The notes under the pieces: generated by a model | Database searches by the model: none | The model's input: the letters and a program-made list of their open reading frames with translations, nothing else | Told to the model about the DNA's origin: nothing | From: Antarcticibacterium sp. 1MA-6-2 | Lineage (GTDB): Bacteria; Bacteroidota; Bacteroidia; Flavobacteriales; Flavobacteriaceae | Assembly: GCF_021535135.1 (NCBI RefSeq) | Contig: NZ_CP091036.1 | Location: 1,116,001 to 1,180,000, forward strand | Length of the DNA: 64,000 bases | Reading direction: 5' to 3' | Position numbers and translations under genes: made by a program | Shown: in pieces, positions 1 to 64,000 of the stretch | How the letters are laid out: each line of letters opens with the position of its first letter | How positions within the stretch are numbered: the stretch's first letter is position 1

Positions 1-250
1 TGCACCTAAATTTCTAATTATAAAAGGTTTCAATTCGGTGAGCTGTGTGAATTCTGTGTTTTCACTAATTATAATAAAACACGAGGATGGTGGATTTTTA
101 TGAATAATTTCAACAGTAGTAATTGCGAAATATTGCAAGTCTCCGGATCAACGATATAAATTGAAGACACCGAATTTTTTTAAATGTGTATTATATTTTT
201 TTAATGCGTAAATTTTAAAAAGTTTATGGTGGGGTGAAGCATTGGTCGTC
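1..250 (-). pseudogene. Degraded or mis-read coding remnant running off the left edge
   Basis: On the minus strand one frame is open from 147 to 1 and reads like real protein (it contains DLQYFAITTVEIIHKNP and ELKPFIIRNLGA). Just upstream a second frame reads SSIYIVDPE, and further upstream a third reads HKLFKIYALKKYNTHLKK. Together they look like one gene broken by two small indels, one of them in an A-run near 175-181. I do not recognise a family. It lies directly downstream of the helicase gene on the same strand. It could be a real decayed gene, a mis-assembled one, or chance; confidence is low. Confidence 0.3.
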
Positions 251-259
251 AATAAATTT

Positions 260-1945
260 TTACCATATATCATCTAACTCATCAAATAAATTTCCTTCCT
301 CAGTTTCAACATCTTCTTTAATAGTATTTACTAAAAATAAAGATTCTCTTGCTCGTGTTAAGGCAACATATTTTAAATTGTTTTCTTGGATCGTTTCCCA
401 AGATTTGTGATTGTCCTTTTTCAAAGGAAGTTTGTCATAATCCAAGATGAAAACTCTGTTATTTTCAAGTCCTTTAGCTTTATGTATAGTAGAAAGTTTA
501 ATTGCATCTTCACTTTCAGTAACAAGTCCTTCTATCCGTTTTACCAGCTCGTTTATTGTCAATACATCCACATGAATTGATGCTTGCCTTTGTAAAAAAT
601 TTATTCTTCTTTCAATATATTCAGTCTCTTCTTTTATAAACTCTTCCTTTGAGGAATCATTCACCATTTTTTTTGCTTTATTCTGAACAAAATAAATATT
701 CCTTTCTTTAACTTTTTCAAAGAAATCATAACCGTTTTTATATACAAACCTTGTATTTAATTCTTGTTTGGAAAATAAAAAGCGGAGTTCATTAAATAGG
801 TCTTTTACATCATCCTGGTGAATATTTACTTTTCTATTATTCTCAAGTAGGACAAAAAGCAATGTTGTTAAGGGTGCTTTTGTTCGGCTGATTATTAAAT
901 CTCCATCTTTAGCGACTCCAATAACTTGATTAAATTTAAGTTTTTCAATAATTCCTTCTTTATCTCTAAAAGGTTTTATATCCGCTCTAAAGTTTTGTGC
1001 ATATTCGATAACATTATTTGGACACCTAAAACAAAATGATAAAGTTAGTTTAGTACAATTCTTTAATAAATTCTCAAACTAGCTAAAAGATTCAATGTCT
1101 GCTCCAGTAAATCCATAAATCGATTGACAAGGATCACCAACTGCAATGACCCGACCAGATTTTTTCACATATTTTAAGGCCACTGCTAATTGAGCTTTCG
1201 ATAGATCTTGACATTCGTCAACAAAGAGTAAATCGTACTTTTTAATGGGGTAAACTTCAAAAACTTTTGGTAAGTAAAGCATATCAGTTAAATCAATTGT
1301 ATTATGGCTTGTAGCAATTTTATTTCCTTCCTCTAAAAGTCTTTCTGTGCCTTTAAATAATATATCGATAACTGAGTCTAGAATTTTTTCGCTTGTTTTG
1401 TTTGGGTCAATTATGTTGAAATGAATAACCATCTCCTTAAATTTAAAGAAGTCATTTTTTTCTAATGTTAACCTAAATTTGTCAACTGAATCAAGGAGTT
1501 TATTCTTAAAATAATTGAAATAGTTATTCAGTTGGCTTTTTTCGAAATTGTTTTCTGGTTCAGGATTAATGTCATATAATTTCAAGTAGCGAAAGAATGC
1601 TTCCTTATTATAACTTTCAATTGATCTAGATATTAAGTCATTATATTTTCTAGTTTTTACATTATATGGAAGTTCTGAATTTGATTTTAAAATTTCAAAT
1701 CCAAGTTGATGAAGGTTTTTAACAACAATATTGTCATTCTTTTTTTGTGATATTCTTTCTTGAATTTCATCTCTAATGCTCTTATTAAAAGCACAAAATA
1801 GAATTGAATTACTTTTTTCAACAAAGCCAATACTCTCAATTATAGTCGTTGTTTTTCCAGAACCAGCAACTGCATCTATAATTCCGTGATTCGAATCAAA
1901 CTTTATGAAATTGTAAATTTTTTCTTGTTCAGGTGTTGGTGTCAT
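260..1945 (-). CDS. UvrD/Rep-family superfamily 1 DNA helicase (apparent in-frame amber at 1079-1081)
   Basis: The upstream part (residues 1-288) has the Walker A AGSGKTTT near residue 27, the Walker B DECQD near 242 and motif III GDPCQSIYGFTGAD. The downstream part carries STIHKAKGLE and YVALTRARESLFLV (motifs V and VI). Both are in the same frame, separated only by TAG after ESFS. Replacing GCTAGT by GCCGGT turns the stop into Arg (ESFSRFENLL) and gives one open gene of about 560 residues. This is one of the RCCGGY-site anomalies, so I call it intact. UvrD-like helicases of this length act in repair and sometimes in defence (for example GajB of Gabija), but no GajA-like partner is adjacent. 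Its substrate is unknown. Confidence 0.8.
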
Positions 1946-2013
1946 TCAATTCCTCTTGGTTATGTTCAAATAATTGGCAAGTTCTTATAAATAGAATTAA
2001 AATAGGTGGTAAG

Positions 2014-2442
2014 TTATTTCTTGCCGAATAGCTTATCTATTTGTTTCTTCGTTAAGGCTTTAGAAAAACCAACATTTCCACTATTACTTCCATGAATAAA
2101 TCTCACTGAAGTCATTCCCATAACGGAATAATAGTCAAGGGATAAGTAGCCGTCATTAAACTGTACGGTAATGTCTTCTTCTGGTGGATTATCCCAATTA
2201 GTTATTATTAAAGTATACAACTGATCGAAACTTTCCTCATTTATTGAGAAATTCTTGAACTCATCGATATGTTCATATTGAGTGTCTCTATATTGTACTG
2301 TATATACCTCATTTAATTTGTATACTTCTATATTTTTTAAAGATCCTATTTTAATGGGATTACTCTCTAATACTTTTAATTGAGCTTGCGACGTCAGGTT
2401 TATTGTCAAAGCCACAAATAAGACTAGCCATAATTTATTCAT
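2014..2442 (-). CDS. Secreted protein of unknown function, 142 aa
   Basis: It begins with a clear Sec signal peptide (MNKLWLVLFVALTINLTSQAQ, cleavage expected after the AQ region), so it should be periplasmic or exported. The mature part of about 120 residues is rich in aromatic and acidic residues and ends in basic LFGKK. I see no known catalytic motif. It lies upstream of the helicase on the same strand with a 68-bp gap, so co-transcription is possible but a functional link is not evident. Base composition is AT-rich like the rest of the accessory zone. Confidence 0.65.
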   Translation of the reverse strand: MNKLWLVLFVALTINLTSQAQLKVLESNPIKIGSLKNIEVYKLNEVYTVQYRDTQYEHIDEFKNFSINEESFDQLYTLIITNWDNPPEEDITVQFNDGYLSLDYYSVMGMTSVRFIHGSNSGNVGFSKALTKKQIDKLFGKK

Positions 2443-3209
2443 TTTTTAGAGGTTTATTTATGTTTATTTTTTTTGAATTCTCAAGTCTAACCTATAAAAT
2501 TTATTAGGCCACAGGTTGAACTAGTGCTAAACGAATTGTCAATTTTTTTACATAAAAGAACAATCATTTTTACATGTCATGTCTAATTTCTTGATCAATT
2601 ACAGAAGCAATCTCATATGCTGTTGAGGCTAATATAATCAATAATTTAACAAAAATTGAGGACTGTATTTCTTATTCTTAGGTGGGAGGGAAATAGCAAG
2701 AGGATAACACGCTGACGCAATGTTATTATTTATATTCCCCTCATTTTCACAGTTGTATGAATTGGGATTAGAAACTTTTAGATGAGATATACTGTAAAAA
2801 CTTTGGGAAGGCCTGTAAATTCAAGAATTATTTACAGTAAATTCACTTAAAACACTATTTTTCTGAGTGCCGATGGTAAATGTTACTCTGTAGAGGGATG
2901 GAAGAAAGTCGTTCCTTTTACCACACATTTTATAGTATTAGTTCGGTAGATATGGGGCAAAAATTTTCTAGTGTTGCAAGAAAAAAGCGAACGAAGCAAA
3001 GCGAAGTGCTGCAAGCCCCAAAATCTACTATAACTAATACTATGTTGCGCGGCTGATTTTCTACAATTGAACCTTAAATAAACTTTAATTTAAAGACTAA
3101 CTATTAGAACCTTTTAATTTTAATTTAGCAAAAAGTTGAACCAGATTTTCACTTTAAATTATCGTTGAAATACAATAGAGGAGAATATTATTTATCTTTC
3201 TTCTAAAAG
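2443..3209. other. Intergenic region, 767 bp, no convincing gene
   Basis: Neither strand has a protein-like open frame. The only structure I see is the imperfect inverted repeat at 2933-3042 described separately. The segment separates the divergent 2014-2442 and 3210-3680 genes and so must hold both of their promoters. Confidence 0.6.
2933..3042. repeat. Imperfect inverted repeat, 26-28 bp arms
   Basis: The left arm (2933-2958) starts TAGTATTAGTT and ends TGGGGC. The right arm (3015-3042) starts GCCCC and ends AACTAATACTA, its reverse complement with a few mismatches. The 56-bp centre holds related words GTTGCAAG and GCTGCAAG and AGCGAA/AGCAAA motifs. The whole could fold into a long cruciform or hairpin. 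It may be a folded recombination site or a miniature element; the family is not identified. Confidence 0.55.
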
Positions 3210-3680
3210 TTGAATACGAAAATTAGAATTTTATTTATTTCAATTCTTGTAATTTTTACTTCCTGTAAAAATGAGGATCATAGTGGAAAAGTTGTTTTGG
3301 ATAGTACTAGTGATTCTACCTCGGTAATAGATAGGTTGAATGGTAGTTGGAAGTTAATTAGAGTAAACGACACCTCATTTACTATTGAAAATGTGTATCC
3401 AATTAATTATGGAGGTCAACCTAAAATAGCCATAGATACAGATGAAAGAAAAATTGGAGGTTTTACAGGATGTAACACTTGGGGAACAACGTTAAATATT
3501 GTTGATAATTCGATTGTTTTTATTGATTCTATAGAAAAGCACGAACAAGGATGTGGGGGAACCTGGGAAGCAGAATACTTGAATTTACTGAAAAACAACA
3601 AATCATTTACTGTACAGGATGATCACTTAAAGTTGACTTCAAGTGATAATAAAACGCTGACATTTCAAAGAGTAAAATAA
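3210..3680 (+). CDS. META-domain (HslJ-like) lipoprotein
   Basis: The 156-residue product has a lipoprotein signal with lipobox FTSC (Cys19) and a following acidic stretch, so it is likely attached to the periplasmic face of a membrane. Residues from about 44 on match the META domain pattern: LNGSWKLI, then KIGGFTGCNTWG, then a Cys/Gly motif and a C-terminal LKLTSSDNKTLTFQRV. META/HslJ proteins are small beta-rich envelope proteins tied to heat or antibiotic stress; their biochemical role is unclear. The start is TTG (3210), chosen because it gives the full signal peptide. It stands alone between two intergenic stretches. Confidence 0.8.
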   Translation: MNTKIRILFISILVIFTSCKNEDHSGKVVLDSTSDSTSVIDRLNGSWKLIRVNDTSFTIENVYPINYGGQPKIAIDTDERKIGGFTGCNTWGTTLNIVDNSIVFIDSIEKHEQGCGGTWEAEYLNLLKNNKSFTVQDDHLKLTSSDNKTLTFQRVK

Positions 3681-3699
3681 AAATTTTTGGATAAGACAA

Positions 3700-3824
3700 G
3701 AATGTCTGATCCCAAAATGGTTTGGGAATTTATCTCTTGGCATTTAGAAGGACTGGAAATTACTACATAAAAGAGTTTGAAAATAATTTAAAGCCTAAAG
3801 GATTACTCATAAATACGAAATAGC
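3700..3824 (+). pseudogene. Possible frameshifted gene tail
   Basis: Between the META lipoprotein and the methyltransferase, one frame reads WEFISWHLEGLEI, and a frame one base away continues YYIKEFENNLKPKGLLINTK then stop at about 3822. The two join at about 3760 as a plausible C-terminus of a lost gene. There is no recognisable family and no upstream body, so it is a small remnant at best. Confidence 0.3.
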
Positions 3825-3826
3825 AT

Positions 3827-4534
3827 ATGAAAAAATCAACAGTAGAAGAAATTAGAGAGCGGTTTGACAATGATATAGAACGGTTCTCCAACCTTGGTAC
3901 AGGTCAACTTGCTACAATTGACGCAAAGGTTTCGCTAGAACTTATTACAGAAGCCTCTAAACGTATTACACCTAAAGCTGAGAATTTATTAGATATTGGT
4001 TGTGGTGCAGGAAATTATTCTCTTATGATGCTTTCAAAATTACCAAATTTGAATTGCACCTTAGTTGATTTAAGTCAGCCTATGCTGGAAAGAGCATTAG
4101 AAAGAGTATTACAACAGGCAAAAAGAAAAGTAGAAATTGTGCAGGGGGACATTAGAGTTATAGAGCTGCCTGAAGAACATTTTGACATCATCTTAGTAAG
4201 TGCAGTCTTGCACCATTTGAGAGATGACAGAGACTGGGAAACTACCTTTACTAAACTTTTTAAGTTATTAAAACTAGGTGGTTGTTTAATGATTTCTGAT
4301 CTGATTACACAAGACACCGAAGTAATAAATGACTATACTTGGGAAAAGTATGGCGACTATTTAGAACGCTTGGGTGGGAAAGAATACCGCGAAAAGGTCC
4401 TAGATTATATTGCAAAAGAAGATTCCCCTAGGTCAATGAATTATCAATTGGATCTTATGAAGAAAGTAGGTTTTAGGAAGGTTGAGATTCTTCACAAGAA
4501 TATGTGTTTCGGAGCTTTTGGTGGAATAAAATAG
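3827..4534 (+). CDS. Class I SAM-dependent methyltransferase (small-molecule type)
   Basis: The 235-residue protein has the Rossmann-fold SAM motif LLDIGCGAGNYS near residue 58, the acidic end of beta-2 (TLVDLSQPML) and the post-motif DIILVSAVLHHL typical of Methyltransf_11/25-type enzymes. The substrate cannot be told from sequence; metabolites, lipids or natural products are usual. It lacks the (N/D)PPY or PC motifs of DNA base methylases, so I do not link it to the RCCGGY signal seen elsewhere. No operon partner is evident. It lies just left of the integrase remnant. Confidence 0.8.
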   Translation: MKKSTVEEIRERFDNDIERFSNLGTGQLATIDAKVSLELITEASKRITPKAENLLDIGCGAGNYSLMMLSKLPNLNCTLVDLSQPMLERALERVLQQAKRKVEIVQGDIRVIELPEEHFDIILVSAVLHHLRDDRDWETTFTKLFKLLKLGGCLMISDLITQDTEVINDYTWEKYGDYLERLGGKEYREKVLDYIAKEDSPRSMNYQLDLMKKVGFRKVEILHKNMCFGAFGGIK

Positions 4535-4579
4535 TTAATCGTTAATCCTTATTGATCTTCTGTTTGTAACTAACGGAAG

Positions 4580-4690
4580 CACTTCCTTAGTCTGTTCCTG
4601 ATATTCTTGATGATATTATTGCCGATTTGAACAGGGAATTTCAAAGCTTATTGAGCTGAGCATTTCCCCCGTTTGTAAAAAATAATAAGG
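4580..4690 (-). pseudogene. Degraded tyrosine-recombinase fragment
   Basis: The stretch containing CTGTTCCTGATATTCTTGAT aligns with 10269-10360 inside the element-1 recombinase and the same part of the intact copy near 17080-17160, including the following GGGAATTTC and TTTCCCCCGTTTGTAAAA words. In translation it corresponds to the IIKKYQEQ region of the catalytic domain but is interrupted. I read it as the scar of an older, related integration event, with only a piece of the int gene left. Confidence 0.55.
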
Positions 4691-4894
4691 GGACAGAGGT
4701 AATTACCCCTTTCCAGTCCCACAAAAATTCCCTTAACCTTTGGGTGGTAAGGAGTTTTTAAATAGCCCTTTTATAAGATTTGACGCAAATTTCTTCCTGT
4801 ATATGATGCTTTACAAAGCATTTGACGCAAATTTACATCTAAACTATGTTTGACAGTGAATTAAATACCTGATAATCAATAGTGTGGGGGAATG

Positions 4895-4930
4895 TAACGG
4901 GGCTCTGCCCGTTACCCTCTTGCTATTCCC
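4895..4930. repeat. Candidate left end of element 1
   Basis: A 7-bp stem hairpin (TAACGGG, loop GCTCTG, CCCGTTA) runs into the 20-bp word GTTACCCTCTTGCTATTCCC (4911-4930). The same 20 bp occurs at 14019-14038, immediately after the att duplication that begins element 2. This suggests that 4911 marks the equivalent end of element 1. The tRNA-derived core itself is not preserved here beyond CGGGG, so the boundary is tentative. Confidence 0.45.
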
Positions 4931-5108
4931 CATTTATTTTAAACTTATTTCTTTTATACCATTTTATAGGTCTCTTTTAGATCTTTACTACCCACCTTAA
5001 TAGAAAAATTTATATAAAATATAAGTATCATTTTTTTTAAAAAGAAAAAATGCATAGGATTGCAGTTCTTCAACGTAAAGTTGTCATAAATGCCCAAATG
5101 AAATAGAA

Positions 5109-6786
5109 ATGGATAATATATTAGAACTAAAAACCATAAGTGAACTTCAAGAATTTAATTTCTTTATACCATCTTACCAAAGAGGTTATAGATGGAGTAC
5201 TAAAGAAGTTGTCGAGTTATTAAATGATATTTCCAATTTTACACCTAGATTAATAGAGGAACATAGTGATGAAAAAACATGGTATTGTCTTCAACCCATT
5301 GTTGTAAAGAAAATTGAGAATGGCAAATATGAGGTTATAGATGGGCAACAAAGACTTACTACCATATATTTGATTCTCTATTATTTAAATCAAGATTTTG
5401 TTGAAAAAAAAGAGATAAGTTATTTCAATTAGATTACCAAACGAGGAGCGGTTCAAAAGTTTTTCTGAGCCAATTAGAAGACGATATTGATAACAAAACG
5501 AATATTGACTTTTATTATATCTCAAATGCTTTTAAAGCAATTACTGATTGGTTTGAAAGCAAAGGGAGTAATTTTGACACAGGTGATTATCGTTCTAAAT
5601 TTAAATTCAATTCTAAAGTCATTTGGTATTTAAGTAATGAGACTGATTCAATTTCAATTTTCACAAGAATAAATATTGGAAAAATTCCTTTAACAAATTC
5701 TGAATTAATTAAAGCACTTTTCCTTAATAGTTCAAATTTTCAAAACCAGGAAAATAAGCTTAGGTTGCGGCAATTAGAAATCGCAACTGAATGGGACAAC
5801 ATTGAGAATTCATTACAAGATGACAAATTTTGGTTCTTTTTAAATCAAAACAATGTTGCAACAAACAGAATAGAATTCATTTTTAACTTAATGAATGAAG
5901 AGCCAGACCCTAATGACAACTATGATACCTTTAGATATTTTAGTAAGAAATTTTCAAAAGGTAATAATGAGGAGTTAACAAAAAATTGGAATGAAGTAAA
6001 AAGGTATTATCAACGTTTTAGTGAATGGTTTAGTGAAAGGGAACTTTATCATAAAATCGGTTTTCTAATTAGCACTGAATCTACAAGCATTAAGGAACTT
6101 TACATCATGTCTGATGATATAAGTAAATCTGAGTTTAAAGAATATTTAGATAAACTTATCAAAAAGGATCTAAAAAATGTTGACATTAATGAGCTTCAAT
6201 ATTCGGATGGAAATGACGTAAGAAAAATCCTTTTGCTATACAATATTCTTACTATGCTGGCAAGTTCAAAAGACAACTCTTACTTTCCTTTTGATTTATA
6301 TAAAAATGAAAAATGGGATATCGAACATATTACTTCTGTCAAGGATAAATTGCCTGAAAAAAATAAAAAACAGTGGATAGATGATGCTATTGTATTTGTT
6401 GGTAATGAAAGTAAAATAGAAAAGAGTCTTAGAAAAAAATAAACAATTGGAAAGAAGATGATGATGAAGGATTTAAAAGTTTATTCGAAGAAGTTGTTTC
6501 ATATTTTAATTCTGAGTTAAGAGAGGATGATGACATTAATGATTTATCAAACCTCACATTGCTCGATGCTGGAACTAACAGAAGCTACAAAAACGCAGTA
6601 TTTCCCTTTAAGAGAAAAACCATTATCAACCGCGATAAGCAAGGTGTTTTCATTCCTATCTGCACAAAGAATGTTTTCTTAAAATATTTCAGCGAATATC
6701 CTCCTAAAATTTCTTTTTGGTCCCAGGAAGACCGTGAGAATTACGAGAATGATTTAAATGACGTATTAAATTCTTACTTATCATAA
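5109..6786 (+). CDS. DUF262-DUF1524 protein (GmrSD-like), with two apparent 1-nt frameshifts
   Basis: Residues 1-107 contain the DUF262 signature: PSYQRGYRW near 21-29 and DGQQRLTT at 78-85. The frame then moves (ttt run at 5423-5425) and continues through TRINIGKIPLTNSELIKALF and QLEIATEWDNIE. A second shift lies in an A-run (6435-6441), after which the C-terminus has the DUF1524 pattern (EKWDIEHIT before the shift; NRSYKNAVFPFKR after). DUF262 is a ParB/Srx-like NTP-binding fold and DUF1524 an HNH-like nuclease domain; together they form GmrSD-type modification-dependent restriction enzymes. One missing base at each A/T run restores about 560 residues. I cannot tell sequencing error from genuine decay. 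Five bp precede the next gene. Confidence 0.75.
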
Positions 6787-6791
6787 ATTCT

Positions 6792-8768
6792 ATGCAAAAC
6801 GAAAAATACAAAGGTAAAATCTTCAGTTTTTATGAACTATTAGCATCCAATAAAATTGAAATCCCCATTATCCAGCGTGATTACGCACAAGGAAGGAAGG
6901 ATAAAAAGAAAATAAGACAAAATTTTTTAGAAGCTTTGTATGATAGCATTGACAAAGAAGAAAAAATAATGCTTGATTTCGTATACGGGAGTAATACAGA
7001 CGATGCATTTCAACCATTAGATGGCCAGCAAAGATTAACAACATTATTTCTTTTACATTGGTACGCTGCACAAAAAGATAAAAAATTAGTCGATGAAAAA
7101 AATATTTTAATAAAATTTACATATGAAACAAGAATTTCCTCCCGAGATTTTTGTAATTCTCTGGTAGAAAACAGCCTTATTTTAACACAAGATTCACCTC
7201 CTAGTGAAACTATAATTGATTCACCTTGGTTTTATTTATCCTGGAAGAATGACCCTACCATCGATGCAATGCTTAGGACAATAGATGACATTCATCTTAA
7301 ATTTTATAACACCCCTAATCTTTGGTATAAATTAACGTCTAAAGAATTTGACTTAATCCGATTTTATCACGTAGAATTAGAAAATATCGGTTTAACTGAT
7401 GATCTCTATATCAAAATGAATGCAAGGGGGAAATTGCTTTCAACATTTGAAAACTTTAAAGCTGGATTTGAGAAAAGAATTCGAGATGAAAAATGGGAGT
7501 CTTTTTCGGACTTCACAAAATCATTTGCATTTAAAATAGATACTACTTGGACGGATCTATTTTGGAAACATTTTAGAAAAGATAATGCAGTTGATACTTC
7601 GTTCGTTAACTTTATTTCTACCCTATTAATGATTAGACAGTCCGTTGAAAGAAATAAAAAAACAGAAGAAAGATTGAGAATCATCTCAAAATTGCAAGAG
7701 GATTCAAATAACATCTCTCCCAAACTTTTTGAAGTTGATGATTTCAACTATCTAGTTGAATGCCTTAATCTTATTGACGATCATTTTGTTGAAATTGAAG
7801 CGATTAAGTTCAATTTCCCCCTTTTTAGGCATGAGCCAAAAGAAAGTTTAATTAAAACCATCACACTTGAATCAGACGCTTCATATACTCAGAAGGTACT
7901 TCTTTTTGCTCAATTAGAATATTTCAGAAAAGTGAAAATTATAGATACTCAAAAATACTTAGAGTGGATGAGAGTAGTTAGAAATATAATTTCTAGAGGG
8001 GACATAGAAAAAAGTGGTAAGAGACCTGACATCGTAAGAAGTCCAGCAACATTTGATGGTGTTATATACCTTATATCTGAGTTATCAACCGGGTGTAAGG
8101 ATATTTATGGCCATTTATCAAATATTAGTAATCTAAGTTCAACATTTGCTAAAGAACAAGTTGAAGAGGAGAAATTTAAAGCTAAAATAATATTCAAAAA
8201 TCCTGACTCTAAAAAAATACTTTTTGAGTTAGAAGATACAGATTTATTAAGGGGAAGAATTGATTTTATTTTTTACTGTTTGGATATTGACAAACAACAA
8301 GACAGTATTGATACTGAATTTTTAGAAGAAATTAAAAACGTATTCATAGACAACTTGAGTACCGACACATGCTTAACAAATGATTTAAGAAGAGCTTTAC
8401 TGACCATATCAGTTAACGGTAGGTATGAATTTTATCACTATTGGTGGTCTTTTTGGAATGTAGTAGATAGTGATAAGAGAAGATTGATAGACAAATATCG
8501 TGAGATCGAATATCTGATCCACTCTGAGTTTAGCGAATATTTCAAAATTCTAATTCATAGACTTAGAAGTAACAGTTTGAAGGAGATAGTCAATAACTTT
8601 AATCCCGACAACAGTTTTCCTAATTGGAAACTAAAATTAATTAAGGAAGAAAATTTATTAAACGAGAATGGTTCAAATTACATAGCTATCTCTCAAGACA
8701 ATAGTTATTGCTATTTATTAAAAAGTAAAAGACCGCGAGATAAAAAAGGGTGTATCAAAATTGAGTAA
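6792..8768 (+). CDS. DUF262-family protein, 658 aa
   Basis: The N-terminus carries a second DUF262 domain: IPIIQRDYAQGR at 24-35 and PLDGQQRLTTLFLLHWY from about 75. A conserved helix-rich block follows (YIKMNARGKLLSTFENFK). The remaining 400 residues are helical with a Trp/Tyr-rich stretch (EFYHYWWSFWN) and no recognisable HNH, so it may use its partner's nuclease domain or act as a sensor. It follows the first DUF262 gene by 5 bp on the same strand, implying one transcript. It is intact, unlike its neighbour. Paired DUF262 genes are known in defence islands; this exact arrangement is not one I can name. Confidence 0.8.
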   Translation: MQNEKYKGKIFSFYELLASNKIEIPIIQRDYAQGRKDKKKIRQNFLEALYDSIDKEEKIMLDFVYGSNTDDAFQPLDGQQRLTTLFLLHWYAAQKDKKLVDEKNILIKFTYETRISSRDFCNSLVENSLILTQDSPPSETIIDSPWFYLSWKNDPTIDAMLRTIDDIHLKFYNTPNLWYKLTSKEFDLIRFYHVELENIGLTDDLYIKMNARGKLLSTFENFKAGFEKRIRDEKWESFSDFTKSFAFKIDTTWTDLFWKHFRKDNAVDTSFVNFISTLLMIRQSVERNKKTEERLRIISKLQEDSNNISPKLFEVDDFNYLVECLNLIDDHFVEIEAIKFNFPLFRHEPKESLIKTITLESDASYTQKVLLFAQLEYFRKVKIIDTQKYLEWMRVVRNIISRGDIEKSGKRPDIVRSPATFDGVIYLISELSTGCKDIYGHLSNISNLSSTFAKEQVEEEKFKAKIIFKNPDSKKILFELEDTDLLRGRIDFIFYCLDIDKQQDSIDTEFLEEIKNVFIDNLSTDTCLTNDLRRALLTISVNGRYEFYHYWWSFWNVVDSDKRRLIDKYREIEYLIHSEFSEYFKILIHRLRSNSLKEIVNNFNPDNSFPNWKLKLIKEENLLNENGSNYIAISQDNSYCYLLKSKRPRDKKGCIKIE

Positions 8769-8787
8769 GAACTACCCTCAGCGGTCT
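8730..8787 (+). terminator. Possible terminator-like inverted repeat at the end of the second DUF262 gene
   Basis: AGACCGC (8730-8736) pairs with GCGGTCT (8781-8787), and inner GGGT pairs with ACCC. The repeat overlaps the stop codon of the second DUF262 gene. A T-rich tract follows at 8792. It may separate expression of the RES gene from the DUF262 pair; it could also be coincidence. Confidence 0.3.
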
Positions 8788-8844
8788 GTGTATTTTTCAT
8801 ACCTACAGAGTAAACTTTATACATATATCGTTTAGCACCTTATT

Positions 8845-9792
8845 ATGAGTGAAGATTTCAGGAATTTCCCGACTTATAACCAAGCAATTAAAGGAATTGA
8901 AAAATTAAAAAATATTGAATGGCCAATTTTTGAAAATTTTAAACAAACGGAGGATTATGTGAAGGCAATAGAAGATATTATTTTTCAAGAATTCGAAATA
9001 ATTCCTTCAGCTTTACAATTTTTTAAACCTGATAAATTTAATTTATCAATATTCCGTGCAAGAGAAACAAGTACATTTAAGAATATTGACTTGATTTCGG
9101 AGCATAGTTATCCCCCGCTTAATATTACTAGCTTTGGAAGATGTAATTTTCCTGAAAATCCAGTCTTCTATGGTTCTGATCATCCAATAACTTGTCTTCT
9201 GGAAATTATTAGAGAATCTGATTATAAAGAAAAAGAATTCTGTCTAACGAAATGGGAGATTTTAAAATCTGATACTCCAGTAGCGATTCAACCTTTTTTT
9301 CATTCAGGTTTACCAAAAGAAAATGGATTTAGTGCTATTAAAGAAATGGAAACACTAAAACTTGATGAAACATTTGAAAACAAATTAGATTTGGACAAAA
9401 AAGCTGGATTACTAAAATTGTTAGACTTTTTCCGAACCACTTTTATTACTGATGCTAAGCATAAACTCTCCGCAGCAATTGCCTATAATTTCTTGTACGC
9501 AAAACATAATTTAAGAACTGATATTTTAATGTATCCCAGTATATATACCCAATTAACAGGAATGAACATGGCGATAAGTCCAAATTTTGTGGATAATCAA
9601 ATGCAATTGAAAAGATTATATAAAATAAAAATTACAGATATTAATAAACAGGATAAAAAGTACAAACTTAGTATTGGAGAATATGCTTACGTCGAGAAGA
9701 ATGTAATCATGTGGAATACCTTTAAAAAAAATGACAAACAGTTTGAAAAATTCTTTTCATTAGATTTGAAGAGTTACTTAAATCTATCATAA
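8845..9792 (+). CDS. RES-domain protein (predicted NAD+-degrading effector), 315 aa
   Basis: The RES pattern is visible: IFRARET (Arg71/Arg73, Glu74), then SFGRCNFPENPVFYGSD (98-112) and CLLEII with Glu120, matching the Arg...Glu...GRxN...vxYxs...xxxE spacing of RES domains. RES toxins of the Xre-RES type degrade NAD+. This one is longer than stand-alone RES toxins (about 150-230 aa), with a helical N-terminal extension and a C-terminal tail, and no Xre antitoxin lies next to it. It follows the DUF262 pair by 76 bp on the same strand. I infer an effector role for the cluster; the catalytic activity is predicted from family only. Confidence 0.7.
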   Translation: MSEDFRNFPTYNQAIKGIEKLKNIEWPIFENFKQTEDYVKAIEDIIFQEFEIIPSALQFFKPDKFNLSIFRARETSTFKNIDLISEHSYPPLNITSFGRCNFPENPVFYGSDHPITCLLEIIRESDYKEKEFCLTKWEILKSDTPVAIQPFFHSGLPKENGFSAIKEMETLKLDETFENKLDLDKKAGLLKLLDFFRTTFITDAKHKLSAAIAYNFLYAKHNLRTDILMYPSIYTQLTGMNMAISPNFVDNQMQLKRLYKIKITDINKQDKKYKLSIGEYAYVEKNVIMWNTFKKNDKQFEKFFSLDLKSYLNLS

Positions 9793-9945
9793 GAAGAAAT
9801 TAGGAATTATAAGATATACAACGGAGCACTAGATTTAAGAATACGTTCCTTTAAACTAATTTTTCGTAATATTGTTTAAGAGAGATTTCAAATCTTTGGC
9901 ATATTCTATTAGTATGGAAGGAGACGAATATAAATTTGTCCATGA

Positions 9946-10561
9946 TTATTTTGAACATCCAGCTTTAACTTTATTCTGCTTTTTATTCAACATGATTTGA
10001 TCCAATTTACTAATATCCAAGCTCAATTTTTTCTCCAGCACCCTGGCATAAATCTGGGTAGTGGAGAGTTTCTTATGTCCTAGTAGTTTTGAGACAGTTT
10101 CAATAGGAACTCCATTTGAAAGTGTAATTACAGTAGCAAAAGTGTGTCTGGCAGAATGAAATGTGATTTTCTTTCTTATTCCTATACTATCTATTATATC
10201 TTTTAAATATTTATTGATCTTCTGGTTCGAAATAACCGGAAAAACTTTCTTGGCCTCTTTAAAAACCTGTTCCTGATATTTTTTGATGATATCCTTAGCA
10301 CATTCGAGCAGAGGGATTTTCACAGATTGCTGCGTTTTTTCCCTCTTTGTGTAAATCCAGTCCTTCCCATCTATCCCTTTCACAATTTGATCAGTAGTAA
10401 GTTCCTTTAAGTCGGTATAAGATAAGCCTGAGTAGCAAGAGAATAAGAACATATCTTTTACCCGTTCAAGGGATTCACTGGTAAATTTCGTTTCTTCTAA
10501 AATATGGAGCTCACGCTCTGTTAGAAATTGCCGATCATTTTTTTCAAATTTAAAGCTATAG
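9946..10561 (-). pseudogene. Tyrosine recombinase of element 1, C-terminal half (cut by IS21)
   Basis: It encodes the catalytic domain: SCYSGLSYTDL, HSARHTFATV, LGHKKLSTTQIYARV with the nucleophilic Tyr. It matches residues from about SFKFEKNDRQFLTE onward of the intact copy at 16769-18037. The reading frame continues leftward into the IS for about 25 codons by chance. It is separated from its N-terminal half by the 2.6-kb insertion, so this recombinase should be inactive and element 1 probably cannot excise itself, unless the paralogue acts in trans. Confidence 0.9.
10556..10561. repeat. Target-site duplication of the IS21-family element (left copy)
   Basis: CTATAG occurs at both borders of the insertion (10556-10561 and 13149-13154) and only once in the intact int copy (AAAGCTATAGCTCC near 17369-17376). 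A 4-6 bp duplication is usual for IS21. The exact length is ambiguous because the word is palindromic. Confidence 0.7.
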
Positions 10562-10750
10562 TGGATATAACGGATCAAATTGTGCCAGTGATTTCGGTCG
10601 GTTAGTGCCAGACATTTCGGTTTAAATTGTGCCACTTTTTACTGGTTGGTAGGACTTATACCTAGTTCGTTTTGTGCCAGTGATTTCGGTTCTATTTGTG
10701 CCACTTTAAAAGATCAGGTAAATAATACCTTGTCGCTTAAAATAAGCGAT

Positions 10751-12304
10751 ATGGCCAACACACTTGATCCGATGGACTTAAAACAAATTCTTTCTTTACA
10801 CCTCGATGGGCTTAGTAACCGTAAAATTGGTACAACCCTTGGAATCTCTCGCAATACGGTAAATAATTATATGCGTTTGTTCAAGGCTAGTGACTATTCT
10901 TATAAAGAATTGTTAGCCCTCGACAATGCAGCTTTAGAAGCACTTTTTCCTTCCCACACCACGATTGACAATGCGCGCTACGAGGAACTTATGCTCTATT
11001 TTGAGGGGGTCAATAAAGCCCGGAATCATCCCGGATTTACCTTTTTATACCATTACCAGGAGTATGTACAACAGGCCAAAGATCCTTATGGGTATACCCA
11101 GTTTATGGAACATTACTGGCGCAAATATGCCAGGGAGAAGGGGTCGATGAAACTTGAACATGACCCTGGGAAAGAATTATTTATTGATTTTGCGGGTAAG
11201 AAACTTCATATTATTGATAAGCAAACCGGAGAGGTGATCCCGGTAGAAGTATTTGTAGCCATCCTTCCCAATAGCCAATACACCTATGTGGAAGCCTGCA
11301 GGAGTCAGAAACGGGAAGACCTGATTAACTGCTGCAAAAATGCGCTGCAGTTTTATAGAGGAGTGCCCAAGGCCATCGTATCGGACAATCTAAAATCTGC
11401 TGTAACCCGAGCCAGTAAGTACGAGGCCGATATCAACCGGAGCTTTAAAGACTTTGCCCGGCATTATAACTGTGTGATCAATCCTACGCGGGGATATGCT
11501 CCTCAGGACAAGGCGCTGGTAGAGAATGCGGTAAACCTTGCCTACCAGCGCATCTATTACCCACTTCGGGAGATGCGCTTCTTCTCTTTGGAAGACCTGA
11601 ACCGAGAGATAAGACGGCTGCTGGAACGATACAATAACCTGCTGTTCCGGCGTAAGGAAGCTAGTCGCCTGGAACTGTTCCAATCGGTGGAACGGGAATA
11701 TCTAAAACCCTTGCCAGAGATGGCTTATGAACTCAAAGGCTATCGAAGGGCTAAAGTCCAGAAGATGGGCTATGTGTACTTCTCCCCGGATAAAAGCTAC
11801 TACAGCGTACCCTATCGTTACATCGGAAAAGAAACCACTATCCATTATACTGGTTCTTCAGTCGAAGTCTATTATTACCATCAACGGATTGGCTTGCACC
11901 AGCGTAACCCCTCCAAAGGAAGCTATAATACCAACAAAGAGCATCTTAGCAGTACCCATAAATTCTATAGCGACTGGAGCCCGGAATTTTTTAAGAAGAA
12001 AGCGGCCGCGCATGGCAAGCACGTACTGGGTTGTGTAGAGAAAATAATGGCCGGAGTGGACTACCCGGAGATAGGCTACAAACGAGCTATGGGGGTGATC
12101 CAGCTCCATAAATCCTATGGCACGCAGCGTCTGGACAATGCCTGTAAAAGAGCACTTCAGGCAGATGCCGCTACCTACCAGCGCATCAAGAATATCCTGA
12201 AGAATAACCTGGATAAAACCTCCCTGTTCTACCAGGACCTGGAAGAAGATAAATCCCATATCCCCAAACACGATAACATCCGGGGTGCCTCGGCATATCA
12301 ATAA
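10751..12304 (+). CDS. istA: IS21-family transposase IstA
   Basis: I chose the ATG at 10751 (MANTLDPMDLKQILSLH); the frame is open further upstream to 10646, but that part lies in the terminal repeats. The 517-residue protein has an N-terminal helix-turn-helix (LSNRKIGTTLGISRNTVNNYM) and an rve/DDE integrase core with LFIDFAG (first Asp), IVSDNLKSAV (second Asp) and GYAPQDKALVENAV (Glu), followed by the Mu-type C-terminal domain. It cuts and joins the element ends and works with the AAA+ protein IstB, whose gene starts 22 bp downstream. Confidence 0.93.
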   Translation: MANTLDPMDLKQILSLHLDGLSNRKIGTTLGISRNTVNNYMRLFKASDYSYKELLALDNAALEALFPSHTTIDNARYEELMLYFEGVNKARNHPGFTFLYHYQEYVQQAKDPYGYTQFMEHYWRKYAREKGSMKLEHDPGKELFIDFAGKKLHIIDKQTGEVIPVEVFVAILPNSQYTYVEACRSQKREDLINCCKNALQFYRGVPKAIVSDNLKSAVTRASKYEADINRSFKDFARHYNCVINPTRGYAPQDKALVENAVNLAYQRIYYPLREMRFFSLEDLNREIRRLLERYNNLLFRRKEASRLELFQSVEREYLKPLPEMAYELKGYRRAKVQKMGYVYFSPDKSYYSVPYRYIGKETTIHYTGSSVEVYYYHQRIGLHQRNPSKGSYNTNKEHLSSTHKFYSDWSPEFFKKKAAAHGKHVLGCVEKIMAGVDYPEIGYKRAMGVIQLHKSYGTQRLDNACKRALQADAATYQRIKNILKNNLDKTSLFYQDLEEDKSHIPKHDNIRGASAYQ

Positions 12305-12326
12305 CGTATCATTAATCCAATGAAAT

Positions 12327-13064
12327 ATGAACAACAATCAGACTATTGAAAAACTAAAACAAATGCGCCTGGGGGCTATGGCCCAGTTACACCTGCAACA
12401 TGTAAAGGACAACCGCATAGAAAACATCACTGCAGATGAATACCTGGCACTGCTAACTGACCACCAATGGGAAGACTGGCAGAACCGAAAGATAGAGCGG
12501 CTCTTAAAACAAGCGGGGTTCAAGCAACAGGCCAGCCTTGCCGATGTGAACTACACCCAGAACCGCAATCTGGACAAGAATATGTTTACCCGCTTAGGGA
12601 GCCTGGATTTTATCACCAGGAAGGAGAATATTATTCTTACCGGAGCTTCCGGGGTAGGTAAAAGTTATTTGGCTCAGGCTTTAGGACATCAGGGATGTAT
12701 GATGGAATACAAAACCATCTACACCAATACCGCCCGGCTTTTAAAAAAACTAAAACTCAGTAAAGTGGACGGAACCTACCTTAAAGAATTAGGAAAACTC
12801 CTGAAAGCAGATTTGCTGATTCTTGATGATTTTGGCCTGCAGAGCTTTGATAACCATGCCAGGGAAACTTTAATGGATATCATTGACGATAGGTATAATA
12901 AAGCTTCTACTATTATATCCTCTCAATTACCTGTATCTGCTTGGTATGATATTATTGGTGAGGGAACTATAGCAGATGCTATTTTGGATAGGATCGTGAA
13001 CTCCTCGCATCGAATAGATCTGAAAGGAGAGTCATTAAGAAAAGGAGCTTTAAAAAACGAGTAA
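12327..13064 (+). CDS. istB: IS21-family AAA+ helper ATPase IstB
   Basis: The 245-residue protein has Walker A GASGVGKS (106-113) and Walker B LLILDDFGLQ near 163, the layout of IstB/DnaC-like ATPases, and the usual IstB N-terminal helix (KLKQMRLGAMAQLHLQ). It selects target DNA and stimulates IstA. The start ATG follows istA by 22 bp, so the two are co-transcribed. No frameshift or missing motif is seen. Confidence 0.93.
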   Translation: MNNNQTIEKLKQMRLGAMAQLHLQHVKDNRIENITADEYLALLTDHQWEDWQNRKIERLLKQAGFKQQASLADVNYTQNRNLDKNMFTRLGSLDFITRKENIILTGASGVGKSYLAQALGHQGCMMEYKTIYTNTARLLKKLKLSKVDGTYLKELGKLLKADLLILDDFGLQSFDNHARETLMDIIDDRYNKASTIISSQLPVSAWYDIIGEGTIADAILDRIVNSSHRIDLKGESLRKGALKNE

Positions 13065-13148
13065 GAGTAATTTTTTATATAATTGTAGTATCTTTTAAAG
13101 TGGCACTGTTTGACCGAAACAGGTGGCACCATCACTCCGAAATAGCCA

Positions 13149-13819
13149 CTATAGCTCCTAAAAGGATTTTTCTCAAGCCATTCTAATTTGATTGCTAGGT
13201 TGAGGAGTTTCTTTAACCGTTCCAGATGTTTCATAGTTCCATTGGTTCCACAGGTTTTACGATCTTTTTTTGGACTGTAGCTTCTCAGGAACATTTCAAA
13301 TACTGTAACGAACTGGTAATTGATATGTTTCAGGTAAATATTGTCGGTTTTCTTTTTCTTCTTTAAAAACTCTTCAAGATACTTTGCAGTAGTGTGGTAA
13401 TTTTTAAGGGTTCCCCATTTAAGAGTGCCTTTCATTTTTTCATTATGATAAGCAACTATGTCCTTGATGGTTTTATGATCTTCATCCAGTCCCAGGTAAG
13501 AGGCTTTTACCTTAGCTGGGGTAATTAAGGAATCTTTATCTAAAAGTTTCTTATGGGTTTCGAGGAGTTTTGAATAGACTTGGTCCAGGTAGCTATTCAA
13601 CTTTTTAACTCTGGGAGTAGTTCCTTTGAGTCTACCTTTGGAATTATCCCATTCATTCACGGAAGTCTTTCTTTGAAGACTCATTTCAGAGCATTTTCCA
13701 TTTACTGTAATCCTTGCGTAAATGGATAAATCTTTTGTGTTCCGGTTCAGTTTTCTGGTAAAGAAAAGAACGGAAAAGGTAGTAAAATCAGGCATTTTAT
13801 ACGTCTTTAAGTGAAACAA
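13149..13819 (-). pseudogene. Tyrosine recombinase of element 1, N-terminal half (cut by IS21)
   Basis: From the start codon at 13817-13819 (MFHLKTYKMPDFTTFSVLF) to LEKNPFRSYS this is nearly identical to residues 1-223 of the intact copy. It contains the arm-binding and SAM-like core-binding domains of Bacteroidetes integrases. At 13149 it runs into the IS end and would add about 75 meaningless residues. With the 9946-10561 piece it makes up one complete gene, about 95% like its neighbour by eye. Confidence 0.9.
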
Positions 13820-14002
13820 TAGTTTTTAAAGACGAAAGTCAAATTAACCGAAAGGTTCTTCTAAGATAGTGAATTAGTGAAAAGAAAGTATTCACCGAAT
13901 CATTCACTAAACAGGTTGATATTATATGATATCATCTGATATCAATAAAAATAAAAAACACTGAAAATCAAATGATTAACAGTGTTTTATCTCCACTTAT
14001 TA

Positions 14003-14019
14003 GGTGGTTCGTCGGGGTG
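14003..14019. repeat. Att duplication: copy of tRNA-Pro 3' end (left end of element 2)
   Basis: GGTGGTTCGTCGGGGTG is identical to 18221-18237, which covers the 3' acceptor strand and downstream flank of the tRNA-Pro gene. Such direct repeats bracket elements inserted by tyrosine recombinases in tRNA genes. Here it lies between element 1 and element 2, as expected if element 2 inserted at the tRNA after element 1. Confidence 0.85.
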
Positions 14020-14021
14020 TT

Positions 14022-14056
14022 ACCCTCTTGCTATTCCCTCTTGCTATTCCATCTTG
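14022..14056. repeat. Short tandem repeat at the left end of element 2
   Basis: Three imperfect units of CCTCTTGCTATTC follow each other (the third has an extra base). The first unit is also part of the 20-bp word shared with 4911-4930. Iterated words next to the att core are typical binding sites for recombinase arm domains; that role is inference. Confidence 0.55.
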
Positions 14057-14122
14057 CCTATTAAATTACAGAAATGTTATTTTAAAAATTCATCTTTATT
14101 GACAGAGTTAATAAAGTAAAAC

Positions 14123-14608
14123 TTAAAAATCATTTTCCATCATTTCTATATTCTTTTGTGTACCCTTATAAATTAATGGATATCTCGTATAAATTTTTCG
14201 ACGTTCACCGGAGGAATTTTTGTTTTTCGGTCCTAAAGTGAGAAAAATAGATTTTTTAGAACTTAGAAAATTATGTAGCTCGCAGGCTGAAAATTTTTCT
14301 AAATCTGAAATAGTTAAACATTTAATAGTGTCCATTGAGAACTTTTGGCCTACTTCTTCAAGATTCACATACTCATTAAATCCTTTTCTATTATCAATTA
14401 TGAATTTATAACCGTCTCTTTGAAATAGGGTATCTTTACTTTTAATGCTTATTAAGTAATGAAATAAGCCTTGTTCATCAGAATTTACAACACCATCCTT
14501 ATCATAAATATTTAATTCTGTCGTCTTTTGTTTCGAATTTTGAGCAATTAAACTAAATGGTAAAATCAGAAAAAAAATGAGTAAATAATAGAAATATTGA
14601 GTTCTCAT
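14123..14608 (-). CDS. Secreted protein of unknown function, cargo of element 2
   Basis: The 161-residue product has a signal peptide (hydrophobic YYLLIFFLILPFSLIAQ, then NSKQK) and a mature part of about 138 residues with two Cys (near CLTI and SACEL) that could form a disulfide in the periplasm. No known domain is recognised. It begins 7 bp after the end of the metallopeptidase lipoprotein gene on the same strand, so the pair forms an operon and is the only cargo of element 2. A substrate, inhibitor or partner of the peptidase is possible but unproven. Confidence 0.65.
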   Translation of the reverse strand: MRTQYFYYLLIFFLILPFSLIAQNSKQKTTELNIYDKDGVVNSDEQGLFHYLISIKSKDTLFQRDGYKFIIDNRKGFNEYVNLEEVGQKFSMDTIKCLTISDLEKFSACELHNFLSSKKSIFLTLGPKNKNSSGERRKIYTRYPLIYKGTQKNIEMMENDF

Positions 14609-14615
14609 AGGTCCA

Positions 14616-16298
14616 TCAATTTTGATTATAATTATTTAGTAAATTAATTGAATAAGAAATTTTTGCTTTTTCGGTACTGCTTAAATTAATATACTCTTGA
14701 GTTCCTTCCAGACCTGCCCAAGCTAAGTATTCAAAATAATTTGAAAGACTACTAAAAGTAATTAATCCAGAGGAGATATAATTCTCAAATGGATCTTGCG
14801 GATCATCCAACCAGGGGTGGACTGCCATAAGATTTGCTGCAATACCTTCCCGTAGCTCAAGAATGTTGAATAGATCATGATTCCATTGGGGATTGCCACT
14901 GCCCAAATTTTTGTAATAGGTAGCCAAAGCATTAAAAACGTTAAAACTTGTGAAAGGACTTGGATTTCCATAATTAGAAAAACTATATGCACCACTTGGA
15001 GTAATATTTAAAATTAAACCTGATTCAATGCTACGAACTAAAAGTTCAGCGTGAACCAATTCGTGAATAATGGCTAATGCGATTTCCATAGTAGAAGCGT
15101 TTTGAACAAATGTATCTTTCAGTCTGATCCTTATATATTTATCGGACCCATTATAGGAAGCGTAAGTTCGAGCTTTATAGGAAAAACCATTTTCATCAGG
15201 AATTGCTCCTATGTCAAATTTAATATTTGCTTCTTTTGAACTTTGGAAGTGATCATTTATTATATCGTTAAAAATGGTGCTAGATAAATTTTTTAAATTA
15301 TCATATACTTTTTTGGTTTTCGCATTACTACGGAAAGAGGTATCTAAAATAACCCTCTCATCAAAATCCACTTCACCTCCATATATAACTGCCTTAATAG
15401 CCTCCGCACTAAAATCCTTAGCTTCTTCAGAAAATGAATTTTCTCTTAAAAACATTAAATTTTGCATGGTAACTGACACATGACTATCTAAATAATTTCT
15501 TTGGATATTATTGAGTCTAGATCCTAATTCACTTTTTACCGTTTGTAACCAGAGTAGATAATCTTCGTCATACATAGCTCCACCACCTGTTGGGCTGGTA
15601 TAAGTACTTCCTCCTGAAGTGTAGGTAGCTGTTTCACCATTCGGTATAAAGTCAGAGTAATAAGATGGGGAATAATTATTATCTACTATCTCATACCTTA
15701 CCACTCTACAATCGGTGGCTACAAGTACCCAACCTGAAAGGTGATTAGCTTGAAGTTGCCCTTGATCAGGGGTCCAAAGATATTCATAAGTACAAACCCA
15801 GATGCTCGCCATTTGTTTTTGATTCAGGGAATCCAGAGTTAATTTTAAAGGTGTAAGGCGAAATTCATTTGTATTTTCCGTAGGGTCTGATTCGCGAAAT
15901 TCTTTCCAGCTATAATTATACTCCACCAGATATGCATCATAATCTCCTTCCTTATTTTTATTAAATAGAATATTTTTAATTTTTTCATTATCTCCTTGAA
16001 CAGTCCGGAAGGTGTAGGAATCAAATTTTCCATTCGTAATGTAAGTTGCAGAGTCGGTAAAAATAAATATATCATGAGCTTCTAGAAATACCGTTCGTTC
16101 ATCAGATTTCTTTTGATTAGAGGAAATCTTTTGAAGTTTTTCCTGAATTTGGGGATTGGATATTATTTCCTTGTGAGGAATGAGCTCCATTGAAAAAGGA
16201 GATTTTTCAAACTTTTTTTCAGCTCCTGTTTCGGGGTTATCTTTAGAACAGCCAATAAACAAAATAATTAACACGACTAAACAGTAAATTTTCTTCAT
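14616..16298 (-). CDS. Putative zinc metallopeptidase lipoprotein, 560 aa
   Basis: The N-terminus is a lipoprotein signal with lipobox IGCS (Cys about 17). Near residue 405 lies IIHELVHAELL, an HExxH zincin motif in the form HELVHAE, with a downstream EGIAANLMAVHP region that could supply a third ligand. The first 230 residues are beta-rich with a Gly/Ser/Thr-rich linker (TYTSGGSTYTSPTGGG). It is likely anchored to the cell surface or periplasmic membrane. I cannot assign a peptidase family. With the 14123-14608 gene it forms the cargo of a small integrative element, suggesting a role in competition, host interaction or phage-receptor modification (inference). Confidence 0.7.
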   Translation of the reverse strand: MKKIYCLVVLIILFIGCSKDNPETGAEKKFEKSPFSMELIPHKEIISNPQIQEKLQKISSNQKKSDERTVFLEAHDIFIFTDSATYITNGKFDSYTFRTVQGDNEKIKNILFNKNKEGDYDAYLVEYNYSWKEFRESDPTENTNEFRLTPLKLTLDSLNQKQMASIWVCTYEYLWTPDQGQLQANHLSGWVLVATDCRVVRYEIVDNNYSPSYYSDFIPNGETATYTSGGSTYTSPTGGGAMYDEDYLLWLQTVKSELGSRLNNIQRNYLDSHVSVTMQNLMFLRENSFSEEAKDFSAEAIKAVIYGGEVDFDERVILDTSFRSNAKTKKVYDNLKNLSSTIFNDIINDHFQSSKEANIKFDIGAIPDENGFSYKARTYASYNGSDKYIRIRLKDTFVQNASTMEIALAIIHELVHAELLVRSIESGLILNITPSGAYSFSNYGNPSPFTSFNVFNALATYYKNLGSGNPQWNHDLFNILELREGIAANLMAVHPWLDDPQDPFENYISSGLITFSSLSNYFEYLAWAGLEGTQEYINLSSTEKAKISYSINLLNNYNQN

Positions 16299-16768
16299 TT
16301 GATTTAGATTTTTGAATTAGAAAATTTGCATCGTTCAGTAGGGTGCCAAATGCAATATTGTTCAATATAAGTTTTTAATATTACTTATAAGATGATTTGA
16401 GGCAACTAAAAATTTTCAAAGAAAGAAATTACGGCTAAAACCGTATAAAAATTAATTGTTGGTAAATTTTTTTATTAATATCCTAACGGTCTTTTCATGC
16501 GCCACTTATAGAGAAGGAAAACTATATGGGGTTTAGATATCTTTATACCCTATTGACCTTGTTTAGTAATAGTGTTTTTCAGTCTGAAAAGCCGGGCCTG
16601 ATTTCTAAACTCAGGAATGGTTGTCTAAATTTTTGGCTTCGGCTACGAATTTTTTCTCGACTCTCTTAAAATAGGAATGATTCATTGTAGATACAGAATT
16701 TTCGAACTTTTTAATTTTTTTTTCGAAGTATGGAGAGAGAAGTATCCTCCTTTTCTCGGTAGATACAA
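16299..16768. other. Intergenic region, 470 bp, no gene seen
   Basis: It lies between the metallopeptidase lipoprotein start and the int stop. It must hold the peptidase promoter. There is a loose inverted repeat TTCGAACTTTTTAA...TTTTTTTTCGAA near 16698-16726. No coding frame is convincing. Confidence 0.55.
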
Positions 16769-18037
16769 TTATCCTTTAATATTCCCCTGCTTTTTATTAC
16801 TTATAATTTGATCCAAATTATAAATATCTGAACTGAGCTTACTTTCAAGCACTCTCGCATAAATCTGGGTAGTGGAGATTTTTGTATGTCCTAACAGCTT
16901 AGAAACCGTTTCTATTGGAACTCCATTAGACAGAGTGATTACCGTAGCAAAGGTATGCCTAGCAGAATGAAAGGTGATTTTCTTCCTTATTCCTATGCTA
17001 TCCATTATATCTTTCAAATACTTATTGATCTTCTGGTTCGAAATAACCGGAAAAACTTCCTTGGCTTCTTTTAAATGCTGTTCCTGATATTTATTGATGA
17101 TTTCCTTAGCAGATTCGAGCAACGGGATTTTCACGGATTGCTGCGTTTTTTCCCTCTTGGTATAGATCCAATCTTTCCCATCTATCCCTTTCACAATTTG
17201 ATCAGTAGTAAGTTCTTTTAAATCAATATAGGATAAGCCGGAGTAGCAAGAGAATAAAAACATATCTTTTACCCGTTCCAATGAATCACTGGTAAAAACT
17301 GTTTCTTCCATTTTATGAAGCTCACGCTCTGTGAGAAATTGCCGATCATTTTTTTCAAATTTAAAGCTATAGCTCCTAAAAGGATTTTTCTCAAGCCATT
17401 CTAATTTGATTGCTAGGTTGAGGAGTTTCTTTAACCGTTCCAGATGTTTCATAGTTCCGTTGGTTCCACAGGTCTTCCGACCTTTTTTCGGGCTGTAGCT
17501 TCTGAGGAACATTTCAAATTCTGTAATGAATTGATAATTGATATGTTTTAGGTAGATGTTGTCCGTTTTCTTTTTCTTTTTTAAAAACTCTTCTAAGTAA
17601 TTTGCAGTAGTACGATAGTTTTTAAGGGTTCCCCATTTCAGGACGTCTTTCATTTTTTCATTATGATAAGCAACTATGTCCTTAATGGTCTTATGATCTT
17701 CATCCAGACCCATGTAAGAGGCTTTTATCTTAGCTGGGGTAATCAGGGAATCTTTATCTAAAAGTTTCTTGTGCGTGTCAAGGAGTTTAGAATAAACTTG
17801 ATCCAGGTAGCTATTAACTTTTTTAATTCGGGGAGTAGTTCCTTTGAGTCTACCTTTGGAATTATCCCATTCATTCACGGAAGTCTTTCTTTGAAGACTC
17901 ATTTCAGAGCATTTTCCATTTACTGTAATCCTTGCGTAAATGGATAAATCTTTTGTGTTCCGGTTCAGTTTTCTGGTAAAGAAAAGAACGGAAAAGGTAG
18001 TAAAATCAGGCATTTTATACGTCTTTAAGTGAAACAA
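16769..18037 (-). CDS. Tyrosine recombinase (integrase) of element 2, intact
   Basis: The 422-residue protein has the Bacteroidetes integrase layout: an N-terminal arm-binding domain (MPDFTTFSVLFFTRKLN), a SAM-like core-binding domain, and a catalytic domain with SCYSGLSYIDL, HSARHTFATV (HxxR near 361) and LGHTKISTTQIYARV (Tyr near 393). The position of the first catalytic Arg reads SGLS, as in many Bacteroidetes relatives. It starts 192 bp from the tRNA-Pro 3' end and is transcribed away from it. It should insert and excise element 2 at the tRNA, and could act on element 1 in trans. Confidence 0.92.
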   Translation of the reverse strand: MFHLKTYKMPDFTTFSVLFFTRKLNRNTKDLSIYARITVNGKCSEMSLQRKTSVNEWDNSKGRLKGTTPRIKKVNSYLDQVYSKLLDTHKKLLDKDSLITPAKIKASYMGLDEDHKTIKDIVAYHNEKMKDVLKWGTLKNYRTTANYLEEFLKKKKKTDNIYLKHINYQFITEFEMFLRSYSPKKGRKTCGTNGTMKHLERLKKLLNLAIKLEWLEKNPFRSYSFKFEKNDRQFLTERELHKMEETVFTSDSLERVKDMFLFSCYSGLSYIDLKELTTDQIVKGIDGKDWIYTKREKTQQSVKIPLLESAKEIINKYQEQHLKEAKEVFPVISNQKINKYLKDIMDSIGIRKKITFHSARHTFATVITLSNGVPIETVSKLLGHTKISTTQIYARVLESKLSSDIYNLDQIISNKKQGNIKG

Positions 18038-18162
18038 TAGTTTTTAAAGACGAAAGTCAAATTAACCGAAAGGTTCTTCTAAGATAGTGAATTAGTGAAA
18101 AGAAAGTATTCACCGAATCATTCACTAAACAGGGTGATATTATATGATATCATCTGATATCA

Positions 18163-18204
18163 ATAAAAATAAAAAACACTGAAAATCAATTGATTAACAG
18201 TGTT
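18163..18204 (-). terminator. Intrinsic terminator downstream of tRNA-Pro
   Basis: On the minus strand AACACTG (18204-18198) pairs with CAGTGTT (18181-18175) and is followed by a long T-rich run (18176-18163). It sits 26 bp beyond the tRNA 3' end and is duplicated at 13951-13986. It therefore belongs to the element end and replaces the original tRNA terminator. Confidence 0.65.
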
Positions 18205-18220
18205 ATATATCCACTTTTTA

Positions 18221-18237
18221 GGTGGTTCGTCGGGGTG
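18221..18237. repeat. Att core at the tRNA-Pro 3' end (right end of element 2)
   Basis: GGTGGTTCGTCGGGGTG, identical to 14003-14019. The right half (18230-18237) is the acceptor stem and discriminator of tRNA-Pro, so integration restores a functional tRNA 3' end. Confidence 0.85.
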
Positions 18238-18304
18238 GCAGGATTCGAACCTGCGGCCTCCTGCTCCCAAAGCAGGCGCGATAACCGGGCTACGCTACAC
18301 CCCG
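18230..18304 (-). tRNA. tRNA-Pro (anticodon TGG)
   Basis: On the minus strand the 5' acceptor strand CGGGGTG (18304-18298) pairs with CACCCCG (18237-18231). The D arm is AGCGTAGCCCGGTTATCGCGCC, the anticodon arm CCTGC-TTTGGGA-GCAGG gives anticodon TGG, and the T arm GCAGGTTCGAATCCTGC is perfect. Discriminator A; CCA is not encoded (next bases CGA), normal for Bacteroidetes. It serves as the integration site for the elements to its left. Confidence 0.97.
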
Positions 18305-18560
18305 AGAACAGCTTGCGTTGTAAATCTCAATAAGTCAAATTTTAAATTCCAACTTTAAATCTGAAACTTTGAACTTTAAGTCTTGAACCAACTTAGCGGC
18401 TGCAAATATATATTATTTCATCTAATTCCTGTCACAAACTAATTTTTTCTGTTTCTTTTTTTTTATTCGTTTAAAAGAGGAACTATTTGTCCCCCTCCTA
18501 CCAGTCATTTCTCCTTCATAAGCAGAAAATTTATAAAAAATAAATTCAGGTTTTCAAATT

Positions 18561-19310
18561 TTAGGGCTTTATTTTCTGATAAATTAGTTGTACAGAGGGG
18601 TCTGGGTTATTATAATGATTAGCATCTATGGTAATTGTGGAATTCCCGCCGATTTGAACCTGGCCCGATTCTACTTTGGAATTCCAAAGCTCTATTCTTG
18701 AATTGTTTTGAATTTCTCCCGCCACGTGTTTTATTGAAATTACTGAATGGGAATAAATTGAAGAATCATATTTCAAATCAACCAGGAGACTATCAATAAC
18801 TTTCAAATTTGTACCATTTCCTGAAAAATGAAACGACGCATTCATGCCTTTAAGTTCCAAACCTTTTAAACTGTCCAAAGTGCTGTATAAATTTATACTC
18901 ATTGTGTCAACGATAATTTTAGTTTTTGATTCAACCAACTCCATTTTAAATTGATTGCAAAGACCGGGTTTGTTCATTCGGTCAATAATAAGCGTATCTC
19001 CAGATACATGGTATTCAAGCTCTGGTAATTCTATTTCACTTTCTGCAAATACTGAAAAGGTATTGCTGGCCTGTGCGCTGAATGTAATATTGCCGACCTG
19101 ACTGATTTTTTTTATTTTTAAGATCTTGAATGACGGAAGAGGAATGTCTTTTCGGAAATTGGAAGAACAACCTACCTGTAACTCCTGAGAGTTAGGATCA
19201 AAAAACCTTTCCTTTTTCTCACCCCTGAAGCGGATTTCCGCAGCAATCCCGAATATATAAGCTATGAATAAAATGCAGAACGCTGTGAGTATGATATTGC
19301 TGGTTTTCAT
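18561..19310 (-). CDS. Membrane-anchored or exported protein, DUF2807-like
   Basis: The 249-residue protein starts with one hydrophobic segment (IILTAFCILFIAYIFGIAAEI), then a single-Cys region and a repeat-rich beta-structured tail (alternating short hydrophobic strands with GNxT/GGNSTI motifs) like the putative auto-transporter-adhesin head domains (DUF2807). It is the last gene of a minus-strand run ABC ATPase - membrane protein - GntR regulator - this gene, 17 bp after the regulator. It may be the envelope partner of that transporter; the exact role is unknown. Confidence 0.6.
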   Translation of the reverse strand: MKTSNIILTAFCILFIAYIFGIAAEIRFRGEKKERFFDPNSQELQVGCSSNFRKDIPLPSFKILKIKKISQVGNITFSAQASNTFSVFAESEIELPELEYHVSGDTLIIDRMNKPGLCNQFKMELVESKTKIIVDTMSINLYSTLDSLKGLELKGMNASFHFSGNGTNLKVIDSLLVDLKYDSSIYSHSVISIKHVAGEIQNNSRIELWNSKVESGQVQIGGNSTITIDANHYNNPDPSVQLIYQKIKP

Positions 19311-19327
19311 ATTTTAATAATTCTAAA

Positions 19328-19678
19328 TTAGAGGTCTAAGTGTTTCTTAAGTTCTTCCTGGGTAATACCTAATTGGGAAGCTTCTTTAATGAATTGAGGT
19401 AAAATCTTTTCAAAAAAGTTAATTTTCCTTTCTTTGATAATGCATTCAGGAGCTATAGAAGTAACGAAATAACCAATCCCCCTTTTATTCTCAATTATTC
19501 CTTTTGATTGTAACTCAGTATAAGTTCTCATAATAGTATTGGGATTTACACCTACTTCTGCCGCAAGTTCACGCACAGAGGGTATCTTTTCACCGGGTTT
19601 ATATTCTTCATTGATAATTTTATCCGATAGATTATCAGCAATTTGAATATAAATACTTTGATTGTTTTCAAATTCCAT
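19328..19678 (-). CDS. GntR-family transcriptional regulator (YtrA-like)
   Basis: The 116-residue protein is a short GntR regulator: an N-terminal winged helix with IYIQIADNLSDKIINEEY, PGEKIPSVRELAAEVGVN and PNTIMRTYTELQSKGII, then a GIGYFV wing and only a brief C-terminal helix, as in the YtrA subfamily that controls ABC transporter operons. It starts immediately after the membrane protein gene, so it probably regulates its own operon. The inducer is unknown. Confidence 0.88.
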   Translation of the reverse strand: MEFENNQSIYIQIADNLSDKIINEEYKPGEKIPSVRELAAEVGVNPNTIMRTYTELQSKGIIENKRGIGYFVTSIAPECIIKERKINFFEKILPQFIKEASQLGITQEELKKHLDL

Positions 19679-19679
19679 C

Positions 19680-20522
19680 TTACACCTCCTTTTCCCTTAA
19701 TTTTAAATATGTTACTACACCAAGGACAAGTCCCCAGCACAAAATCCAAATGCTAAAAAAATTTATAAGTTTTTGCTGGTCCACACCACCAGTACCAAAA
19801 GGTGTTAAATAACTTTGATGGGATGACAAACTATACTGGCCCCATTCCAATTCGCTTATAAGCCAAAAGAACATCCATAAACAGAGTCCAAAATATACTG
19901 CCAAACCCAGTAAGGTTTTTAGCATTGCATATTTTTTAAAGGAAGCAGCCCCTAGGAAAAACGCCATCGCCAGGGAAAAACTTATGGAAGCAACCAGTTT
20001 CCAGTAAGGACGTTCTTCAATAATTATTTTTACTCCATCCTTATACATGAATTCCTCTGAAAATAGAAATTCACTGTTGATTTTATCCAGAAGATCAAAA
20101 GGTAAAAAGCCATCCTTAAAAATAGATATTAAGGAAGAACTAAGTTCATAGGCAATTAAGTACAGTATTGGAAATGCCAATAAGTATAATAGAGGATAGA
20201 AAATAAATTCCACTAAATATTTTTCAAACGTAGTCCCCGGAGTCATTAGGTAAGTCTGAGCCCTTTCCTTATTACGAAATGGGGAAAAAGCCGAGCTAAT
20301 GTAAAAACCTCCCAGGAAGGCGTAGCCAAAGATTAACATAATCAAAAATTCATTGTTACTACTTTGGTTGTTTCCATTAAGAAATTGCAGAAAGGCAATC
20401 ACCAGAAAAGAAATCCCAAAACCTACAACCAAACCTAATAAAAGGGCCATGTAATTGTGAAAAATATGTTGCCTAAGAAGACTGAAAAACCGTTTACCAC
20501 TGAATAGAGAACCTTGTTTCAT
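19680..20522 (-). CDS. ABC transporter membrane subunit (ABC-2-like)
   Basis: The 280-residue protein has about six hydrophobic helices (for example FHNYMALLLGLVVGFGISFLV near 20, LIMLIFGYAFLGGFYI near 60, FIFYPLLYLLAFPILYLIAY near 108, and others near 180, 210 and 258), the pattern of ABC-2-type permeases in bacteriocin or antibiotic-responsive systems. Its gene lies 2 bp after the ATPase gene and 1 bp before the GntR regulator. With the ATPase it should form an exporter; the substrate is unknown. Confidence 0.75.
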   Translation of the reverse strand: MKQGSLFSGKRFFSLLRQHIFHNYMALLLGLVVGFGISFLVIAFLQFLNGNNQSSNNEFLIMLIFGYAFLGGFYISSAFSPFRNKERAQTYLMTPGTTFEKYLVEFIFYPLLYLLAFPILYLIAYELSSSLISIFKDGFLPFDLLDKINSEFLFSEEFMYKDGVKIIIEERPYWKLVASISFSLAMAFFLGAASFKKYAMLKTLLGLAVYFGLCLWMFFWLISELEWGQYSLSSHQSYLTPFGTGGVDQQKLINFFSIWILCWGLVLGVVTYLKLREKEV

Positions 20523-20524
20523 AA

Positions 20525-21339
20525 TTAATTTAATTTTATGCCTTTAGTAGTGGCGTTAAACAAGAGCTCCATATCTACCTGTGAACTTTTACCTGCACCC
20601 GGCAAAATTACCCGATAACCACCCGGGCTTGTTTCATGGTAAAGGACGTCATATGAATTTAGGTCTGGCACAGTGGTAAATCGAAACTTATCTGAAATAT
20701 TCATAATCTTCTCGTCTAAAATGATTTCACCATTGTTCAAGACCATAATACGATCAATAAGGTTTTCTACGTCTTTAATTTGGTGGGTGGAGATTAAAAC
20801 CAATTGATCATCAGTCAAAGTTCCTGCCAGCACCTTTCTAAAAATAGTTTTTGAAGGAATGTCAAGTCCGTTGGTTGGTTCATCAAGTATTAATAGCTTA
20901 CATTTAGTTGCCAGGGAAAAGGAGATCAAAAACTTCTTTTTTTGACCGTAAGACATTTTTTCCAACCTAGGTTTTCCACTGGTATTTCAAATTCCTGTAA
21001 TTGATATTTCATCAATTCGTGATCAAAATGAGGATAGAACCCGGCATTTGCTTTAATATAATTTTTTACAGAAGTATTGGGAAGGTAAAATTCCTCCGGA
21101 AGGTAGGATACCATCTCCAAAAAGTCAGGCAGTCGTTTTTTTGGTTGATAACCCAGCACTTCAATTTCCCCTTTTTTAGGGAAGAGCATTCCGGCTATTA
21201 ATTTCAACAAGCTCGTTTTCCCGGCACCATTCTTTCCCAGGAGACCCGTGATACTTCCCGGTTCTAAGTTGAGGGAGAGATTTTGAAATAATCTTGCACG
21301 TTTTAAATGTGAGAATTCTAAAGACCGAATAGTAATCAT
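20525..21339 (-). CDS. ABC transporter ATP-binding protein (frame broken at an RCCGGY-type site)
   Basis: The first part has Walker A GKNGAGKTSLL near residue 36; the second part has the signature MSYGQKKKF, Walker B LLILDEPTNGLD and the H-loop STHQ. The frames meet at 20965-20972, where the plus strand reads ACCTAGGT. Restoring ACCGGT gives PVENRLEKMSYGQ and one ORF of about 270 residues. The gene should therefore be intact. It is the first gene of the operon with the membrane subunit and GntR regulator, which resembles the B. subtilis ytr arrangement. Confidence 0.88.
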
Positions 21340-21582
21340 AAAATTTGTTTACTGTGTTACTTCACTAATACAGTTCAAGGATAATTCTTTTTTTAATGTT
21401 TGCTAATATTTTATTATTTTTTCCCACTTATGTAGTACAGAAACATCCAGGATTTGTTTTTTATAGTTTCAACTAATAGTTTTTCTAATCACTTCCCCTA
21501 GTTAGAAACAAAAAATTCCATTAACAAGGTTTTAAAACAAGCTTTTCAATTTTTACTTAACTTGTGGCTAAATAAAATTGTA

Positions 21583-22716
21583 ATGAAATCGACCTTATTA
21601 TTAATGTTTAGCGCTGCTATAGTTTCAGTTACAGCCTGCGCTCAAAAGGACACAAATATTCAAAAACCCGAAACTGCTATAGATCATGAAATGGTGGTAG
21701 AAGGCCTGGAGATCCCGTGGGGTATGGCTTTTCTGCCTGATGGAAGTATTCTTATTACTGAAAAAAGCGGAGAAATTATTAAATTCAAAAACGGACAAAA
21801 ACAGACGATTACCGGGGGACCGGAAGTTTATAACCGCGGTCAGGGCGGATTACTGGACATAGTATTACATCCCGATTATGAAAATAATGGATGGATCTAT
21901 ATGACTTATGCTTCTTCGGAAGGAGAAGGGGAAGGCGGAAATACCGCTGTTATGAGAGCAAAACTGGACGGCGCCCAGTTTACTAATCAGGAGGTGCTAT
22001 ATAAAGCTACTCCAAATACCACCCGTGGACAGCACTTTGGCTCCCGAATGGTTTTTGACAGGGAGGGTTACCTCTATTTCTCGATTGGTGACAGAGGAGG
22101 AACAAATGAAAATCCGCAGGACATTACCCGGGATGGAGGAAAAGTTTATCGTATCAATGACGACGGCAGTATTCCACAGGATAATCCTTTTGTGGGAGAA
22201 CCAAATGCAAAAGAAGCTATCTATAGCTATGGACATAGGAATCCGCAGGGAATGATCCTACATCCTGAAACCGGGGAAGTTTGGGTACACGAACATGGTC
22301 CACAGGGAGGAGACGAAATAAATATCGTAAAAAAAGGTAAAAATTATGGCTGGGCCGAAGTTACCTACGGAGAAAACTATGGAGGTGGCGCAATATCTGA
22401 TCTTACCACAAGAGAAGATGTTGAAGACCCTGTTCATTACTGGATCCCTTCAATAGCACCCAGTGGGATGGCTTTTGTAACATCAGATAAATATCCTTCA
22501 TTAAAAGGTAATCTGTTAGTGGGCTCCCTAAAATTTCAATACCTGGAGCACGATGTTTTGGATGGCGAAGAAGTTGTAAGAAGAGAAAAACTTCTGGAAG
22601 AAATAGGCCGGGTACGCGATGTTGTACAGGCACCAGATGGCAACATTTATATTTCTGTAGAGGGAAAGGGAATCGCCAGATTAATAGAGAAGGAAATCGA
22701 AAAAACTGAAGAATGA
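21583..22716 (+). CDS. PQQ-dependent aldose sugar dehydrogenase (YliI/Asd family), lipoprotein
   Basis: From the ATG at 21583 the protein has about 377 residues and a lipoprotein-like signal ending VTACAQKD. The body is a beta-propeller of the soluble glucose dehydrogenase family: GLEIPWGMAFLPDGSILITE, GGLLDIVLHPDYE, HRNPQGMILHP (PQQ-binding His), EHGPQGGDEIN and WIPSIAPSGMAF. It oxidises aldose sugars in the periplasm using PQQ. The next gene, overlapping by 4 bp, is a cytochrome c, the likely electron acceptor. A TTG start at 21562 is possible but adds residues before the signal. Confidence 0.9.
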   Translation: MKSTLLLMFSAAIVSVTACAQKDTNIQKPETAIDHEMVVEGLEIPWGMAFLPDGSILITEKSGEIIKFKNGQKQTITGGPEVYNRGQGGLLDIVLHPDYENNGWIYMTYASSEGEGEGGNTAVMRAKLDGAQFTNQEVLYKATPNTTRGQHFGSRMVFDREGYLYFSIGDRGGTNENPQDITRDGGKVYRINDDGSIPQDNPFVGEPNAKEAIYSYGHRNPQGMILHPETGEVWVHEHGPQGGDEINIVKKGKNYGWAEVTYGENYGGGAISDLTTREDVEDPVHYWIPSIAPSGMAFVTSDKYPSLKGNLLVGSLKFQYLEHDVLDGEEVVRREKLLEEIGRVRDVVQAPDGNIYISVEGKGIARLIEKEIEKTEE

Positions 22717-23171
22717 AAATAGTTTTAAAGATATTCTTAATTGCAGCTTTACTTAGTTGTAAATCCAATAAAGAAGAAAAACAGGAAGACGACCTTTATA
22801 TAATGGCAGGCCAGGAACAGGCCCAGGCAAACCCGGTGCAACAAAGCGAGAGCTATAAACGGGGTAAGGAAGTTTACAACGATTTTTGTGTTACCTGTCA
22901 CCTTGCCAATGGAAAAGGAATTTCCGGGGCTTTTCCACCCCTGGATGGATCTAACTGGCTTACGAAGAAAAGAACCGAAAGTATAAGTGCCGTTAAGCAC
23001 GGCCTGAAAGGACCAATAGAAGTGAACGGTGAAGAGTACAACAGTGTTATGGTAGATCTTGGACTCACTGATGAGGAAGTAGCTGATGTTATGAACTATA
23101 TCAACAACTCCTGGAGTAATAGAATTGAAGAACCCGTGACTGTGGAAGAAGTTGCAAAAGTTGAAAAGTAA
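22713..23171 (+). CDS. Class I cytochrome c lipoprotein
   Basis: The 152-residue protein has a lipoprotein signal (IAALLSC, Cys about 16), one haem c motif CVTCH (near residue 54) and the distal Met region (YNSVMVDLGLTDEEV), ending in an acidic Val/Glu-rich tail. It overlaps the sugar dehydrogenase gene by 4 bp (ATGA), so the two are translationally coupled; it most likely carries electrons from PQQH2 to the respiratory chain. The ACTTAGT word inside it at 22748 is a natural Leu-Ser codon pair, not one of the damaged sites. Confidence 0.9.
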   Translation: MKIVLKIFLIAALLSCKSNKEEKQEDDLYIMAGQEQAQANPVQQSESYKRGKEVYNDFCVTCHLANGKGISGAFPPLDGSNWLTKKRTESISAVKHGLKGPIEVNGEEYNSVMVDLGLTDEEVADVMNYINNSWSNRIEEPVTVEEVAKVEK

Positions 23172-23223
23172 TTTTTTTCTTTAGTCGCAATACAAAAAGA
23201 GTTTTTTTATCATTACCACCATT

Positions 23224-23670
23224 ACGTCAAGCTGAACTTGTTTCAGCTTCTAGCCTGCATTAAAACTTGCACATGTTATATCCTGAAATAAATTCAGGAT
23301 GACGTAGCTAAAATTACAATAAACTCAACCCGGCGTCAAGCTGAACTTGTTTCAGCTTCTAACATGCATTAAAACTTGCACACGCTAGATCCTGAAATAA
23401 ATTCAGGATGACGTAACGACAACTATCTTCTGAAATAAAATTCAGGATGACGGCGATCAAATTACATTAAACTCAACCCAACGTCAAGCTGAACTTGTTT
23501 CAGCTTCTAACGGCATTAAAACTTGCACATGCTATATCCTGAAATATATTCAGGATGACGTAGCTAAAATTACACTAAACTCAACCCAGCGTCAAGCTGA
23601 ACTTGTTTTTGCTTCTAACCTGCATTAAAACTTGCACATGTTGTATCCTGAAATAAATTCAGGATGACGT
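23224..23670. repeat. Four-unit array of an interspersed palindromic repeat
   Basis: Units begin with CGTCAAGCTGAAC at 23225, 23334, 23482 and 23590. Each holds a small palindrome (GCTGAACTTGTTTCAGC), a spacer with AACTTGCACATG, a second palindrome (TCCTGAAATAAATTCAGGA) and GATGACG. Unit length is 108-109 bp; the second unit carries an extra copy of the TTCAGGATGACG end (39 bp). A related inverted single copy lies at 58714-58790. This is a REP-like family common between Flavobacteria genes; no ORF is present. Confidence 0.85.
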
Positions 23671-23781
23671 CGAGAAAATTTTCCTTTCCATTTTTAAACC
23701 TTTCTATTTTCTTAGACTTTCACGTTGCGACACATCAGGGTTTATCAGGATTAATTAACTTTGGCAAAAAAAATATTTGCT

Positions 23782-24390
23782 ATGCTCATTATAGGAATTG
23801 CCGGAGGAACGGGAAGCGGAAAAACCACGGTTGTAAGTCAGATCATTGAAGAATTAAAAAATGAAGAAGTCGATGTGATCTCCCAGGATTCCTATTATCA
23901 GGACACCAGCCATTTAAGTTTTGAAGATCGAAAAAAGATCAATTTTGATCACCCTAAATCAATAGACTTTGAATTACTCCTTTCTCATCTTGAGGAGCTT
24001 AAAGCAGGCAACACTATTCAGGAACCCATATATTCTTTTACAGAACACAATCGCACAGGGGAAACCAGGACGATTCATCCTCGGAAGGTTTTAATTGTGG
24101 AAGGAATCCTTATTCTCACCCACACCGAAGTTAGGAACATGTTTGATATTAAGATCTATGTACATGCCGATAGTGATGAGCGGTTAATCAGGAGGTTAAA
24201 GAGAGATATCAACGACCGGGGGCGTGACCTGGATGAAGTTTTGTGGAGATACCAAACCACTCTTAAACCTATGCACCAGCAGTTTATTGAACCAACCAAA
24301 GAATTTGCAGATATTATTATTCCAACTAACAAGTACAATACCGTTGCTGTTGATATTGTGCAAACAATTATAAAAGACAGGTTAGGATAA
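23782..24390 (+). CDS. udk: Uridine kinase
   Basis: It phosphorylates uridine and cytidine to UMP/CMP in pyrimidine salvage. The ATG at 23782 gives MLIIGIAGGTGSGKTTVV with the P-loop at the very start, as in the family; the frame is open to a TTG at 23761 but that would add a non-homologous stretch. Further family motifs are QDSYYQD, FDHPKSIDFELL, RKVLIVEGILIL, RLIRRLKRDINDRGRD and the C-terminal FADIIIPTNKYN. Length about 202 is normal. It is followed by the FtsB-like gene 94 bp downstream. Confidence 0.95.
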   Translation: MLIIGIAGGTGSGKTTVVSQIIEELKNEEVDVISQDSYYQDTSHLSFEDRKKINFDHPKSIDFELLLSHLEELKAGNTIQEPIYSFTEHNRTGETRTIHPRKVLIVEGILILTHTEVRNMFDIKIYVHADSDERLIRRLKRDINDRGRDLDEVLWRYQTTLKPMHQQFIEPTKEFADIIIPTNKYNTVAVDIVQTIIKDRLG

Positions 24391-24484
24391 TTTACTAATT
24401 TTAAGCTATCTTGAAAACGTCTAAAAACCGTTCAAAGAGCTACAAATTTCTATATTCTCCCAGTTAAAACTATATTGTTAGCAA

Positions 24485-24799
24485 ATGAAATTGAAAGATA
24501 TTCGTACTAAAAGATGGTTCAGGATACTAAGCAACCGCTATGTTCTTGTATTGATCATTTTTGCATTCTGGATGTTTTTTCTGGATAGTAATTCCTGGCT
24601 TATTCACCATGAGCTGGACCAGGAGATAAATGAGCTGGAGACCAACAAAAAATATTATCAAAAAGAAATTGCAAAAGATAAGACGGTGATAGAGAAACTG
24701 AATGATTCTTTTGAACTTGAGAGTTATGCGCGCCAGAATTATTATATGAAAAGGCCAGATGAAGATATATTTATAATAGAATATGATACCATAGATTAA
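24485..24799 (+). CDS. FtsB/DivIC-family septum formation protein
   Basis: The 104-residue protein has a short cytoplasmic N-terminus, one membrane helix (YVLVLIIFAFWMFFLDS, about 19-35), a coiled coil (ELDQEINELETNKKYYQKEIAKD...) and the typical end SYARQNYYMKRPDEDIFII. This matches FtsB/DivIC, which bridges FtsL and FtsQ in the divisome. The udk - ftsB-like - methylmalonyl-CoA mutase order is common in Flavobacteriaceae. Start ATG at 24485. Confidence 0.9.
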   Translation: MKLKDIRTKRWFRILSNRYVLVLIIFAFWMFFLDSNSWLIHHELDQEINELETNKKYYQKEIAKDKTVIEKLNDSFELESYARQNYYMKRPDEDIFIIEYDTID

Positions 24800-24835
24800 C
24801 TCTCTTTTCCTAATTCATAAGTTAAACAACGTAAA

Positions 24836-26209
24836 ATGAGCCAGCCTTTATTTGAGGAATTTGAAGAAATATCTGCAAAGCAATGGAAACAAAAAATCCA
24901 GTTTGATCTAAAGGGAGCCGACTATAATAAGGAATTGATCTACAAGAGTCGTGACGGTATCAATATCAAACCCTTTTATAATTCTGAAGATATTAAAGAA
25001 CCTGCCCGGGTTCCTTCCCCTCAACACTGGGAAATCTGCGAGAAGATCTATGTGGCTTCTGAAGAAATAAGTAATCACCGTGCAAAAGAAGTTCTGAAGA
25101 AAGGAGCTGAAAGTCTTTGGTTCGTCATCCCTTCTGATGAGACAAGAATTGAAAAATTACTCAAAAATATTCCGGTTGATCAGGTAAAATTATATTTCAG
25201 CTTCTTATTTCTTTCTGAAGAATACATCAAAAAACTGGCAGATTTTCTTCCGGAGAAATCTACCGGAGTGCATTTAAATTTAGATATTATCGGAAATCTT
25301 GCGAAAACCGGGAACTGGTATGCGAATATGCAACAGGATCACCAGGTTTTGGAGAAGATCATCGGTAATTCAGAGAAATTTGAATCTGTTTTAAGTATAG
25401 ATTCAACCCTTTATCAAAACGCGGGGGCAACAATTCCGCAGGAGTTGGCATACAGTTTAGCTCACGCCAATGAATATTGTAACCACTTCAGCAATAAAGA
25501 AATTTCAACTAACTTAAAATTTCAGTTTTTGGTTTCAACAGGAGCCAATTACTTTTTCGAAATTGCCAAGGTACGGGCACTGCGCCTATTGTTCAGCAGT
25601 CTGGCTTCCGAATATAATTTGAACGACTCTTGTTTTATTCTCGCGCAACCTACAAAACGGGATAAGACTTTGTATGACTACAACGTAAATCTTCTGCGTA
25701 CTACAATGCAGAGTATGAGTGCTGTTTTAGGTGGGGCTGATGCTGTATACAACTCTCCCTATGATGCTATTTATCATAAGAATAACGAGTTTGGAGACAG
25801 GATTGCGAGAAATCAATTACTCGTTCTAAAAAATGAAAGCTACCTCGATAAAGTCTCTAATGCTGCGGAAGGAGCTTACTATATTGAAAGCCTGACGACT
25901 CAATTTGCTGAAAAAGCTCTCGAAATATTTAAAGAAATAGAAAAAGGTGGTGGTTTCCTGAAGCAATTACAGGAAGGTGTTATACAGCGGAAAATTGAAG
26001 AAAGCGTGCAAAAGGAACAGGAGCAATTTGACAAAGGAGAACTTGTTCTCATTGGCACAAACAAATACCCCAATCCTGCAGACAAGATGAAGGGAGAATT
26101 GGAATTATTTCCTTTTCTGAAAAACAAGCCACGAAAGACATTAATTCAGCCCATCCTGGAACGAAGGTTAGCTGAAAAGTATGAGCAGGAAAGGCTTGAA
26201 AAAGAATAA
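24836..26209 (+). CDS. mutA: Methylmalonyl-CoA mutase, small (non-catalytic) subunit
   Basis: The 457-residue protein has the MCM fold without a B12-binding tail: KQWKQKIQFDLKGADYNKEL, GGADAVYNSPYDAIYHKNN, GDRIARNQLLVLKNESYLDKV, AEGAYYIESLTTQFAEKAL. It pairs with the large subunit encoded 48 bp downstream to interconvert methylmalonyl-CoA and succinyl-CoA. The gene is unbroken. Length is typical of the truncated Bacteroidetes alpha-like partner. Confidence 0.92.
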   Translation: MSQPLFEEFEEISAKQWKQKIQFDLKGADYNKELIYKSRDGINIKPFYNSEDIKEPARVPSPQHWEICEKIYVASEEISNHRAKEVLKKGAESLWFVIPSDETRIEKLLKNIPVDQVKLYFSFLFLSEEYIKKLADFLPEKSTGVHLNLDIIGNLAKTGNWYANMQQDHQVLEKIIGNSEKFESVLSIDSTLYQNAGATIPQELAYSLAHANEYCNHFSNKEISTNLKFQFLVSTGANYFFEIAKVRALRLLFSSLASEYNLNDSCFILAQPTKRDKTLYDYNVNLLRTTMQSMSAVLGGADAVYNSPYDAIYHKNNEFGDRIARNQLLVLKNESYLDKVSNAAEGAYYIESLTTQFAEKALEIFKEIEKGGGFLKQLQEGVIQRKIEESVQKEQEQFDKGELVLIGTNKYPNPADKMKGELELFPFLKNKPRKTLIQPILERRLAEKYEQERLEKE

Positions 26210-26257
26210 AAAATAAAAGATAATTTAGCTGAAGTTGATTTAGCAGAAGAATATAAT

Positions 26258-28388
26258 ATGAGTCGAAAAGATCTTCAACATTTAGAATTAAAGAAACAGG
26301 TTTCAGTTTTAACAGAGAAAAATCCTGAAGAATCTTTTGCTACTGCTGAAGAGATTAACCTAAAACCAACTTATTCCGAAGCAGATATTTCAGAAGCAGA
26401 ACATTTAAATTTTGCTGCCGGAATTCCGCCCTTTCTTCGCGGTCCATACACCACAATGTATGTAAGCCGACCCTGGACAATTCGCCAGTATGCAGGTTTT
26501 TCTACTGCCGAAGAAAGTAATGCTTTTTACAGGAGGAATCTCGCCGCAGGGCAAAAAGGGCTTTCTGTGGCTTTTGATCTTCCTACCCACCGCGGGTATG
26601 ACAGTGACCATGAACGGGTTGTTGGTGACGTTGGGAAAGCAGGAGTGGCTATTGATACTGTAGAGGACATGAAGATCCTTTTTGATCAAATTCCCCTTGA
26701 TAAGATGTCTGTCTCTATGACTATGAACGGAGCTGTTCTTCCTATTATGGCATTTTATATTGTCGCTGCTGAAGAACAGGGCGTGAAGCCGGAACAGCTT
26801 TCGGGAACCATTCAAAACGATATCCTTAAGGAGTTCATGGTTAGGAATACCTACATCTACCCTCCTACTCCTTCGATGAAGATCATTTCAGATATTTTTG
26901 AATACACTTCGAAGAATATGCCGCGGTTTAACAGCATCAGTATTTCAGGATACCACATGCAGGAGGCCGGGGCGACCTGTGATATAGAATTGGCCTATAC
27001 ACTGGCGGACGGGCTAGAATACATCCGCAAAGGCCTGGAAGCCGGAATGGATATTGATTCCTTTGCTCCCCGACTCTCTTTTTTCTGGGGAATCGGGATG
27101 AACCATTTTATGGAAATTGCCAAAATGAGGGCAGCAAGAATGCTTTGGGCCAAACTTGTAAAGCAATTTGATCCTAAAAACGAAAAATCCCTCGCACTGC
27201 GAACTCATTCCCAAACCAGTGGCTGGAGTTTAACAGAGCAGGATCCGTTTAACAACGTTGCCAGAACCTGTATAGAAGCAGCTGCTGCAGCATTTGGAGG
27301 TACCCAAAGTTTGCACACCAATGCGCTTGACGAAGCAATAGCTTTGCCTACAGATTTTTCAGCAAGGATTGCCAGGAATACTCAGCTTTATCTGCAACAG
27401 GAAACAAAGATCACAAAAACCGTAGATCCCTGGGCTTAGTAGTTATTATGTAGAAAGTCTTACCCATCAAATTGCTCAAAAAGCCTGGCAACTAATTCAG
27501 GAGGTGGAAGATCTCGGCGGGATGACCAAAGCTATTGAAGCAGGTATTCCGAAAATGAGAATTGAGGAAGCTGCAGCAAGAAAACAGGCAAGAATTGACA
27601 GCGGAACAGATATTATTGTCGGCACCAATAAATATAGATTAGAAAAAGAAGATCCGCTGGTGACTCTTGAGGTCGACAATCAAACTGTAAGAAAACAACA
27701 GGTAGAGAGACTTGAAAAAATAAGGAAAGAACGCGATACTGTAAAAGTAATAACAGCTCTTAAAGCTCTTACCAAAGCTGCAAAAAGTAAGGAAGGTAAT
27801 CTTTTGGCACTCGCCGTAGAAGCTGCCCGGGAAAGGGCTACTTTAGGAGAGATTAGCGACGCCCTCGAGGAAGTTTATGGCAGGTATAAAGCGAAAATTC
27901 AATCTTTTAGTGGAGTATATTCAAAGGAAATGAAAAATGACACTTCTTTTCACAAGGCCCGGGAATTAGCCGACCAATTTGCTGAACAAGATGGGCGCTT
28001 AGCCTCGCATTATGATTGCAAAAATGGGACAGGACGGGCACGATCGCGGTGCCAAAGTAGTTGCAACAGGTTACGCCGATCTTGGATTTGATGTGGATAT
28101 TGGTCCGCTGTTCCAAACTCCGGCCGAAGCTGCAAAACAGGCAGTTGAAAATGACGTGCATATTTTAGGAGTTTCCTCCCTGGCCGCAGGACATAAAACA
28201 TTAGTTCCGCAGGTTATTGAAGAACTAAAAAAGCATGGCCGGGAAGATATAATGGTAATTGTAGGTGGAGTTATTCCGTCACAGGATTATCAGTTTCTAT
28301 TTGATGCTTAAGCGCAGTCGCAGTCTTTGGCCCGGGCACTAAAATAAGTGAGGCTGCGATAGAACTTCTGCAGATTTTAATAGATTAG
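26258..28388 (+). CDS. mutB: Methylmalonyl-CoA mutase, large B12-binding subunit (three RCCGGY-type breaks)
   Basis: The first 393 residues give the substrate barrel ([27 protein letters not shown]-like [15 protein letters not shown]). The frame breaks at 27434-27440 (GCTTAGT for GCCGGT, restoring [13 protein letters not shown]), at 27997-28003 (GCTTAGC for GCCGGC, restoring [14 protein letters not shown]) and at 28306-28313 (GCTTAAGC for GCCGGC, restoring [13 protein letters not shown]). The C-terminal cobalamin domain has DGHDRGAKV with the lower-ligand His and GVSSLAAGH. After correction the protein is about 709 residues, normal length, ending at 28388. I infer an intact enzyme acting in propionate/succinate metabolism with the upstream small subunit. 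Confidence 0.92.
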
Positions 28389-28410
28389 GAATCCTGAAAA
28401 GGTTACTTAT

Positions 28411-28438
28411 AAAATCCCGGAAATATCGGGATTTTTTG
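28411..28438 (+). terminator. Intrinsic terminator after methylmalonyl-CoA mutase
   Basis: AAAATCCCG (28411-28419) pairs with CGGGATTTT (28427-28435) around a 7-base loop, followed by TTGATTTT. It lies 23 bp after the corrected stop codon at 28388, which supports that gene end. Confidence 0.85.
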
Positions 28439-28508
28439 ATTTTGAGGGATTTACAATTAAAAATTTATTATATTTAATTTCCCTACTTTTCTCTTCCAAC
28501 CTCAATTT

Positions 28509-30718
28509 ATGAAAACATTCTTACTTTATTCCCTCTTTTGCATCATTTGCACAATCGATTTACTTAGCTCAGAATAGCAATACGATAATTGAAGATCCTG
28601 CATTTGATCTTGCAGTGACCGAGCGATTCAAAATCTCCAAAATTGAACTGAGTAATAGTGAAACTAAAGTGCACCTTGAATGGAACATCCCTGAAGGGTG
28701 GTGGGTTCAATATGGCGCAGACACTTTCCTTAGAGACCCTGAGACAGGAGAAAAATTCACGATCATTAAGATCGAAAATGAAGAGTTTGATACCCGAATT
28801 GATATCGGTCCTAGTGGCACCCACCATAGCGTTTTCGTTTTCCCTCCTTTAAAAGAAGGAATTGAAAAAATTGATTACAACGATCAATTTTATGGGCTTT
28901 ACTTAAATGGCAAGCAGCCGGAGAAATCCTCTGAAGTTCCTGACAATGTCACCAAATGGCTGAATTCGGAATTAGCCAAAGTCAAAAAAGAGCCAATTCA
29001 GAATTACGAAAGCGAAAGATTTTTCAGCAAAGAACCAGCAAAAATTATTGGTTATATAAAAGGTTATGATCCCAGACTAGGGTTTGAAACAGGTATTTAT
29101 TATGCTTCTAATCAACTTACCCGGGAGGATTATCCAGTTACTATTGAGATTTCGGAAGACGGTAGGTTCGAAACAGATATTCCTCTAATACATCCAGTTG
29201 AATCCTTTCTCATTATTAATAATAGATTAATGAAATTCTATTTAGAACCAGGACAAACGCTGGCCCTCACTTTAAATTGGAAACATTTTTTACAAGCCGA
29301 ACATTTTAATAGCAGATATTATCCTGCAGATTCGGTAATTTTTGGCGGCAACCTGGCAAGGATTAATGAAGAGCTTTTTAATTTAGAATTTTCTTCTTTT
29401 GATTATGAAGTTTTTGAAGACAATGTTCTTAATCTAAAGGCAACAGATTTAAAAAAGGAAGCTTTAAAAGAGAGGAAAAAGAACGATCAACTTTTAGATC
29501 AGTATTTTGCAGAAAATGATTTACTGGAAAAAACAAAAATTGTTCTCACCCAAAAAAAGAAGTTAATAACTGCTACACTTCTTTTTAATTATTTGATGTA
29601 TAAAAAGGATTTTCAAAGGCAATATCCCGATAATGATATTTTGAGAGAAGAAATTCCTATTGAATTTTATTCTTTCATTAAGGATCTTGATATGAACAAA
29701 CAGTCGTTATTAATTATTAGGGATTTTCCTGAATTTATTAATAGGTTTGAATATGCAGATCCTATAAACTTTCATGCATCTTATAAAAAATTTACTCCTG
29801 AAGTTAGCCAGTTAGAATATTTTGAGTTACAGAATATTCCTCTTACTGAAGAGGAAAAAAATCTATGGAAACTTCAATCATTTGAAACACCGGAAGAGCA
29901 TAGAAAAGTTTAAAAAGGATATGGAGGCTTTTACACACAAGTATTCAAGCGAGATATCAGCCTATGTAGCAAAATATATTACACCTTATATGCGCAAATC
30001 TGAATCTATAGATTTTATGGAGCCCTGGCATAAAAAAGATTCTGTCATGGCTAATCATTTTAATTTACGAAATGACTTGATCTATGATATTACTAAAACA
30101 AGAAGCTTAAAGTATGATGTTGAAAATAGAATAACAGATGCAGATCAGGCTTATAAATACTGGAACGAACTTTCTGCAACTATTGAAAATGATTTTCTAA
30201 AAAAGGAAGGGGAAAGAATAGTGCTAAGTAAATTTCCGAAAAAAGAAATCAAGGCTAACGGAGAAAATAGTTCTCCAATAATGGCAGTTAAATCTGTAAC
30301 AATTCCCTTACCCGAAGGAAAACCTAAAAAGCTGTTTTATGAGATTGCAGATAAATACAAAGGAAAAATCGTTTTTATAGACTTTTGGGCAACTACCTGT
30401 GGGCCTTGTGTGGGAACAATAAAAAGTATGAAAGACACTCGAAAAAAATATAAAAATAATCCCGATTTCGAATTTGTATTTATTACAGACGAAGCTCAAT
30501 CTCCTTTAGAGTATTATAATAAATTTACTAAAGAACAAGAAATGACAAACCTTCATAGAGTAGATACCGATATCTATAACAGGTTTAGACAATTATTTCA
30601 ATTTAACGGTATTCCACGATATGTGGTACTAAATAAAAAAGGTGAGCTCATTGATGGTAATTTCCCGATGCACAATTTCACCTCAAAATTGCCCGATATT
30701 TTAGAAAAGAATAAGTAA
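28509..30718 (+). CDS. Exported thioredoxin-fold (TlpA-like) protein, copy 1, with two apparent frame breaks
   Basis: The start MKTFLLYSLFCIICTI at 28509 is a signal peptide. The frame breaks at 28562-28568 (ACTTAGC; ACCGGC restores TIDLPAQNSN). An N-terminal beta-rich region (SKIELSNSETKVHLEWNIPEGWWVQY), a middle helical part and a C-terminal thioredoxin domain with FIDFWATTCGPC follow. A second shift near 29908-29918 (gtttaaaaagg) is not an RCCGGY site; one extra base joins EEHRKV to KKDMEAF. The product (about 736 aa) parallels the intact copy at 30889-33090. TlpA-like proteins reduce or rearrange periplasmic disulfides; this long form is typical of Bacteroidetes. The last 250 bp are nearly identical to copy 2. 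Confidence 0.75.
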
Positions 30719-30802
30719 ATCTTTCTACAAAAAATATTGTAAAATGACTACTTAAAATTACCAGGAGAACCAGTAACAGGAAAAGTTTAAATCAACAAGT
30801 TT

Positions 30803-30829
30803 AAATTCCGGTTTTTGCCCGGAATTTTT
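30803..30829 (+). terminator. Intrinsic terminator between the two thioredoxin-fold paralogues
   Basis: AAATTCCGG (30803-30811) pairs with CCGGAATTT (30819-30827), followed by TTATT. It sits 85 bp after copy 1 and 60 bp before copy 2, so the two paralogues are likely separate transcripts. Confidence 0.75.
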
Positions 30830-30888
30830 ATTCCTGCAACTCCTTTAAATTAATTGTTATTTTTATTCATCCATTTAATAATCGCTGA

Positions 30889-33090
30889 ATGAAGACCTTA
30901 GTTTTCACAATCCTGTTCTGCATTTTTTTCATAGAAGTCCCTGCAAAAACTAAAGTTCAGGTCGTGGACAATCCTTCCTACGATCTCGCAACAACGAAAC
31001 GATTTAGGATTTCAAAAATAGAACTGTCTGAAAAAGAAACCAAAGTACACCTTGAATGGAGTATACCGGAGGGATGGTGGATCCAGTACGCTGCCGATAC
31101 TTTTTTAAAAAATCCGGAAACCGGGGAAAAATTTACTGTTATTAAAATAGAGGATGAAGAATTCGACACCCGGATTGATATTGGTGCAAGCGGAACCCAC
31201 CATAGCATATTCATATTCCCTCCTCTGGAAAAAGGAATAGAAAAGATCGATTATAACGACCAGTTTTATGGGCTTTATCTCAATGGAAAAAAGCCTCAAA
31301 AATCTTCTGAAGTTCCTGAAAATATGAAGAAATGGATGGATACAGAGCTGGCAAAAGTAAAAAAAGACCCTCTTCAGGATTACGAAAGCGACAAATTCTT
31401 CAGCAAAGAACCAGCTAAAATTATAGGATATATTAAAGGGTATGATTCGAGACTGGGTTTTGAAACCGGGATTTATTATGCTTCCAATGAACTTACCAGG
31501 GAAGAGTACCCTGTCACAATTGAAATTTATGAGGATGGAAGATTTGAGGCAGATATTCCTTTAATTCATCCCACAACATCATATATCGTATTCAATAACA
31601 GGATATTAAATTTTTATCTGGAACCGGGTCATACCCTGGGAATGGTTTTGGACTGGAAAGATTTTTTAGAAGCAGAGCATAAGGATAATATATATTATGC
31701 ACAAGCTGCTATTGAATTTAAAGGCAGAATGGCTGAAATCAATAAAAATTTGTCCCAATTTCAATTTCCGCAGTTTGATTATGATGAATACCAAAAGAAC
31801 CGCTTAAGCCTTTCTGCAGAGGAATTTAAAAAATATGTTTTTAATTTCCGAGAAGAGAATAAAAAGAAATTGGACGCTTTTCTTAAACACAGTGAAATTT
31901 CAGGTAATGCTGAATGGATCTTACGAAATGAGAATAAACTACAAGGGGTTATTATGATGATGAATTACTTAAGGGATCGTGATTATTATCAAAGACAAAA
32001 TCCGGAGAATGAATATCTAAAAGAGAAAATCGGAATGGAATTTTATAGCTTTCTACAGGACCTTCCACTCAATGAAAGGGCACTTCTTATCAATAAGAAT
32101 TTCGGCGAATTTATAAACCAGTTTGAATTTACAAAGCCATTAAGCTTCCATCCTAAAGAAACTTCTTTTACTCCTGAAATTACGGAACTGGAATATTTGG
32201 AAAAACAAAGTATTAAAATTACCGAAGAGGAAAGAAAATTATTAGCAAAGAAAATATTTTATTCACAGGAAGAGGTGATGCAAAACATGAAAGATCGAAT
32301 GGAATTTCGGGAAAAATATGGAGATCAAATCAAAGAATATGCAGATAAGTATATTTCACCTTATATAGCCGATTTTAAAAAATCTACGGATTATATGGAT
32401 CCCTGGCACAAAAAAGATTCAGTTATGGTGAACCATTTTAAATTAAAGAATGATTTAATTTATGACATCACAAAAACGAGAAATTTAAAAAGTATTCTTG
32501 AGAGAATAACAGAAGCAGATGAAGCTCACCATTACTGGAAGGATCTTTCTGCTACTATTGAAAATGATTTTTTAAAAAAAGAAGGAGAAAGGATTGTAAA
32601 GAAAAAATTTCCCGGGAAAAAGAAAACTGCTGATGGAGCAAATCCTCCTTCAATTACTCTAAATTTTGAGATAATTCCCTTACTAAAAGGAAAAGCTAAA
32701 GATCTATTTTATGATATTGCCGACCAATATAGAGGTAAAATACTTTTTATAGATTTCTGGGCTACAAGCTGCGGTCCTTGTGTGGCAACAATTAAAGAAA
32801 TGAAGGGAATACGAAAAACACATGAAAATAATCCTGATATTGAGTTTGTATTTATTACAGACGAAGCTCAATCTCCTTTAGAGTATTATAATAAATTTAC
32901 TAAAGAACAGGAAATGACAAACATTCATAGAGTAAATACTGATACTTATAACAGGTTCAGACAATTATTTCAGTTTAACGGTATTCCACGATATGTGGTA
33001 TTAAATAAAAAAGGTGAGCTCATTGATGGTAATTTCCCGATGCACAATTTCACCTCAAAATTGCCCGATATTTTAGAAAAGAATAAGTAA
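30889..33090 (+). CDS. Exported thioredoxin-fold (TlpA-like) protein, copy 2, intact
   Basis: The 733-residue protein has a signal peptide (MKTLVFTILFCIFFIEVPAK), an N-terminal thiol:disulfide-interchange-like beta region (LSEKETKVHLEWSIPEGWW), a long helical middle (residues about 180-560) and a C-terminal TlpA/AhpC-type thioredoxin domain with FIDFWATSCGPCVA (catalytic CGPC near 630) and the cis-Pro loop FNGIPRYVV. It should act on disulfides in the periplasm. Copy 1 lies just upstream and shares the same order of domains, so this is a tandem duplication. Confidence 0.85.
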   Translation: MKTLVFTILFCIFFIEVPAKTKVQVVDNPSYDLATTKRFRISKIELSEKETKVHLEWSIPEGWWIQYAADTFLKNPETGEKFTVIKIEDEEFDTRIDIGASGTHHSIFIFPPLEKGIEKIDYNDQFYGLYLNGKKPQKSSEVPENMKKWMDTELAKVKKDPLQDYESDKFFSKEPAKIIGYIKGYDSRLGFETGIYYASNELTREEYPVTIEIYEDGRFEADIPLIHPTTSYIVFNNRILNFYLEPGHTLGMVLDWKDFLEAEHKDNIYYAQAAIEFKGRMAEINKNLSQFQFPQFDYDEYQKNRLSLSAEEFKKYVFNFREENKKKLDAFLKHSEISGNAEWILRNENKLQGVIMMMNYLRDRDYYQRQNPENEYLKEKIGMEFYSFLQDLPLNERALLINKNFGEFINQFEFTKPLSFHPKETSFTPEITELEYLEKQSIKITEEERKLLAKKIFYSQEEVMQNMKDRMEFREKYGDQIKEYADKYISPYIADFKKSTDYMDPWHKKDSVMVNHFKLKNDLIYDITKTRNLKSILERITEADEAHHYWKDLSATIENDFLKKEGERIVKKKFPGKKKTADGANPPSITLNFEIIPLLKGKAKDLFYDIADQYRGKILFIDFWATSCGPCVATIKEMKGIRKTHENNPDIEFVFITDEAQSPLEYYNKFTKEQEMTNIHRVNTDTYNRFRQLFQFNGIPRYVVLNKKGELIDGNFPMHNFTSKLPDILEKNK

Positions 33091-33112
33091 CTTCCTCTTC
33101 TAAAATAGGCAA

Positions 33113-33991
33113 ATGGACTACACGAAAAAAATGCTCAGAGATGATGCTTTACAAGGAAAAACAATAGTTGTAACAGGTGGTGGCAGCGGACTTGGAAAAG
33201 CAATGAGCACTTATTTCCTTGAATTAGGTGCAAACGTGGTAATCACCTCCCGGGATATTGAAAAATTAAAAAATACCGCAGGGGAACTTGAGCAAAAAAT
33301 AGCGGCAATGTTTTGCCTGTGCAATGTGATGTGCGGAATTATGAGGAAGTAGAAGCTATGGTCAGGGCTTCAGTGAACGAGTTTGGAAGTGTAGAGGTAC
33401 TACTGAACAATGCAGCCGGAAATTTCATTTCTCCTACAGAAAGATTAAGTGCAAATGCATTTGATACTATTATCGACATTGTCCTAAAAGGAAGTAAAAA
33501 CTGCACACTCGCTTTTGGTAAACACTGGATAGATAAGAAAGAAAAAAATAAAACTGTACTTAATATTGTTACTACGTATGCCTGGACCTAGTTCTGCCTA
33601 TGTGGTTCCCAGTGCAACTGCAAAAGCTGGTGTCCTTGCCATGACCCGTTCCCTGGCTGTGGAATGGGCAAAATATGGAATTAGATTTAATGCTATTGCT
33701 CCGGGACCCTTTCCTACAAAAGGAGCCTGGGACAGATTACTGCCGGGTGATTTAAAGGAGAAGTTCGACCTTTCCAAAAAGGTTCCACTAAAACGAGTGG
33801 GAGAACATCAGGAACTGGCAAACCTTGCCGCTTATCTTGTTTCAGATTTTTCAGCCTATGTTAATGGAGAAGTAATTACAATTGATGGCGGCGAATGGCT
33901 TAAAGGAGCCGGACAATTTAATCTACTGGAAGCGATCCCGGAAGAGATGTGGGATCAGCTTGAGGCGATGATCAAGGCGAAGAAAAAATAG
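33113..33991 (+). CDS. Short-chain dehydrogenase, 2,4-dienoyl-CoA reductase-like (two RCCGGY-type breaks)
   Basis: Cofactor motif TGGGSGLGKA near residue 21, NNAAG, and an active-site region leading to a C-terminal GEVITIDGGEWL are spread over three frames. The breaks are at 33299-33303 (ATAGC for ACCGGC, restoring QKTGGNVLPVQCDV) and 33586-33592 (ACCTAGT for ACCGGT, restoring YAWTGSAYVVPSA). The repaired protein of about 292 residues matches the peroxisomal-type 2,4-dienoyl-CoA reductase/SDR group (GPFPTKGAWDRL, LLPG). Such enzymes reduce unsaturated fatty acyl-CoA intermediates with NADPH. I consider it intact in the organism. Confidence 0.85.
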
Positions 33992-34461
33992 GTTTTAAGT
34001 TGTAAGTTGTAGGTTGTAGGTTGTAGGTTGTAGGTTGTAGGTTGTAAAATTAAAATAAAACTTTAAATAATACCTGTATATACCCTAAATATCAAATTAT
34101 TAACACATAAAACTATTTCTTACCATTAATTTCCTGGTAAAGATCAGAATCCCGAGATTATTGTTTTTCGGCATAATTTCCACCTTTTCTCTCCTTTAAC
34201 ACGTCCTGACTATCCACTTTCCTCTCTCCTCTTTCCACTGCAACTCCTCTTTCTACAATTAACTGCAAACCGAGAACAGAGAACAAACAACCTATAACAG
34301 ATAACCAATAACAAATAACCTATAACTTATAACTTATAACCTAAACTAATAACCTATAACTAATTCCCCCCAACCAACAACTCCTGTATAACTGTTAACA
34401 AAATCATTTTCTAAACCTGTAATAAATTGTATTTTTACCTTTTAAAACCGATATTAAATTA
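33992..34461. other. Intergenic region upstream of parA, 470 bp, with simple repeats
   Basis: 33995-34047 is a tandem heptamer run (about six TAGGTTG units, two variants first). 34260-34365 is an AT-rich stretch with many AACCTATAAC/ACTTATAAC words. Neither strand codes. I see no parS-like TTCCACGTGGAA palindrome here. The parA promoter must lie near the right end. Confidence 0.7.
33995..34047. repeat. Tandem heptanucleotide repeat
   Basis: Units of GTTGTAG (in the order AAGTTGT, AAGTTGT, then AGGTTGT several times) run without interruption just after the SDR stop codon. Microsatellites like this can vary in copy number by slipped-strand replication. Confidence 0.8.
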
Positions 34462-35226
34462 ATGGGTAAAATCATTGCTATTGCAAACCAAAAAGGAGGG
34501 GTTGGAAAAACGACCACTTCTGTGAATCTGGCGGCTTCTCTGGGAGTACTTGAGAAGAAAGTTCTTTTAATAGATGCAGACCCACAGGCCAATGCGACTT
34601 CGGGATTGGGAATAGATGTTGAGCAGGTAGAATTAGGTACTTATCAACTTCTGGAACATTCAATAAAGGCTGAAGAAGCCATTATGAAGACCAGCTCCCC
34701 TAACCTGGATATCATTCCGTCGCATATAGATTTGGTAGCTATAGAAATAGAGCTGGTGGATCAGGATGAAAGAGAATATATGCTTAAAAAAGCTATTACT
34801 CATCTCAAAGACAGCTATGATTACATCCTGATAGATTGTGCACCATCTCTTGGACTGCTTACTCTAAACGCCCTCACGGCTTCTGATTCTGTTATTATTC
34901 CAATCCAGTGCGAGTACTTTGCTCTGGAAGGACTTGGTAAACTTCTCAACACTATAAAAAGTGTACAGAAGATCCACAACAAAACATTGGACATTGAAGG
35001 CTTACTACTCACTATGTATGATTCAAGATTAAGACTCTCTAATCAGGTAGTGGAAGAAGTACAGAAGCATTTTAATGAAATGGTCTTTACCACAATCATA
35101 CAAAGAAATGTGCGTTTAAGTGAAGCCCCCAGTTATGGAGAAAGTATAATCAACTATGATGCGGGAAGTAAGGGTGCAACAAATTATTTAAGCCTGGCGC
35201 ACGAAATTATTAAGAAAAACGCTTAA
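34462..35226 (+). CDS. parA: Chromosome-partitioning ATPase ParA (Soj)
   Basis: The 254-residue protein begins MGKIIAIANQKGGVGKTTT with the deviant Walker A, then VLLIDADPQANATSG, DYILIDCAPSLGLLT and NVRLSEAPSYGESI, all conserved in Soj-type ParA. It acts with ParB (3 bp downstream) on parS sites near oriC to segregate chromosomes. Length and start are standard. Confidence 0.96.
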   Translation: MGKIIAIANQKGGVGKTTTSVNLAASLGVLEKKVLLIDADPQANATSGLGIDVEQVELGTYQLLEHSIKAEEAIMKTSSPNLDIIPSHIDLVAIEIELVDQDEREYMLKKAITHLKDSYDYILIDCAPSLGLLTLNALTASDSVIIPIQCEYFALEGLGKLLNTIKSVQKIHNKTLDIEGLLLTMYDSRLRLSNQVVEEVQKHFNEMVFTTIIQRNVRLSEAPSYGESIINYDAGSKGATNYLSLAHEIIKKNA

Positions 35227-35228
35227 AA

Positions 35229-36131
35229 ATGGCGAAAGCTACCAAGAAACAAGCATTAGGACGAGGACTTTCAGCATTGCTGAAGGATCCCGAACAAGAC
35301 ATAAAATCTGCTGAAGACAAAAACGCCGATAAACTCGTTGGCCATATTGTCGAACTGGAACTGACTTCTATTGAAGTAAATCCATTTCAGCCAAGGACCA
35401 GTTTTAACGAGGAATCGCTTCGGGAACTAGCTTCTTCCATAAAGGAGCTTGGAGTAATCCAACCTATTACGGTTAGAAAACTTGAATTCAACAAATATCA
35501 GTTGGTTTCCGGGGAAAGAAGGTTCAGGGCTTCAAAATTAATTGGGCTGGAAACCATCCCGGCATATATCAGGATTGCCAATGACCAGGAATCGCTGGAG
35601 ATGGCGCTGGTGGAGAATATTCAGCGACAGGATTTAGATCCTATCGAAATCGCTTTATCCTACCAAAGACTGATTGACGAGATCAACCTTACCCAGGAAC
35701 AATTAAGTGAAAGGGTCGGGAAAAATCGTTCTACAATTGCCAATTACCTGAGGTTACTAAAACTAGACCCAATTATCCAAACCGGGATGAGAGATGGTTT
35801 TCTTTCAATGGGCCACGGAAGAGCAATAATAAATATTGAAGACCCACAGGTACAACTGGATATTTATGAAAAAATCCTGGAGAAGTCACTTTCAGTAAGA
35901 GATACCGAAAAACTCGTAAGAGAGATAGGCGGTGTAACTACAGAGAAACTAGCTCCCAAGGCAAAAGCCCTTCCCAATGAATTTAAAAAAGGTCTTAAGG
36001 AATTTTCAGATTATCTTGGAACTAAAGTAGATATCAAGGTTGCACAAAAAGGCAAAGGAAAACTTATTATCCCTTTCACTTCAGAAGAAGATTTCAACAG
36101 AATAAAAAAATTAATCCAGGGTGAGTCTTAG
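35229..36131 (+). CDS. parB: Chromosome-partitioning protein ParB (Spo0J)
   Basis: The 300-residue protein has the ParB N-terminal CTP-binding domain (ELTSIEVNPFQPRTSFNEESL, VSGERRFRASKLIG with the GERRFR motif), a helix-turn-helix (LTQEQLSERVGKNRSTIANYLRLL) and the C-terminal dimer domain. It starts 3 bp after parA, so they are coupled. Its stop codon is close to, and may overlap, the start of the DUF5683 gene. Confidence 0.96.
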   Translation: MAKATKKQALGRGLSALLKDPEQDIKSAEDKNADKLVGHIVELELTSIEVNPFQPRTSFNEESLRELASSIKELGVIQPITVRKLEFNKYQLVSGERRFRASKLIGLETIPAYIRIANDQESLEMALVENIQRQDLDPIEIALSYQRLIDEINLTQEQLSERVGKNRSTIANYLRLLKLDPIIQTGMRDGFLSMGHGRAIINIEDPQVQLDIYEKILEKSLSVRDTEKLVREIGGVTTEKLAPKAKALPNEFKKGLKEFSDYLGTKVDIKVAQKGKGKLIIPFTSEEDFNRIKKLIQGES

Positions 36132-36155
36132 TAAACTCTTACTGCAATTGTACTA

Positions 36156-36717
36156 TTGCTGATGACAGGCTTAGCGGCTGCCCAGGAAGATACTCTTGCA
36201 ATCACCCCTGTAGATCCACCCGTGGTTGAACAGGTACCTGAAAGGGATTACAAGGAGTATGACCCACTGGCTCCTGCACGTGCCGCTTTTTATTCAGCAG
36301 TCTTACCAGGTTTGGGGCAGGCTTACAATGGAAAATACTGGAAAATCCCGATTGCCTATGCCGGGCTTGGTGTGGGCGTCTATTTTTACCTGTCCAACGA
36401 CGAGCAGTATGACTGTACCGCTCTATTTACAAAAGAAGACTGGCTAGGTTTCCGGGATGATGAATTCATTGTAAACGGGCAGGAAAGGGTTACAACTGAC
36501 GGATTAATAAGGGCGCAGCGATTTTATCAGCAAAATAAAGAAATATCCATTCTGGTAATTGTTGGAATATACGCTCTCAATATTATTGATGCAAACGTTG
36601 ATGCTCACCTTCAACAGTTTAACGTAAGTGAGGATCTTTCTTTAAAGCTTAGCGTTTAGATTTGATGAATATACCGGAAAGACTGGCTACGGCGTTTCTT
36701 TAAACTATAATTTTTAG
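36156..36717 (+). CDS. DUF5683-family envelope protein (C-terminus broken at an RCCGGY-type site)
   Basis: The core LAPARAAFYSAVLPGLGQAYNGKYWKIP is the DUF5683 hallmark, followed by helices. The signal peptide ends TGLAAAQ. Its start is unclear: GTG at 36121 (overlapping parB) would give a good signal (SLSKLLL...AIVLLLLMTG) but needs one extra base near 36148. At 36647-36653 GCTTAGC stands for GCCGGC; correction gives LSLKPAFRFDEYTGKTGYGVSLNYNF with the stop at 36717. The function is unknown. The parA-parB-DUF5683-dapB-lepB order is conserved in Flavobacteriaceae. Confidence 0.8.
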
Positions 36718-36726
36718 CAGAAGAAT

Positions 36727-37436
36727 ATGAAAATAGCACTTTTAGGCTATGGTAAAATGGGTAAGACCATTGAAAAAATTGCTCTTGAAAGAGGCCATGA
36801 GATTGTACTGAAAATTGATCAGGAAAAAAACATAAAGGAGTACGACCTTTCTATAGCCAACGTTGCGATAGATTTTAGTGTCCCGGCTGCGGCCTTTGAA
36901 AACATTACCACCTGTTTTAAAAATGATCTTCCGGTCGTAAGCGGTACAACAGGTTGGCTGGAAAAATATGAAGAGGCGGTTCAAAAATGTAAAGAGGAAA
37001 ATGGGGCTTTTATTTCAGCCTCCAATTTTAGCATAGGAGTGAATCTATTCTTTGAGCTTAATCAAACACTGGCAAAGCTAATGAGTCCCTTCCGGGAATA
37101 TGCTGTAGAAATTGAAGAAGTGCATCATACACAAAAACTTGATACCCCTAGCGGTACAGCGATTAGTCTGGCTCAACAAATAATAGCCAATTCAGATAAA
37201 ATAGCTGGAAATTGGATAGTGCAGAGGAAAATGAAATTCCCGTGTATGCAAAGCGGATTGAAAACGTTCCGGGCACTCATACTGTCTCTTATAAGTCGGC
37301 GATAGATGATATTGAGATTAAACACACCGCCCATAGTAGAGAAGGATTTGCTTTAGGAGCAGTTATCGCTGCAGAATGGCTTAAAACCAAAAAAGGCGTT
37401 TTCACAATGAAAGATGTACTTTCAGGCGTAAAATAA
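36727..37436 (+). CDS. dapB: 4-hydroxy-tetrahydrodipicolinate reductase (one frameshift)
   Basis: It catalyses the NAD(P)H-dependent reduction in lysine/diaminopimelate synthesis. GYGKMGKTIEKIA (cofactor site), SGTTGW, EVHHTQKLDTPSGTA (catalytic His/Lys region) and the C-terminal HTAHSREGFALGAVIAAEWL are all present. The frame shifts near 37204-37210 (GCTGGAAATTGG). A single missing T (AWKLD) or a damaged GCCGGT (AGWKLD) would both restore the conserved WKLD stretch. Repaired length about 236, normal. Confidence 0.88.
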
Positions 37437-37486
37437 TTTGTAACGCTTAGACTTTTTATAATACTTATTGTAGTAAAGATATACAT

Positions 37487-39039
37487 ATGACAGTTACCCA
37501 ATGGCTCCTGTTTTTCCTTGTTGTACAGGTTATTCATTTCCTCGGAACCTGGAGGCTATATAAAAAAGCAGGTCGTAGCGCCTGGGAGGCAGCAATACCG
37601 GTTTATAACGCCGTAGTCCTGATGAAGATCATTAATCAGTCCTGGTGGTGGGTTATATTATTGTTCATCCCAATTGTAAACCTGATCATGATCCCTGTGG
37701 TATGGGTGGAAACGATAAGAAGTTTTGGCCGTAACAGTACTCCAGAGACCTTTCTAGTAATATTTACCCTTGGCCTCTATATCTTTTATGTAAATTATGC
37801 ACTTGATGTTACTTATATTGAAGACCGAAGTTTAAAACCTCGTTCCGCGGCTGGAGAATGGGTGAGTTCAATTCTTTTTGCTGTTATTGCCGCTACTATT
37901 GTTCATACTTATTTAATTCAGCCTTTTACCATACCCACTTCCTCCCTGGAAAAAACTCTATTAGTGGGTGACTTCCTCTTCGTTAGTAAGTTTCATTATG
38001 GGGCACGTACACCTTTGACAGCAGTAGCTTTTCCAATGGTACACGATACCATACCTGTACTTGGGGTGAAGTCTTATCTGGAAAAACCGCAGATTCCTTA
38101 CTTCAGGCTTCCTGGTTTTCAGGACATTGAACGTACAGACATAGTAGTATTTAACTGGCCTGTAGATACAATGATGAATATGTATTACACAGATAAATAC
38201 TACTATAAACCAATTGACAAAAAAACCAATTACGTTAAAAGAGCGGTAGGTATACCGGGAGACTCACTTGAAATCATCAACGGAAAAATACATATAAACT
38301 CCCGGCCCCTTGAATTGCCAGAAAGGGCTAAACCGCAGTTCTCTTATAAAGTTACCTCAAAAGGTCAGCCGTTCAATCCAATGGCGCTCTATGAGACCTA
38401 TGATATTACAGATGGATTTAACCCAATGTCCAGTCCTACATATATTAATCTCACAGATGAAGCTTACGAACGTTTCAAAAATCATCCTAACGTAGCATCT
38501 ATAGAAAGGGTCATAGACACTACCTAAGTTCTGAAGCAGACATATTTCCGGCAAAGGAAGAAAAGGACTGGAACAGAGATAATATGGGACCTATATTTAT
38601 TCCAAAGGAAGGTACCACAGTTACAATTAATGCAGAAAATATTGAGCGCTACAGGAGGATTATAGAAGTCTACGAAGGTTCAGAAATGAATATTGATAAT
38701 AGGCTGAGTTTTAACGGCACCCAGGTGCAGCTTAACGGGCAGCCATTAGATTCTTATACTTTTAAACAAGATTATTACTGGATGATGGGAGATAACAGGC
38801 ACAACAGTCTTGATAGTCGTTATTTTGGTTTTGTACCTGAAACTCATATTGTTGGTAAACCTGTATTCGTTTGGCTAAGCATTGACAGCAATGCCAGTGG
38901 ACTTGACAAAATAAGATGGGAACGGATGTTCACCACTGTTGGAGGAAACGGAAACCCGGTTTCTTACCTCCCCTACTTCCTGATCATCGTTGTGATAATT
39001 ATAGCCTTTAATTTTTTCAGGCAAAGAAGAAAATCCTAA
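37487..39039 (+). CDS. lepB: Signal peptidase I (one RCCGGY-type break)
   Basis: It has N-terminal membrane helices (VTQWLLFFLVVQVIHFLGTW and others), the catalytic Ser region FTIPTSSLEKTLLVGDFLFV, the catalytic Lys region NYVKRAVGIPGDSLEI and the C-terminal GDNRHNSLDSRYFGFVP, then a final membrane helix. The frame breaks at 38522-38529 (ACCTAAGT for ACCGGT), restoring DTTGSEADIFPAKEEKDW. Total about 517 residues, the long Bacteroidetes form. It contains the only intact RCCGGY I found (37597-37602). It cleaves signal peptides of exported proteins. Confidence 0.92.
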
Positions 39040-39043
39040 GTTT

Positions 39044-39673
39044 ATGCACGGGACACTTTTGCATCTTCCCTATTTTGGACCTGTTACTCATTTTGCTGAA
39101 GTAGTAAATGCAGAACAGCTTTGGTTTGAAAACGACGATAATTATCAGAAGCAAACCTACAGGAACAGGATGTATATCTATGGGGCAAATGGAAAACTTC
39201 TGCTGAATATTCCAATTAAGCACCTTAATTCTCCCGGTGTAAAACAGCATCAGAAGTACCGGGATGTAAGGATGGAAAAGGATTTTGACTGGCAGAAACA
39301 GCATTGGAAATCCTTAAAATCAGCATACCAAACTTCGCCATTTTTTGAATTTTACGAGGATGATCTGGCTCCTCTTTATCATACCGATTTTGAGTTTCTG
39401 ACGGACTTTAATTACCGATGTTTTGAAAAGCTTTGTGAATGCCTTCAGCTGGATATTCCTTTTGAAAAAACTTCAGAATATATTAAAGAACCCCTGGAAA
39501 AAAATGACAGGAGAGATTTGATCAATGCCAAAGTTGACAGTAGAACCCCGGCATACAATCAGGTCTTTCAGGAGAAAAAAGGATTTTTAAGTAATCTTAG
39601 TATTCTCGATCTGGTGTTCAATGAAGGGCCTAACACTATCAATTATCTAAGAGAATTATCTTTCCGGCCTTAG
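39044..39673 (+). CDS. WbqC-like family protein
   Basis: The 209-residue protein has the WbqC signature HLPYFGPVTHFAEVVNAEQLWFENDDNYQKQTYRN, PIKHLNSPGVKQ and DWQKQHWKSL. WbqC proteins are linked to O-antigen or amino-sugar modification in some bacteria and occur beside lepB in Flavobacteria; the activity is uncertain. It starts 4 bp after lepB, so they are co-transcribed. It ends convergently, overlapping by 4 bp the stop of the nuclease-family gene. Confidence 0.88.
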   Translation: MHGTLLHLPYFGPVTHFAEVVNAEQLWFENDDNYQKQTYRNRMYIYGANGKLLLNIPIKHLNSPGVKQHQKYRDVRMEKDFDWQKQHWKSLKSAYQTSPFFEFYEDDLAPLYHTDFEFLTDFNYRCFEKLCECLQLDIPFEKTSEYIKEPLEKNDRRDLINAKVDSRTPAYNQVFQEKKGFLSNLSILDLVFNEGPNTINYLRELSFRP

Positions 39674-40698
39674 AGACTGATTTTTGCTTTAACAGGAAAA
39701 TGATCTGAGTAGTGAACTTCTTCGGTCTCAAAAGAATTTACCTGCATAGATTCATCAACAAGTATAAAATCAATCCTGAGAGGAAAGAAATCAAAATCGA
39801 AAGTTCTCCCAAAACCACTCCCACCTTCTTTAAAGGAATCTTTTAAACCTCTTGCAAGGACTTCACGATAAATATAAGAATAGGCTGTATTATTGAAGTC
39901 TCCAAGCAGGATCACAGGATACGTAGACTCATCAATTAATTTAAAAACCTGTTCCATCTGGTCCTGTTGCTTGGCAAAGGTTTGTCCCATCCCAAGAAAT
40001 ACTCTTTTAGACTTTTCCTTTTCCAGGTTATTAAGGTCTGGCTTGAGGCTGTAGGATTGCAAATGAACATTAATTACTCTAATAGTATCTGTAGGAGTAG
40101 CAATATCAGCGAAGATTCCGTTGTTATTGCTAACAGTAGCAAAATCCAAAGATCCCGAATTTATTATGGGGAATTTGGAAAAAATTGCAAGGCCAAATTC
40201 TGCCGATTCTGTTTTCAGTTTTATATACCTGTGAGGAAATCTTTCAGCAACAGCCAGCTCTCCTCTAAAGTACTCCTGCATACCTATAATGTCTGGATCT
40301 TCTTCTTTAAAAAAGACAGTTATTTTTTCCGGTACATTTTTCTGTTTATCAAATCCATATTGATTGAACTGTCGAACGTTATAACTTATTATTTTAAGTT
40401 CTTCTTCAACAATGTCTTCATCTTCAAAAGCAGGGATTTCATAGATGCTGCTAAGATGGTTAAAACCCAGGAGCAATACCACCAAGGGCAAAAGGATTTG
40501 TTTTTTAAACCTCAATAGCCAGTAAATCAAAAAAGCAATATTAATAAGAATTAAAAAAGGTACTCCCAAACTAAGCACAGAGAGTAGAGCAAAGGTTCTG
40601 GGAGGAATGTATGGCAGAGCATAAGAAAATAAGAGGCAGGCAGCTAAAAGGATATTCAAAAAATAAACAAACTTGTCAAAAAAATTCAGATTCCTCAT
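39670..40698 (-). CDS. Membrane-anchored endonuclease/exonuclease/phosphatase-family protein
   Basis: The 342-residue protein has two or three N-terminal membrane helices (FLNILLAACLLFSYALPYI; FLILINIAFLIYWLLRF) followed by an EEP fold: IISYNVRQFNQ, IIGMQEYF, VILLGDFNNTAYSY and VHYSDHFPVKAKI with the catalytic Asp-His pair. The metal-dependent phosphodiesterase faces the periplasm by this topology. The substrate is unknown. It starts directly after the rhomboid gene (40699). Confidence 0.88.
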   Translation of the reverse strand: MRNLNFFDKFVYFLNILLAACLLFSYALPYIPPRTFALLSVLSLGVPFLILINIAFLIYWLLRFKKQILLPLVVLLLGFNHLSSIYEIPAFEDEDIVEEELKIISYNVRQFNQYGFDKQKNVPEKITVFFKEEDPDIIGMQEYFRGELAVAERFPHRYIKLKTESAEFGLAIFSKFPIINSGSLDFATVSNNNGIFADIATPTDTIRVINVHLQSYSLKPDLNNLEKEKSKRVFLGMGQTFAKQQDQMEQVFKLIDESTYPVILLGDFNNTAYSYIYREVLARGLKDSFKEGGSGFGRTFDFDFFPLRIDFILVDESMQVNSFETEEVHYSDHFPVKAKISL

Positions 40699-41610
40699 CT
40701 AATTTTCTTTACTAACCTGAAATAAAAAATCCTTTTCCTGCTTGGTAAGACTGTCGTAGCCACTCTTACTAATTTTATCGAGGATAGCATCAATTTTTTC
40801 CTGTTTCTCACTCTTGCTAAACCGTGTAGCTCTCGCCGTAGACGTGGGAGATTGTGCAGGCTTTCTATACACCGTCCTCATGGTAGATTTGTTCTTTTTC
40901 CCGCTATCAAATAATGAAAGGAAGGCACCGATTGCTTTCTCAAAACCTCCTGCTATATCATTTCCTCTTCCTAATTGCGAAGCATAAATATAACCGAATA
41001 AAGCACCTCCCAGGTGAGCCAGGTGACCACCGGAATTGCTTATAGGTATTTGTATCACATCCAGTAGAACAAGAAAAGCTGCAATGTACCAGAACTTGAT
41101 ACTCCCTAAAATGAGCAACCTTATTTTAAGATTTGGAACATGAGTTGCTATTCCTACAAGAACAGCCATTACCCCTGCTGAAGCTCCCATAAGATAAGAT
41201 TTGCCTGTCCCCTGAAAGGCTGGAAACAAATTATAACTGAGCATATAAATTAAGGCCCCTATAATTACTCCCATAAAGTAAAAAGTTAGCAACTTCTTCG
41301 GAGAAAAATAGGTAAGAAAATAGATCCCCGCATAATACAGGATCAACATATTAGAAAGGATATGCCAGATACCGGAATGCAGAAAAGAATAAGTAATTAT
41401 AGACCAGGGCTTAAGAATATACTCTCCGGGCTCTTTAGGAAAAACGAACCATTCCAGCAAAAAGTCTGAAGGCCACTGGAAAAGGAAGGCAATAGTTTTT
41501 GCAAAAAAGAAAAGAATAAAAATGAGAACGTTAAGCGCAATAAGTTTTTCAACAACCGTCGCTGTTTGCAGCTTATATCTAAACTTATCTGCAGTCCCCA
41601 TTAATCCCAT
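40699..41610 (-). CDS. Rhomboid-family intramembrane serine protease
   Basis: The 303-residue protein has six membrane helices with HSGIWHILSNML, the Ser motif GASAGVMAVLVG and the catalytic His in GGHLAHLGGALFGY. A cytoplasmic tail of about 100 residues ends in a helical motif (KIDAILDKISKSGYDSLTKQEKDFLF) seen in Bacteroidetes rhomboids. It overlaps the upstream rhomboid gene by 10 bp. Confidence 0.9.
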   Translation of the reverse strand: MGLMGTADKFRYKLQTATVVEKLIALNVLIFILFFFAKTIAFLFQWPSDFLLEWFVFPKEPGEYILKPWSIITYSFLHSGIWHILSNMLILYYAGIYFLTYFSPKKLLTFYFMGVIIGALIYMLSYNLFPAFQGTGKSYLMGASAGVMAVLVGIATHVPNLKIRLLILGSIKFWYIAAFLVLLDVIQIPISNSGGHLAHLGGALFGYIYASQLGRGNDIAGGFEKAIGAFLSLFDSGKKNKSTMRTVYRKPAQSPTSTARATRFSKSEKQEKIDAILDKISKSGYDSLTKQEKDFLFQVSKEN

Positions 41611-42344
41611 CTATTTTGATTAAATTGATTTTTCTTCCAGTACCACATCATTATAAATCCAAAGAGGGCTCCTCCAACGTGGGCAAAGTGAGCAATTCCT
41701 CCTCCAAATAATGAGTAGCCTGTGAATCCCGAAAATAAGTCAATTGCAATTAATATTGGAATAAAAATCTTTGCTTTTATTGGAATTGGAACAAACAACA
41801 AGAAAAGCTCTACGTTGGGGAATAACATCCCGAAAGCAACCAAAATCCCATAAATAGCACCTGAAGCTCCGACGGCCGGAGTATTAAAGGCTGTATACAT
41901 TGAAGTTAGTGTATCCTTGGAAACACTTTGTAAAATTGCTGTTGAGTATTCTCCGGTTTCCAATAATTGCTGGATACCACCAGGAGTCATTCCTGCTTCC
42001 AGTAGAGTATTAACACCTGACTGCACGTGAAAATAATTTACAAGACTGTGAATTATTGCAGCTCCAATTCCGCAGGAAAAATAAAAGAAAAGAAACTTGT
42101 TCTTTCCCAGCATTTGCTCAATAGGACTACCAAATGCCCATAAAGCATACATGTTAAACAGGATGTGCATAAAACTCCCATGCATAAACATGTGAGTAAT
42201 GATTTGCCAGAATCCAAAATTATCATTCTGGAAGAAAAATAGAGAGAACAACCTGTAAGTTGATTCTCCTACCATTAGGGTCCCTATAAAAAATATAACA
42301 TTTACGATCAATAGGACCTTAACGGTCTCTGTCATTCTTCCCAT
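41601..42344 (-). CDS. Rhomboid-family intramembrane serine protease
   Basis: The 247-residue protein has MHGSFMHILFNMYALWAFG, the active Ser in GASGAIYGILVAFG and the catalytic His in AHFAHVGGALFGFIM. It lies between mutL and a second rhomboid gene, overlapping the latter by 10 bp; this tandem pair next to mutL is common in Flavobacteriaceae. The substrate proteins are unknown. Confidence 0.92.
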   Translation of the reverse strand: MGRMTETVKVLLIVNVIFFIGTLMVGESTYRLFSLFFFQNDNFGFWQIITHMFMHGSFMHILFNMYALWAFGSPIEQMLGKNKFLFFYFSCGIGAAIIHSLVNYFHVQSGVNTLLEAGMTPGGIQQLLETGEYSTAILQSVSKDTLTSMYTAFNTPAVGASGAIYGILVAFGMLFPNVELFLLFVPIPIKAKIFIPILIAIDLFSGFTGYSLFGGGIAHFAHVGGALFGFIMMWYWKKNQFNQNRWD

Positions 42345-42370
42345 TTATATGAATTTTTTTTCAAGTTCTT

Positions 42371-44210
42371 CTACTTAGCAAGGTAATAAAACCTAGGCTT
42401 GTTAAAAGGCGTTAATCCCGGTTCCTTACAGGCGAATAAACCATTTACAATATGTTGCTGTTCTGTTGTATTTAAGAGATTTCCCGATTTTACAGCCATA
42501 CTCCTTGCGAGAGATTTCGCCAGTAAATCTGTTTGAGAAAAATTATTTCCCGGAATTTCATTTTCAAAGTCTGATAGAAGCTGCTCAAGAAGAATCTCCA
42601 CCTCACTTTCTGAAACAGAAGTTGGTATCCCGGTAATTTCTACTGAATCTAATTTAATTTCAGAAAAAATAAATCCTGTTTGTTCCAGGGAATCTTTTAT
42701 CCCTTTAAGTAAAGCAATTTCGTTTTGGCTAAACTGAAGTATTAGTGGAAATAACAATTGTTGACTTACTGCTGCTGAGACTGTTATGCTTTTTAGCAAC
42801 TCCTCGTATAATATCCGGGTGTGGGCCCGGTGTTGATCTATCACCAGCATCCCGTTCTTAAGGGTGCTAATAATGAATCTCTTATTCAGCTGAAAAGTAG
42901 AACCGGAATTTTCTTCTATCTTTCCTGCATTGAACAAATTCCCTGTTACTTCCTCGCTTTCAAATTCTATTTCCCGAAGATCCTGATCTGTGCCAATCCT
43001 GTCGTTATTCAGTCCTGTATATAGACTTTCCCAATTTCCCGCATCTTTCCTAACCTGTTGCCCAAAACTAGATGAAAAACTTTTGCTTCCCCCTCCTTCT
43101 GTTTTAAAGGGATTAAAATTACGATCGACCTCTACCTTTGGTGTTGAAACAGGCCGTCTCTCATATTCATAAGGTGTATCGAGATTTGGATCCCTGTCAA
43201 AATCAAGGACCGGAGAAACATTAAATTGTCCCAGGCTGTGTTTAATGGAGCTTCTTAAAATAGCATACAAAGCATGCTCATCATCAAATTTTATTTCAGT
43301 CTTGGTAGGATGAATATTAATATCTATACTACCGGGATCTACCTGCAGGTAAAGGAAATAGCTAGGGTAAGCTTTATCCTTCAGCAAACCTTCAAAAGCA
43401 GCAGTTACAGCGTGATTTAAATATGGACTTTTTATAAACCTGTCATTCACAAAGAAAAATTGTTCCCCTCGCGTTCGTTTTGCAAATTCAGGTTTCCCTA
43501 CAAAGCCCGAAATTTTTAAAATTTCAGTTTCTTCATTGACTAAGTACCAGTTTTTCATTAGTCTTACCTCCAAGTATATTGGTAATCCTTTGCCGATAAT
43601 TTGTACCGGGTAACTGGAAGAGTTCGCTGGAATTATGAATAAGGGAAAAAGAAATTTGTGGATGAGCAAGTGCAACCCGTTGAAATTCATCAATAATATG
43701 CCTCAATTCAACAGTGTCACTTTTTAAGAAATTTCTTCTGGCCGGGATGTTATAAAAAAGATTTTTTACCGAGATCGAAGTTCCCGTTGCAGTTGTACAG
43801 GGCTCTTGAGACACTACTTCACTACCTTCAATCTTAATACAGGTTCCTATCTCATCTCCTGCTCTTCGGGTATTTAACTCCACATGAGCTATAGCGGCAA
43901 TAGAAGCGAGTGCTTCCCCCCGAAAGCCTTTGGTGTTCAACCTGAAAAGATCTTCAGCAGAAGTGATTTTTGAAGTAGCGTGACGTTCAAACGAAAGTCG
44001 GGCATCAGTCATGCTCATACCCATTCCGTCATCTACTACTTTAATCAGTATCTTGCCTGCTTCCTTGATAAAAACCTGTATAGACTGGGCTTTTGCATCA
44101 ATGGAATTTTCCAGCAATTCCTTTATAACTGATGCTGGCCGCTGTACAACTTCTCCGGCAGCGATCTGGTTGGCCACGTGATCCGGCAGCAAATGTATAA
44201 CGTCATTCAT
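42371..44210 (-). CDS. mutL: DNA mismatch repair protein MutL (one RCCGGY-type break)
   Basis: The N-terminal GHKL ATPase motifs are clear: [44 protein letters not shown]. The C-terminal half includes [12 protein letters not shown] and the dimerisation domain with [15 protein letters not shown], a diverged form of the endonuclease motif DQHAxxExxxxE. The frame breaks at 43539-43545 (plus strand ACTAAGT for ACCGGT), restoring [14 protein letters not shown]; corrected length is about 612 residues. An apparently broken mutL should not be read as a mutator genotype here. Confidence 0.93.
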
Positions 44211-44217
44211 GGACTGC

Positions 44218-44505
44218 TTAATTCGAAAAAATGGATAAATCGAAGTCTAATATCCATAAAACTATGAGCAGCAGGATAGCAATAATTATGACAACGCGAT
44301 TATTTATTTCACGGTTACCCCTGTTCCTGCTCGCTCCCCGTGCGTCTGCCCATTGGGCTCCAAAATCTATAGAATTGGTGGTGTTCTTGTATTTGTTGAA
44401 TTTTGAATCAAACTCATACATATTTCCCGTCTCCTTACCATTATAATACCTTGGGGTATAATTATAACGGGTATTCCTCCTGAGTTTATAAAAATTGATT
44501 TTCAA
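44218..44505 (-). CDS. Small conserved membrane protein, 95 aa
   Basis: It has a basic, Tyr/Asn-rich N-terminal half and one C-terminal membrane helix ([18 protein letters not shown], about 71-88). It lies 7 bp upstream of mutL on the same strand, between ribH and mutL, so it belongs to that operon. I recognise no functional domain; small proteins at this position are common in the family. Confidence 0.7.
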
Positions 44506-44608
44506 AATTGGTTGCTTTACAGATGTTTCAAATTTACTTAAAAAGCCACAGAAAATAAAGCTTGTCTAAGCAAAATAACAAAAGCAACAATAATGCCGAA
44601 GAGAGATT

Positions 44609-45107
44609 TTAAAAGCGGGCGTCTTTTCTAAGCTGAGCCATTTTAATGGCAGTTACGGCAGCTTCAGCTCCTTTATTGCCATGTTTTCCACCGGACTTAG
44701 TCTATTGCCTGCTGCATATTTTGATCGGTCAAAACGCAGAAGATTACCGGGGTATCGTGTAAAACATTCAAATCTTTTATCCCCTGGGTCACCCCCTGAC
44801 ATACAAAATCAAAATGTTTAGTTTCACCTTCTATTACACTTCCTATGGCAATAATGGCATCCAGCATGTCGTAACTCTCCTGCATTTTCTTACAACCGTA
44901 TACGAGTTCGAAGCTTCCGGGAACATTCCAGCGAAGGATCTTTCGTTCCATTACACCATTTTCCCTTAAAACTTCGTAGGCTCCTTTAAATAAGCCTTCG
45001 GTAATATTATCGTTCCATTCTGATACTACGATACCAAAGCGAAAATCCTTTGCATCAGGGATTTTGTTTTTATCGTATTCAGAAAGATTTTTACCTTCAG
45101 TAGCCAT
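44609..45107 (-). CDS. ribH: 6,7-dimethyl-8-ribityllumazine synthase (one RCCGGY-type break)
   Basis: It makes the lumazine precursor of riboflavin. SEWNDNITEGLFKGAYEVL, VPGSFELVYGCKKM, AIIAIGSVIEGETKHFDFV (catalytic His region) and GVTQGIKDL are diagnostic. At 44695-44701 the plus strand reads ACTTAGT; ACCGGT restores MQQAIDRSGGKHGNKGAEAA and the usual C-terminus ending MAQLRKDARF, with the stop at 44609. Corrected length about 166. It starts 3 bp after the TPR gene. Confidence 0.93.
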
Positions 45108-45110
45108 AAT

Positions 45111-45883
45111 TTATTTCATTGCCTGGGCACGCCCAAGATAAACAGGAACCTGATCTGCCTCAGGGCTTTCAGAATAATCATCTTTAATCCTATTCAGGTA
45201 TTCTGTGGCCTGTTCGCCCTTTCCTAGTTGTATCGCAGTTATTGCCGCCTTAAGAAGGGCCTTTGGAGTTGTAAATTCATTTGATCTCATAGAAGCTGCC
45301 TTGTCATAGTAATTTAAAGCTTCTGCAGGCTGCTCTAATTGAAGAAAGGCATCACCAATTCCGGCTGTTGCCAAAGGTGCTAAAATTTCATCATCGCTTT
45401 TAAAATCTTCAAGATATTCTATTGCTTCCTGGTATCTGTTGGTACGCAAATATGCGAAACCTAAGCATAGTAGTTAGCAAGGTTTGCAGCATTGGTACTG
45501 CTATAATCTTCAATAATATCCAGAAATCCATATTTACCCTCACCTCCAGTAAGAGCCATATTAAATAAAGAATCACTTTGAGCTCCTGTACTTGCAATTG
45601 CAGTGTCAAAATATTCCTGAGCCTGGAACATTTCATTTGCAGCTTCTCTTTCATTAGGCTCCTGTACAAAGCGGTCATAAGCAAGGTATCCAAGGATAAC
45701 TACCGCAGCTAATCCAATAATAACATAAATGTATTTTTGATTATGAGCAACCCACTCCTCTGTCTTATTTGCGCCTTCATCAAGGGTATTAAAAACTTCT
45801 GCGGTTGTGGAGTGATCTTCCACGTGTTGAGCTTGCTCCTCTTTATTAGCTGGTTTATGTCCTTTTTTCTTGTAAGTCGCCAT
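45111..45883 (-). CDS. Membrane-anchored TPR protein (one RCCGGY-type break)
   Basis: A short cytoplasmic N-terminus, a membrane helix (YIYVIIGLAAVVILGYLAYD, about 50-69) and then TPR-like helical pairs place the bulk in the periplasm. The frame breaks at 45459-45466 (plus strand ACCTAAGC for ACCGGC), restoring LANYYAGFAYLRTNRYQEAIEYL. The corrected protein of about 256 residues resembles YfgM-like tetratricopeptide proteins located before ribH in Flavobacteria. The exact role is unknown. Confidence 0.85.
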
Positions 45884-45903
45884 AAAATCTGTTTAATGAG
45901 TGG

Positions 45904-45911
45904 CAAAAATA
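45904..45911 (-). promoter_or_regulatory. Bacteroidetes-type -7 box upstream of the TPR-ribH-mutL run
   Basis: On the minus strand the sequence is TATTTTTG, matching TAnnTTTG, 21 bp before the TPR start codon. The -33 TTTG element is not obvious at the usual spacing. Confidence 0.5.
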
Positions 45912-46029
45912 AAATTTTTATTCTTATTTAAAAGGGAATTTTTTTCTTATTTTTTAATATTTTCGGACCTATTCTTATACCTTTACTTTAAATGTTTACC
46001 GAATCTATAAAGCTGAATTACAGCATTTT

Positions 46030-47109
46030 ATGTTTTTAAAATCCCTTTCCTTAGTCAATTATAAAAATTTTGATTCTGCCTCCTTTGATTTCGATTCCAA
46101 AATAAACTGTTTGGTAGGTCATAATGGTGTAGGTAAAACCAATGTGCTGGACAGTATATATCACCTGTCTTTTGGGAAAAGTTATTTTAACCCCATCACG
46201 AGTCAAAATATTAATCATGATGCAGATTTTTTCGTGATTGAAGGCTCTCTTCAAAAAAATGACAGGGAAGTACATATTCTTGTTAGCGCGAGGCGTGGAA
46301 ACAAAAAAATTATAAAGCGCAATAACAAGCCCTATGAAAAATTCAGTGAACACATAGGCTTTATTCCGGTAGTTATGATCTCTCCCGGGGACAGGGATCT
46401 TATTTTAGAAGGTAGTGAAACCCGAAGAAAATTTATAGACGGTGTAATTTCCCAAAGTGACCAATTATATCTTAACTCTCTTATACATTATAATAAAGTG
46501 GTTGCCCAAAGAAATGCGCTGCTTAAATTTTTTGCAGCCAATACTAAGTTTGACAGAGATACCCTGGAAATCTATAATGGGCAAATGGCAGAAGCCGGAA
46601 ACCTTCTTTTTAGCAGAAGAAAAGCTTTTTTAAAAGAGTTTATCCCTATCTTCAATACCCGTTATGCTGAAATTACCAATGGGAAGGAGAACGTAAGTAT
46701 AGACTACAAAAGCAGGCTATTCGAAAAACCAATTGGTGAATTGCTGGAGGAAAATTTACAGAAGGATATGGTGCTGCAGTACACAAGTGTGGGGGTACAC
46801 AAAGATGATTTGAGTTTTGAAATTGAAGGGCATCCTATCAAAAAATTTGGTTCCCAGGGACAGCAGAAATCTTTTTTAATTGCACTAAAACTGGCGCAAT
46901 TTGATTTTATTAAGAACATCAATAAGGCGAATCCTATTTTATTACTTGACGATATATTTGATAAACTTGACGAACAACGGGTTTCCCATATTGTCGCTCT
47001 TGTGGCCCAAAACGAACTGGGGCAGATCTTTATAAGTGACACTCATGCCGACAGAACAGAAAAGGTAGTAAAAGAGAGTAACCAGTCGTATAAGATCTTT
47101 AAGTTGTAA
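46030..47109 (+). CDS. recF: DNA replication and repair protein RecF
   Basis: The 359-residue SMC-like ATPase has Walker [24 protein letters not shown], the RecF motif [22 protein letters not shown], the signature [17 protein letters not shown] and Walker [14 protein letters not shown]. It loads RecA at gaps with RecO/RecR. It is transcribed divergently from the TPR gene and followed after 10 bp by a lipoprotein gene. Confidence 0.96.
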
Positions 47110-47119
47110 ATATCAAAAA

Positions 47120-47557
47120 ATGAAAAAATTACTGATCCTTTTTGTTTTTCCACTGCTGCTATTGGCCTGCAATGATCAGAGCCCTGAGGAACAGGTAAAA
47201 AATCTGGAAGGATATTGGGAGATCGAACAGGTAGAGTTTCCCGGAGATTCTTTGAGAACCTATAAGTTCAATGAAACTATAGACTATTTTCAGGTAGATG
47301 GAAAAGTTGGCTTCAGAAAAAAGGTAAGGCCCCAATTTGACGGTTCATACCAAATTACCGATGATGAGGAACAAATCGAATTAAAAATTGAAGAAGACGA
47401 ACTTTTTCTTTACTATACTACCCCATTTACCTCCTGGAAAGAAAAAGTATTAAAAGCCGAAGAAGATGAAATGGAATTAAAAAACGAGCAGGGGTTAATT
47501 TACCATTACAAAAGATTTACACCTCTCTTAAACAATAACTATGAAAAGGAACAATGA
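47120..47557 (+). CDS. Lipocalin-like lipoprotein of unknown function
   Basis: The 145-residue product has a lipoprotein signal (FPLLLLAC, Cys about 17) and a beta-rich mature part starting with LEGYWEIEQVEFPG, typical of lipocalin-like domain proteins of Bacteroidetes. The second half is strongly acidic. It is 10 bp after recF and overlaps the DUF721 gene by 17 bp, so it is part of the recF operon. Confidence 0.8.
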   Translation: MKKLLILFVFPLLLLACNDQSPEEQVKNLEGYWEIEQVEFPGDSLRTYKFNETIDYFQVDGKVGFRKKVRPQFDGSYQITDDEEQIELKIEEDELFLYYTTPFTSWKEKVLKAEEDEMELKNEQGLIYHYKRFTPLLNNNYEKEQ

Positions 47558-47834
47558 CAATATTACTCTAAGCGAAGCATTAAAAAATTTTGTTTTAGAA
47601 AATAAACTGGAAAAAGGATTAGATAAGGTAAATGCCAGGGATGTATGGACACAACAGATGGGACCTGCTATAGAAAAGTACACAACCTCCTTAAAACTGG
47701 AGAGAGATACATTATATGTCCAGCTAAGTTCTTCAGTTTTGAGAGAAGAATTAAGTTATGGAAAAGAAAAAATAATTAGAAACCTCAACGAAGCTCTGGG
47801 GAAAAATTTAATAAAAAAAATAGTTTTACGGTAG
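47541..47834 (+). CDS. DUF721 family protein (DciA-like)
   Basis: The 97-residue protein has the DUF721/DciA core: TLSEALKNFVLENKLEKGLDKVNARDVWTQQMG, a TTSLKLERDTLYVQLSSSVLREEL strand pair and a final INRNLNEALG-like helix. DciA proteins help load the replicative helicase DnaB in bacteria lacking DnaC. Its place directly after recF is conserved in the phylum. A helicase-loading role is inference from family. Confidence 0.88.
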   Translation: MKRNNDNITLSEALKNFVLENKLEKGLDKVNARDVWTQQMGPAIEKYTTSLKLERDTLYVQLSSSVLREELSYGKEKIIRNLNEALGKNLIKKIVLR

Positions 47835-47857
47835 TTCTTGAGTATCCCATAAAAAAA

Positions 47858-47882
47858 CCCGCTCTAAAAAGCGGGCTTTTTG
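47858..47882. terminator. Bidirectional intrinsic terminator between DUF721 and ndk
   Basis: CCCGCT (47858-47863) pairs with AGCGGG (47870-47875), with an A-run on the left and TTTT on the right. It serves both convergent genes. Confidence 0.85.
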
Positions 47883-47899
47883 TATAAATTTTATAAGAC

Positions 47900-48319
47900 T
47901 TAGAACATCTCTCTACCTGAGAAATGAAAAGCAGATTCTATTCTGGCATTTTCATTACTGTCACTTCCGTGCACAGCATTTTCACCAATAGAAGCCGCAT
48001 ATTTTTTACGAATTGTGCCTTCAGCCGCTTCATCAGGATTGGTAGCTCCAATTAAAGTCCTAAAATCTTCAACAGCATTTTCCTTCTCTAACACAGCTGC
48101 AACTATTGGCCCGCGTGTCATATATTCTACTAATTCCCCAAAGAAAGGTCTCTCTTTGTGAACAGCGTAGAAAATCCTGGCATCATCCTGCGTCATTTGT
48201 GTTAACTTCATTGCCACAATTCTAAAACCTGAAGAATTGATCTGTTCCAGGATAGCACCTATGTGTCCCTTTTCAACCGCATCGGGTTTTAGCATTGTAA
48301 ATGTTCTATTTGTAGCCAT
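47900..48319 (-). CDS. ndk: Nucleoside diphosphate kinase
   Basis: The 139-residue enzyme transfers the gamma phosphate between nucleotides. Family motifs are [31 protein letters not shown] and [13 protein letters not shown] with the phosphorylated His. A strong Bacteroidetes promoter precedes it (48342-48371). It is convergent with DUF721. Confidence 0.97.
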
Positions 48320-48341
48320 TTTGTTTTTTTTAAATTTGGTG

Positions 48342-48371
48342 CAAAAATAACCAATAGAAACCTTTGTGCAA
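48342..48371 (-). promoter_or_regulatory. Bacteroidetes sigma-A-type promoter of ndk
   Basis: On the minus strand TTG (48371-48369), a 19-bp spacer and TATTTTTG (48349-48342) fit the -33 TTG / -7 TAnnTTTG consensus with optimal spacing. It lies 23 bp upstream of the ndk start. Confidence 0.75.
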
Positions 48372-48617
48372 GGCTTTTAAGGTTTTTTAATTCCTGCGCA
48401 GGCTGCTCTTAACCTGCTCCCAGGTTCTACGTTATAAAACTTAATTTTAGAAGTATTAATTTATTTAGGTACAAATAAAACTATACCTCCACCCTTTCAC
48501 CAGTATACTCCCTCTCTCTACTTTTCAAACCCATTATTGTTTAATTATGATTAACAACTGAAAATCGTTTCAAACCAAAAATAAGCTAGCCTGCTTAACA
48601 CAAGTATTTTTAAATTG

Positions 48618-48625
48618 TATCTTTG
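48618..48625 (+). promoter_or_regulatory. Bacteroidetes-type -7 box upstream of nrnA
   Basis: TATCTTTG matches TAnnTTTG and lies 8 bp before the nrnA start codon, implying a nearly leaderless transcript. No clear -33 TTTG is seen at 19-21 bp. Confidence 0.5.
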
Positions 48626-48633
48626 ACCCCAGT

Positions 48634-49653
48634 ATGATAGAACAAAGTATATTAGAGATTACCTCTGCCCTTTCACAATCTAATAAAATAGTCATTGTAC
48701 CTCATAAAGGACCCGATGGTGACGCAATGGGTTCCTCTCTTGGGCTATATCATTTCCTTAAAGACAAGGGCCATACCACTCACGTCGTTGTGCCTAATGA
48801 CTTTCCGCATTTCCTTAAGTGGCTGCCCGGGCAGGAAGGAGTCCTCAATTATGAAAATGAGAAAGAAGTTTGTAATGAACTTATTTCTAATGCCGATATT
48901 ATTTTTACCCTGGACTTCAATATGCTGGAGCGTGCAGGCGACCTGGTAGAACCTCTAAAAGCAGCGCAGGCTACTTTTATAATGATAGATCACCATCCGG
49001 AACCATCAGATTATGCAGATCATACTTATAGTGATGCACAAATGAGTTCCACCTGCCAAATGGTGTATAAATTTATTCAGAAGTTAAGAGCTTTAAAACA
49101 TATAACTCCAGAAATTGCAACCTGCCTTTACACTGGAATTATGACAGATACTCTAGCTCTTTTAGATATCGTTCCACATCCAGTGACACTCACAGGGTGA
49201 TAGCAGATCTTATAGACAAAGGCGCAGATAATACTGCAATTCACCAAAATGTTTTTGACACTTTAACACATAGTAAATTACATTTACTTGGAGTGGCCCT
49301 ACAAAATCTAAGGGTTAATAAAGAATATCGCACTGCCTACATCACATTGTCCCAGGAAGAACTTGACTAAGCATAATTTTAGAAAAGGAGATACTGAAGG
49401 TTTTGTAAACTATGGTTTATCCATGGAAGGAATTATATTTGCAGCCATTTTTATTGAACATAAAACCGATGGAATAGTGAAGATGAGCTTGAGATCCAAG
49501 GGGAATTTTTCTGTCAATCAGTTTGCCAGGAACCACTTTAACGGAGGCGGGCATTTAAATGCCGCGGGTGGAAAAAGCGATCTTTCTCTTGAAGCCACTG
49601 TTGAGAAATTTAATGAAATTCTCCCGCTATACCGTGAAGAATTAAGTCTATGA
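48634..49653 (+). CDS. nrnA: DHH/DHHA1 oligoribonuclease / pAp phosphatase NrnA (two RCCGGY-type breaks)
   Basis: It degrades short oligoribonucleotides and pAp. HKGPDGDAMGSSLGLYHFL, the DHH motif IMIDHHPEP and the DHHA1 motif FNGGGHLNAAGG are present. Breaks occur at 49150-49157 (ACTCTAGC for ACCGGC, restoring GIMTDTGSFRYRST) and 49366-49372 (ACTAAGC for ACCGGC, restoring QEELDRHNFRKGD). Corrected length is about 338 residues, normal for the family. The stop overlaps the GldI start by 4 bp. Confidence 0.92.
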
Positions 49654-50212
49654 AAAAAATAAGCATACTAATCCTGTTAATTTCTTTATTTGCAGGCTGT
49701 AAATCTCCCGAAGCGAGAAGGCTTAGGTGACGCAATCATCGGGATCATTTATAAATGAATCTATAGAACGAAACCGCGAATTAGTAGCACGCGAGGAAGC
49801 AGAAATCCTGGAACTAATAGAAAAAGATTCTTCCAACCTTTATACAGCATCCAATAACGGCTTCTGGTACTTTTATAATAAGAAATCTACCGATTCCACT
49901 AATACAGAAACACCAGAGTTTGGTGATGTTGTACTTTTTGATTACAATATTACCGATATTGATGGAAATGTAATTTATGCTGAAGGAGAAATCCCTACAC
50001 GACGCTATGCCATGGATAAAGAAGAACTCTTTGGTGGTTTACGGGAAGGATTGAAATTAATGAAAGAAGGTGAAATAATTACATTCATTTTCCCCTCACA
50101 CAAAGCATTTGGCTACTATGGCGATAAAAATAAAATAGGAACCAACATTCCTATAATTACGAGAGTTCATCTCCATTCAATAACTGACGAAAGCAATATA
50201 AATCCTAATTAA
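49650..50212 (+). CDS. gldI: Gliding-motility FKBP-type peptidyl-prolyl isomerase lipoprotein, GldI-like (one RCCGGY-type break)
   Basis: The start ATG at 49650 gives a lipoprotein signal ending LFAGCKSPEARR. The frame breaks at 49721-49728 (GCTTAGGT for GCCGGT), restoring ARRPVTQSSGSF. The C-terminal FKBP domain has PEFGDVVLFDYNITD, FGGLREGLKLMKEGE and FPSHKAFGYYGD. GldI is a Flavobacteria lipoprotein needed for gliding, probably folding envelope proteins. It is coupled to nrnA and precedes another PPIase gene by 4 bp. Corrected length about 186. Confidence 0.85.
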
Positions 50213-50216
50213 AAAA

Positions 50217-51344
50217 ATGAAAAAAACAAGTTTACTTATTGTATTTACAATGCTTCTTGGCCTGGTAGGCTGCAAAGAAGATTATCCTGATCTTGAAGAC
50301 GGCCTGTATGCTGAATTTAATACCAATTATGGGACCTTCGTTGCTGAACTTTATTATGATGCAACACCCACTACTGTAGCTAATTTTGTGTCTCTTGCTG
50401 AAGGTAAGAGCCATAGTATGGTAGATAGCACTTATAAAGGAAAGAAATTTTATGACGGATTAGTTTTTCATAGAGTCATTAAAGATTTTATGATCCAGGG
50501 TGGAGATCCAACAGGAACCGGAAGCGGAGATCCTGGTTATAGATTTCCTGATGAAATCGTAGATTCTCTCACTCACGATTCTAAAGGATATTTATCAATG
50601 GCAAATGCAGGACCTGGTACAAACGGAAGCCAGTTCTTTGTTACTCTGGCCGAAACTCCATGGCTTAACGGAAGGCACACGATCTTCGGAAAAGTAGTAC
50701 AGGGTCAGGAAGTTGTTGATAGCATAGGCCAGGTAGAAACCGGACCTCAGGATCGTCCTTTAAAAGATATTAAAATAGAAACTGTCAACATAATTCGAAA
50801 AGGAAAAGAAGCAAAGGACTTTAACGCTTCCCAGGTTTTTGAAGACAGATTGGCAAAAATAAAGGCTGATGAAGAAGAAGCAACAAAAAAACAGGAAGAA
50901 GCTAAGGCTGCAAATGCTGAAAAATATGCTTCTTTAAAAGAAGAAGCCGAAACACTTGAGAGCGGACTTCAAATTCACTATCTCGAAAAAGGTGAAGGAC
51001 CAAAACCTGAAGCTACAGATATGGTACAGGTTTTATATGAAGGATACTTTGACGACGGAACTATTTTCGATACTAACAAAGAGGAACTGGCGCAGGAATT
51101 GGGAATATTTAATCCACAAAGAGCTGCCCAGGGAGGTTACGGTCCTATGACTACAGGTATAGGTTCAGATGCAGGAATGATCCCAGGGTTTAAAGAAGGA
51201 CTACAACAAATGAGTGTTGGAGACAAAGCTGTTTTATTTATTCCTTCTCATTTGGCTTATGGTCCAGGTGGTGCTGGTGGAGTAATCCCTCCAAATGCCG
51301 ATTTGATCTTCAACGTAGAAATGATAGGAATCGCAGAACAATAA
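50217..51344 (+). CDS. Cyclophilin-FKBP fusion peptidyl-prolyl isomerase lipoprotein
   Basis: The 375-residue lipoprotein (lipobox LVGC, Cys 19) has an N-terminal cyclophilin domain (YDGLVFHRVIKDFMIQGGDPTGTGSGDPGY, NGSQFFVTL), a charged coiled-coil linker (EEEATKKQEEAKAANAEKYASL) and a C-terminal FKBP domain (VQVLYEGYFDDGTIFDTN, IPSHLAYGPGGAGGVIPPNADLIFNVEM). Both isomerase folds in one chain would act in the periplasm. It forms an operon with GldI, fitting a role in folding secreted or gliding proteins. Confidence 0.93.
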   Translation: MKKTSLLIVFTMLLGLVGCKEDYPDLEDGLYAEFNTNYGTFVAELYYDATPTTVANFVSLAEGKSHSMVDSTYKGKKFYDGLVFHRVIKDFMIQGGDPTGTGSGDPGYRFPDEIVDSLTHDSKGYLSMANAGPGTNGSQFFVTLAETPWLNGRHTIFGKVVQGQEVVDSIGQVETGPQDRPLKDIKIETVNIIRKGKEAKDFNASQVFEDRLAKIKADEEEATKKQEEAKAANAEKYASLKEEAETLESGLQIHYLEKGEGPKPEATDMVQVLYEGYFDDGTIFDTNKEELAQELGIFNPQRAAQGGYGPMTTGIGSDAGMIPGFKEGLQQMSVGDKAVLFIPSHLAYGPGGAGGVIPPNADLIFNVEMIGIAEQ

Positions 51345-51660
51345 AATATATTAGATTATTAAATTATATAGAAAAGGCTGGTTGAAAAACCTACTTTTTT
51401 TATTCTTATGTCTGAAGAATTTTAGCCACTAATGCACTAGTAATTTTATTAGGTCAGGGCATATTTCAGTTAGGAAAAAATCATAATGCAGAAGTGTAAT
51501 TTGAAATAAACTATCTGAAAATTTAGTTCTGAAGAAGTACTACTATTTCAGATAAATATTTAGAAAGTTATCTAAATTTTCAAATTGAAAAGCCACCAAT
51601 CCACGAATAAATTTTTATAAATATTAGTGCATTAGTGGCTTATTTATTCAGAAATAGTAA
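51345..51660. other. Intergenic region, 316 bp, dominated by a large palindromic repeat
   Basis: Between the convergent PPIase and pepD genes. Outer arms TAGCCACTAATGCACTAG (51423-51440) and TTAGTGCATTAGTGGCT (51624-51640) are inverted. Inner words (CTATCTGAAAATTTAG near 51509; CTAAATTTTCA near 51573) are also inverted, so most of the 218 bp could form one cruciform. It could act as a terminator for both genes. No coding. Confidence 0.75.
51423..51640. repeat. Long interrupted palindrome (REP/MITE-like)
   Basis: The word AGCCACTAATGCACTA resembles the GCCACGAATGCACGAAT-type palindromes dispersed in Flavobacteria and related genomes. Outer arms of about 17 bp and a nested inner pair are visible. 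No target duplication was identified. Confidence 0.6.
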
Positions 51661-53121
51661 TTAATTCTCAGGAATATTCTTTAGTATTTCCAATACGAAC
51701 TCCCAGTATTTCTGAGCTGAAGAAATACTTGCCCGCTCATCAGGAGAATGTGCACCGCGAATTGTGGGTCCAAAAGAGATCATATCCAGGTTGGGATAAT
51801 GTTGACCAATAATACCGCATTCCAAACCTGCATGACAGGCTGCAATATTGGCTTTCTCTCCATTCATTTTCTGGTAAAGCTCATCCAGAACTTTTAGAAT
51901 ATCAGAGTTTCTGTCGGGTGCCCAACCGGGATAATCTCCTGCCAGTTCTACTTCGTAACCTGCGAGCTCAAAAACTGATCTTAAACCGTTGGCAAGATCA
52001 TCCTTTGAAGATTCTACAGAAGACCTGGTAAGGCATCTAATCTCGATTTTTCCGTTCTTCACCTCTACCCTGGCGACATTGTTTGACGTCTCCACCAAAC
52101 CATCAATCTCCGGGCTCATTCTGTATACCCCGTTATGGGCAGCATAGAGCGCTTTCAATAATTGTTCCTGGGCCTGCATATTCATTACCAGATCCGGAAT
52201 CTCTGTTTCTGTAATTACAATGTTCAGCTTTGGCTCTAAGTGAGCATATTCAGCTTTAATGGCTTCTGCAGCGTCTTCAATTTCAGCATTGAAAGCTTGA
52301 ACCTGAAGATCATCAACCACAACCAAAGCTTCACTCTCTCTCGGAATTGCATTTCTTAGTCCTCCGCCGTTAATTTCCGTTATACGAAGCTCTAAATTTT
52401 CCGAAGCATTAAAGAGCAGCCTGTTCATCAATTTATTGGCATTTCCAAGGCCTTTAATAATGTCCATTCCCGAATGGCCTCCCTGTAGACCATTTACTAT
52501 AACTTTAAAAGCTTTTACTCCGTCTGGTACTTCCTCTTGGTTATAAGCTCCTGAAGCTGTAACATCTACTCCTCCCGCACATCCAATTCCTATTTCATCA
52601 TCTTCCTCTGTATCCAGGTTTAACAGGATCTCACCATTTAAAAATCCGGGTTTTAGTCCTTTTGCCCCGGTCATTCCGGTTTCCTCATCTATAGTAAAAA
52701 GTGCTTCAAGTGGAGGATGAGCGATTGAATCACTTTCAAGAATAGCCATTATTGTTGCCACTCCCAGGCCATTATCTGCTCCCAGGGTAGTACCTTTTGC
52801 CTTTACCCAATCTCCATCCACAAACATTTCAATACCCTGATTATCAAAATCAAACTGAGTATTGTTGTTCTTTTGATGAACCATATCCAGGTGAGACTGG
52901 AGGATTACAGCTTTTCTGTTTTCCATTCCTGAAGTGGCAGGTTTTTTTATAATCACGTTACCCACTTCATCCACCATTGTTTCCAATTGAAGATCGTTTC
53001 CAAACTTCTTGATGAATTCAATCACCTGTTCTTCTTTTTTAGATGGCCGTGGTACCTGGTTTAGGTCAGCAAACTTATTCCAAAGATTTTTTGGCTCAAG
53101 AGATCTTATTTCTTCATTCAT
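51661..53121 (-). CDS. pepD: Xaa-His (aminoacyl-histidine) dipeptidase, M20 family
   Basis: The 486-residue enzyme cleaves dipeptides such as carnosine-like Xaa-His. LQSHLDMVHQKNN (zinc His/Asp), GTTLGADNGLGVA, TIDEETGMTGAKGL and AACHAGLECGII are the M20/PepD metal and catalytic motifs; GGHSGMDI marks the lid domain. The gene is unbroken. A TATCTTTG -7 box lies 24 bp upstream on the minus strand (53145-53152). Confidence 0.95.
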   Translation of the reverse strand: MNEEIRSLEPKNLWNKFADLNQVPRPSKKEEQVIEFIKKFGNDLQLETMVDEVGNVIIKKPATSGMENRKAVILQSHLDMVHQKNNNTQFDFDNQGIEMFVDGDWVKAKGTTLGADNGLGVATIMAILESDSIAHPPLEALFTIDEETGMTGAKGLKPGFLNGEILLNLDTEEDDEIGIGCAGGVDVTASGAYNQEEVPDGVKAFKVIVNGLQGGHSGMDIIKGLGNANKLMNRLLFNASENLELRITEINGGGLRNAIPRESEALVVVDDLQVQAFNAEIEDAAEAIKAEYAHLEPKLNIVITETEIPDLVMNMQAQEQLLKALYAAHNGVYRMSPEIDGLVETSNNVARVEVKNGKIEIRCLTRSSVESSKDDLANGLRSVFELAGYEVELAGDYPGWAPDRNSDILKVLDELYQKMNGEKANIAACHAGLECGIIGQHYPNLDMISFGPTIRGAHSPDERASISSAQKYWEFVLEILKNIPEN

Positions 53122-53144
53122 ACTCTGCTTTTTTTGATATCTTC

Positions 53145-53152
53145 ACAAAGAT
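53145..53152 (-). promoter_or_regulatory. Bacteroidetes-type -7 box of pepD
   Basis: The minus strand reads TATCTTTG (TAnnTTTG consensus). A TTTG element occurs upstream but only 11 bp away, shorter than usual, so the -33 element is uncertain. Confidence 0.5.
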
Positions 53153-53212
53153 ATTGGTATTTAACAAAGCAGTAAAATTTGCGGGTCCTATATTAGTTTG
53201 TAATTTTAGCAC

Positions 53213-54287
53213 GTGAAGAAATACGCAGGCCTCATTCTCGCAATTTTGTTACCACTGCAATACTTTGCAGTTAAAGTTATCTCGAATTATCCTCAATTCG
53301 TGGAGACCTGGTATAGCACTTAGCCTCTACCCTTTCATTTCCCAATTTATGAGGTACCCTCTGGGAGTACTGCCTTTTTCACTTGGAGATCTATTATATG
53401 CCTTCTTTATTTTTTCGATTTTTCGGTGGTTGTACCTCAGGTTCAGGAATAAATTTAAAAATCCGAGGAAATGGATCCTTGAGATCTTTGCTTTTGCGTC
53501 TATAATCTATGGTTGTTTTCACCTTTTCTGGGGATTAAATTACTACTAGCTTCCATTGCACAAGACTCTCAGAATAAAAAATGACTATAATACAGAGGAG
53601 TTGGTTGAACTAACCAGGACTCTTATAAAAAGATCAAACGAAGTGCAAATGAAATTGATGGGTGATGACAGTTTAAAAGTCCCCTATAATTTTAAAAAGA
53701 GCCAAATTTTAAAGAATACCATTGACGGTTTTGATTTTCTTCAGGAGGAATACCCAAAACTTACTTATAACGGAAAAAGCCTGAAGAGGTCTATTTACAG
53801 CATTCCTCTTACCTATATGGGTTTCAACGGATACTTAAACCCGCTCACCAATGAGGCGCAGGTTAATACCAATATCATCAAATACAAACTTCCAACTACA
53901 GCCAGTCATGAAATTGGCCATCAGCTAGGATTTGCAAAGGAAAATGAAGCCAATTTTATTGCCTGTCTTGCAACAATTAATCATCCTGATCCTTACTTTC
54001 GTTACTCAGGACTCACCTTTGCACTGCGCTATTGTCTAAATGAGTTATACGCACGGGACAAAGTCCAGGCCGATGCTTTGTTGAAGACCATTAACTTCGG
54101 AATAATGGAGAATTACAGGGAAGTGCGGGAATTCTGGGCCCTGCACACAAATCCTTTTGAACCTATTTTCCAGTACAGTTATAACGGATTTTTAAAAGCA
54201 AATAATCAAAAAGAAGGTATGAAAAGTTACAGTTATGTTGTTGCTCTCCTTGTAAATTACTTTGATGATGTAGAAAATGCTTTCTAA
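53213..54287 (+). CDS. DUF3810-family membrane metalloprotease-like protein (two RCCGGY-type breaks)
   Basis: From GTG at 53213 (VKKYAGLILAILLPLQYFAV) the frame breaks at 53318-53324 (ACTTAGC for ACCGGC, restoring WYSTGLYPFISQFM) and has an in-frame TAG at 53545-53550 (ACTAGC for ACCGGC, restoring LNYYRLPLHKTL). N-terminal membrane helices precede a soluble domain with ASHEIGHQLGFAKENEANF, an HExxH-E zincin motif. The corrected protein of about 358 residues matches DUF3810, conserved in Bacteroidetes, function unknown. It is divergent from pepD. Confidence 0.85.
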
Positions 54288-54360
54288 AATTTTCGTTTAG
54301 ATTCTTTAAAATTCCTTAAATTTTCGCCTTTTTTCAGCTAAACAAATAACCCATAAGTTC

Positions 54361-57340
54361 ATGAGATTAAAATTATTCATGTTCACCCTTTTTCTTGTCG
54401 GGGTGAATTTGCACGCCCAGGATTACTTTCCGAAGAATGATGGCGTCAAAACAAAGAATACAAACTACACCGTATTTGAAAATGCCAAAATTCACGTCGA
54501 TCCTTCTACCACGATAGACAATGCTATGTTTGCAGTTAAAGAAGGAAAGATAACTGCCATAGGAAAATCTATTGATGTTCCACCAAACAGCGTGAGGATA
54601 GATCTAAAGGGTAAAGAGGTTTATGCATCATTTATAGATCTTTATAGTGAATTCGGGATCCAAAAACTTCAACGTGTAAGCAATAATTCAAACCAGCCCC
54701 AGTATGAAGCTGCAAGAGAAGGTTATTATTGGAATGACCATCTTAGGCCCGAAACTGATGCGGTACAACATTTCAGCTTCAATAAAGAAGAAGCTGAAAA
54801 ATATCACAAAAGCGGATTTGGAGTGGTCAACACCCATGTACCCGATGGAATTATAAGAGGGACAGGTGTCCTTGTCGCTTTGAATCCTGAAGGTACAGAG
54901 GGAGACAGAGTACTTTCTGATCGATCTGCTCAATATCTTTCATTTGATAAAAGCGTCCTGTCAAGGCAGTCCTACCCTACTTCTATTATGGGAGCAATGG
55001 CTCTAATTCGTCAAAGCTATATGGATGCTGAATGGTATTCTAAAGGAAATTCCCAGAATAAAGATCTCGCATTGGAGGCATTGAACCGAAACAAAAGCCT
55101 TGTGCAAATCTTTAAGACCGACAATTTACTGGATGCATTACGTGCCGATAAAATTGCCAAAGAATTCAACCTGAATTACGTGATCCTTGGTAGCGGAAAT
55201 GAATATGAAAGAATAAATGAGGTAAAAAATTCAAATGCCACCTTCATTATTCCTGTAAATTTCCCCGATGCTTATGATGTGGAAGATCCTTTTATGGTTG
55301 ATTTCATTAGTCTTCAGGAAATGAAGCGATGGAACCAGGCACCTGCCAATCTAAAAATTCTTGCACAAAATAATGTTCCTTTTGTGATAACCTATAATGG
55401 TTCAAAAGATGAGAAGACTTTTCGTGCCAATCTTTTAAAGGCAGTGGAAAATGGACTTGACAAGAGTAAAGCACTTGCCGCTCTTACTACGGTACCAGCA
55501 AAAACACTTGGAAAAGAAAATACCCTTGGTACCTTAAAACAAGGTGCATGGGCAAATTTCATAATTACCTCTGGTGACCTTTTTGATGAAGAGACTGTTA
55601 TTTACGAGAATTGGGTACAGGGACAACTGGCAATTCTGGAGAACATGAACACTGTAGATCTTGCTGGTACATACAATTTGAAAGTGAATAACAACAATTA
55701 TGAACTTAAGATTACGGGGAAACCTACTTCCCCTAAAGCCGAAGTAAAACAAGGAGATACTAAAATTCAGTCAAAACTTAATTATGCTGATGGCTGGATG
55801 AATTTGATGCTAACCTCCACATCTGACGATTCTACAAAGACTGAATTTACACGATTGGTTGCACAAGTTCGTGAGAGTTCAAATACCATAAAAGGTCGCG
55901 CTATTTTGCACAACGGAAGCGAAACTTCATTTACTGCGGAAAAAACACAGACCAAAGAAGAAGCCAAAAAAGAAGATGAGGAAGAAGAGAAAAAAGCAAT
56001 GGAAATAGTTGCAGTTTCTTACCCGAACATGGCTTACGGTTTTGCTAGTTTACCACAACCTGAAAATATTCTGTTTAAGAACGCTACCGTTTGGACTAAT
56101 ACAAACGAAGGAATTCTCGAAGGAACAGATGTTAAGGTGAGAGACGGAAAGATATCGAAGGTTGGAAAGAATCTTAACGCAGGAAATGCGAAAGTTATTG
56201 ACGCCACCGGGAAACACCTAACTTCCGGAATTATTGATGAGCACTCCCACATTGCCGCTTCAGCAATAAATGAATCTGGTCACAACTCCAGTGCAGAGGT
56301 GACTATGGAAGATGTAGTAGACCCTACTGACATTAATATTTACAGGAATCTTGCAGGAGGAGTTACAACCGTACAGTTACTGCACGGTTCTGCTAACCCT
56401 ATTGGTGGAAGGTCTGCTATTCTTAAACTTAAATGGGGTGGTTCTGCTGATGATCTAATTTTTAAAGAAGCGCCAAAATATATCAAGTTTGCTCTTGGAG
56501 AAAATGTGAAACAATCAAATTGGGGCAGTAACAGCTAGGTTCCCGCAAACCCGGATGGGAGTAGAACAGGTGTTTACAGATTATTTTACCCGCGCAAGGA
56601 TCTACGAACAGGAAAAGAAAAACAACAAGAACTACAGAAAGGATCTGGAAATGGAAACTCTTGTAGAGGTCCTAAACGGAGAACGTTATGTAACCAGTCA
56701 CTCTTATGTACAGAGTGAAATTAATATGTTAATGAAAGTTGCGGAAGCCTTTGATTTCAGGATCAACACCTTTACCCATATTCTTGAAGGCTATAAAGTG
56801 GCCGATAAAATGAAAGAACACGGGGTGGGTGCATCTACTTTTTCTGACTGGTGGGCCTATAAATATGAAGTAAATGACGCAATTCCTCATAATGCTGCAA
56901 TTCTTCACAATGCAGGAGTTACTGTAGCAATTAATAGTGATGACAGCGAGATGAGCCGCAGACTTAATCAGGAAGCAGCGAAGTCTATGAAATATGGTGA
57001 TATTTCTGAAGAAGAAGCCTGGAAATTTGTCACTCTTAATCCGGCAAAATTGTTACACATAGACCAATACGTGGGAAGTATAGAACCTGGAAAGCAGGCA
57101 GACCTTGTATTGTGGAGCGATCATCCCCTTTCCATCTATTCCAGAGCCGAAAAAACTTTGGTAGAAGGCGCAGTTTATTTTGATGTTGAAAAAGATGAAC
57201 AGCTTAGGGAAGAGATTGCAAAGCAAAAAAATAAGTTGATCCACCAAATGCTGGAAGCAAAAAATGGAGGAGCTACTACAAAACCTGCTACAAAAAAAGA
57301 AGCACAACACATCCACTGTAACACTTTGGAAATTCACTAA
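54361..57340 (+). CDS. Large secreted amidohydrolase-family protein (one RCCGGY-type break)
   Basis: A signal peptide (MRLKLFMFTLFLVGVNLHAQ) precedes two amidohydrolase-like halves. The first half (residues about 30-440) lacks the HxH metal motif. The second half has SGIIDEHSHIAAS with the metal-binding HxH and NSDDSEMSRRLNQEA with the catalytic Asp. The frame breaks at 56534-56540 (GCTAGGT for GCCGGT), restoring SNSRFPQTRMGVEQV. Corrected length about 993 residues. An acidic/Lys linker (KEEAKKEDEEEEKKAM) joins the halves. The substrate is unknown; imidazolonepropionase-type hydrolases are the nearest relatives. A second family member starts 2 bp downstream. Confidence 0.88.
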
Positions 57341-57342
57341 AA

Positions 57343-58662
57343 ATGAGAGCAATGAAAAATTTTAAATATAAGGTTACCCTGGTAATGTTGCTTGTGGCCA
57401 CAGCTGTATTCGCACAGCAAACTCCCGCACCTAAACAAACTGAAGCAGTTACTATTGTTGGAGCAACAGCACATCTTGGAAACGGAAAAGTTATTGCAAA
57501 CAGCCTGATCATTTTTGAAGATGGAAAACTAACTCAGGTGCTGGATGCCCTTACTACCAAAATGCAATACAGAGGAAATGTAATAAATGCCGAAGGAAAA
57601 CACGTTTATCCCGGTTTTATTGCACCAAATTCCACGCTTGGTTTAGTGGAAATATCATCAGTAAGAGCTACAGATGATGAAGATGAAATTGGAGATATGC
57701 TGCCTCACGTAAGAAGTTTAATTGCTTACAATGCTGAAAGCAAGATTGTTGAAAGTATGAGGCCGAATGGAGTTTTAATTGGACAGATCACTCCGCGGGG
57801 AAGCACTATTGCTTGTACTTCTTCAATTGTTCAATTTGATGCGTGGAACTGGGAAGATGCTGTAATTAAAAAGGATGACGGTATTCACCTTAACTGGCCC
57901 AACAGTTTTACCAGTGGAAGATGGTGGGAAGGAGAACCACGGGGAATGAAGCCCAATAAAGAATATCCAGTAGAAGTTGCAGAAATCACCTCCTTCTTTA
58001 AAAACTCACGGGCATATCTTGCCGGAGGCCAGAATGCTATTCATTTGCCCTATAAAGCAATGGGCCCGGTATTCGACGGCACGAAAAAAGTTTTTGTACA
58101 CGTAGATGGGGAAAAGGAAATTCTGGATGCAATTCAGTTCAAAAAGGAACAAAATCTTGAGAATTTTGTGATAGTTGGAGGGAATGACGCTCACAAAGTA
58201 GCAGATCAATTAAGAGAAAACAACATTCCGGTGCTTTCTAAAAGGCCACATACCACACCGGACCAGGATGACGACGACTATGACTTCTCCTATAAAAGCG
58301 CACGTTTACTTGTTGAAAAAGGGGTATTAGTGGGACTGGAAAGTAGCGGGGCAATGGAAACTATGAACACCAGGAACCTTCCCTTTTATGCAGGTACCGT
58401 TGCTGCCAGCGGTTTGGATAAGGAAGAAGCTTTGAAGCTCATTACCTCCAATACCGCCAAAATTCTTGGCATCGATAATATTGTGGGCACGCTGGAAGCA
58501 GGAAAAGACGCTACTCTTTTTATAAGTGAAGGAGATGCTCTTGATATGAGAGGGAATGTACTCGTTAAAGCCTGGATCCAGGGCAGGGAAATTAGTCTGG
58601 ACAGCCACCAGACAGAATTGTATGAGCGGTATTCTAACAAATATCAGTCCAAGAAAAAATAG
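57343..58662 (+). CDS. Secreted amidohydrolase-family protein lacking the first metal motif
   Basis: The 439-residue protein has a signal peptide (VTLVMLLVATAVFAQQ) and the composite-domain pattern of amidohydrolases (GKHVYPGFIAPNSTLGLVEI, then ITSNTAKILGIDNIVGTLEAGKDATLFI at the end), but the usual HxH after PGFI is replaced by APNST, so it may be non-catalytic or a partner of the upstream enzyme. It follows that gene by 2 bp. Such tandem pairs recur in Flavobacteria; the complex is inference. Confidence 0.85.
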   Translation: MRAMKNFKYKVTLVMLLVATAVFAQQTPAPKQTEAVTIVGATAHLGNGKVIANSLIIFEDGKLTQVLDALTTKMQYRGNVINAEGKHVYPGFIAPNSTLGLVEISSVRATDDEDEIGDMLPHVRSLIAYNAESKIVESMRPNGVLIGQITPRGSTIACTSSIVQFDAWNWEDAVIKKDDGIHLNWPNSFTSGRWWEGEPRGMKPNKEYPVEVAEITSFFKNSRAYLAGGQNAIHLPYKAMGPVFDGTKKVFVHVDGEKEILDAIQFKKEQNLENFVIVGGNDAHKVADQLRENNIPVLSKRPHTTPDQDDDDYDFSYKSARLLVEKGVLVGLESSGAMETMNTRNLPFYAGTVAASGLDKEEALKLITSNTAKILGIDNIVGTLEAGKDATLFISEGDALDMRGNVLVKAWIQGREISLDSHQTELYERYSNKYQSKKK

Positions 58663-58713
58663 TAAGCCTAATACCAAAGTCTCTAACGAAACTGCCTGAA
58701 AATTCCTGAAATT

Positions 58714-58790
58714 CGTCATCCTGAATTTATTTCAGGATCTAACTTGTAAAGGCTATACATAATTGGAAGCTGAAACAGGTTCAGTTTTAC
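58714..58790. repeat. Single inverted copy of the REP-like repeat
   Basis: CGTCATCCTGAATTTATTTCAGGAT and then GCTGAAACAGGTTCAG are the reverse-oriented parts of the repeat arrayed at 23224-23670. It lies between the amidohydrolase and SpoU genes and could form a terminator hairpin. Confidence 0.8.
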
Positions 58791-58841
58791 GAAAGCAGAT
58801 TTTCAGGTAGTTTCTTCCTTTAAAGCAATTATTTTAGCTGT

Positions 58842-59645
58842 ATGATCAAAAACATTTCAAGTCTTAGCAATCCAACTATAAAAAGGATCCTTCAGCTTCA
58901 GGAAAAATCACGACAAAGAAAAAAGGAAGGAGTTTTTGTTGTTGAAGGAATAAGAGAAGTTGAACTTGCTACAAAAGGTGGATATGACGTTACAGATCTT
59001 TTTTTTTGTTCTGAATTATTTCCTTCTGAAAAACTGGAAGGTCTAATAAGTAATACTTCTGAAAAACCGGAAATAACTGAAATTTCAGCTGATGTTTACA
59101 ACAAAATCGCATACCGCGGAAGTACAGAAGGTTTACTTGCTATAATTAGAAACCGGGACCTGAGTTTAAAAAATCTTCAGCTAAAGAATAAAAATCCGTT
59201 GATCCTGGTGGCCGAGGCACCGGAAAAGCCCGGGAACATTGGTGCCTTACTAAGAACAGCCGATGCAGCTGCAATAGATGCGGTACTAATTGCCAATCCA
59301 AAAACAGATCTTTTTAATCCTAATATCATCCGTTCCAGTGTAGGATGTGTTTTTACAAATGATATAGCAACTGGCACAACTTCAGAAATTATTGCTTTCC
59401 TGCAGGAAAAGCAAATAAACATTTATGCTGCTGCCCTGCAGGCCTCAAAATCATATACCCTAATTGACTTTACAGCTGCAAGCGCCATAGTGGTTGGAAC
59501 TGAAGCAACAGGATTAAGTAAAGAATGGCTGCAGAGTTCCACTCAAAACATTGTCATCCCGATGCAGGGGGAAATTGATTCTATGAACGTTTCTGTCGCT
59601 GCAGGTATTCTCATTTTTGAAGCTAAACGGCAAAGAGGGTTTTGA
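58842..59645 (+). CDS. TrmH/SpoU-family RNA 2'-O-methyltransferase
   Basis: The 267-residue protein has an N-terminal substrate-binding domain (LSNPTIKRILQLQEKSRQRKKEGVFVVEGIRE) and the SPOUT knot motifs EKPGNIGALLRTADAAAIDAV, IVVGTEATGLSKEW and SMNVSVAAGILIFE. Members methylate ribose in rRNA or tRNA using SAM. The precise target is not predictable. Confidence 0.93.
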   Translation: MIKNISSLSNPTIKRILQLQEKSRQRKKEGVFVVEGIREVELATKGGYDVTDLFFCSELFPSEKLEGLISNTSEKPEITEISADVYNKIAYRGSTEGLLAIIRNRDLSLKNLQLKNKNPLILVAEAPEKPGNIGALLRTADAAAIDAVLIANPKTDLFNPNIIRSSVGCVFTNDIATGTTSEIIAFLQEKQINIYAAALQASKSYTLIDFTAASAIVVGTEATGLSKEWLQSSTQNIVIPMQGEIDSMNVSVAAGILIFEAKRQRGF

Positions 59646-59884
59646 ACTACGAATTTTTGAAAGATAAGTACGAACTGAAAAGATTTGGATAATTTCTATT
59701 GACAAATATTCCAGCAAAAATCTCACCTGACAAAAAATATTTGGATTAAAATTTGATTATGCTATGATTGATCTTAGAGCCCTAAAAACCTTTCTCTTAT
59801 TTAACGTATAGTGCGCAGAGGAAGTAAATTAAGGAACGTTAGAAATACCTTGAACCTTAAACCCCGAACTTTAAACTTTAAATC
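59646..59884. other. Intergenic region with simple-sequence tract
   Basis: 239 bp without a gene. The right end (59851-59888) is a run of CTTTAAACTTTAAATCTTGAA-like words similar to 18346-18392, a low-complexity tract common between Flavobacteria genes. Confidence 0.6.
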
Positions 59885-61123
59885 TTGAATCCAGAAACTC
59901 TTTTCTATATAATTATTTTCATAATTGTTATTGATTTTGTGATTGATAAAATTGTGGAGGCATTAAATGCCAAACATTTTAGTGACCCTATTCCTAAGGA
60001 ACTTGAAGACGTATATGATGAGGAAGAATACAAACGATCCCAGCAGTACAAAAAGGAACGTTACCGCTTTGGTTTGGCATCTTCAGTATTTTCTTTTTTA
60101 TTAATGCTTGGCTTTCTCTTATTTGATGGCTTTGCCTGGGTAGATTCCATTGCACGGAATATTTCAGATAATCCTATTGTCATAGCTCTTATTTTCTTTG
60201 GAATTATAATGCTGGCGAGTGATATTCTTAGTTTACCTTTTTCCTGGTACAGCACTTTTGTCATAGAAGAAAAATATGGTTTTAATAAAACTACCAAAAA
60301 GCTATTCTTTCTGGATAAATTAAAATCCTGGGGTTTAATGATTGTTGGTGGTGGTGGAATCCTGGCGCTAATTGTTTGGTTCTATCAATGGGCAGGAAAT
60401 GATTTTTGGTGGTATACCTGGATTGTCGTAAGCATTTTTACTGTTTTTGTAAATATGTTCTACGCCAAATTGATCGTGCCGCTATTTAATAAGCAAACAC
60501 CGCTTCCCGAAGGATCGCTACGGGAAAAAATAGAAGCTTATGCAGATAAAGTTGGGTTTACCCTTCACAATATATTTGTAATAGACGGTTCTAAAAGAAG
60601 TACCAAAGCCAATGCGTATTTTCCAGGTTTTGGTAAGGAAAAACGTATTACTTTATATGACACCCTCATTAATGACCTTGAGGAAGAGGAGATTGTAAGT
60701 GTCCTGGCGCATGAGGTTGGGCACTATAAAAAGAAGCACGTGATCGCGAACCTTGCTGCGGCAGTTATTACAACAGGTTTTACTTTGTGGCTGCTTTCAG
60801 TTTTTGTGGGGAATCCTCTGCTTTCACAGGCATTGGGAGTAAATGAACCTAGTTTTCACATTGGTTTGATTGCCTTCGGAATATTGTATAGTCCTATTTC
60901 AGAAATAACAGGACTTCTCATGAATTATCTGTCAAGAAAATTTGAATATCAGGCCGATGATTTTGCTAAAAATACCTACAATGAAAACGCCCTGATCTCA
61001 AGTTTAAAAAAGCTCTCAAAAACCAGCCTTAGTAATTTGACTCCGCATAAGGCATATGTATTTTTACACTATTCTCACCCGCCATTATTGCTGCGGTATA
61101 AAAACCTCAAAGGAAGTCTTTAG
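59885..61123 (+). CDS. M48-family metallopeptidase (Ste24/CAAX-protease-like)
   Basis: The 412-residue membrane protein has several helices in the first half and the zincin motif SVLAHEVGHYKKKHV near residue 278, with a downstream EYQADDFA supplying the third zinc ligand, as in Ste24-type CAAX proteases. The start is TTG at 59885 (MNPETLFYIIIFIIVIDF). It probably degrades or processes membrane proteins. SpoT follows 35 bp downstream. Confidence 0.93.
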   Translation: MNPETLFYIIIFIIVIDFVIDKIVEALNAKHFSDPIPKELEDVYDEEEYKRSQQYKKERYRFGLASSVFSFLLMLGFLLFDGFAWVDSIARNISDNPIVIALIFFGIIMLASDILSLPFSWYSTFVIEEKYGFNKTTKKLFFLDKLKSWGLMIVGGGGILALIVWFYQWAGNDFWWYTWIVVSIFTVFVNMFYAKLIVPLFNKQTPLPEGSLREKIEAYADKVGFTLHNIFVIDGSKRSTKANAYFPGFGKEKRITLYDTLINDLEEEEIVSVLAHEVGHYKKKHVIANLAAAVITTGFTLWLLSVFVGNPLLSQALGVNEPSFHIGLIAFGILYSPISEITGLLMNYLSRKFEYQADDFAKNTYNENALISSLKKLSKTSLSNLTPHKAYVFLHYSHPPLLLRYKNLKGSL

Positions 61124-61158
61124 TTGTTTCTTTACAATCTTAATCGTAATTTTAAACT

Positions 61159-63366
61159 ATGACAGAAGCTGCTATTGAACAGGAGAATAAGGATATTGCA
61201 AGACAGTATAAGGAATTGCTGCGCATAAGTTACCGCTCTCTTACTGATGATGATAAAAAGCTGATAAGGCTGGCTTTTGACACTGCTGTAGATGCTCACA
61301 AGGATCAGCGCCGTAAATCTGGAGAAGCTTATATCTTCCATCCTATCGCCGTGGCTAAAATAGTAGCCTCAGAAATTGGACTGGATGCCACTTCTATTGC
61401 AGCCGCTCTTTTACACGACGTCGTAGAGGATACCAGTTACACGCTGGACGATATTAAAAGAATGTTTGGTAAGACCGTTGCACGAATTGTTGACGGCTTA
61501 ACTAAAATTTCTCACCTCAAAAAGGACAAAGATGTCTCTTTACAGGCAGAGAATTTCAGGAAAATGTTACTCACCTTAAATGACGACGTAAGAGTTATTA
61601 TTATCAAGATTGCAGACAGGTTGCACAACATGCAAACCATGGAGTCCATGCGGCCGGACAAGCAAATAAAAATTGCTTCAGAAACACTTTACATTTATGC
61701 ACCACTGGCCCACAGGATTGGTTTGTACAGCGTAAAGACAGAACTGGAAGATCTTGGCCTAAAATATACCGAGCCGGAAGTTTATACTGATATTCTTACC
61801 AAAATAAGGGAAAGTAAAGAGGAGCAGGATGCTTATATAAATGATTTTACTAAGGTCTTAAAAGATTCCCTGGATCACGAAAACCTGGATTATGAAATAA
61901 AAGGAAGACCAAAATCTATTTTCTCCATCAGGAGAAAGATGAAGGCTCAACATGTCACTTTTGATGAAGTTTTCGACAAATTTGCGGTGAGGATCATCTA
62001 CAAAAGCGATGTTGCCAACGAAAAGTTCCTGGCCTGGAAAATATATTCTATCGTAACAGATCACTTCCGGCCAAACCCTATTCGTTTAAGGGATTGGATC
62101 TCTTCTCCAAAATCTACAGGATACGAGGCACTGCACATTACTGTAATGGGGCCTAAAGGGCGATGGGTAGAAGTGCAAATCCGCAGTCAGCGAATGAATG
62201 AGATTGCTGAAAAAGGATATGCCGCACATTACAAGTACAAGCACGGTGAGGAGCAGGAAGAAAAGGATATGGAAGAATGGCTTAACAGGTTACAGGAAGC
62301 TCTGGAAAATTCTGAAACTAACGCCGTAGATTTTGTTGAGCAATTCAAACTAAACCTATATGCCAAGGAAATATTTGTTTTTACGCCCCAGGGGGACCTG
62401 AAATCTCTTCCGAAAGGTTCCACACCGCTGGACTTTGCTTTCAGCATTCACACAGAAGTAGGTTTACATACAAGAGGCGCTAAAGTCAATAATAAACTGG
62501 TGCCTTTAAGCCATGAACTTAAGAGCGGGGACCAGATAGAGATAATTACTTCAGAAAATGCCAAACCGAATGTTAACTGGTTAGATTATGCTACTACAGC
62601 AAGAGCAAGAGCTAAGATAAAATCTTCTTTAAGGGAAGAGAAAAAAGAAATAGCTGAAGAAGGAAAAGCTATTTTGGCCCGTAAGCTGAAAGCTCAAAAG
62701 CTGAGTTTTAATGAGAGAATGATCAATGAACTTGTCATTTATTTTAAGCTTAAAACAAGCCTTGACCTTTTTTACAGGGTAGGTATTGGTAAAATTGACA
62801 ATACAAAACTAAAAGAATTTACTGCCTCAAGGAGTAACGCCTTTGTTAGCTATATTAAAAGTAAGATCAAAAAACCTTCCATTGCTGAAGATCTTGACAA
62901 AGAAGAGATCACCAGCAAGTACGATCAATTGGTATTTGGGAAGGAGGAAGATATCCTCGATTATAAACTGGCCAATTGTTGTAACCCTATTCCCGGGGAT
63001 ACTGTTTTTGGGTTTATTACTGTAAGTGAAGGAATTAAGGTTCATAAAAAAGATTGTCCTAACGCTATTCAATTTCAAAGCAATTATGCCTATAGGATAA
63101 TCCAGGCAAAATGGATAGATTCAACCCAGCAGGATTTTAAAGCTGTGTTGAACTTAACGGGTATAGATAACCTGGGATTAGTGAGTGAAGTGACCCGGGA
63201 GATCTCAAAAAGCCTCAACGTGAATATGAGAAGTATTAACTTTGAGAGCTATGAAGGTTTATTTAGAGGTAAAATTACAGTTATAGTAAAAAATAACACA
63301 ATCCTGAATACTCTCATCCAGCATCTTAAAAAAATTAATGGCATTGATAAGGTGTCCAGAGAATAA
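61159..63366 (+). CDS. spoT: Bifunctional (p)ppGpp synthetase/hydrolase SpoT/Rel
   Basis: The 735-residue protein has the HD hydrolase domain (HPIAVAKIVASE, AALLHDVVEDT), the synthetase domain (KGRPKSIFSIRRKM, SPKSTGYEALHITV), a TGS domain (FTPQGDLKSLPKGSTPLDFAF), a conserved Cys region (ANCCNPIPGD) and a C-terminal ACT domain. It sets (p)ppGpp levels in the stringent response. The order with Fur and PurA is conserved in Bacteroidetes. Confidence 0.97.
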   Translation: MTEAAIEQENKDIARQYKELLRISYRSLTDDDKKLIRLAFDTAVDAHKDQRRKSGEAYIFHPIAVAKIVASEIGLDATSIAAALLHDVVEDTSYTLDDIKRMFGKTVARIVDGLTKISHLKKDKDVSLQAENFRKMLLTLNDDVRVIIIKIADRLHNMQTMESMRPDKQIKIASETLYIYAPLAHRIGLYSVKTELEDLGLKYTEPEVYTDILTKIRESKEEQDAYINDFTKVLKDSLDHENLDYEIKGRPKSIFSIRRKMKAQHVTFDEVFDKFAVRIIYKSDVANEKFLAWKIYSIVTDHFRPNPIRLRDWISSPKSTGYEALHITVMGPKGRWVEVQIRSQRMNEIAEKGYAAHYKYKHGEEQEEKDMEEWLNRLQEALENSETNAVDFVEQFKLNLYAKEIFVFTPQGDLKSLPKGSTPLDFAFSIHTEVGLHTRGAKVNNKLVPLSHELKSGDQIEIITSENAKPNVNWLDYATTARARAKIKSSLREEKKEIAEEGKAILARKLKAQKLSFNERMINELVIYFKLKTSLDLFYRVGIGKIDNTKLKEFTASRSNAFVSYIKSKIKKPSIAEDLDKEEITSKYDQLVFGKEEDILDYKLANCCNPIPGDTVFGFITVSEGIKVHKKDCPNAIQFQSNYAYRIIQAKWIDSTQQDFKAVLNLTGIDNLGLVSEVTREISKSLNVNMRSINFESYEGLFRGKITVIVKNNTILNTLIQHLKKINGIDKVSRE

Positions 63367-63394
63367 ACCAATACATTTGCAAGGGAGGTAAAAT

Positions 63395-63853
63395 ATGAGC
63401 AAAAAAATAGTTAATAAGAACGACCAGGCAGTTGTAAAAAATGTTTTTACAAAATTTCTTGAGGAAAAAGGCCACCGGAAAACTCCGGAACGCTTTGCTA
63501 TTCTTCAGGAGATATACAACAATGAAGAACATTTTGATATAGAGTCTCTTTATATTAAAATGAAAAACAAAAAATACCGGGTTAGTCGTGCCACATTATA
63601 CAATACTATAGAACTTCTTCTTGAATGTGGTCTTGTAAGGAAACACCAGTTTGGCCAAAACCAGTCTCAGTATGAAAAATCCTATTTTGACAGGAATCAC
63701 GATCATATAATTCTTACCGATACAGGTGAGGTTATAGAATTTTGTGATCCAAGGATACAAAGTATCAAACAAACAATTGAGGAGGTTTTTAATATTGATG
63801 TTTCTAAACATTCTTTATATTTTTACGGCACCAAAAAACAATCAACAAATTAA
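63395..63853 (+). CDS. Fur-family transcriptional regulator
   Basis: The 152-residue winged-helix protein has [35 protein letters not shown] and [23 protein letters not shown]. The HDH metal site is kept, but the first Cys of the structural CxxC is Thr (DTGE), as in many Flavobacteria Fur proteins. Unusually for this phylum, a strong Shine-Dalgarno word GGGAGGT (63383-63389) precedes the ATG at 63395. It probably regulates iron or peroxide genes; which metal it senses is not certain. Confidence 0.92.
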
Positions 63854-63859
63854 AATTTT

Positions 63860-64000
63860 ATGGCAGTAGACTTACTACTTGGATTACAATGGGGTGATGA
63901 AGGAAAGGGTAAAATAGTAGATGTTTTTACCGAAAAATATGACATCATCGCAAGGTTCCAGGGAGGTCCAAATGCGGGTCATACTCTTGAGTTTGACGGA
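63860..64000 (+). CDS. purA: Adenylosuccinate synthetase, N-terminal part (cut by window end)
   Basis: It begins [21 protein letters not shown], the PurA GTP-binding P-loop, followed by [20 protein letters not shown] with the conserved active-site region. Only 47 codons are in the window. The enzyme catalyses the first step from IMP to AMP. It starts 6 bp after the Fur stop codon. Confidence 0.97.

Follow-up and report, generated by a model that had tools for sequence, protein, structure and literature searches.

Frame-breaking words in place of RCCGGY in a Flavobacteriaceae genome assembly: probable consensus errors at a methylated motif

Replacement words in the 64-kb window

The window, that is, the whole 64-kb stretch of DNA analysed, carries short words with an R-CTAG-like-Y core at places where reading frames stop or shift. 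An earlier note on this DNA had listed 19 of them, and all 19 were found at their coordinates. The ACTAGC word at 1078..1083 provides, on the minus strand, the TAG terminating an ORF (1079-1945) with a match to the UvrD-helicase N-terminal domain, and ACCTAGGT (20965..20972) lies at the junction of two overlapping minus-strand ORFs, one of which weakly matches an ABC transporter. These two words and ACTTAGC at 28562..28568 have no aligned relative, and the site-by-site comparison covers the other 16 sites. The methylmalonyl-CoA mutase gene is split by GCTTAGT (27434..27440) and broken a second time at GCTTAGC (27997..28003); the third break, at GCTTAAGC (28306..28313), was detected with the same relative ORF as the second. 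Further frame breaks were observed at ACCTAGT (33586..33592) in a short-chain dehydrogenase gene, at ATAGC (33299..33303), which falls outside the search pattern and by its position probably lies in the upstream part of that gene, at GCTTAGC (36647..36653) and at ACCTAAGC (45459..45466), the last together with an in-frame stop.

A signal-peptidase-like ORF ends at ACCTAAGT (38522..38529), a lumazine synthase ORF at ACTTAGT (44695..44701) and an amidohydrolase-like ORF at GCTAGGT (56534..56540), and ACTAAGT (43539..43545) stands at the edge of a mutL-like ORF. Nucleotide alignments revealed isolated frame-changing gaps at ACTCTAGC (49150..49157), at ACTAAGC (49366..49372), at GCTTAGGT (49721..49728), on the 5′ edge of an FKBP-type isomerase ORF, and at ACTTAGC (53318..53324), which is upstream of a DUF3810 ORF. 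The ACTAGC word at 53545..53550 contains an in-frame TAG immediately before the DUF3810 ORF.

Frame breaks were scored against the ORFs of three same-genus relatives, either uncleaned (stop-to-stop, antisense frames included) or cleaned (trimmed to the first Met, overlaps cleared). With cleaned ORFs, 11 of the 19 sites have a break no more than 15 bases away, and with uncleaned ones 12 do; 53318 is absent from the cleaned-test breaks. Two extra places flagged near 42373 and 42391 came from antisense query ORFs and disappeared in the cleaned test.

It had been proposed that the expected sequence needs RCCGGY at every site. This was borne out in part: at 7 of the 16 aligned sites (27434, 28306, 43539, 49150, 49721, 53318 and 53545) a literal RCCGGY stands in one or more of the three relatives, and at 38522 one relative has it within a poorly aligned stretch. 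The other nine sites, 38522 among them, have no well-aligned literal RCCGGY in any relative, and apart from 38522 the relatives have different words there; taken one site at a time, the requirement is therefore shown only in part.

Depletion of RCCGGY

A single RCCGGY is intact among the 156 CCGG of the window, the ACCGGT at 37597..37602; the earlier note had also counted one. The contrast drawn there between a rare RCCGGY and common CCGG in other contexts extends well beyond the window. The genome is a single chromosome of 4.38 Mb with 97% completeness (GC 38.0% over 900 kb), and in an 860-kb sample RCCGGY makes up 18 of 2,257 CCGG, against 735, 704 and 800 for the RR, YY and YR flank classes. 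When all 6-mers of this sample are ranked by z-score, the four forms of RCCGGY take the bottom four places. Over the whole genome, ACCGGC/GCCGGT occurs 19 times and the reversed control 1,038 times, far from a normal count, and the ratio of ACCGGC to its reversed control is the lowest in a table of 299 genomes of the family.

Substitutions, indels and frame breaks against relatives

Comparison at orthologous positions separates RCCGGY from its controls. Not one of 225 RCCGGY sites of the relatives is exact here, while 90 of 722 sites in control CCGG contexts are (Fisher test on exactness, p about 1e-11), and indels are found at 32 of the 225 positions versus 38 of the 722. Against cleaned ORFs, distinct coding DNA totalling 161 kb yielded 53 frame breaks. 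Of these, 39 lie at R-CTAG-like-Y words and 14 lack a word; the Y..R form of the word accounts for 5 of the 53, and a shifted control for 9 of 314. The relatives compared with each other gave no break in 61 kb and one in 34 kb. The uncleaned set gave 66 breaks, 45 of them at words. In a cruder count on nucleotide alignments, which took in coding and non-coding DNA alike, words were present at 38 of 117 isolated gaps that change the frame. Among in-frame stops, 7 of 32 carry a word with cleaned ORFs; with uncleaned ORFs the figure is 12 of 163, the controls are about as dense, and the count lends no support. The word-linked effect across the genome is far beyond chance.

Essential genes and a repeat array

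The only copy of rpoB in the genome is split in two frames, and rpoC and two ribosomal-protein genes, rplA and rplK, are also interrupted at R..Y words. Pseudogene accumulation would be expected to leave essential single-copy genes intact, and it is hard to see how a cell could live with interruptions in genes such as these four. The view that the broken genes are not pseudogenes is thus upheld by damage to the only rpoB copy, to rpoC and to two ribosomal-protein genes at the very same words. In an array of 14 near-identical 220-bp repeats, every internal length difference falls at two R..Y words, and a TCCGGT inside the repeat unit is read identically in all 14 copies.

The methyltransferase locus

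The genome encodes one C5-methyltransferase, an ordinary PF00145 protein. It is 53% identical over 372 aa (67% within residues 250-315) to a methyltransferase on a Moraxella osloensis plasmid, whose neighbouring protein matches Cfr10I (1cfr) at 7.1e-96. This kinship supports the presence of an RCCGGY mark in the strain, as had been suspected, and by homology the enzyme would be of RCCGGY type. A 359-aa ORF overlapping the methyltransferase gene is a putative REase (PADLOC REase_II PDLC03534, 6.9e-132); relatives of this REase occur in 78 loci, and the methyltransferase was detected in 72 of them. A Vsr repair gene adjoins the methyltransferase. A tyrosine recombinase gene also adjoins the locus. 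N4-methylation was considered as well, and PF01555 gave no match in the genome. The methyltransferase is found at E ≤ 1e-60 in only 2 of 16 genomes of the genus, the present one and another whose protein is 39% identical, which suggests recent acquisition.

The earlier note assigned the modification to the inner cytosine, probably incorrectly. The m5C of characterised RCCGGY sites was revealed by MspJI, an enzyme that according to the cited texts requires m5C-N-N-R (PMC8112702, PMC7973814). Since only the outer cytosine of RCCGGY fits m5C-N-N-R, it is probably the outer C that carries the mark.

Origin of the replacement words

Motif depletion, replacement words, frame breaks and the hits in essential genes were all observed directly, as were the methyltransferase gene and its sequence relationships. 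Errors concentrate on one short motif, and a methyltransferase of that motif is present by homology. We consider it highly probable (about 0.93) that the words are consensus base-calling errors, probably from nanopore reads, at m5C-modified RCCGGY sites marked by the methyltransferase of a type II restriction-modification system. The C5-methyltransferase would mark RCCGGY on both strands, most likely at the outer cytosine, and the assembly would probably derive from nanopore sequencing of native DNA, with base-calling by a model blind to the mark. The reads of each strand may then miscall the half-site containing their own modified C, CC being turned into CT, CTT or CCT, and GG, from the opposite strand, into AG, AAG or AGG. 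A consensus joining a wrong left half to a wrong right half would give R-(CT/CTT/CCT)(AG/AAG/AGG)-Y, usually longer by 1 or 2 bases. With strand-wise miscalls joined in this manner, the coding frames would be broken in the file and not in the cell.

The words do combine left and right halves in many different pairings. Taking a relative (G011) as baseline puts the excess of R..Y words in 900 kb at about 600 and the number of missing sites at about 790, which balances only roughly. Both halves are changed in only about 350 of the 600, and RCCAGY alone is the source of about 144. The size of the excess did not hold against a null drawn from flanks within the genome, which gives much less overall, little for several words and none for CTAG (127 seen, 194 expected).

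A mark other than plain m5C, a bulkier or further-modified cytosine, would explain why RCCGGY is miscalled almost universally, and in our judgement the 18 sites left of about 647 expected in 860 kb represent a more complete loss than m5C might give. The methyltransferase is, however, an ordinary member of PF00145, and the published nanopore errors at Dcm (m5C) and other motifs are described as systematic too (PMC6591954, PMC10687267). We therefore regard a bulkier mark as improbable.

Still less probable is natural avoidance, by which selection from the restriction enzyme removed RCCGGY and the frame breaks arose separately. Depletion of this kind does exist: G034, with the next lowest ratio among the genomes seen in the family table, has 32 ACCGGC against 309, and according to the cited text rCCGGy is under-represented in most cyanobacteria that possess a methyltransferase for it (PMC4390886). 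Moreover, the replacement words do not clearly cover all missing sites, so part of the deficit could be natural avoidance. But avoidance predicts in-frame substitutions with frames kept, and the losses seen here include the indels at 32 of 225 orthologous sites and the 39 of 53 breaks at words. Among the 36 other genomes that have both enzymes, none approaches this depletion (lowest ratio 177 vs 1,340), and the apparently recent arrival of the methyltransferase in the genus also speaks against it.

True mutations, made by deamination of methylated cytosine or by genome decay, are the least credible source of the words, for although CTAG in place of the CCGG core looks like a C-to-T change on each of the two strands, deamination gives single substitutions and not one- or two-base insertions, a Vsr repair gene adjoins the methyltransferase, the interrupted rpoB, rpoC and ribosomal-protein genes are hardly compatible with life, and the array copies vary in length at R..Y words and nowhere else internally.

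Implications and comparison with known systems

If the words are consensus errors at a methylated motif, the genome probably holds some 2,000-4,000 false words by extrapolation, interrupting even rpoB. Assemblies of this kind raise pseudogene counts, lead phylogeny and pathway assignments astray, and may be mistaken for genome decay. One Flavobacteriaceae type strain with a published nanopore-only genome is reported to have 173 pseudogenes, for the most part frameshifted, and these were interpreted as adaptation to its sponge host (PMC10942906). The pattern of depletion and frame breaks may allow a methylation motif to be recognised in a finished assembly when raw signal is lacking, and a cheap assembly test would compare each short palindrome with its flank classes and inspect the frame breaks.

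The locus resembles Cfr10I/Bse634I (R|CCGGY) in its methyltransferase, given the 53% identity to the one beside a Cfr10I homologue. It differs in the REase, which at 359 aa has no PF07832 (Cfr10I/Bse634I family) match among those listed at E ≤ 10 and no significant BLAST match to the Moraxella osloensis plasmid Cfr10I homologue. With NmeDI of Neisseria meningitidis (RCCGGY), as described in the cited texts (PMC7973814, PMC4081073), it shares an m5C methyltransferase, an REase and Vsr together, a likeness of gene make-up alone; here the host belongs to the Flavobacteriaceae and the locus has a tyrosine recombinase gene as a neighbour. Modification-mediated nanopore consensus errors have been described for GCAGC/GCTGG in Listeria (PMC10687267) and for Dcm CCWGG (PMC6591954), and, as far as these accounts go, the systematic errors at one methyltransferase motif in an otherwise good assembly are the same. 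The errors in the Listeria account are mismatches, whereas here the motif is RCCGGY and many of the errors are short frame-breaking insertions. The present genome is probably a new case of an already known artefact.

RCCGGY Depletion across the Genome

The earlier note had reported 19 words of the CTAG or CTTAG type at places in the window where RCCGGY is expected, and all 19 were recovered exactly in place, as was the single RCCGGY among its 156 CCGG. In an 860-kb sample of this genome (the window plus 40 stretches spread over it, overlap removed), CCGG occurs 18 times as RCCGGY versus 735 as RCCGGR, 704 as YCCGGY and 800 as YCCGGR, and by a Markov estimate no other 6-mer has a z-score as low as those of the four RCCGGY 6-mers. 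The depletion holds for the whole genome (4,383,004 bases in one contig, 97.25% complete), where ACCGGC/GCCGGT was counted 19 times against 1,038 for the reversed control word. This ratio is the lowest in a table of 299 sampled Flavobacteriaceae genomes; the next lowest seen there belong to G034 (32 versus 309), G261 (7 versus 48) and G237 (22 versus 102). The roughly tenfold depletion of ACCGGC in G034 could stem from natural avoidance or from the same artefact.

Broken Frames and Orthologous Positions

Comparison with the ORFs of three relatives of the same genus (G011, G003 and G001; 549 ORFs trimmed to the first Met and cleared of overlaps, 219 of them matching this genome) revealed 53 frame breaks across 160,615 bases of distinct coding sequence, while the relatives compared with one another gave none in 60,746 bases and one in 34,045. 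The word R-C[CT]0-3-TA-[AG]0-3-G-Y is present at 39 of the 53 breaks and its Y..R-flanked form at 5, whereas control places shifted by 200–400 bases carry the R..Y form in 9 of 314 cases. With uncleaned ORFs, 66 breaks were obtained, 45 of them at words (shifted control, 12/392), namely, complements included, CTTAG (23), CCTAAG (9), CCTAG (6), CCTAGG (4) and CTTAAG (3). There are 32 in-frame stops, of which 7 coincide with a word; the controls gave 0 and 1.

Essential genes are among those hit. The rpoB gene, the only one by family search, is split over two frames meeting near 1,560,706–1,560,716, and words also interrupt rpoC, rplA (L1) and rplK (L11). A cell with such genes truly broken could hardly be viable, and therefore the breaks most likely lie in the file, in keeping with the earlier view that these are not pseudogenes.

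At aligned positions, RCCGGY of the three relatives is exact here in none of 225 cases, against 25/259 for RCCGGR, 44/249 for YCCGGY and 21/214 for YCCGGR, the counts pooling three relatives so that one place may be counted more than once. Indels affect 32 of the 225 RCCGGY places versus 38 of 722 control places. Many of the remaining RCCGGY places look like ordinary divergence, and hence not all of them are miscalls.

A Tandem Array as Internal Replicate

Next to an rRNA operon, a 220-base unit is repeated in a tandem array of 14 copies that are 97% alike (array at L038:5726-8787), which offers replicates of the miscall within one genome. Setting aside the truncated end of the last copy, the aligned copies vary in length at only two spots, both R..Y words. 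The first reads GCTAAGT in seven copies and otherwise GCTTAGGT, GTAAGGT, GCTTAAGT, GCTAGGT, GTTGAGT, GCTAGAGT or GTTAGGT; the second reads ACCGGC in four copies and ACCCGC, ACTGGC, ACCAGC, ACAGC or ACTCGGC in nine. In copy u10 the second spot is ACCGGA, which is not RCCGGY, and CCGG is cleanly read there, while TCCGGT within the unit is identical in 14/14 copies. Other columns show a few ordinary substitutions.

Shorter repeats are present in the window: a 109-base unit in 2.4 copies (23423–23680), and the roughly complementary arrays TAGGTTG ×8.3 (33989–34046) and AACCTAT ×10.4 (34289–34360) inside a 0.4-kb inter-ORF stretch. Positions 1–18304, beside a tRNA-Pro gene (18229–18304), are likely a genomic island, with a tyrosine integrase (16769–18037), IS21-type transposition genes (10646–13064) and a protein carrying a GmrSD restriction domain (6792–8768).

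Probable Miscalling, Possible Avoidance and the Proposed Modified Base

A cross-table of the sequence between R and Y set left halves (CC, CT, CTT, CCT, etc.) against right halves (GG, AG, AAG, AGG, etc.). Relative to G011, the net word excess is ~600 in 900 kb, with both halves altered in ~350, against ~790 missing sites. The balance is rough because RCCAGY alone contributes ~144 of the excess, which may be baseline noise, and because a flank-class null within the genome gives a far smaller excess, and none for CTAG itself. Natural avoidance may thus contribute some of the deficit. At the sample's 16 distinct intact sites, 29 of 32 flanking positions are A/T versus 50 of 90 at 45 miscalled ones (p ~0.0002), a context effect that might be expected of base calling.

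Nanopore consensus errors at methylation motifs have been documented for Dcm sites (PMC6591954) and Listeria GCAGC/GCTGG (PMC10687267), whereas titles and abstract openings on RCCGGY and nanopore sequencing give no account of this artefact. MspJI has served to map m5C at RCCGGY in Anabaena variabilis, Anabaena flos-aquae and Bacillus stearothermophilus CPW16 (PMC8112702), and RCCGGY m5C has been reported for NmeDI of Neisseria meningitidis, whose system includes Vsr (PMC7973814), and cyanobacterial DmtD (PMC4390886). The earlier observation is right, and the best explanation of the broken genes is that RCCGGY is methylated and gave rise to consensus errors in what is most likely a nanopore-only assembly. 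We infer the methylation, with the outer C as its probable site rather than the inner C first proposed, since only the outer C fits MspJI's m5C-N-N-R requirement (PMC8112702).

The Methyltransferase and Its Partner

The genome has one PF00145 C5-methyltransferase (394 aa; 3,944,960–3,946,141 without stop, minus strand) and no PF01555 match. Its gene is overlapped by a 359-aa ORF for a putative restriction enzyme (PADLOC REase_II PDLC03534, 6.9e-132) with no Pfam match below E 0.1, and Vsr and tyrosine recombinase genes lie upstream.

The REase has relatives at 78 loci, spread over bacteria and at least one archaeon, and at 72 of these the methyltransferase was detected as well. The pair (L096–L173) is widespread, in Bacteroidota, Bacillota, cyanobacteria, a Methanocorpusculum and others. 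Genome-wide counts for 36 of the 78 loci uncovered no comparable depletion, the lowest ratio being 177 versus 1,340. At E ≤ 1e-60 the methyltransferase occurs in 2 of 397 sampled family genomes, this one and G191, whose methyltransferase and REase are 62% and 77% identical and whose ACCGGC is not depleted to this degree (616 versus 859). Within the genus it occurs in 2 of 16 at that threshold, the second being a 39%-identical protein in G013, where the ACCGGC count is normal (355 versus 262).

With respect to Cfr10I/Bse634I, the two partners differ. Judged by PF07832 and BLAST, the REase lies outside the Cfr10I family, whereas the methyltransferase, by similarity a candidate for RCCGGY specificity, shares 53% identity over 372 aa with a methyltransferase encoded on a Moraxella osloensis plasmid, rising to 67% in residues 250–315, to which we assign the target recognition domain; that enzyme adjoins a gene annotated as Cfr10I/Bse634I family, whose product matches Cfr10I (1cfr) at 7.1e-96.
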